33,582 nucleotides of DNA, from assembly GCA_004335835.1 (NCBI GenBank), contig RWJK01001265.1:5635-39216 (forward strand). Reading direction: 5' to 3'. Position numbers and translations under genes: made by a program. The notes beneath the pieces were generated by a model. The model was not told the DNA's origin. It did no database searches and saw nothing but the letters and a program-made list of their open reading frames with translations. This DNA comes from Scenedesmus sp. ARA3. Taxonomy: Eukaryota > Chlorophyta > Chlorophyceae > Sphaeropleales > Scenedesmaceae. Positions 1 through 33,582 of the stretch are shown piece after piece; the stretch's first letter is position 1, and every line of letters starts with the position of its first letter.

Positions 1-209
1 AGCAGCAGCAGCAGCAGCAGCAGCTAGGGGGTGAGCATGCACATCCAAGAGGAGGCATACACAGGCACGGCGCGCAGCACAGCTTGTGATAAATGAAGTG
101 GCGACAGGGCCGCCGCAAGCTGGAGCTCAACTGCAGTACGTGCGACAATGCGTGCCATTCAATTCATCATGTAAGCTGCGTGTGATCACTCTCTCAGCTG
201 TCCTCTTCC

Positions 210-262
<53 letters not shown>

Positions 263-3200
263 GATGGATAGATAGGTGCTGCTATGGCAATCTACCAATC
301 TTCGTGAGGCCTCTCACCTTCATCAGCAGCAGCGATGCCGCGGGGTGCATCCGGGTCAGCCAAGATGCGACAGGCGGCCCTCAAGTCTGCCAGGCTGTAC
401 TCCCCGGCTGCTGCTGCTGCCAGCAGCGGCTGCACTTCTGTGCGCAGCTGCGCTGCTATTGACAGTGCATCAGCAGTGAGGGTGGGTGGGCCCCAGGCGC
501 CCGTTATGGCTGATGCGCCCAGCTGCAGATACGTCACCTGCACAAACAAAGCAGCAACAAATGCAGCGGCACGTGCAGCAGTGCAAAGGGCAGGGCAAGG
601 CAAGGCATGTTTGTGATCGCCAGTTGCATGTGAGGCGCACTTGTAAAGCAGTAGAACCAGTTGCTGCTGCCACTGACAGCGCATCAGCAGTGAGGGCAGG
701 CAGGGCCCCCACAGGCCCCTGTGGTGGCTGATGTGCCGAGCTGGAGATACGTCACCTGGAAAAGCATACAGCAGCGATTAGTGCAGTGGCGCAGCGCGGG
801 CAGGGCAACTCAGGTTCACTATGTATGTTTGCAGTTAAAGAGAAAGTCGAATTGGTTATATTGGAATTGGGATTTCCATTCACCACTGCTACCGACAGCG
901 CGTCGGCAGTGAGGGAGGGCGGCCCATAGGCCCCTGTGAAGGCTGATGCGCCCAGCTGAAGGTGGTCACCTGCAAAAGAGGCAGGTTGGGATTGTACCAT
1001 AATGGTTAGAAGCCTGCTGTAAGGCAAGGACCGGATAAAAATTTACAGCCTCTTTCATGCTAAGCCAGACCTTGCTGGAGAAAAAGAAACATGCGATTTT
1101 GAAATGTGCAGCATCTGTGATAAGCGCTACCATTGGGTGAAGTGCGGTGCAACGTTTATTTATTTATTTTTGTATTAGAAATCACTCTATGCAGTTCTGA
1201 CCTTTTGCGGGAAAGCCACCAGCTGACCTGTGAAAAGTAGGTTTAACAATCCTCCCACCCCTTACCTGCAGCATGCGCGCCAGCTGGTCCATCAGCGGCT
1301 GCTGCAGCCCCAGCTGGGAAGCTCCCCCCAGCAGCTTGCTCAGCTCCAGCACGCCCACTGACGACAGCAGCTCAGCATAGCCCTTGGACTGCTGCTGCTG
1401 CTGCTGCTGTTCAGCGCTGGCGCTGCTGCTGTTGGCCTGCAGGACATGCCAGAACACGTTTGGATGATAACAATGGTTGCGTTGTATGCATGTGTGAGGT
1501 CTGTGACGTGGCGCATGCGGATGGTAGGTGGCTTGCGGGACGTCTCTGAGCACCGAGCCCTTGAAACAGTTCAGGCTGCAGTCCGTGAACTGCCTCACAG
1601 GAAGTGCGGCACACCCAGTGTTACAGCCGCCACCGCTGCTGCTGCTGCTGCTGTAGCTGCTACTACAGCAGCCATTCCAGCCCGCCATCTCGTGTGCGTG
1701 TGTCGATGCATATGCAGGGTACGCACCTGCACTGACAGCAGCTCCAGCAGCAGGCTGTGCAGCGCCTAGTGCACACAGCTACCAACCACTGGCTGCAGCT
1801 ACGTTGACAATCACAGCAAACATGAAACTGCTTGCAGCAGGCGCAAGGACCTGCACGACAGCAGCTGCAGCAGCAGGATACAACAACTTCATCTGCTGCT
1901 GCTGCTCTTGCCGAAACTAGCCACCCTACAAGCATGTGGCGTTTAAACCAGGCGCACTGACCTGCACCGACAGCAGCTCCAGCAGCAGGATGTGCAGGGC
2001 GCAGGCGTGCACCTGCAGCCGCCACGCCGCCGCCTCACACTCCGCCACATCCTGCAGCTCAGCAGAGGCTGCTGGCAGGCTGGCTGCGGTGGGCAGGCAG
2101 GCCTGCGCATTTGATGATAGAGCAGCGAAAGCAGCAGCAAAGATGCAGAAACATCAGCCGGCCAAAAAGATGAGAAGAAGTCTCTCCTGCTTGGGGGAGG
2201 GGGCTGGCAGGCAGCCCGAGGTGGGCAGGCAGGCCTGCAGCAAACAGCACACAGTGCACACACGCACAAGGATTATTATCAGGGAGTATGTTGCATGCTG
2301 TCCTTCATTAGCTTTCAGGTTTGGGGTTGACGAGTTAAACAGCGCTGTCCAAGCCTATGAGTACCTTGACGGCCTTCCAGCTTTCTGTTTGCGGTCTCAG
2401 CAGCTCCACGGCGCTATGTGCTGCGCCCTGGCACTCCCACAGCATAGCCAGCAGAAGCGTCAAATACAACCAATGAAAGCACACGCCAATGCACAAAAAC
2501 ACGCACATCATCATCAAATTGCTCACCTTGAAGGCCTTCCAAAAGTCTGGCTGCCCTCTCAGCAGCTCTACCGCGCCGTGTGCGGCGCCCTGGCACTCCC
2601 ACAGCGTAGCCAGCAGCCGCAGCAGCGCCAAACACATTCAACGCAAGACCATACTAACACACAGACATACGCACTGAACTACGAGAGTTGCTCATGAGCA
2701 GGTGATCACCTTGAATGCCTTCCAAAAGTCTGGCTGCCCCCTCAGCAGCTCCACGGCACCGTGTGCCGCCCCCTGGCACTCCCACAGCGCAGCCAGCAGC
2801 CACAGTGTAGCCAGCAGCCACAGCAGCGCCAAACAAAATCAACGCAAGAACATACCAACACACAGAGATTCGCACTGAACTATGAGAGTTGCTCACCTTG
2901 AATGCCTTCCAACAGTCTGTTTGCGCTCTCAGCAGCTCCAACGCGCCGTGTGCAGCCCCCTGGCACTCCCACAGTGTAGCCAGCAGCCGCAGCAGCGCCG
3001 AACGCGGTCATTTGAAACCCACACCAATGCACATAGATACGCAAAGAACACTTGAAATTGCTCGCCTTGAATGCCTTCCAAAAGTCTGGTTGTGCTCTCA
3101 GCAGCTCCACGGCACCATGTGCCGCCCCCTGGCACTCCCACAGTGTAGCCAGCAGCCGCAGCAGCGCCGCCAGCAGCGCCGGCTGGCTGGCCAGCAGCGC

Positions 3201-3729
3201 AGGGGCCTGGCGCAGCAGCTGCCACATGCCGTCAAGCGCTGAAAATGGCGGCTCGGTGTCTTTTGCGTTTGCCCCTTTGCTGCTCTTGCCTGCAGGGGTG
3301 GTTGTATCTGCTGCTGCTGTTGAGGTGTCGGTTGGCAGTTTGAGGGATGATGGGAAGCAGAGGGTATCCAGGATCTCCGAATGCGACCTGCAGCAGCAAC
3401 AGCATTGACCAACAGAGCATGATTTGGTGCATGCAAGCTGCCAGAACAGCAGGCAGGCAGCAGACATCATGTGCAAAAGGCTACTGACGCCTGCAGCATG
3501 AACTGATATCAACTGCTTGCCTGAGACCAGCAGTTGCTTTGCAGCAGCACATAGTGGTGATATCAAGCAGCTGCAATGTGTGTACGGGCGATCAGCACTG
3601 TCTGTTCGTTTGCACGCCAGTGCATGTGTTATGTTATGACTGTTATAACAATGCCTGTCGCGCACCGTGCGCCCGCCTCCAGCAGCGTCATGCACCTCAT
3701 GGCCCACTCAGGGTACTGCTGCGCAACCT

Positions 3730-3769
<40 letters not shown>

Positions 3770-4203
3770 GAAGATGATGCGCAAAGCACTTGTAACAACA
3801 CACCAACCACGCACAAAGCTTGCCCATGCATGCTCCTATCTGCCATGTCCCATAAACGCCAATATGTGACGCAACCACGCCCCCAACCGAACGTGCCAAA
3901 ACGTTGTGGCACATATGTTCCGCAGAAACGTGACAAAGAGTATGTTGCCCATGCGCAGTTTGGGCCACTTATGCAGCACCACGCCAGACTGGCTGTCACA
4001 TCATGCTTCTGCCGCTGTCGCGTTCCATCTGCCACTGCCAGCCGACTAGGATGTGGGAATCAGATGTTGGCTGCATTCGACATACCTGTGGCTCGAATGG
4101 CCGCAGCAGTGCGCCGCGCAGGTCAGGCACGGCCGCCAGCAGCGCTGCAAACAGCCCTGAGGGCCGCCACCAGCCACCAGCACCACCTGCATGCGTTGCG
4201 GCC

Positions 4204-4247
<44 letters not shown>

Positions 4248-7200
4248 GCAGCCATATGTCGCACGTCGCATGCATTGCAGGCGACATGCATAAACATGGG
4301 TGGCTTGCAGGACAAAATGTGCTCAACGACGGCCGCATGCTGTTTGTAATCTTCACACCACTGCTGGTGACAACATACATCCATTGAGGAGCAGGAAGCA
4401 GAACAGCACCTGCCAGGCATCACTTCAGCAGAAACCTTGTGATACTATTCACATTCAAATTTGCTGCGTCGTCAGAGCTCATACGTCTGCACTGCACACC
4501 TCTGCCGCCCAATCCCAAGCCAGTAGCAGCAGCAGAGTGCAGCCCCCTTAGGTAGGGCTGAGCAGGGTTGAGCCCACCCTGCACAGGCCCAGCTAATGCA
4601 CCCAGCCCTGCAGGAGTGCCGCCACTGCCCGCCACCGCTCGGCTGGGGAGTGCTGCTGTAGCCTAACAAACAACACATGACAAACAGCCACTACAAGCAG
4701 TGCTTGTTTATCTAAGCATAACACGCACTGCTCACCTCTGCCGCCAAGTCCAAGGCCAGTAGCAGCAGCAGAGTGCAGCCCCCTTAGGTAGGGCTGAGCA
4801 GGGTTGAGCCCACCCTGCACAGGCCCAGCCAAAGCACCCAGCCCTGCTGGGGTGCCGCCACTGCCCGGCACTGCCGGCCCACCACCGCCCGGCTGGGGAG
4901 TGCTGCTGTAGCCGAACCCGCTGGGGCCTGCTGCTGTTGATGGGCCGGCCTGCAAAGTAAGATTTTAGCAGCGCAGTGTATGTGGATGTGGCCGTTTTGA
5001 ACATGTCAGTTGGCGCTGACTTGCTTGTCAGACAGCAACAGGCACATGCATGTGGCCACGTCGCTTGCTGTTGCAGCTGCGCAGGGCATACTGTGGCACA
5101 AACGTGACAAGTGCTGCTGTAGCCGAAGCCGCTGGGGCTTGCTGCTGTGGATGGGCCGGCCTGCAAAGTGCAGTTTGCAAGGTGGTTAAAAGGCCGTTAC
5201 AACATGTTCAATGTTTTACACAACATGCGTCAAGGCTAATTTAGAAACTTTCCATTGACAAAAGCAGCTGTCGGCATGTGCCCATCCGCATGCTGTTGCA
5301 GCTTCGCACAGCAGTAACAGGCTGACGGCATGCTGGCAGTTGTTGCAAAACAGCGCAGCTGACTTTGCAAGGTTTCTACCACTGCAGGGCTCACCTGGAG
5401 AATGGCAAAGGCGTTCAGCGCCTCCAGTGCCAGCAGCGGCAGGTGCGTGGCGTAGGGGTAGGTGGCGTAGCTTGCGATGATGGCTGCTGGGCTCAAGCCA
5501 CCACCCGGAGGGTCCTGAAAAGAAAAAAAAACATGCAGCAGCAGTGCAGATAGATGCTTAGGATGCTCGTCACATCGAGTCAACATTGGTATAGCCGACG
5601 ATGATGGCTGCTGGGCGCAAGCCACCGCCCCGGGGGTCCTGCAGCAGCACAACAGCAGCACACACACAGCGGCGCACAAAGGATGCTTTAGGTGCTGGTC
5701 TGCTGAGTTGCTCTGGCATAGCTCGCAATGATGGCTGCTGGGCTTCAGCCGCCACCCGGGGGGTCCTGTAAAACCAGAAAAGGCATGCACGAGCAGCACC
5801 GAAGGGAGGCTTAGGATGCTAAACAATGAACTCAATGTTTTGCTATGATTGTGAGGTACCTGCCTATGTATGCACACATCAAAGCACCACATGAGCAACA
5901 TAACAACATTCAAATGAGTCCTTGGATCGCTGTGGCGTTCACGCTGCTGACTCACCGCGCCCCAGTACTGCTGCAGCGGCATTTCAGGCGGACAGGTGGC
6001 ACAGCAATACAATCACCGCAGGCTACAAATCAATAAAAAACATCAACTCACCGCGCCCCAACACTGCTGCAGCGGCATCTCTGGTGACAGGTGGCACAGC
6101 GCGCCCTGGTACAGCACTACAACTACAGCAGGCTACAAAACGATTTGAGGATACATCAAACTCACTGCGCCCCAGTACTGCTGCAGCGGCATTTCAGGCG
6201 ACAGGTGGCACAGCGCATCCTAGTACAGCACTACACTTAGCGCAGGCTACAACACAATACGATAAAACATCCAACTCACCGCGCCCCAGTACTGCTGCAG
6301 CGGCATCTCCGGTGACAGGTGGCACAGCGCGCCCAGCAGCACCGGCACCAGCAGCAGCAGCCCCTCCGCCAGTTCACTGCCTGCATGGCAGCACCAACAC
6401 AGGCTGGTAAGACGAAACCGAGGACTTTGCTGGGAGATTAGCATGCGCTTCCTGCACAGATGTTGGTTTTGTGTTCAGCAGGACCAAGTGCAGGCACAAC
6501 GTTCTGCAGCAGCCCATCACAGAAGCCATACCTGCTGGCTGGGTTGTGTCTACTTTTGTTTGTTTGCAAATTTCAGCACTGGCAGGACGAACTGAACATA
6601 CAATGTTCTGCAGTAGCCCAGCACAAAAGACCATACCTGCAGCCAGCAGCGCGCTGCTGCCGGCCTGCTGCTCCGCCATGTCTCGCAGCGCATCAGCGGG
6701 AGGTGGCAGCGCCGCTGACAGGTAGCCGTGGCCTGCAGGACAAAACATTGTCATCAGGCAAGTTTAGGGGTTTGAGTCAGTAAGAGCATGAAACAGGGAG
6801 TCCTGGCGTGCGGCGACATCAGTGCAATCATCATTTAGGCTGCAGTTTCAGCCGGCCAGCAGCGTAGCAACATAACAAGCATGCATGCGTAGAACACACC
6901 CTCCCACCTGCTGTCGCCAGGTCATGCACCACCTTGGCAGCCAGCACCGTCACCAGCACTCCGCCAGGCGCCCCCGCTGCTTTCGGCCCCGCTGCTCCCG
7001 GCTGCGCCACAGCACCAGCCACCAGTGCTCCCCGCACCACACCCAAAGCAGATGCAGCCAGGCTCATGCGTGCTGCTGCACAGCTGAAGGGCAGCCAGGG
7101 CATAGCGCCCAGAACCCTATGTAACACAAAGCTGACAAGGCCAGGCACTAAGCCCCAGGTGCACTGCTGATCCAGCAGTGAGGATGTGAGGCTGAGCACT

Positions 7201-9626
7201 GCTGCAGTGAGCGGGTAGGACTTTGCAGGAACCTCCAGGTTGTCCTGCAAGGCCTGCAGGAAAAGTAACCGGCGGCAGACATGGGGGCAAACGTTGGAAA
7301 AGATGTGAGCAGCAGTAGCGCGCCTGCGCTGTGCGGCAGGCAGGACAAAAGCGCAGCATGGTTGTCTGGAACAAAACTGGAGCGGACACGAAGGAAACCG
7401 TTGTTACATATGTTACAGGTATTCCAGGTGTCTGCATTGTGTAAAACATGACTCCTGCCGCACCTGCAGCGTCTCAAGCGCCCGCCAGTCCTCCGCAGCT
7501 TCAGCAGCAACAAAAAGGCAGCGACGACTCCAACACCACGCCCACAACACCCCCAAACGATCCAAGACAGCAGCCAGCTTTTCAACTACTGCAGCCATCA
7601 CGCACAAAAAATGTCGTGCCGCCCTTTCATGTACAGATCATAACACCACCAAGCACTGCCAAGCCAAAGCAGTCATGTAGTCACTTGTTTGGTAAACAAA
7701 CCACTTTTCAGGCTCTCTTCCCGCACCTGCAGCGTCTCCAGCGTCCGCCAGTCCTCAACAGCTTCCGCAGCCAGCTGCTGCTGCTGCTGCCGCTGCACCC
7801 AGCCCGCCAGAGCCTCCAGCGGCACCAGCGGCAGCGGCTCGTTACAATTCGAATTCAAACTGCCCGCAAACAGCTGGCAGGAGCCCAGTGCTGCCAGCAC
7901 ACGCCCTGGCTGGCAGCCTGCTGCTGCAGATGCAGCCAGCAGGCAATCTGCTAGCGCTTCCAGCACCTGCTGGCCAAATTCAAACTGGCTGCTTTTCCCG
8001 CCATTTCCTGCAGTCGCTGCGCTGGCGGTTGCAGCGAGCGCTGGCAGCACATTGAGTGAGGCGATAATAACATCCAGCCAGTCCATCTTTTGGCTGCCTG
8101 CGTAGTCAATGCGGACTTTCATCAGGGGCTTGGCGAGCAAGGGCTCTGACTTGAGGAGTGCTGCTAGCAGCTTCAAGATGAGGCGCAGGTCCTGCAAGGA
8201 AATGCAAGGGCAAGTGAGGCACAGGAAGCAGTCATGTTATGTTGCAGCTATGTCTTCATCAGGAGCTTGGCCAGCAGAGGTTCTGACTTGAGGAGTGCTG
8301 CTAGCAGCTTCAAGATGAGGCGCAGGTCCTGCAAGGAAATGCAAGGGCAAGTGAGGCACAGGAAGCAGTCATGTTGTGTTGCAGCTCCTGTTTCATCAGG
8401 GGCTTGGTGAGCAGGGGTCCTTGGGCTTGAGCAGCGCAGCCAGCAGCATCATGATGACCTCAAACGCAAGGGCAAGTGAGGTGCAACAAATGGCAAGTTC
8501 TTTTTTTGCAAAGCACGGCAGGCAGCATGACTAACATCGTGATAGAGGAATTGACACAACATGGCAGAAAACATACAGAACAGAGGATACATAATATATG
8601 ACAGGACTAGCAACAAAGATTGCGGCATCCAGTGCAATCTACCCACACGCCTGCCAGTACTCGCTGCCGGCCACTGCCTGCCGTGCCACATTCACCACAT
8701 GTTAGAAAACACAACAGGCAGCAAAGGCGCACGCCCGCAGTGCAGTATGTTTGCACACACCTGCCAGTACTGGCTGCCAGCACTAAGACAAGAGCACGAC
8801 CGACACACCAACCATACACAAGATGTTAAAGCACTCAGTGCAGGCCTGTCCACTCACCTGCCAGTACTCGCTGCCGGCCACTGCCTGCCTGGCCACATTC
8901 GCCGCATGACAGACAGCATAACATGCAGCAGAAGCGCAAGCCGTGCAGTGCAGTTTTTTGGAGACGCACACCTGCCAGTACTGGCTGCCAGAACTAGGAC
9001 CAGAGCATGACAGACACACCAAACAAACACAAGATGTAAAAGCATTCGGTGCAGGCCTGCCCGCGCACCTGCCAATGCTCACTGCCAGCCACTGCCTGCC
9101 GTGCCACATTCACCGCATGCAGCTGCTGCAGGCAGTGCGCCGCACGCGCCAGCAGCAGCACCGGCCCAATGCCCTCCTCTGCTTGCACATCCCAGGCCAC
9201 AAGGAAAGAGCCTTGGTCTGCTGCTGCTGCTGCTGGTGCTCCGCCGTCTGAAGCTGCTGCTGTTGCTGCTGCTGACTTGACAAACTCTGGGAGAGGATAC
9301 ACCTTTCCGCGGATGCCCTGCAGCAGACAAGCATACTGAGGTGTCAGGCTATCTTCGCTGTGGGGTGACGCAGCCAAAAGCAGCGGCAACAGCCCTGCAG
9401 CCACCTGCTCTGCAAGTCAAGTCCCTTGGCAGAAGCAAGCTACACAACTCGCAGATCTAGCGGCTGCGCAGCATACGCACCTGTGCACCAGCGCAAGCAT
9501 CACCTATACTATTCTGTGCTCGTCTACATTTGCACCACAAGCCACGCACCTGTGGCAGGTTGCTGCCCTGCACCTCGGGCGCCTTGGGCCATGGCAGCTC
9601 CTGCATCAGCAGCGCCTCATCACCCT

Positions 9627-9657
<31 letters not shown>

Positions 9658-12600
9658 CAGCAGCAGCGGCAGCGGCAGCAGCAGCAGCAGCAGCAGCGCC
9701 ACAGCAGCAAGATCTTGTCACAATGCTTGCTGCCGATGGTGGCTTTGCTGCTGGGGAAGCCACCATGTGCTGCTCTGAGGTCGCCTGGGCTGCCTGTTGT
9801 GCATCAGCAGTATATTGTGTTGTAGTTTTGTGCGGCGGCAGTATATCTGTTGCCCATGAACACGCCAGGGCCTTGCAGGCAGCAAAGGCGTGGTGACATC
9901 CAACCGCCCTGTCACTGGCAGGGCAGACACATACAATGATGCCATGTATCATCCGCAGCCAGCAGAGTAACAATCAGGTGCCTTGTCTGGTCTGACTTTT
10001 GAACTGCTGCACTGCACACGCAGCTCAAATTTGCTCGCAGACCACCACCCGACAGCAATAGCAGCACTTGTGTAAGGGGCTTTCCACTCACCTGCAGCAG
10101 CACGCCTGCGCTGCCTGCCTCATACGCAACCGCCAGACTTGGCTTATTGCAGATGTAGCTATAAGCTGCATCGCCAGCCTCCCTGCCTTGGCACAGGCCA
10201 GTGGTCAGCTGCAGGAAGGGCCCGGGGACTGCAGGGAACATGGCGGCTGCCTCATCGAGAAAGTGGCGCAGCGGGCGGGTGGCGTCCAGGGACTCGTCCC
10301 ACACCTGCTGCGCCAGCTGCGGGGAGTCTGCAGGGAGTAAAGCAAGTTTCGCAGAGCAAAAACAGGGCATGAAAGGGTTGTGTTGTTCCATAAGCAGGCA
10401 CATGCAGAAGCAACAGCAGCCGCAGGGTGGTGGTCAGTGTCAGGAAAGGCCCGGGGCATGCAGGGAACATGGCGGCTGCCTCATCCAGGAAATGGCGCAG
10501 CGGGCGGGTGGCGTCCTGGGACTCGTCCCACACCTGCTGCGCCAGCTGCGGGCAGTCTGCAGGTCAAAGAAAGTAGCATTGCCATGGGGAAAGAAGGCCG
10601 CTGGAAAGGAGTTTGTCTGATGAATCAAGAACGGTAGCAGCAGCATATGCAAGGCAAGCAGGCGACATAGCCCTACAAGTTGTGCCAGCGAAGCCGTTTG
10701 TTTTTGTGTTTCCTTGCTTTCTCACCTGCCACCACAGCTGCCCACAGCTCCAGCAGCTGACTCAGCACCGTCCCCGGCAGCCGCCAGGGGCTCAGGTCAA
10801 AGGCGGCACTCCACACTACACAATGTCATTAAAATAATAAAGTTCCTCCCCTCCCCCACCAGCCACCACAGCCGCCCACAGCTCCAGCAGCTGACTCAGC
10901 ACCTGCCCCGGCAGCCTCCAGGGGCTCAGGTCAAAGGCAGCAGCCATCCGGCACTATCATGCACTTCTTCATTATTGTCATCGGTTCTATGAGCGATTGT
11001 GGATTTTTTCCACAGAAACCTCTTGCAACCTCTTTGATATGCCCCACCTGCCACCACAGCCGCCCACAGTTCCAGCAGCTGACTCAGCACCTGCCCCGGC
11101 AGCCTCCAGGGACTCAGGTCAAAGGCAGCAGCCATGAGGCATAAGCCTTGCAGCAGCAGGCCCCTGAACAGACCCCCATACCGGCGTGCCTATAATCTGC
11201 AGGAACTACGCACCACACACGGCCAGCTGCACCACAACATGACAAAAGCCCCATCTGGCATCCCGCCGCTATTTGTTTTCAATCTCTTGCTGTCTCACCT
11301 GCCACCACCGCCGCCCATAGCTCCAGCAGCTGCGTCAGCACCTGCTCCGGCAGCAAGCAAGCCAACTGCACCCACAATATACATAAGGCCCATCTGGCAC
11401 CCCACAGCAAGTAATATTATTACAATTATAAACGTGAGTTTTTATGTGTACGCACCTGCCACCACAGCCGCCCAGAGCTCCAGCAGGTGACTCAGCACCT
11501 GCCCAGGCAGCCTCCACGGGCTCAGGTCAAAGGCAGCAGCCATGAGGCACAAGCCTTGCAGCAGCAGGCCCCTGAACAGGCCCCCTGCCAGCATGCCTAT
11601 ATCAGCTGCAGGAACTATGCACTGCACACAGACAGCTGCACCACAACTCAACACAAAAGCCCCATCTGGCACCCCGCCCCAAGGTGTTTCTGGTTTTCTT
11701 GTTATTCTTACCTGCCACCACCGCCGCCCACAGCTTCAGCAGCTGCGTCAGCACCTGCCCGGGCAGCCAGCAAGCCGACTGCACCACAATATACATAAGG
11801 CCCATCTGGCACCCCACAGCAAGCATTACTATCATTGTTAATATAAGGTGATTTTGTATGTGCCCTCACCTGCCACCACAGCCGCCCAGAGCTCCAGCAG
11901 CTGCGTCAGCACTGTCCCAGGCAGCCTCCAGGGACTCAGGTCAAAGGCAGCAGCCATGAGGCACAGCCCCTGCAGCAGCAGGCCCCTGAACAGGCCGCCT
12001 GCCAGCGTGCCGGGGGCCAGCTCCTCTTGTTGTAATGGGGCTGCGATGGCTGCAAAGCCGCCTGCCTGCAGCGCCATTTGCTGGATGCTCTCCGAGATGG
12101 CATCTGCACAGAAGCGCAGCGCAAACAATGGATGAGTGGGTTGAGGACTGAGGATTTTTGGGGTGAGGATAGGTATCGGCTTGAGCAGAAGCAGCGCCAT
12201 CTGCTGAATGCTCTCAGAGATGGCATCTGCATGAATAGAGGCAAGAATTGGATGTGTCGGATGACAGTCAACACGGGCAAGAACAAGAGTGTGCTGAAGC
12301 AGAGGCAGCGCCATCTGCTGAATGCTCTGCAAGATGGCATCTGCAACAAAGCAAGCACTGGATGTGTGGATCAAACCCTAATCAGAAGTACTGACACACC
12401 TGCAGCTCCCCTGTAGCTGGCCAGCAGCCAGTTGCACGCATACACCGACAGCAGCCACCACAACTTGCGTTCTTGGTTGTACTGGTTGTACGCATACACC
12501 GACAGCAACCGAAACAACAAATTTTCAGATCGCCTACACGAGTTGGCTTAAACCCAACAAAACAAGGGCAATAGCACGTGTTTGAAAATCAATCGAAACC

Positions 12601-15600
12601 TGCCTGCGGCTCCCCTGTGGCTGGCCAGCAGCTGGTTGTACGCATACACCGACAGCAGCGCCAGCGCACTGCCAGGCACGTGCTGCCGCCAGCCCATTAG
12701 TGCAGCCTCACATATCAGTCAACTGTTGACCGCTGCCACTGCAGGCATGTGCACCTAGCCCTGTGGCTAATATCACCGACTTGTGTCACTAATACACCCA
12801 GCGAAATTTGGTTGAAATCTGATTACCTGCGGCGCCTCTGTAGCTAGCCAGCAGCTGGTTGTACGCATACACCGACAGCAGCGCCAGCACACTGCCAGGC
12901 ACGTGCTGCCGCCAGCCCATTAGTGCTGCCTCAGCGCTGCGCCACTGCCTAAAAGCACACACGCCGCGGGGCAGTGCCCCGCCGCTCTGCTGCACCGAGG
13001 CTGCGGCCCCTGCCAGGCGCTGCAGCAGCTGCCCTGGCTTCAGTGCTGCCAGCAGCAGCGCACACGCCTGCATGGTGTAGTTGTCAGCAGGATGAAAGCG
13101 AGTGAGTGACTGGATGCAGACAGGACTGCTTGCACTGAGGTTGCGGCTCCTGCCAGGCGCTGCAGCAGCTGCCCTGGCTTCAGCGCAGCCAGCAGCAACG
13201 CACACGCCTGCAGGGTGCATGCCATGTGCCAGCAGGTGCATGCCATGTGCCAGCAGCAACGCACACGCCTGCAGGGTGCATGCCATGTGCCAGCAGGTGC
13301 ATCAGTAGGTTGGCGATAATTTTAGACCTAAGCTGTGTCCTATTGACATTGGTGAAGTACAAAACACGTGCATCGCCGACACTGTCAACACGGTCATGCT
13401 TGCACTGCTGCTGTCTGCTGCACCAAAGCACCCTAGCTCAGCTTGCTGCATGCTTACAGTCCCGCGCACCCACCAGAGCCTCTCCCAGCTGCTGCATGTT
13501 GGCTGCCTGGCTGTCTCCCGCAGCCCAGCCGCCGCGCTGCTGCTGCTGCTGCAGCCCGCCACCTGCACCACCTCCTGCAAGCGTTCCTGCAAGCATGCCT
13601 GCGCCGCCGCCGGGCCCAGCCACAAACACAGCCTCTCCCAGCAGCTGCAGCAGCTGCAGCAGCCTCTCCTCACTGCACTCTGGCCAGCGCATTGCCTGAA
13701 GATCCTGCAAGAGGATCTTGGCCTGTGCTGCATCCTCTGCTGCTGCTTCGCCTGCTGCGTCGCCTGCTGCTGCTGATGATGTGGCAAGAGTCGCTAGGGC
13801 GTGGCAGGCTGGGGAGGTGGCTGGGTCAGGGCCGCAGTAAAGCTGAGTCAGCAGGCACAGCAGCTCGCAGCGCTCGTGCAGCTGGTGCAGGTGCAGCCGC
13901 TGCTCCAGGTCTGCTGGCTTCACCTGCAAGCAAGGAATCAAAATATGTTATGCAGCATTAAGACGAGTTTGGTGGGCAAGGAAGTGCGTCCGTGTTTCAT
14001 GGTGTCTAGTCTCAAGCCATTCGTCTCGATGCAGCTGAACCACGGATGGTGCCGGGAGCCTGAAGCAACCACTCCTCCCTCCCAAACGCTGCTGTGAGAA
14101 AAGTGTGGGGCACATGCAGGTGCAGGCGCCGCTCCCGGTCTGCTGGCTTCACCTGCGTTTGAGGCAGCGCACCACACACGACACACATATACAGTGCTGG
14201 TGGTGGGCAGGCGCGTGCCTTTGTGTTGTATGCTGTGCTGCTGCCCGCAGATCTCCCTCAACCAACCCCCCATGTGCATCGCTTGCTTGCTCATTCGAAT
14301 CTTAATGCAAAGTTGATGGCACATAGCACTGCAGAGGCTGAAGTCCCTGCACCCGATAGCAGCCTGTTTTTGCACTCACCATGTGACGCAGCTCTGCTGC
14401 TGGCTGCATATGCTTGCTGTGCAGCTATCATCCCACACTGCAATGCAGCAGCAAGCACATCTCCAGCCATCTGCATCCTCACTCACCACATGACACAGCT
14501 CTGCTGCTGGCTGCACCGCCACCAGCGCTCCAGCTGCGGCACCAGCGCTACTTCCAGCGCCTCCGCCGCTGCCGCCGCCAGCTGCTGCTGCTGCTGCTGC
14601 TGCTGTGCTGCGTGGCTTGAGCAGCGCTGCCAGGCTGTCTGCTGCCTTGCCCTCCCAGCCTGCCTCCAGCAGCCTTTTTAGAAGATCCCTGCAGGGCTGC
14701 GAGGCATCTGCTGCCACATCCACTGCAGGCAGCAGCCGCAGCAGCAGCAGCAGGTGTGCATCGTCAGAGTCATTACGAAGGAAACAAGTGCGTGGCGTTT
14801 GCTGTTGCTGCTGCATGTTGTGGTGTCACTGAAGTGTGGCGTGCACTGCTGGCGTGTACATGCAGACGCTGCGGACAGTTGCCCCAGTGCTGATGAACCC
14901 TGTGGTATAAAGATACCTTTACATCTCAGCAGGCAGCAGGCCCGTGACATACAGCGCATCCCTGCAGCTGCTGCACCAAACACTACCCATTATGTAAGTG
15001 ACAGCCATAGACCTTACTCACTTGCGGTCATGACGATGAACTGCTGGCACTTTGCCAGGTAGATGCGCTCCTCTGCATAGTAGTCAGCCACGCCCTGCAC
15101 CACATCCAACGGCAGCACTGCTTGCCCCGGGCTGCTGCTGGGCTTAGCTGCTGTTGATGCTGCTGCAGCTGGTGCTACGCCTGTGCCTGCTGCTGGTGCT
15201 GGCAGCGCCAGCGGTGCTGCTGCTGCAGGAGCTGCTGCTGCGGGTGCTGCTGCTGGAGGCGGTATGCTGATGTCATTGTCCTTCAGCCAGCGCTTGAGCA
15301 GCAGATGGCACTGCAGCTCATCCAAGTTCTGCAATACACAATATTTTTTTAAATGATCAACAATCATACTACACGTGGTGACAGGTACGATGCAGGAGGT
15401 GAAATACTGCTGGAGAGCAGTGACAGCAGCAGTAGCAGCAGTTTGCATTTGAATGTTGAGCACCCGTCGGCGATCAGGCACTATCGACGCGTCAGAGTAA
15501 TTTGATCGTTAACAAACCGTCGAGCAAACTCACCAGCAGTTGGCTGAGCTCTGCTGTGGCGCTTGCCAGGTGCTTGTCGATGCCGATTCCACGCTTGGCG

Positions 15601-15809
15601 CCCCAGGCCGGTGCCTTATGCGCTCCTCCGCTATTAACAGCATTTGCTGACTTTTCGTTGGGCCCAGAGAACTTGCTGAGGCCTTCCAGCAGCCAGCCAA
15701 AGTTCAAGTTGAGCAGCTCAGTCAGCCCAGAGAGGCTGGATCTGTTTGCTGCCTGCAGCTGCTGGCAGACCTGCTTGAAGGGCAGCCAGTAAAGCTCTGA
15801 GGTATCCAT
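1..15809 (-). CDS. NUP188: Nucleoporin NUP188-like protein, multi-exon gene, 3' end outside window
   Basis: NUP188 is a large alpha-solenoid scaffold protein of the nuclear-pore inner ring. Exons read by splice consensus, 5' to 3' on the minus strand: 15809-15534, 15328-15022, possibly 14961-14923, about 14790-14487, 13923-13474, 13067-12827, 12103-11870, 10327-10092, 9624-9550, 9317-9069, 8191-7727, 7244-6908, 6732-6637, 6380-6280, 5514-5395, 4949-4736, 4186-4086, 3727-3666, 3387-3066, 2051-1962, 1436-1266, 537-318. They encode about 1570 residues; human NUP188 has about 1750, so the C-terminus should lie past the left edge. From memory of the human protein I see collinear matches: LLEGLS near the N-terminus, ADYYAEERIYLAKC, a PFLQLTTGLCQGREA block, a GLVPGLVSFVL block, and LLATLWECQGAAH with PDFWKAF. 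The start is the ATG at 15809, before ELYWLPFK; the longer open frame begins only with GTG. NUP205/NUP192 is the alternative paralogue, but these motifs fit NUP188 better. Confidence 0.8.
216..262. repeat. (CTG)n microsatellite
   Basis: An uninterrupted run of about 15 CTG/GCT triplets lies in NUP188 intron sequence. Bases 1-24 are a separate (CAG)n run at the window edge. Neither supports a real coding frame, although both create artificial poly-Cys or poly-Ala open frames. Confidence 0.95.
318..969 (-). repeat. Acceptor-end echo array of the exon at 537-318
   Basis: Three copies of the same acceptor plus about 80-90 bases of exon lie head to tail. The 5' ends are at 969, 755 and 537 (spacing 214 and 218). 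All begin GTGAC followed by a CTTCAGCTGGG-like stretch and run through CTGACAGCGCATCAGCAGTGAGG-like sequence on the plus strand. Only the copy at 537 continues to a donor, so the other two are intronic partial copies. Confidence 0.85.
318..2051 (-). CDS. NUP188: NUP188 exons at 2051-1962, 1436-1266 and 537-318
   Basis: Exon 2051-1962 (30 codons) reads DVAECEAAAWRLQVHACALH then ILLLELLSVQ. Exon 1436-1266 (57 codons) has a Gln run, YAELLSSVGVLELSKLLGG and MDQLARMLQ. Exon 537-318 has VTYLQLGASAITGAWGPPTL, EYSLADLRAACRILADPDAP and IAAADE before a gtgagg donor. They belong to the C-terminal solenoid. The gene continues to the left of base 318, where I see only intron with (CAG/CTG)n. Confidence 0.62.
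1727..2051 (-). repeat. Donor-end echo array of the exon at 2051-1962
   Basis: The end of this exon and its donor recur at lower coordinates, with exon edges at 1962, 1851 and 1727 (spacing 111 and 124). Each copy carries the GCTGCTGGAGCTGCTGTC-type exon end followed by a GT donor. The downstream copies are short (about 35-40 exon bases) and diverged. Confidence 0.7.
2365..3240 (-). repeat. Five-copy donor-end echo array of the PDFWKAF exon
   Basis: Five copies of the exon end encoding LATLWECQGAAHGAVELLR and PDFWKAFK, each with a donor, have exon edges at 3066, 2897, 2710, 2527 and 2365 (spacing 169, 187, 183, 162). The copy at 3066 belongs to the complete exon. The other four begin within the LLRLLATLWE codons, with no clear acceptor in front. 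Donors read GCGAGC, GTGAGC, GTGATC, GTGAGC and GTACTC. Confidence 0.9.
3066..3727 (-). CDS. NUP188: NUP188 exons at 3727-3666 and 3387-3066, with a GC donor
   Basis: The first exon gives VAQQYPEWAMRCMTLLEAGA and joins in phase (CG|G) to SHSEILDTLCFPSSLKLP. The second exon continues through a Thr/Lys-rich loop to SALDGMWQLLRQAPALLASQ, then LLRLLATLWECQGAAHGAVE and LLRAQPDFWKAFK. This last block aligns with human FLHALWQDRRDSAMLV and KPKFWENL. The donor after the complete exon reads GCGAGC, a rare GC-type site, whereas the four downstream partial copies carry GT donors. In phase the exon joins to 2051. Confidence 0.75.
3728..3769. repeat. (CAG)n microsatellite abutting a NUP188 acceptor
   Basis: About 13 CAG triplets on the plus strand form a (CTG)n tract on the coding strand, directly in front of the acceptor at 3727. 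It occupies the position normally held by a polypyrimidine tract. Confidence 0.9.
4086..6732 (-). CDS. NUP188: NUP188 exons at 6732-6637, 6380-6280, 5514-5395, 4949-4736 and 4186-4086
   Basis: These are short exons with clean acceptor and donor pairs. They encode GHGYLSAALPPPADALRDMA, then LLLLVPVLLGALCHLSPEMP and QQYWGAV, then LSPAAIIASYATYPYATHLP and LLALEALNAFAILQ, then a Gly/Pro-rich linker with GFGYSSTPQPGGGG, and LFAALLAAVPDLRGALLRPF. The linker is poorly conserved and may be disordered. The order agrees with the middle of the solenoid, but individual phases were not all verified. Confidence 0.65.
4205..4244. repeat. (CAG)n microsatellite
   Basis: About 13 CAG triplets, (CTG)n on the coding strand, sit roughly 20 bases upstream of the NUP188 acceptor at 4186. 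Confidence 0.9.
4500..5160 (-). repeat. Echoes on both sides of the exon at 4949-4736
   Basis: A donor-end copy of about 170 bases spans 4500-4668 (edge spacing 236 from 4736). An acceptor-end copy of about 50 bases ends at 5160 (spacing 211 from 4949). Both preserve the splice site and the adjoining exon, including GGGCCGGCCTGCAAAG at the acceptor side. Confidence 0.85.
5395..5765 (-). repeat. Acceptor-end echo array of the exon at 5514-5395
   Basis: Acceptors with the same first 45-50 exon bases (GACCCxCCGGGxGGxGGC on the minus strand) occur at 5514, 5638 and 5765, spaced 124 and 127. Only the lowest copy continues through to a donor at 5395. Confidence 0.85.
5956..6380 (-). repeat. Four-copy donor-end echo array of the exon at 6380-6280
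   Basis: The exon end encoding CHLSPEMPLQQYWGAV and its gtgagt-type donor occurs four times, with edges at 6280, 6166, 6052 and 5956 (spacing 114, 114, 96). Only the first belongs to a complete exon. Each unit includes about 55 bases of the intron that follows, such as the GTAGCCTG box. Confidence 0.88.
6908..8191 (-). CDS. NUP188: NUP188 exons at 8191-7727 and 7244-6908
   Basis: The 155-codon exon starts DLRLILKLLAALLKSEPLLA, contains MDWLDVIIASLNVLPALAAT and a Gln run, and ends EDWRTLETLQ at its donor. The next exon has DNLEVPAKSYPLTAAVLSLT, then QQCTWGLVPGLVSFVLHRVL and SLAASALGVVRGAL. The second exon aligns well with human NUP188 around GEYGVTIAFLRLITTLVKG and GLVPCVMFVLKEMLPS. Ala/Gly-rich loops separate the helices. 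Confidence 0.78.
7464..8460 (-). repeat. Echoes on both sides of the exon at 8191-7727
   Basis: The acceptor end is copied at 8328 (spacing 137) with almost identical flanking intron, and again in degenerate form around 8393-8460. The donor end, encoding WRTLETLQ, is copied once with its edge at 7464 (spacing 263). Confidence 0.83.
8651..9120 (-). repeat. Five-copy donor-end echo array of the exon at 9317-9069
   Basis: Donor edges lie at 9069, 8972, 8858, 8761 and 8651 (spacing 97, 114, 97, 110). Long copies (NVARQAVAGSEYWQ type) alternate with short ones of about 25 exon bases, which suggests a higher-order unit of about 210 bp that duplicated after an earlier local duplication. The copy at 8651 has a GC rather than GT donor. 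Confidence 0.86.
9069..10327 (-). CDS. NUP188: NUP188 exons at 10327-10092, 9624-9550 and 9317-9069 (conserved SH3-like region)
   Basis: Exon 10327-10092 gives RPLRHFLDEAAAMFPAVPGP and FLQLTTGLCQGREAG, which align with the human MFPHLLSPLLQLLRALVSGK region. The short exon 9624-9550 (25 codons) ends in EVQGSNLPQ and joins in phase to GIRGKVYPLPEF at 9317, recalling human IPQGTVGQVM. The same exon has GSFLVAWDVQAEEGIG where human has YLVRWEYSYSSW. From general knowledge this human region forms an SH3-like insertion in the solenoid. A longer reading of the last exon up to 9404 also stays open, but it would insert about 25 residues into the conserved junction. Confidence 0.78.
9625..9702. repeat. 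Interrupted (CAG)n microsatellite abutting a NUP188 acceptor
   Basis: Several CAG runs with CAT and CGG interruptions lie immediately upstream (coding strand) of the acceptor at 9624, giving a CTG-rich tract ending in CTGCAG|GG. Confidence 0.9.
10092..10556 (-). repeat. Acceptor-end echo of the exon at 10327-10092
   Basis: About 120 bases at the 5' end of this exon, with its acceptor, are repeated at 10556 (spacing 229). The copy is nearly identical from the acceptor through LRHFLDEAAAMFPA, so it looks recent. It diverges inside the next codons and reaches no donor. Confidence 0.88.
10726..12340 (-). repeat. Exon at 12103-11870 with six donor-end and two acceptor-end echoes
   Basis: The donor end (LSPWRLPG to LELWAAVVA) has edges at 11870, 11712, 11456, 11299, 11048, 10860 and 10726. 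Some copies extend back to the MAAAFDLS codons, while others keep only the last 50-60 bases. On the other side, the acceptor and the DAISESIQQMAL codons recur at 12226 and 12340 (spacing 123 and 114). Nine partial or complete copies thus surround one exon. Confidence 0.9.
11870..13067 (-). CDS. NUP188: NUP188 exons at 13067-12827 and 12103-11870
   Basis: The first exon encodes ACALLLAALKPGQLLQRLAG, then FRQWRSAEAALMGWRQHVPG and SVLALLSVYAYNQLLASYRG. The second encodes DAISESIQQMAL, a short Ala-rich loop, and GLCLMAAAFDLSPWRLPG followed by LTQLLELWAAVVA. Both are Leu/Ala-rich helical repeats typical of nucleoporin solenoids. Each is flanked by echoes of both its acceptor and its donor ends, making this the most duplicated part of the gene. 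Confidence 0.68.
12400..13268 (-). repeat. Exon at 13067-12827 with donor- and acceptor-end echoes
   Basis: The donor end, including the YAYNQLLAS codons, recurs at about 12601 (roughly 120 bases kept) and 12400. A further fragment near 12470-12510 lacks a clear donor. The acceptor end with ACALLLAALKPG recurs at 13207, and a shorter copy lies at 13268. Confidence 0.83.
13474..13923 (-). CDS. NUP188: NUP188 exon, 150 codons
   Basis: An acceptor (cttgcag) and a gtgggt donor bound a frame of exactly 150 codons in phase 0. It begins VKPADLEQRLHLHQLHERCE and continues through LLCLLTQLYCGPDP, an Ala-rich linker, AKILLQDLQAMRWPE, and a Gly/Gln-rich low-complexity tail. The first half is predicted helical and the tail disordered. 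It follows the N-terminal exons in the position expected for the NUP188 solenoid. Confidence 0.7.
13923..14152 (-). repeat. Acceptor-end echo of the exon at 13923-13474
   Basis: About 35 bases encoding VKPADLEQRLHLH-like sequence, with the acceptor, recur at 14152 (spacing 229). The exon copy then stops in unrelated intron sequence. Confidence 0.75.
14380..14520 (-). repeat. Donor-end echo of the exon ending at 14487
   Basis: The exon end (ELCHV codons plus the preceding Ala-rich stretch) and its gtgagt donor recur with an edge at 14380, 107 bases away. Only about 35 exon bases are retained. Confidence 0.7.
14487..14790 (-). CDS. NUP188: NUP188 exon, Leu-rich helical segment; 5' border uncertain
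   Basis: The open frame holds NDSDDAHLLLLLRLLPAVD, then RDLLKRLLEAGWEGKAADSL, an Ala/Gly-rich stretch, and AAELCHV at the donor (gtgagt). The upstream border is approximate because no clear acceptor precedes the DSDDAH segment. The helical Leu-rich content suits an alpha-solenoid. The donor end is copied once downstream, near 14380. Confidence 0.6.
15022..15809 (-). CDS. NUP188: NUP188 exons 1 and 2 (N-terminal domain)
   Basis: Exon 1 (15809-15534, 92 codons, phase 0) starts MDTSELYWLPFKQV and contains LNFGWLLEGLSKF, the counterpart of the human segment ending RRLLEGLSYY. Its donor is gtgagt. Exon 2 (15328-15022) opens with NLDELQCHLLLKRWLKDND, carries an Ala/Pro-rich low-complexity linker, and ends with VADYYAEERIYLAKCQQF, which matches the human YYYEERTCILRC motif. 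The linker is coded by CTG/GCT-rich sequence and is probably a lineage-specific expansion. A weak exon of 39 bases at 14961-14923 may follow, but its phase does not fit cleanly. Confidence 0.82.
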
Positions 15810-16836
15810 CTTTTGCAATCCCAACACTGGATGATCATACAGCACTCATGGGATCCGCTGCTGTGCAGCGCACGGGTTGTAAGTACAGCAATCTGATGTA
15901 CCGCGTGCTTTTTAACTCAACAGTTGTATCTGGACCACAGAATATAAGATTTGGACTGTCCTTACACAAAAAGTTGTTGAGTGTGTGACGGTGTGGATTC
16001 AACATGCGGATGACAGAACCACACCACCCCACCCAACCTGTCTGACAGACGTCAAGTTCAAAGAAAGCTGCAAGGGCCACAGCAACCGACGACGCAAGTG
16101 CCATCAGCATTTGCAGTCACCAAGAAAGTTTTCGCTTGAGCCACTGCCAGCATTGCAGTTGTCAAAGTTGTCAGGTTATGCGGCTGTTGCTCCCACTGCA
16201 GCCTGCGGCAGTGCATCGGGGATGCAGTATGCTGCAGCCTGGCATGTGATCTTCAACAGCTGCCAATGGAAAGCTGCTGCGCTTGAAACACTTTTTTGCA
16301 GTTCGTTTGCACGATAGTACACGCGTGCTGTTCATTTACAGGGGGCTGTAGCAGCGTCTGAGCTGTGTTGGTTACTTGGCTGTTCATGCTGCTGGAGAAC
16401 CGATACATCAGCTGTGTCACACTGATAAAAGTAGCAAATGTCGAATTTGCATAGGAGACGGTGTTCAGGTTACTGAGCTCTTCATGCTTTCATGGGCTGG
16501 CAGGAAAGGCTTTTCTCCGGGCAGGCGCACCTGTAGGCGCCAAGTGCGATCACTCACTTGAACGTTCAAACGCATCACGGCCCCAGACTGGGCAAATCAA
16601 CGCTTTCATCATCTCTCTGCAACGCTAGAGCGGCAACCACCATCACTTTGTGTATGGCCGTGCCGGGCCGGTGAGTGTTATGGTAGGGCTTTTGATTCCT
16701 GTTCTCGTTCTTCTTCCTCGCACATCCCACGGCTTGTAAGCTGACACCGTAAGTTGTTATACGCTCTGTGCTTTCTTCTGTATTGCGCCTAAGCATTTAC
16801 TGCCTGCAAGTTCCCGCGTACATTCAAGCAGCAGCA
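15810..16836. other. Divergent intergenic region between NUP188 and the HPRT-like gene
   Basis: About 1 kb separates two start codons facing opposite ways, so both promoters must lie here unless one gene has a non-coding upstream exon. The base composition is less GC-rich than the exons. I see no convincing TATA box, tandem motif or conserved open frame; the small frames on either strand look random. Confidence 0.6.
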
Positions 16837-19597
16837 ATGGCGCAAGCAACCATCAGTGTCGCGCCTGCGGTCACAGACAAATCAGAGCAGCTTTGTGCAG
16901 CGGCAGCGTCGGCAGCCACGTACAGCATCCATGACGACGTGGGCGAGGTGCTGTTCACGAAGCAGCAGATGGCAGAGAAGGTTGTAGAGATGGGGAAGCT
17001 GCTAGGAAAGACATACGAGGTGGGATACGTGCCAAGTGCCGCGCCATGCATCCAGCCTGGTGCATGGTGTGCTAACCCAACCTCCCGCCCCTCTGTGATC
17101 GGCTGCTTGCAATTGTTTGCATGCAAATGGCAATCGCTGTACCATTCTCTTGCATCAGGCACGCACACTGGATGCTGAGCACACGCTGCATCATACCTAG
17201 CACCTGCTTGGCTGTTGGCTGTGGTACTGCTGTCAGCTGCTGTTCCTTGCCTTGCACACTCTTCCTCCCTGGACACCTTGCTGCACTTTGATTCACATGC
17301 TCCGTGCATGTTTTCACACAATCTGCAGGGCAAGGCGCCAGTGCTGATGCCTATCCTCAAGGGCGGCTTCATCTTTGCTGCTGACCTCATCCGGGCACTG
17401 GACCCCTGCCCAGAGGACTTGGTGGTGGAGTTTGTGTCAGCAAGGTGGGCTTGCCGTCAAGAGCAATTTGTTGCACAGTCCTGCAGCATGTGCACCAGCA
17501 AGGTGGGCGTAGTGTGAGCTGTAGTTGCATGCGTGTCCTGCTTTAGGCATGTGCGCTAGCTTGCATGCTGCAAGAGCAGCAGTCCTTGGGTGGCAGCGAC
17601 AACGTAGCAGTGCCACACAGCAATTGCTGGGGCTGCAGTGCAGCAGCAGTAGCAGCAGCTCAGCACATTCACAACAGGCATTTTGCAAACATCAGGTCCC
17701 TGTTGCTTGTGCCAGCAGCCACTGCATGTCAGCAATGCAAGCAGCTGACGCGACAGTCATTTGATGCTGTGCCAATTTCACACTGCCTGCTTGATGCTAA
17801 TGCGACTCTCAACGCCACTTGCATATCATGTGCCGCCGCCTCGGCTGCCGCTACTGCTTGTGCTGCTTATGTGTCATGTACCATCAGGTCATACGGCGCC
17901 CGCACAGAAACCAGCGGCACAGTGCAGGTGTCGTTTGATGCCGAGGCAGTTGCTGGCAGGCACTGCCTCATGGTGGACGACCTGTGTGACTCAGGGCTGA
18001 CACTGCTCACAGTGAGTATGAGGCCCCACCAGCTGTTGTAGCCTACAGTGAGGATGCGGTTGGTGCCCAGCTGCTGTCGATGCTGCAGCGCAGCACTGGC
18101 TGCAGAAGCTGCTGCAGCATTGTAAAAGGGCGTATGTGTGCTGCGTCTGCGTATACTGTGCAACCAGGGCACATGCAGGGCCTGCGGGCTGCTGGCTTCT
18201 TTTATGCACAGCAGAGCAGTGCAAAATGCTTCATGGGTTGCGAGCGACATGCAGCAGCAGCAGCAGCAGCAGCATACAAGTGTATTCAGATCTTCAGGGA
18301 TGCGCCATCCACCCTGCTGTTCACTTATTATTCTGTTGCTGTCTCTGTTCCTGCAGCATTTCAACGTGTGCCACCCGCCACATCCGCTGCTGCTGCTGCT
18401 GCTGCTGCTGCCAATTGCAGGTGCGTGACCAGCTGCTTGCCGCTGGCACTGCCAGCGTGGCGTCAGTGGTGCTGCTGGACAAGAGGGCACGGCGCAAGGT
18501 GAGGCGTGGGCCTGATATGTTGTGGCATGATAGATCCAACAGGCCCCTCAGGCTTAGGGGTATATAGGTCAGTGTGTTGGTTCAATTTCAGGCACTTCTG
18601 CAGACATGACCCCTGGCCAGTGGAATCACTACCCTGCAGTGCTCTTGTGGTGTCGCTCGGCAACAAGCAGCGCAAGGTGGGATGGTGCAAGATTTGGATG
18701 GTGTGGATGGCAAGGGGACTGCCCATTTGTTCATCTGCAAAATGGCGAGGGTTTTTCTTGCGCTGGGCCGTCCACTGCCTTTCAGGCTTGTGCTCTGCTT
18801 CCCATACTGTTTTCTGTTCATGTTGTCCTGATGCTGCAGGTGGCTTATGATCCCGACTTTGTCTGCTTAGACTGCCCCAACCAGTGGGTGGCAGGCATGG
18901 GCATGGACACCTTGAAACCCTCGTCATACCAGCTGCTTTCACCAACTCATTTGTACCAAGACCTGATGCCTGCAGGTGGCTCACGATACGGACTTTGTCT
19001 GCAAAATTGCCCCAACCAGTGGGTGGCGGTCATGGGCATGACCAGCGTTCAACTTCCCTTGTTACCAACCACTGAACTTTTTTCCTAACGTCTGCAGGTG
19101 TCCTATGATCCCGACTTTGTGTGCCTGGACTGCCCCAACCATTCGGTGCAGGGCATGGGCATGGACACCGTAAAAACCTTGTCATACCAGCCACTTCTAT
19201 CAACTCATTTGTTCCGTGACCTGTTGCCTGCAGGTGTCCTATGCTCCCGACTTTGTTTGCCTGGACTGCCCCAACCAGTGGGTGGCGGGCATGGGCATGA
19301 TCAGCGTTCAACTTCCCTTGNNNNNNNNNNNNNNNNNNNNNNNNNNNNNNNNNNNNNNNNNNNNNNNNNNNNNNNNNNNNNNNNNNNNNNNNNNNNNNNN
19401 NNNNNNNNNNNNNNNNNNNNNNNNNNNNNNNNNNNNNNNNNNNNNNNNNNTCCTATGATCCCGACTTTGTGTGCCTGGACTGCCCCAACCAGTGGGTGGC
19501 AGGCATGGGCATGGATACCAACCAGCGCTACAGGTCCATGGACTACGTGGCAGTGCTCAAGCCCGAGGCAATCCAGAAGGCCATGCATTCTGCATGA
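16837..19597 (+). CDS. Hypoxanthine-guanine phosphoribosyltransferase, five exons
   Basis: A purine-salvage enzyme that joins hypoxanthine or guanine to PRPP to give IMP or GMP. Exons: 16837-17019, 17329-17444, 17888-18011, 18421-18498 and about 19448-19597; phases agree and give 216 residues, close to the 218 of the human enzyme. Visible family features: LKGGFIF (about residues 71-77), the flexible-loop motif SYGARTETSG (101-110), the PRPP-binding motif CLMVDDLCDSGLTL (126-139) with the acidic pair D130-D131 and presumed catalytic Asp134, DKRARRK with the base-contacting Lys162, and PDFVCLDCPNQWVAGMGMD (172-190) with Trp183 at the purine-stacking position usually held by Phe. The first three bases of the last exon lie in the N gap and are inferred as GTG from its copies. 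I see no N-terminal targeting signal, so it is probably cytosolic. Confidence 0.9.
18640..18676 (+). repeat. Donor-end echo of HPRT-like exon 4
   Basis: The end of exon 4 and its donor recur 178 bases downstream. The copy encodes a diverged VVSLGNKQRK before gtggg, against VVLLDKRARRK before gtgagg at 18498. Confidence 0.7.
18840..19597 (+). repeat. Five-copy acceptor-end echo array of the HPRT-like last exon
   Basis: The acceptor and the first 60-75 exon bases, encoding PDFVCLDCPNQWVAGMGM, occur with exon edges at 18840, 18976, 19098, 19234 and about 19448 (the first three spacings 136, 122, 136). Only the last continues to NQRYRSMDYVAVLKPEA and the stop. The copy at 18976 has lost a base or two (FVCKIAPT reading), so it could not replace the real exon. 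The array is interrupted by a run of Ns, so the true copy number is unknown. Confidence 0.92.
19321..19450. other. Assembly gap of 130 Ns
   Basis: The gap falls exactly in the tandem acceptor-echo array before the last HPRT-like exon. It hides the acceptor and first codon of that exon and perhaps further copies. Confidence 1.
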
Positions 19598-19648
19598 TCT
19601 GATGGACGCTTGAATGTTCAGCTAGGCCAGCGGCAGCAGCGGCAGGTT

Positions 19649-19885
19649 GCTGGACTACGTGGCAGTGCTCAAGCCTGAGGCTACATGCATTCTGCATAAA
19701 TGCAGCGGCAGCAGCAGCAGCAGCAGGAGCAGCCGCCGGACTACGTGGCAGTGCTCAGGCCGGAGGCAATTCAGTAGGCCATGCATTCTGCATAGATGCA
19801 GCAGCAGCATAATCATGAGCAGCAGCAGCAGCTGGACTTCGTTGCAGTGCTGAAGCCGGAGGCATCCAGAAAGCAATGCACGCAT
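19649..19885 (+). repeat. Three echoes of the HPRT-like terminal coding segment, beyond the stop
   Basis: After the stop at 19597, three partial copies of the final coding bases (DYVAVLKPEA to the HSA stop) start near 19650, 19738 and 19832. Each is joined to a short (CAG)n-containing spacer. They carry frame-breaking differences, including an early stop in the second copy, and presumably lie in the 3' untranslated region. Confidence 0.85.
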
Positions 19886-21388
19886 GAGTCCGCCATCAGG
19901 CAATTTGCAGGCGGTGCAGCAGCAGCAGCAGCAGTGGGTGGCTGCAACCCGAGGCCATTCAGCTGCAGCAGCCAGGCCGTGGGAGCTGTACGTGGCAGGG
20001 TGGCTGTGCTGGCGTTGCAGCTGGGCTGTTGACAGTGAGATTGCATTGCATTTTCTGCTGTGGTGACTTTAACCACAGCATAAGCTGCATCGGCCTGCGG
20101 CTGTTGTGGCTGCTGTAGCATCTTGGCCTCCGCCACCTGTATTCTTTTCAGTTGAGCTGTCGACGCGTCGATGCAGCGACGAGCATGTGTGATATGCCAG
20201 CGGTGTGTGTTGCTGCTTCTGCGGGGGGACAGGTAGTGGGAGTTGAGGGTGTGTTCGGACGTCATTGAAGCGTGCATGTGGGTGTTGAGCCAAGCAGCAG
20301 CGCTGTGCTCGTGAGGAGATGTATGGTCGATGTGATTTGCGCCAGCTGTGGTGCTCAATGAAGAGTGTACATCGTGAGAGTGTGTGTGCGTGCTTCTGGA
20401 GTCCTGTGGTGCTGATGTGTTTGCTGCAACATGGCAAGCAGCATCATGGCATTGTGTGCGGGAATAGGAAACTGCGTATGGTGCATGCATAGGGAAGCGG
20501 GTATCGCCTGGAGCCATTTTTTTGCCTAGCAGGATGCGCCAGAGCCACAGCCAGCAGCATCATTTGCATGCCGGCTCCTGGATTATTGTGCACGCCTGGC
20601 CCTTTTGAGGGCGAACTTGTTTTGACCGCACATACGAGGAAGGTTTTTGTTTAGTTTTTGAGTGAAGGGATGCACGTGCTTTGCCAATGGCTGCCCAGGA
20701 GGCGCAGGCTTCGGCACTCCCTGCACTGAAGTAGAGGCAGTGCACATGTTGTTTGAGTCGTGCCAAATTTGATCGTGCTGCCTTAACGTCATTATTGCAC
20801 GTTCTCTACTGTTTGTACTTTGCGGATGGGCCTTGAGGCATACGGACGGCACCTTGATCAGTGGTTGAACGTTCGTAAAGTGTCTGCTGTGTTATCCCCT
20901 ACTGATGAAGCTGGCGGCGCGTTCGGCCACATCTAAACCTATTTTCCTGACGTTACAATACGCCATGAAGGCATTCGAGCCAGTAACGTTGAGGTGAGTT
21001 GGTTGGACACGATATCGGTCACCCTGCAGAACTTCTGGTTGGAAGCTCTCTGGAAGCCTGGGTTCCCTGGTGCGCAGTACTAAACCGAAGAGTTTGATAG
21101 CCGACGTTCGCTCATCATCGGTTTGGCTTCCTTACCGCGATCGTGCACCGTAAATCAGACCTTACCCGTTCGCTGCGCAGGCTTCGTTGGTCCTGTGTGT
21201 CAAGAGCAAGACAGCATCCAATCACCATTCACATGCGTTTGTAGGGAAACTTGATCCATTCTGCCTATTTGCACCAGGAGCACGGCTTGTGCAGCCCATC
21301 AAGGCGTTCTCAGTTTGCCATTAGCAAGAGGCGCCTGATCTTGCGGTCTGCTGCCAACAACAAAAGCGCATATCGCCATTTGCAGCAG
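19886..21388. other. Intergenic region, no confident gene
   Basis: This stretch follows the HPRT-like terminal echoes and precedes the secreted-protein gene. A 234-codon open frame on the minus strand (20517-19813) is low-complexity and overlaps the echo array, so I do not accept it. A possible non-coding 5' exon of the next gene with a gtgagt donor near 20994 cannot be tested by eye. Confidence 0.5.
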
Positions 21389-24300
21389 ATGATACGTGTT
21401 ACAGTAATACGTGTGGTGCTGTGCCTGGGGCTGCTCAACCTCGGTGAGACAGGGTGCTGGAGCAGTGACTCTGGGTTCCTGGCATGCTTGCACATCCAAT
21501 CGCTTTTGTCGGTGTGAACAGTCTATTAACATGTTTACTGCTCTACTCAGTATTTCTCGGCACAATGGCAGCAAGTGGCACAGCAGCACTGCTGATGGAG
21601 CAGCAGCTATTGCCCATAGCCTGGCACCCTGCTCTGTAGCAAGCTTTTGTTGCTTCGTCAATAACAACATGCCATTGATCATATCTTGCAGTTACAAAAC
21701 AACTGTAATGGCATGTGCATGTTACATTTGTCAAACAGCTGACAGACTTGAATGCCTTCGGCAGCCGCACTGCACCCCTGCCCCAACCCACAGCTGCTGC
21801 AGCCACAGACTGCACAACACAGGCAGGTGTTCCGATCTGCTTAAACAAGGCGCTTGGTGAGTTGCAGCACGCCATGTGTAACACAGCAACAGGCGGCTTG
21901 CACTGCTTGGCCAGCTGCGGGAATGCCTGCCTGCAAGACAGCAGCACAACACCTGGGACAGACGCCCTGTTGCTGCTAGCAGCTGCACCTCGAGTCACTT
22001 ATATGGTTTGGTGGGCAGGTAATGAACCAGCTGTCGCTCGCTCGTTTGTGGGGCAGAGCATGCACTTGGACTACTGGTTGCCCGCGCCAGCCAGCTGCCG
22101 CGCTGCCGCGCTGGTCTCCTGGCTGCTTTTAGGAAGTGAGGAATAACTGTTACAGCAACCCTGTTGCGTGCCGTGGCTTGCAGGAACACTGGTCACTGAT
22201 GGATCCTGCACCACTAATTCATCCAGCATAGCCTGCCTACCTACCTCAACACCCGGTGAAGTGTGCAGCTACCCTGTCCTGCAAGACGGCACAGCGTGCC
22301 GCGCAGCAGCAGGCGCATGTGATGTAGCCGAGGTCTGCAACTACGCAAGCAGCGGCTTCAACTGCCCTGCGGATGCGCTGCGGCCTGCAAGCTTCGAGTG
22401 CCGTGCGTCGCCTGCTGCCAACTGCACCGGCAGCAGCGCAGTATGCCCACGTAAGTGATGAATATGCCGCAACAGTGCGGAATGCTTGTTGGCGGTGCCG
22501 CTGCTGCAGGCCAGCTGGCAGGCAACTGCACTGGAAGCAGCGCAGCATGCCCACTTTGAGTGGTGGCTGGGGCTGCAAAAAAGCAGGATACATTATGTCG
22601 ATAATGATGTCACTGCTGCAGGCATGCAAACAGCTGATTGCTGGCGGCTGCTGTTTGGTGCTTTACATGATGTTCACCACAAAGAAGGCTGCATTGCAGG
22701 TCGCCGGATGTATGAAGTATGCGGGCAGTTGCACACCACCAACATGCATGCACGGCGTCACATTACACCATGCAGCACATGTCCCTAGCATGCATGCTTC
22801 AAGCATGAAGTTTAGGACAGGATGCATTCTGTGCGCTCCCAACAACACGCTGCTCACCACCCAAACCAGGCAAAATGTATTGACCGCAACTGCTGCCTGT
22901 GTTGCATTGCTTGTTGTGCATGCCTGCAGCGCCTGACTGCACGGCGGTGCAGAACCTCCCAGCCTGCGTGAACCCCGCAACCGGTGAGAACAGCACCCCG
23001 CAGCTGAGTTACACAGAGCATTGCGGCGAGGATGACCACCTTCTAGCACAGTTGTATGCAGCGGAAGGCTGTGACAGTGAGATAGATAAGTACACAATCT
23101 GCTGCAGTGCAGATCTGTGCAGTGCTGCTTCTGCTGAGGAATGCTGCGCAAGCCCTGCCAGTTTTGTCAGCGGTTACATGCACTGCATCATGTTGACCAA
23201 GCTACAGCTAGATTTGTGCGTGTTCACTCACTGCACCGCGCTTCTTCCCACATTCTGGTGCATCCTCCCGGCTGCTGCTGCTGCTCTGCAGGCACCATCA
23301 ACGCAAGCTGTACCGCCAACTCCACCTCCGAGTACTGCCTCAGCATTGCCGGCTTCTCCTGCAGATACAGCTACCGGCTCAGCAGCGAAATCTGCAGGGC
23401 AGCAGCAGGAGCGTGTGATGCACCAGAGCTGTGCAGCGGGACATCTGCAGAGTGCCCTGCTGATGTGCTGCAGCCCAGCAGCTTGGTGTGCAGGGCCGCA
23501 AGTGTTAGCCCGCCTATGCCGGCACAGAACTGCACTGGCAGCAGCACCACCTGCCCTGCGGTGAGACACGCTTGCAGTATGTTTTTGCTGTGTATGCTGC
23601 GCTGTTTTTGTTTGCAGCATGCAAAGGTAGAGCTGGATCAGCAGTGTGATCTTGATATGCAGTTTGCAGTGCTTGCTGTCTTCTTCTGCAAGTTGTCGTC
23701 AGCCAGTGGCCTGTTACTCCGCAGCCAACAGTAACCAGCAGTCGCAACTGCCACATGCCGGCAGCAGCACCACCTGCTCTGCGGTGAGACACGCTTGCGA
23801 CATTTTTTCTGTTGCTGGATGTGCTGTTCCTTGTTTTATTGGCCCGTGCAGCATGCGCCAAGTAGAGCTAGGTTTGTAATGTGATCTTCTATTTGGGTCT
23901 TGCAGTATGTGCTGTGCTCTGCGGTTTGTTGTCGTCAGTCCGTGGCCCGCTATTTTGCAGCCAAACAGCAGGGCGGCACAACAACTGCCACATCACATGT
24001 GTTGTGTTGGTGAGCTCTGCTGGTCAACAAGCAAGTTGCTCTTACTGTCAAATGTTTGGGCACGGGCCTCAATGTGGCTGTTTGCTGCATGCTGCTGTTG
24101 CTGCTGTTTGCCCTGCAGTATGGCTTCAACACCAACTGCCCAGCGCAGGCGGTGCCAGGATGCGTCAACGCTGCGTCAGGTGGGTGCGGCATTGGCTTTG
24201 CCACCAGGGCCTCTTCTGTGTTTCAAGCACTTCTTTCCCCAAGGATGTGTGTTATGCAGCAAAACTCAGCACATTTTGTTGCTTGACAGAGGCAGCACAT

Positions 24301-27300
24301 GCATTCCAGCATCACGTTTTCATCAACAAAAACTGCATGACATGCAGTACCGCCTTAACCATACTTCCTTCCCCTGCTGCCGCTGCTCACCCGCTCCCAT
24401 GCGCCGCAGGTGTACCCGATGCAACCTGTGCAAACAGCACATCAGCATTCTGCCTCCTGGTAAACTCCACAGGAGTGATCTGCAAGTACTCCCTGAAACA
24501 AGGCGCCACAATATGCAGGGGCTTTGCAGGAAGCTGCGATGTGCAGGAAGTTTGCTCGGGCCAGAGCCCTGAGTGTCCTGCAGATTCCTTCCAGCCGAAT
24601 ACAACAGTGTGCCAGCCGGCAAGCGGGTCCATCCCTGCGCTGTTCTGCAGCGGCAGCGGCCCGAACTGCCCGCCGTATGGAAGCTCGACAAACTGCAGCG
24701 CGCAGGCAGTGCCGGCCTGCGTGAAGGCGACATCAGGTGAGCACGTGTTCTGTTGAGTTGTCAGGCAGCAAGCAGCTGCAACAGTGCTTGGGGCGTTTGC
24801 TGCAACAGCAAGTGGAAGGTCATGCACATGCCGTGTGTGTGACACCACAGGTGTTGTCGATGCCGGCTGCAACCAAGAGCTCATTCTTCTGCCTCAACAT
24901 CGGCGGCATCAACTGACACTGCCGTGCTGCCTGTGCTGCCTGAATGTATTATCCTTTACGTCTCGTCCATCACAGGAGCTGTCAATGCCGGCTGTGCAAA
25001 CAGCACCTCCAATTTCTGCCTCAACATCGGCGGCATCATCTGTGGCTACAGCATGAAAGCAGCAGGCACCACCTGCCGGGCATCTGCAGGCGACTGCGAT
25101 GCAGCAGAGACGTGCAACGGCACAGCTGTGGACTGCCCGGCAGATGCATTCCTGCCCAGTAGCACAGTGTGCAGGGCTGCCACAGTTACTCCAGTTGTGC
25201 CGGCACAGAACTGCACCGGCAGCAGCGCGGTGTGCCCGGCCTATGGTAGCGGCGTAAACTGCACAGCACAGACAGTGCCGGCATGTGTCAACGCTACATC
25301 AGGTGAGCGTGTTACATGATAACAGCTTGTACCGTACCGTACCTGTTGCAGGCGAACTAATGTATGGTGCTGCATGTGTCACTTGCACTGGCTGAGTCAT
25401 ATATACTAATACACTTCACTAATTGGCATCGCATCACTGCTGCTGCTGCTCCTCCTGCTGCAGGTGTGCCAGATGCCGGCTGCACCAACTCCACCTCCGC
25501 CTACTGCCTCGCCATCAGCGGCGTCACCTGCCGCTACAGCCTGCGCCCCAGCAGCAGCACCTGCAGGGACAAAGCCGGAGACTGCGATGTTGCCGAGCAA
25601 TGCAGCGGCACTGTAGCGGACTGCCCTGCTGATGTGCTGCTCAGCAATGCGACAGTGTGCAGGCCGGCGGCTGGATTAGTGCCGGAGCAGAAATGCACAG
25701 GCACGAGTGCTGGGTGCCCTGGGTATGGCAGTAGCGTGAACTGCAGCGCACAGACGGTGCCTGAGTGCGCAGACCCTGCGACAGGTGAGGCCATAACAGT
25801 GCATGCTGCAACTAGCGGGAGACAGTTGATGTTCAAGTGATTGTTGTGTGTCCAAGCACTGCTGGGGTGCTGCCTCAAGTGACAGTGAAGCGATTGACGC
25901 TCTCCCCCTGTTGCAATGCACCACATCAGGCAGTCAGCCACACTGTGTTGTTGTTTGCAGGCACGCCAAACGCAGCCTGCAGATATTGCCTCTGCCTCTG
26001 CCTCATTGTAACATTTGTCAACCTGTGTGCGGCATCTCCTGCAACTTAACGCTGCTTGCAGGCATGCCGGACGCTGCCTGCAATGCCGGACTCAGCTTCT
26101 GCCTCAATGTGACAGCTTCGAAAGTCACCTTCAGGTGCTCCTTCCGCCCCTCCAGCATCAAATCTGTCAACACACGCCGACACGCGTTTGTGTTTCCTGC
26201 AACTGTCTCTGCTTGCAGGCACGCCGGACGCTGCCTGCAACGCTGGCCTCGGCTTCTGCCTCAACTTGACAGCTTCCAACGTCATCTGCAAGTACTCCTT
26301 CCGCCCAACCAGCTTCACCTGCCGCACTGGCCCCCCAGCTACACAGTGCCCCGGCAATGCAGCAACCTGCCCTCCTGCGGACCCTCAAGTGCCAATCATT
26401 GGGCTGACAGTGTCTGTAAATGGGCTGTGCAATGACAATGTGTACAACACAATCCTGGCGAGCGTGCAGGGGCAACTGGTTGTAAATGCGGGAGGTGTGG
26501 TGGGAGCTGCTGTTAAGGGAGAGAAGGCGAATTGCACCAACGTGAGTATTGGCGAAAGCTGAGATAAAATGGGTGTTGACGACACTGATTGTTCAGAGTC
26601 AACACCGTAGGATTGGTTGATTTGCATCTGGCAGCAGAGCAGTTCAAAAATCTGTTAATCAGCCATCTTGAAACCGTTTGAAGTACACTGACACATCCTG
26701 AAGCACATGTGCATAGCCACACATCAACAAACAATGCATATGCCTACCCGTGCGGCCGCAACCTGCTGCCACAGACCAACGCACGGCGCCGCCTGCAGCA
26801 AGTGAACATCGCGCGTTACAGCCTTCGATTTCTCATCCAACACAATAGCAGATGCAGGCATTTTGAGTCAGCTGCGCTTCACCTACCAGAACTTTGTGAA
26901 TACAGTGAAGGCAAGCGGCATCGCTGCTGCTGTGCCGGGCCTGGGGGCTGCAGTGACAGCCATCACCAACGGCGCAGGGGCGGTGCAGGGTGCAGGTGAG
27001 CTGCCACTGCTGAATCTTTCGGCAGGGCATCTGCTGCTGTGAAAGGCAATGTATGCGCAGCTGGTGATCACGAGGTCTGTAGATACACTACTGGCTCAGT
27101 GTCCAGATCGCCAGCAGATGCTCGTGTCTACGAGGGCGTTTGTTGTGGTGCCACGGGTGCAGAAGCAGGGCTGCGTAAAGACAGTTACTTCGGAACTCCT
27201 ATGACCATGATGACCCTCGTGTGCATCACTGCGCAGCGCCCTTCAGTAGCACACCACTGCTGCCGTCACTGTTATTAACGCCCAGCCACTTGCTGCACTC

Positions 27301-28930
27301 TGATTTCCCTGCAGACGCCAACATCTCCAATGATCCATTGAGCCCCGAAAACCTGTCAGCTTTCCTGTCCAACTCCGACTTCATTTATGTCGGCTTGCCC
27401 TTCCGTGTGAATGCAACCCTTGCACGCGGCAGCATTGGCTCGTCTGGCGTCATCCTGTCAATCACGGGCGCAACATGCAGCCCGGTTACACCTGGCGGCG
27501 TCACTGATTCATCCGGCCAAGCTATCTTCAGCTGCACAGTGACAGCACCTGCAGGGCAGAAGACGCTTACAGTTTCCGCAGCTGGCCGCACCATTACTAG
27601 CAGCCTGACCATAACAGCATATGCAGCAACGGTTACTGTGTCCCCGGCTAGCCCTACTGTTGCTGTTGGTGGCAGTGTTAGCTTTAGTACCATGCTGTCA
27701 TTTAGTCCTCTTACGGCACCTGGAGGCTATGAAGTGACAATGTCAGGGACTCCTGGCGTTACATGCACACCTGCAGCAGCAGTCACAAGGGTGAATGGAG
27801 GCGCCACCTTTTCCTGCAGGTTTGAGGCAGCAGGTGAGGTTATGGTGGGCTGGGTGGGCTGCAGCAGCAGATAGGTGCAAAGCAGCTGAATTGCTGGCGA
27901 GAATGCTATTGCTATTTGAGACTACTGTGTCATGAGACACGCATGTAATTGCCAGGCACATGCTGTGCTTGACACAGCAGTGATACAGCTTCTTAGTGAC
28001 GTGTCGGCAACCATGTGCATGCGGACTGCAGCAGGCCAGGCAGCACCTACCAAGGTAGAACGATCAATTGTGACTACTTTGCTCCGAATGTTTCATCCAT
28101 CAACCCTTGGCTGTAACCTGTTTGTATTTGCAGGCCTCATCGCAGTCACTGCATCAGCATCAGAGGTGGCAGCAACAGCAACAGCTGTCGTCAATGTGAC
28201 GGGTGTCACACCGCCACTGCCGTCACCCTCACCATCACCCTCCCCAGCAGCATCACCCTCCCCATCACCCGCCCCTTCACCTTCCCCGACGCCAGATAGC
28301 TCTGTCCGCTGCGGCTTCTCACGCCGCTGCTTTGCTGATTCTGGCAGCTTTGGTCAGGCCTGCAGCGCCCTCAGCAGCACCGGCTGCGAGTGCGATAGGA
28401 CTTCATTTTCTCCCCGTGAGGTCTGCGTGTGTGCTGCAAGCAGGGGCCTCGTGCCTTTCTCTGCAGCATCCGGTTTTGGGGCTAACAGGGTTAACACCAC
28501 AAGCTGCAGATGGGACATCACATCGCTGCCTGGCCTGACCTCCAACAACAGGGCCTTTACAGGTTATGATGTCAACATTACAACACGCAATTTCAACGGC
28601 AGGGTGCTGTTCCCACTGCCGCTGGGCGCAGCAGCAGCAGGCGGCAGCACGTGCCCTCCCAACAACGCACAAAACCGCCCCTGGAATGTCGTGCGCAGCA
28701 TTACTGTAGGCCGGCCCCTGCTGATTTGCCGTACCGGTCAGTACAAAACTGCAAGAGTGACCAGCCAGGCAGCCGGACACTACTGCACCAACAATGCGAC
28801 GTTTGTGTCCGCGCAGGTGTCCGCACAGCCCGGGCTGTTCCGTGGTGTGCCTCAGTGCTACGCGCTGACGATCACTCTGACTGATGGGCGCACATTCAGC
28901 ACCAACCTGCGCGTGACACGCAGCAACTGA
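21389..28930 (+). CDS. Secreted Cys-rich protein with disintegrin-like modules, Ig-like domains and (SP)n hinge
   Basis: Thirteen exons fit splice consensus: 21389-21443, 21746-21826, 22184-22450, 22930-22983, 23292-23560, 24119-24179, 24410-24736, 24976-25302, 25464-25784, 26219-26541, 26775-26995, 27315-27833, 28134-28930, about 1206 residues. The N-terminus (MIRVTVIRVVLCLGLLNL) looks like a signal peptide. Then come five complete disintegrin-like modules and one abridged one, a linker with ARRRLQQVNIARYSLRFLI, Ig-like beta domains, a Ser-Pro hinge and a Cys-rich terminal domain. Many NxS/T sites predict N-glycosylation, and the SP repeats predict hydroxyproline glycosylation. It is therefore probably an extracellular-matrix or cell-surface protein; its ligand is unknown. 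All frames link except in exon 26775-26995, which is one base out. No protease domain is visible, so it is not a complete ADAM-like protein. The signal-peptide exon is the least certain. Confidence 0.8.
22184..26541 (+). CDS. Disintegrin-like module array (five complete modules plus one abridged)
   Basis: Each module is about 108 residues. It begins GxxxAxCxNSTSxxCL, has a CxYS core, then CRxxAGxCDVAExCxGxxxxCPAD, which is the disintegrin-domain signature with an E/D-C-D-type loop, and ends NCTGSSAxCPxYG followed by NCxAQxVPxCVxATSG. Modules 1 and 2 are split by an intron next to CPxYG (22450/22930 and 23560/24119), whereas modules 3-5 are single exons of 321-327 bases. The sixth, in 26219-26541, keeps the N-terminal half and CRTGPPATQCPGN but lacks the CDVAE loop, then runs into PIIGLTVSVNGLCNDNVYNT. 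Most modules are bounded by phase-1 introns, so they can duplicate without breaking the frame. In animals this fold occurs in ADAM proteins; function in algae is unknown. Confidence 0.82.
22505..22560 (+). repeat. Echo of the NCTGSSAVCP exon end
   Basis: About 40 bases resembling the end of the exon at 22184-22450 (GGCAACTGCACTGGAAGCAG) recur in the following intron, without a clear donor. A second intronic copy of the equivalent end of exon 23292-23560, retaining the donor and the next 15 intron bases (GCGGTGAGACACGCTTGC), lies at 23757-23805. Confidence 0.7.
24850..24920 (+). repeat. Acceptor-end echo of the exon at 24976
   Basis: A copy of the acceptor and first 65 exon bases (GATGCCGGCTGCAACC to CTCAACATCGGCGGCATCA) lies about 125 bases upstream of the real exon. 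Small indels break its frame and it ends in a TGA, so it is a decayed copy. Confidence 0.78.
25961..26219 (+). repeat. Acceptor-end echo array of the exon at 26219
   Basis: Acceptors followed by GCAxGCCxxACGCxGCCTGC occur at 25961, 26062 and 26219 (spacing 101 and 157). The middle copy runs for about 100 exon bases and stays in frame through GLSFCLNVTASKVTF. The first is short and decayed. Confidence 0.85.
26775..26995 (+). CDS. Exon of the secreted-protein gene with an internal frame break
   Basis: The acceptor at 26774 joins in phase 0 to TNARRRLQQVNIARYSLRFL, but the 3' half reads ADAGILSQLRFTYQNFVNTV and AAVPGLGAAVTAITNGAGAV in a frame shifted by one. The donor phase of that second frame matches the next exon. 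The switch lies at about 26830-26855. A one-base sequencing error, a real indel, or an unrecognised splice could explain it. Confidence 0.6.
27315..27833 (+). CDS. Ig-like beta-sandwich exon of the secreted-protein gene
   Basis: The exon is open in phase 1-1 and encodes SDFIYVGLPFRVNATLARGS, then GVTDSSGQAIFSCTVTAPAG and TLTVSAAGRTITSSLTITAY, followed by a second related unit starting ATVTVSPASPTVAVGGSVSF. The alternating Val/Thr/Ser strands and the 'T-D-S-S-G-Q-A-I-F' turn resemble bacterial-type Ig-like (Big) repeats. The second unit finishes in the next exon (LIAVTASASEVAATATAVVN). Confidence 0.72.
28134..28930 (+). CDS. Last exon: (SP)n hinge and Cys-rich C-terminal domain
   Basis: After completing the Ig-like unit, the exon encodes a Pro/Ser hinge made of SP, SPSPS and PSPAPS repeats (about 28215-28300), typical of algal hydroxyproline-rich wall proteins. 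A terminal domain of about 205 residues follows, with clustered cysteines: RCGFSRRCFADSG, CECDRTSFSPREVCVC, TSCRWDITSLPG and PQCYALTITLTDGRTFS. Pherophorins have a similar hinge-plus-Cys-domain design, but I cannot show that this domain is homologous. The stop is TGA at 28928-28930. Confidence 0.75.
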
Positions 28931-31181
28931 GCACGGTTGGTGCCATATGAGTTGAGCATGCGGCAGATATTGTTTGTAGTTGTGCATGTGGTGTGAAGCC
29001 GATTGGCTCCTGCATGACCTGCATGTGCAAGCTTCACAGCTGGTGCAGCAGCAACACGTGTGCACGATGCTGCAACTTGGGCAGCGCACATGAGCAATGC
29101 ATCTTACCCAGGAAATTTGTTGAGCCTGGACCAGCTGCCGGCACCAGGTGCCGCAGCAACAGTATGTTTGTCCCTTTGAAGGCACTGCTTTAAGGCTCTG
29201 TTCAATGAAGCTGTTTTGCTTTGCTGCTTGCATATGAAAAGGCAACGCGCCAACGCTGGCGAACGATTCTTGCTGGTGTGTTTCGATGGTCCATGCTGGT
29301 GTGTTCAGATGTCATTGTACAGCGCTGCTGCTTCGTTCAAACGTTGCTCGTTTTTGCAATGGTGGTTGTGGCCGTTGAGGACGAACCACAGCATGCCGTT
29401 GTGCTCAGTGCACCATCACACATTGTTTGGGTGGCAGAAAATCCTGGCCACAATTGATGATACAGCAACAGTAGCACATACGATCTGTCGCCAGGTACCA
29501 ATCCTGCTGCTGCCAGCCCAACGGGTGGCACCGACGGCACTCTGAATGAGGCTGCCATGATGAGGAGATTCAGGCTGAACTCTCTTGCCCAACATTGATC
29601 GTACAGTGCGGTCTGCAATGCGCGTTTCAACGCTGCTGTCTCTCAGCACCAGGCGCCTTGTGCTGAATGATAACTTCACTTGAATGTAGCTGGTTGAAGT
29701 GTTCAGGCTGCTGGTGCTTTGTCAGCACAACCTGGGCTCGCCGCTGTAGATATGTTGCATTCGTTGCTCAGGCAGCAGCACCTGTCAGGCAAGATGTGAT
29801 GATGTTGTTGCCAATGCAGAATGATGCCGATTTAGTACAGGAGTGGCAGCAGTGGCACTTAGTCACCACAAGTTGACATTCATAACATTGGTGTGTTCCT
29901 GGTACCAGGACTGGTATCAGCATGTGCATGGAACGCCGCAGCAGCAGGCTGTTGGGCTGCAGGCATTGCATCTAGATGCGGCCGCTTGCCGCTGCTGTGC
30001 AGCAGCATATGGTCAGGTCATCATGTGACACCATCAGGTTGGGCAGCTTCACAGATGTGCTTAATGCTGCGTTGCGCAAAACAAAAGTTTGTGTTGTTAG
30101 GCTGCCAAGTATGATGACGTGACAGTTGCCCCATGTGACTTGACTGAAGGGTGGTTTTTGCTGAGCAGTCCAGCCAGCGTGACGCAGCAATGGCCTGTGA
30201 CTAGGCCAGAAGGCCTCCCCTCAGGCTGCTGTCTTGTGTGCTCGACAGAGTTGTTTAGCCGCCGCAGCAGCTGTGTGACACTGCAAGCTCCCTTGCCGCT
30301 GTTGCCTGAATGCCATTTGCACCGTGCAAATAGCAGTAGTACTGCAACAGCTGTTGTGGAAGCTGCCAGTGGCATGTTGTCTGGTCAGAGCAGTTGGACT
30401 GTGTAAACTTACGTTTGTTCCTGTTGGCCATCATGGGGGGCACTCACATCACTGACTCATCGGATAGAGCAGCTACTAGCTGCCAGTACAGCTGTCTTTG
30501 GCAGTGCCTATTGTCAGTTGACATCAACCAAGGCCCACATGCCACAACATGAGCGCTTGTATGTTCTGTTTTCAAAAGCTGCCTGGCAGCACCATGAACC
30601 CTTATAGTGCAGATGCTCGTCAAACGCAATGAATAGATGCTGCCATCTGTACCACAGCCAGTTGCGGACACAGTGCTGCTGCATACAAGCAATCCACGTG
30701 TGTCGACAAGGAAAACGGCGCGTGCATGTTGCATTCAGCTATTGCAAATTGTAGTTCCTGCAACATTTCAATACTGTGCATGCTTGGCGCTTGAGTACCT
30801 TAGCAGCACACTCCTAAAGACAACTGCGCGGTATGCAATTGCTGCACACCCAACACTCCATTAATCCAACATACTGGCGTTCGACATACATTAGCAGCAT
30901 GCCACTATGCACACATTGCACGCCATGCCAGATGCAGGCAGCACGGCAGCCGCACCTGCCAAGCCGCCCGTAATCTGAAGCTGCACTTTGCAAAACGAAG
31001 CGGCGGCCACATGCTCAAAGCCCCGGCCTGCGAAAAATGCCCTGCAGCTCCCACATAGCAGCAATGGCTACCTCTAGCAGTTCCAAACCCTGTAAAAACG
31101 ATGCATGGTCTGTGCAAGCATCATCAGCACCTCCATACCTCGTACTCAACCAATGCTTCAAGCATAGTGTAAGCTACACTA
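28931..31181. other. Convergent intergenic region with possible decayed coding fragments
   Basis: This region separates the ends of two convergent genes and is less GC-rich than the exons. On the minus strand a few fragments look protein-like but do not join in frame: GLLVCSSTVSATGCGTDGSI with SIYSLRLTSICTIRVHGAAR (30734-30446, followed by a gtgagt donor), FVLRNAALSTSVKLPNLMVS (near 30100-30030), and STRRLVLRDSSVETRIADRT (near 29670-29610). They could be remnants of one repetitive beta-strand protein or chance open frames. I do not call a gene. Confidence 0.3.
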
Positions 31182-31430
31182 TCACAGCAGTAGCACAGCT
31201 GTGGCCATGCGCACCAGCTCTGCCATGCGGCTGCACATCTCACCAGACAGCAATGGCTACCTCTAGCAGTTTCAAACCGTGGAAAAAAAGAGCATCGCCT
31301 GTGCAGCCCTCATCAGCACCTGTACACCACGTACTACATCAATCTTAACAGTACCACAGCAGTAGCACAGCTGTGGCCATGTCACTGCGCACCAGTACTG
31401 CCGTGCGGCTGCAGTGTGTCGCCCCTCACT
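31060..31430 (-). repeat. Tandem duplication of about 186 bp beside the H3-fold gene
   Basis: Two units are recognisable. AGCAATGGCTACCTCTAGCA occurs at about 31062 and 31248, and GCAGTAGCACAGCTGTGGCC at about 31187 and 31359. The duplicated segment includes the candidate last exon and its acceptor, so this gene may show the same echo pattern as the others. Confidence 0.85.
31182..31230 (-). CDS. Possible last exon of the H3-fold gene
   Basis: The open frame ends at TAHE just as alpha3 begins, while canonical H3 continues a little further. Splicing at GA|gtgagg (exon edge 31430) to the acceptor at 31230 would add DRMAELVRMATAVLLL and a stop in the correct phase, with a 199-base intron. This is a prediction from splice consensus only; translation to the TGA at 31426 is equally possible. 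Confidence 0.4.
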
Positions 31431-32325
31431 CGTGCGCTGTCTGCATGTCCTGCAGCAGCACCTTCTGCCTCCCTTGGTTGATAGCCGTGGTGTTAGCTCG
31501 CTGCATAATGCGGATGAGGTACTCCTCTGAGGCTGCCTGCAGGGCCTTGATTGCGCGTGGCGTGAAGCCACAGTCTGGCTTGAGCGGCTTCATCACATCC
31601 TCGCACAGCTTGTGGAAAGCCTCGCCTGAGATGAGGGCGTGCGTTGTTGCCTGGTAGTGCCGGATCTCCCGCAGCGCGGCTGCGTCATGTCTGCTGGCGC
31701 AGATGCACTGCCCGCAGGAGCAGCAGCAGCAGCAGGGCGCCGCACGCGGCCGCTGCCGGCAGCTGCTGCTAGCAGCTGCTTCTGCTGAGGCAGCCTCGTC
31801 TGCTGTGTCTGGATCGCTGATGCACACAGCCTTGCTGCCACCATTGCTACGCTCCTCTACAGCCATTGCATGCTGCTCCACAACGACCTCCGCATCATAC
31901 ACCTCCGGGTCAGTTGCTATTTCATCTGGTGCGTCCTCTTCTGCTGGCATGCCTTCTTCTGCGTCCTCTACTGCTTGCATGGCTACATCCTCGTCCTCTG
32001 CTGCTGACATATCTTCGTCTCCATCACTGCCAGAGCCAATGACTTCCCAATCATCAGCACCGCTGCAGCAGCGGCGCCGTATGTGCCAGGGCACATCTGA
32101 GTCTGACGCTGTCATGTACTCCTCAATCTCATCTGAGAAGTAGTCAAATTCAGGCCCTGAACCTGACTCTGTAGACTCTGCTTCTGTGTATTCATAGCCC
32201 GAGGATTCGGCTTCTCTAGCAGCTGCTTCTGAACCTGTGTCTGCTTCTGATGCTGAGCGCTCTGCAGCGTCGACTTGCATGGATGGTGGTGCGCCAGGTG
32301 GAACTAATTCGAATTCAGTCTCCAT
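31426..32325 (-). CDS. Histone H3-fold protein with a long acidic N-terminal extension
   Basis: The frame of 299 codons starts at ATG 32325 (METEFELVPP) and ends at TGA 31426-31428. Residues 1 to about 200 are dominated by Glu, Asp, Ser and Ala, followed by a short Cys-rich patch coded by a TGC run. Residues about 216-299 match core histone H3: AALREIRHYQATTHAL (alphaN), EAFHKLCEDVMKPL (alpha1), TPRAIKALQAASEEYLIRIM (alpha2) and LLQDMQTAHE (alpha3). Canonical H3 has ALREIRRYQKST, LQEASEAYLV and DIQLARR at these places. Loop 1 has the canonical H3 length, so the insertion seen in many CENP-A proteins is missing. The basic, modifiable H3 tail is absent. It is presumably nuclear; its role is unknown. 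A downstream exon may replace the last residue (see 31182-31230). Confidence 0.78.
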   Translation of the reverse strand: METEFELVPPGAPPSMQVDAAERSASEADTGSEAAAREAESSGYEYTEAESTESGSGPEFDYFSDEIEEYMTASDSDVPWHIRRRCCSGADDWEVIGSGSDGDEDMSAAEDEDVAMQAVEDAEEGMPAEEDAPDEIATDPEVYDAEVVVEQHAMAVEERSNGGSKAVCISDPDTADEAASAEAAASSSCRQRPRAAPCCCCCSCGQCICASRHDAAALREIRHYQATTHALISGEAFHKLCEDVMKPLKPDCGFTPRAIKALQAASEEYLIRIMQRANTTAINQGRQKVLLQDMQTAHE

Positions 32326-32698
32326 CTTATCACCGATCACACGCTAGCAGGCCGAGTAGATAGAGGTGCTGCTGCCGGTTGAAAAGACCCTTCCTCAGCT
32401 ACGGCAATCGGCAATTCACTGAGAAAAACACGTTCTTCGATGAGTATGCTAGAAACTGTCGCGCCTCAGATGCTGAACTGGCGACAACGGGTGCTACCAT
32501 TGTCAGAGCACCTTTTAAATTTGCCCTGTTACTGAGGGTTTAGGAACTTTTCCAAACTTTTGGTGGACGGTCATCTCAAGTGGACAGTACACGAGAACTT
32601 TTCACAGGGCAGACGACCAAGAAGCAGCAGCAGTAGCAAGAAGGGGTTGGCAACCAAATGCCTGTGCATAACCCGGGTTGCTACTGTCAGCTCACTGA
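32326..32698. other. Upstream region of the H3-fold gene
   Basis: This short, relatively AT-richer stretch between the ATG at 32325 and the tandem array should contain the promoter. I see no recognisable regulatory motif or coding frame. Confidence 0.4.
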
Positions 32699-33582
32699 GC
32701 TTGGCATGCCTGCAACACCGCCCTGAACAAAGTGCAGCGTGCACCAGAATGCAGCTGCCCACAGCCCTGCTAACAAAATATCTTATAAAACACATTGTTG
32801 ACTACTTACAAGACCATTTTAGCTGAGCATGAAGTCAGCCGCTCAAACGTGACGACGTTCTGTGCACGCTGGCAGCTGCTGCTTGGCATGCCTGCAGCAC
32901 CGCCCTGTGCAAACGGCAGCGCACAGCAGAATGCAGTTGCCCACAGCTCTGATTGACATTACGTCTTTCAAAACACATTATGTTCAGCGTACAAAGCCAT
33001 CATAGCTGAGCAAAAAGTCAGCCGCTCAAGCGTGACAACGTTCTGTGCACGCTGGCATCTGCTGCTTGGCACGCCTGCAGCACCGCCCTGTGCAGAGGGC
33101 AGTGCACAGCAGAATGCAGCTGCCCACAGCCATGTGACATCAGGTCTTACAAAACACATGGCGACCAGTGCACAAAGCCCTAATAGCTGAGCAAAAAGTC
33201 AGCCGCTCAAGCGTGACAACGTTATGTGCACGCTGGCATCTGCTGCTTGGCATGCCTGCAGCACCGCCCTGTGCAAAAGGGCAGCGCACAGAAGAATGCA
33301 GCTGCCCACAGCTCTGCTTGACATCAGGTCTTACAAAAAATATGATGTCCAAAAAACAAAGCCATCATACCTGAGCAAAAAGTCAGCCGCTCAAGCGTGA
33401 CGACGTTATGTGCATGCTGGCATCTGCTGCTTGGCATGCCTGGAGCACCGCCCTGTGCAGAGGGCAGTGCACAGCAGAATGCAGCTGCCCACAGCCCTGC
33501 TTGACATCAGGTCTTGCAGAACACATTATGTTCAGCGTACAAAGCCATCATAGCTGAGCAAAAAGTCAGCCGCTCAAGCGTG
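32699..33582. repeat. Tandem satellite-like array, about 183-bp units, runs off the right edge
   Basis: The marker GAGCAAAAAGTCAGCCGCTC and its variants recur with unit starts near 32820, 33003, 33184, 33369 and 33550 (spacing 183, 181, 185, 181). A diverged partial unit begins near 32699. Each unit also contains a TGCTTGGCATGCCTGCAGCA box and AGAATGCAGCTGCCCACAG. Units differ mainly by point changes, and open frames in them are not conserved, so they are probably non-coding. Confidence 0.93.

Follow-up and report, generated by a model that had tools for sequence, protein, structure and literature searches.

Duplication of an intron–exon border is a described route to intron gain. In the Rogers model and the ATP2A1 case, the tandemly duplicated segment comprises the 3' portion of an intron together with the first part of the exon after it, splice signals included, as in the arrays reported here. 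Introners are characterized in PMC9860276 as similar introns at unrelated places in one genome. The present analysis concerns partial copies of exon ends, here called echoes, in a 33,582-nucleotide stretch of algal DNA (the window). In the titles and abstract openings of the open-licence papers searched, no description of such echo arrays was found.

Gene models for the window were made by hand (21 exons for NUP188, five for HPRT and 11 for the secreted-protein gene, the number used in the analysis).

318-15809, minus strand: NUP188-like gene with 21 complete exons that form a single 1554-amino-acid open frame
15809-15534, 15328-15022, 14722-14487, 13923-13474, 13067-12827, 12103-11870, 10327-10092, minus strand: NUP188 exons 1-7
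9624-9550, 9317-9069, 8191-7727, 7253-6908, 6732-6637, 6380-6280, 5514-5395, minus strand: NUP188 exons 8-14
4949-4736, 4186-4086, 3727-3666, 3387-3066 (GC donor), 2102-1962, 1436-1266, 537-318, minus strand: NUP188 exons 15-21
16837-19599, plus strand: HPRT-like gene, exons 16837-17019, 17329-17444, 17888-18011, 18421-18498 and ~19449-19599
22184-28930, plus strand: secreted-protein gene, 11 exons

The source is a green alga very close to Tetradesmus obliquus, and its NUP188-like product shares 99% identity with a protein of that species. The model differs from OEZ85_002523 by 13 substitutions and three gap columns, and its product gave a PDB match to Nucleoporin (DUF3414) with an E value of 2.6e-7; the reference protein runs on past the start of the window. 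The HPRT-like product carries PF00156, and its best match, OEZ85_002524, is listed as 100% identical, although reading shows one residue to be different. The true acceptor of HPRT exon 5 lies inside a 130-bp N gap (19321-19450).

An echo was defined as an exon-end copy with an alignment score of at least 28, and the mapping needed the junction to lie inside the alignment. At 23 exon ends in the three genes 45 echoes were found, to which three of the HPRT stop-codon end are added.

14373-14408, minus strand: NUP188 exon 3 donor-end echo
14115-14156, minus strand: NUP188 exon 4 acceptor-end echo
13126-13216, 13220-13277, minus strand: NUP188 exon 5 acceptor-end echoes, two
12603-12710, 12398-12462, minus strand: NUP188 exon 5 donor-end echoes, two, plus a fragment at 12482-12507
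12191-12231, 12305-12345, minus strand: NUP188 exon 6 acceptor-end echoes, two
11707-11825, 11453-11597, 11294-11354, 11040-11190, 10853-10954, 10721-10808, minus strand: NUP188 exon 6 donor-end echoes, six
10423-10563, minus strand: NUP188 exon 7 acceptor-end echo
8850-8912, 8642-8701, minus strand: NUP188 exon 9 donor-end echoes, two
8255-8337, minus strand: NUP188 exon 10 acceptor-end echo, a tandem copy with the intron flank included
8391-8457, minus strand: second NUP188 exon 10 acceptor-end echo, its alignment starting only at exon base 10
7458-7508, minus strand: NUP188 exon 10 donor-end echo
6159-6231, 6044-6131, 5950-6005, minus strand: NUP188 exon 13 donor-end echoes, three
5587-5641, 5714-5772, minus strand: NUP188 exon 14 acceptor-end echoes, two
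5110-5169, minus strand: NUP188 exon 15 acceptor-end echo
4491-4655, minus strand: NUP188 exon 15 donor-end echo
2889-3000, 2703-2830, 2518-2629, 2364-2454, minus strand: NUP188 exon 18 donor-end echoes, four
2184-2242, minus strand: NUP188 exon 19 acceptor-end echo
1725-1842, 1843-1879 (aligned), minus strand: NUP188 exon 19 donor-end echoes, two, the first conserved at ~1725-1765
658-763, 886-977, minus strand: NUP188 exon 21 acceptor-end echoes, two
18846-18911, 18985-19040, 19101-19169, 19237-19299, plus strand: HPRT exon 5 acceptor-end echoes, four
19643-19681, 19738-19793, 19836-19880, plus strand: HPRT stop-codon-end echoes in the 3'UTR, three, stop codons read from the sequence
22476-22562, plus strand: weak secreted-gene exon 1 donor-end echo, 71% identity, splice site lost
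23760-23792, plus strand: secreted-gene exon 3 donor-end echo
24843-24915, plus strand: secreted-gene exon 6 acceptor-end echo
25952-26022, 26053-26160, plus strand: secreted-gene exon 8 acceptor-end echoes, two, an array also present in a contig of another source

The arrays at exon ends on which the original prediction rested were confirmed by self-BLAST and TRF, and inside them the whole unit is repeated head to tail (TRF). Echoes adjoin exons 3, 4, 5, 6, 7, 9, 10, 13, 14, 15, 18, 19 and 21 of NUP188, that is 13 of the 21, exactly the number that had been given as a minimum. The two HPRT exons previously counted proved to be the acceptor end and the stop-codon end of one exon, exon 5; the 'several' exons of the secreted-protein gene are exons 3, 6 and 8 plus the weak case of exon 1. 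Each exon end has one to six copies with an exon portion of 24-170 bp (one to six and 25-170 had been predicted). The claim that every copy keeps its splice site stood for most mapped echoes and failed for the weak exon 1 echo and the HPRT stop end. Since the latter is echoed in the 3'UTR, echoing is not confined to splice sites.

Comparison of whole exons with their own flanking introns yielded 46 matches, 44 of them sense, the two antisense matches being weak (31 and 49 bp); a complete exon with both splice sites was found in none of the 46. All 21 donor-end matches lay downstream of the exon and all 15 acceptor-end matches upstream, so that the predicted sidedness held in 36 of 36. Eight sense matches to interior exon pieces also fell on the expected side each time, six of them no more than 10 bases from the end. 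Templated insertion at random positions was rejected, as no wrong-side copy was found among these matches. Local repeat pairs in the window and 15 stretches, with simple repeats masked, numbered 145 direct and 0 inverted (0 in an order-3 Markov control), and in 23 stretches 143 direct and 0 inverted; the unmasked window gave three inverted pairs, each rich in CAG/CTG and with its members separated by 1.7 kb or more. Successive spacings, pooled for the window and other stretches, were 61-280 bp (60-265 bp had been given before), plus values of 357, 371 and 708 from arrays in which only the far copy was entered; likewise, five of 52 nearest distances are too large because the array was entered by its farthest copy alone. 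Border pairs less than 100 bp apart made up six of 167 (gene-finder classes, approximate), a spacing left unaccounted for by duplication plus exchange.

Under a stricter rule, judged against non-flanking exon ends, an echo was present in 15 of 34 introns, and in the reverse-complement control the score cut-off was reached in three of 68 tests. The median intron length was 563 bp with echoes versus 308 bp without, which bears out the proposed enlargement of introns as an association. That the process is genome-wide was upheld by boundary clusters in 16 of 23 other stretches (17 counting L013, where three clusters ~920-1000 bp apart are a duplicated gene piece and not echoes); the choice of these stretches, by arbitrary contig number at first and from among long contigs afterwards, was not random. 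At offsets of at least 90 bp, boundary clusters outnumbered intron-only clusters 51 to 4 (48 without L013) against a random expectation of 1.5 to 1, the classes being approximate as the gene finder was self-trained here and calls some echoes exons. Matches between stretches numbered 14 in all and none in the window. Each of two spacers tested gave one match in the genome, in a search that scores the best candidates only, and an introner or mobile-element origin was rejected for these two.

Three arrays were sought in other sources and one was found. The secreted-gene exon 8 array is present in a contig of another source with 192 of 195 residues identical across the array; as that contig differs slightly, the array cannot be put down solely to this assembly. 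Assembly error is thereby rejected for this array, and the view that the copies are real was borne out for one of the three. Compared with a contig from elsewhere, HPRT intron 1 showed two differences before the frames diverge.

AG was present in 38 of 38 mapped acceptor echoes and GT in 29 of 35 donor echoes, with GC in two more, in a mapping whose aligned junction favours kept motifs; the copies at 8391-8457 and 12482-12507 were aligned without the junction. Donor positions +3 to +6 scored 1.98 in echoes versus 2.17 in real sites and -1.69 at random GT. The PWM score of the acceptor polypyrimidine tract was 0.53 in echoes, 0.87 in real sites and -0.59 in random intron, and the pyrimidine content 0.63 in echoed versus 0.69 in real sites (P = 0.005) and 0.52 at random. 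In NUP188 exon 18 the real donor is GC and the echo donors are GT. Since echoed sites come close to real ones in motif strength, a role as decoys is possible. For the suggestion that they supply alternative splice sites no evidence was found: the annotated NUP188 protein of another assembly lacks the echoes and has each exon end once, the 21 modelled exons suffice (for NUP188 only) and coding constraint is absent.

The echoes are non-coding. In 11 families (secreted-gene exon 8, with echo-specific changes of 6:7:6, is left out of the sums) echo-specific changes fell on the three codon positions as 25:22:30, an evenness on which a coding-exon interpretation was rejected, and frameshifts and in-frame stops occur. 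Changes private to the working exon were distributed 2:0:18 and those common to several echoes 2:8:15. The 30 echo-specific third-position changes are divided among the two to six echoes that each family holds. Between members of 22 echo pairs 45 codons differ in amino acid and 61 silently, with differences by position of 31:22:72; this third-position excess was rejected as a sign of coding history, being near the expectation for a neutral echo and a selected exon. Differences are silent only in L008, the L009 donor, L019 905 and, by eye, L024.

The exon piece and a few bases of splice motif are about 90% alike, and the adjoining intron is often unalignable. In all seven families compared, the echo–echo distance was smaller in the exon part than in the spacer: 0.14/0.44 for exon 18, 0.10/0.39 for exon 6, 0.09/0.44 for exon 13, 0.17/0.44 for HPRT, 0.09/0.46 for exon 9, 0.21/0.50 for exon 14 and 0.28/0.34 for exon 10. 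The exon parts of the exon 18 and exon 6 echoes of NUP188 contain no gaps. Of 73 echoes, 54 lost ungapped homology within 12 bp of the border. Where the exon piece is still 94-98% identical (L009, L028, L024 and the exon 15 acceptor), the far intron flank can already no longer be aligned, which calls for frequent exchange unless the flank was left uncopied. A far flank was recognizable at p < 0.05 in three of 13 farthest array copies tested; this test covered 39 of 57 echo pairs, the edge test 73, and the pairs outside the window were hand-picked.

Exchange among copies is clear in one array and suggestive in others. In the L026 array 45 of 91 site pairs were in four-gamete conflict, a level never reached by count or ratio in 400 simulations without exchange, and of the six families tested this one alone was significant by both measures. 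Exon 18 (26 of 44 site pairs) was unreached by count, with P = 0.19 by ratio; exon 6 (P = 0.06 and 0.09 for the two measures) and HPRT (0.17 and 0.10) were not significant, and no conflict was found in the exon 13 and L025 families. Repeated mutation at the same silent positions could produce similar conflicts. Mosaics are visible by eye: the copy at 8255-8337 is at first identical to the exon and to almost all of 45 bases of flank and diverges in its last 26 exon bases, and in L024 (2074-2375) near-identical spacers stand beside unlike exon pieces and vice versa.

The reading that we favour, at a probability of roughly 45%, is that the echoes arose by tandem duplication across the border between coding and non-coding sequence, the exon part being kept in step by exchange while the intron part drifts. 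A local duplication, probably born of a repair or replication error, would span part of an exon and part of the neighbouring intron or 3'UTR; the gene would stay intact, since an undamaged exon remains joined to its proper splice site, and the echo would be a non-coding remnant. For this reason donor-end copies would be confined to the downstream side and acceptor-end copies to the upstream side. Thereafter the intron part would diverge by substitutions and indels, whereas the exon part and splice motif would be kept alike, presumably also in single echoes, by exchange (gene conversion or unequal crossing over) with adjacent copies and with the working exon, the latter held constant by selection. 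Unequal exchange inside exon pieces could multiply them, leaving n exon pieces, n-1 spacers and a longer intron. The echoed HPRT stop end, which has no splice site, counts for this account. At third positions the working exon carries more private changes (18 of 192 sites) than a single echo does, which exchange alone does not predict.

A one-sided repair of an intron break on a diverged homologous chromosome might instead have copied the intron of the other homolog and run on into the exon, the new end then joining the other broken end, so that the echo would be made up of an intron flank, a splice site and an exon piece from another allele. Repair of this one-sided kind is known from plants. 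Such an origin would explain the side rule, the sharp edge at the splice motif, the good yet unalignable polypyrimidine tracts of echoed acceptors and the silent-only differences listed above, and PMC7955037 describes a related Scenedesmus as probably diploid, its assembly having alternate haplotype contigs; in size, the assembly of DOE0152z is roughly double the UTEX 393 one (PMC5552973, PMC5255914). The two contigs of other sources, however, show few non-coding differences (three of 195, and two in HPRT intron 1), a divergence far too low, for which the origin between haplotypes was weighted lower; arrays also hold three or more different versions, and 45 amino-acid-changing to 61 silent codons is more than expected of working alleles. 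We regard it as rather unlikely. Function in place, as decoys or as steps for removing long introns, with selection keeping the exon piece and motif, would fit the kept AG and GT, the donor strength, the largely kept polypyrimidine tract (albeit with fewer pyrimidines than in real sites), the 51 to 4 excess and the lower exon divergence in seven of seven families. Thousands of introns would then carry conserved spare splice sites with a sample of exon, at least ~100 bp from the real site. We regard function in place as unlikely: the HPRT stop codon is echoed likewise with the splice site absent, the mapping is biased toward kept motifs, and echoes hold frameshifts and in-frame stops.

Plain random tandem duplication, surviving where harmless and with neither exchange nor function, is disfavoured and improbable. 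Duplication of intron–exon borders is known (PMC4974935), survivorship covers the side rule and the scarcity of copies inside exons, and 31:22:72 is near what a neutral echo and a selected exon would give. In simulation, however, the intron part was no longer than 12 bp in 5.5% of border-crossing units versus 54 of 73 observed echoes, and survivorship was rejected because it did not reproduce these sharp edges. The more diverged spacers and the 51 to 4 excess also argue against it, though intron-only copies fade sooner and some echoes are called exons. Wrong joining of haplotypes or reads could be suspected from the N gap within the HPRT array, from the possible diploidy of related strains and from the two arrays not found elsewhere; it is very improbable given the secreted-gene array in another source, up to seven different versions per array (exon 6, L026) and the neutral changes carried by echoes.

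Echo arrays are natural and abundant duplications at exon ends, in which selected and unselected copies lie 100-300 bp apart. They allow intron growth and the rate of short-repeat exchange inside genes to be measured, and offer a test of how the splicing machinery chooses among similar-looking sites. They are also a warning for annotation, several echoes having been called exons by the gene finder. Through them introns would lengthen with the protein unchanged.

In the Rogers model and the ATP2A1 case a single event makes a new intron; in the algal gene checked no intron was gained and an old one was lengthened, both exon ends are hit, copies number up to six and the arrays are frequent genome-wide. 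With introners (PMC9860276) the arrays have in common that a single type of event has altered numerous introns in a genome, but each of the two spacers tested is unique, and what is copied is the end of the local exon. As in intronic minisatellites, units inside the arrays run head to tail and may grow in number by unequal exchange; unlike in these, the unit is anchored at an exon end, the exon part is the most alike and the farthest units are often without spacer. As in tandem exon duplication and mutually exclusive exons, exon sequence is repeated within an intron; in contrast to these, none of the copies spans a complete exon flanked by its two splice sites, and they change in a non-coding manner.

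Echoes, i.e. partial copies of an exon end with its splice motif inside the adjoining intron, were mapped against models of the three genes in the window, giving 45 echoes at 23 exon ends. The NUP188-like gene carried them at 13 of its 21 exons, on one side or both, as the original prediction of at least 13 such exons had stated. In a hand-made model all 21 exons join in phase with no echo needed. The NUP188-like protein was 99% identical to Tetradesmus obliquus OEZ85_002523 (first 1144 residues compared), and the 1554-residue model differed from it by 13 substitutions and three gap columns; the HPRT-like protein matched OEZ85_002524. The source organism is therefore T. obliquus itself or a very near relative (Sphaeropleales). 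Support for the name NUP188 is modest (E = 2.6e-7 to PDB Nucleoporin DUF3414; Pfam Nup192 under the cut-off). The working donor of exon 18 is GC (AAG/GCGAGC, window 3066), with GTGA in three of its four echoes and GTAC in one.

All 36 exon-end matches obeyed the predicted side rule (acceptor copies upstream, donor copies downstream), and eight further sense matches were interior exon pieces on the expected side. Among the matches of exons in their flanking introns, none was a whole-exon copy and two, both weak, were antisense. Exon ends were aligned to their own introns with non-flanking exon ends as the control, and 15 of 34 introns contained a significant echo. These introns were longer (median 563 versus 308 bp), an association that agrees with the intron enlargement proposed earlier.

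Nearest-echo distances (n = 52) were 102-143 bp in 25 cases, 157-169 bp in five, 199-280 bp in 19 and larger in three, with none of the 52 at 170-198 bp. This gap may point to two size groups, around 120 and 235 bp, but successive spacings within arrays did include 176-188 bp (five of 73). Only six of 167 border-crossing repeat pairs were shorter than 100 bp, placing a floor near that length, for which chromatin, repair and splicing are candidate causes.

Polarised changes were distributed over codon positions as 2:0:18 in working exons, nearly all silent, and evenly (25:22:30) in echoes. Given this evenness and the frameshifts and stops present, the echoes are not coding. Echo-echo differences were 0.09-0.17 in the exon part versus 0.39-0.46 in the spacer for exons 18, 6, 13 and 9 and HPRT, 0.21 versus 0.50 for exon 14 and, with small contrast, 0.28 versus 0.34 for exon 10. 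Across 57 echo pairs, identity was 0.88 over the first 15 exon bases; on the intron side it was 0.80 for bases 1-6 and 0.48 for bases 7-12, then dropped to 0.34 and, further out, to about 0.29. Ungapped homology extended into the intron by a median of nine (acceptor) or seven (donor) bases, versus five and three for unrelated splice sites, and exceeded 25 bases in 10 of 73 echoes. By gapped alignment 20 of 39 testable intron flanks were recognisably related but only three of 13 at the farthest copies; the intron part was thus copied in many cases and is absent or unrecognisable at the far end.

The assembly, in which the window is bases 5635-39216 of contig 922, comprises 87.27 Mb in 1567 contigs, from which 23 other stretches (220,846 bases; 3,121 N in eight stretches added later) were sampled. 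They contained 143 direct and no inverted local repeat pairs, with at least one direct pair in 18 of 23. By approximate class, 53 clusters lay at a predicted exon border (three of them, in L013, being a duplicated gene piece), eight in introns only, three in exons only and six between genes. At offsets of at least 90 bp, border clusters numbered 51 versus four intron-only; tandem duplications placed at random on gene structures of this kind would yield 1.5 border-crossing events per intron-only event. This recurrence supports the genome-wide process originally proposed. Border clusters occurred about once every 4.4 kb, which by extrapolation might amount to 20,000 genome-wide. The window is an extreme case, with 30% of its sequence in local repeats versus 7.6% in the other stretches. 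Among the few dispersed matches, the strongest was a repeat of about 100 bp common to two unrelated stretches (L026 9335-9995 and L028 2263-2787; up to 97% identity), its copies 200-300 bp apart within predicted introns. Other repeats in the window were:

32699-33582, tandem array outside predicted genes, up to the contig end, in which a 183-bp unit occurs 4.8 times with copies 86% alike
31042/31231, a 113-bp direct repeat pair with an offset of 189 bp
31176/31348, second direct repeat pair, 172 bp apart, in the same region (31042-31413)

We tentatively attribute the echoes, with a probability of about 0.45, to border-crossing tandem duplication followed by exchange with the selected exon. A duplication with one end in an exon and the other in an intron would be harmless and would produce the side rule; 8255-8337 is a plain young example, a tandem copy including intron. 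Exon pieces may later recombine with one another. Between-site conflicts were strong by count and ratio in an array of L026 and by count only in that of exon 18, and mosaics were seen by eye in exon 10 and L024. Exchange with the working exon, which selection fixes, would hold echoes exon-like while spacers diverge independently. The HPRT stop end reads TGA in the gene and TAA, TAG and TGA in its three echoes; as silent variants of a stop, these fit exchange under selection, with splicing not required. Repair between homologs seems an unlikely origin, and an in-place function of the echoed splice sites, which are still strong, somewhat less likely again; either accounts better for parts of the picture, notably for echoes that lack a far flank although their exon part is 94-98% identical.

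Assembly error, raised earlier as an alternative, is countered for the exon-8 array of the secreted-protein gene: in P0057, a contig of another source (tagged lgn, presumably Logan), an open reading frame spans the entire array with 192 of 195 residues identical. The other two of the three arrays searched in other-source contigs gave no match.

Three further loci stood out in the comparison stretches. L026 7847-7900 and 8076-8129, 229 bp apart, may be a second echoed coding end with a stop codon (TAG). Read by eye, L025 1859-2307 is an acceptor array with a CTG-tract spacer and TTCTGC common to both unit ends, as would be expected of microhomology-made tandem duplication. L026 634-1409, also read by eye, repeats a donor-end unit of some 118 bp seven times; its two spacer types alternate in part, suggesting multi-unit duplication.

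Such arrays go unmentioned in two genome announcements (PMC5552973, PMC5255914), and the word intron did not occur in a term search of PMC12571836, PMC7955037 and PMC7590803. Introners, as described in the available part of PMC9860276, are unlike the echoes. The nearest known case, from the accessible text of PMC4974935, is the potato RdRp duplication, which has the same geometry but produced a new intron.
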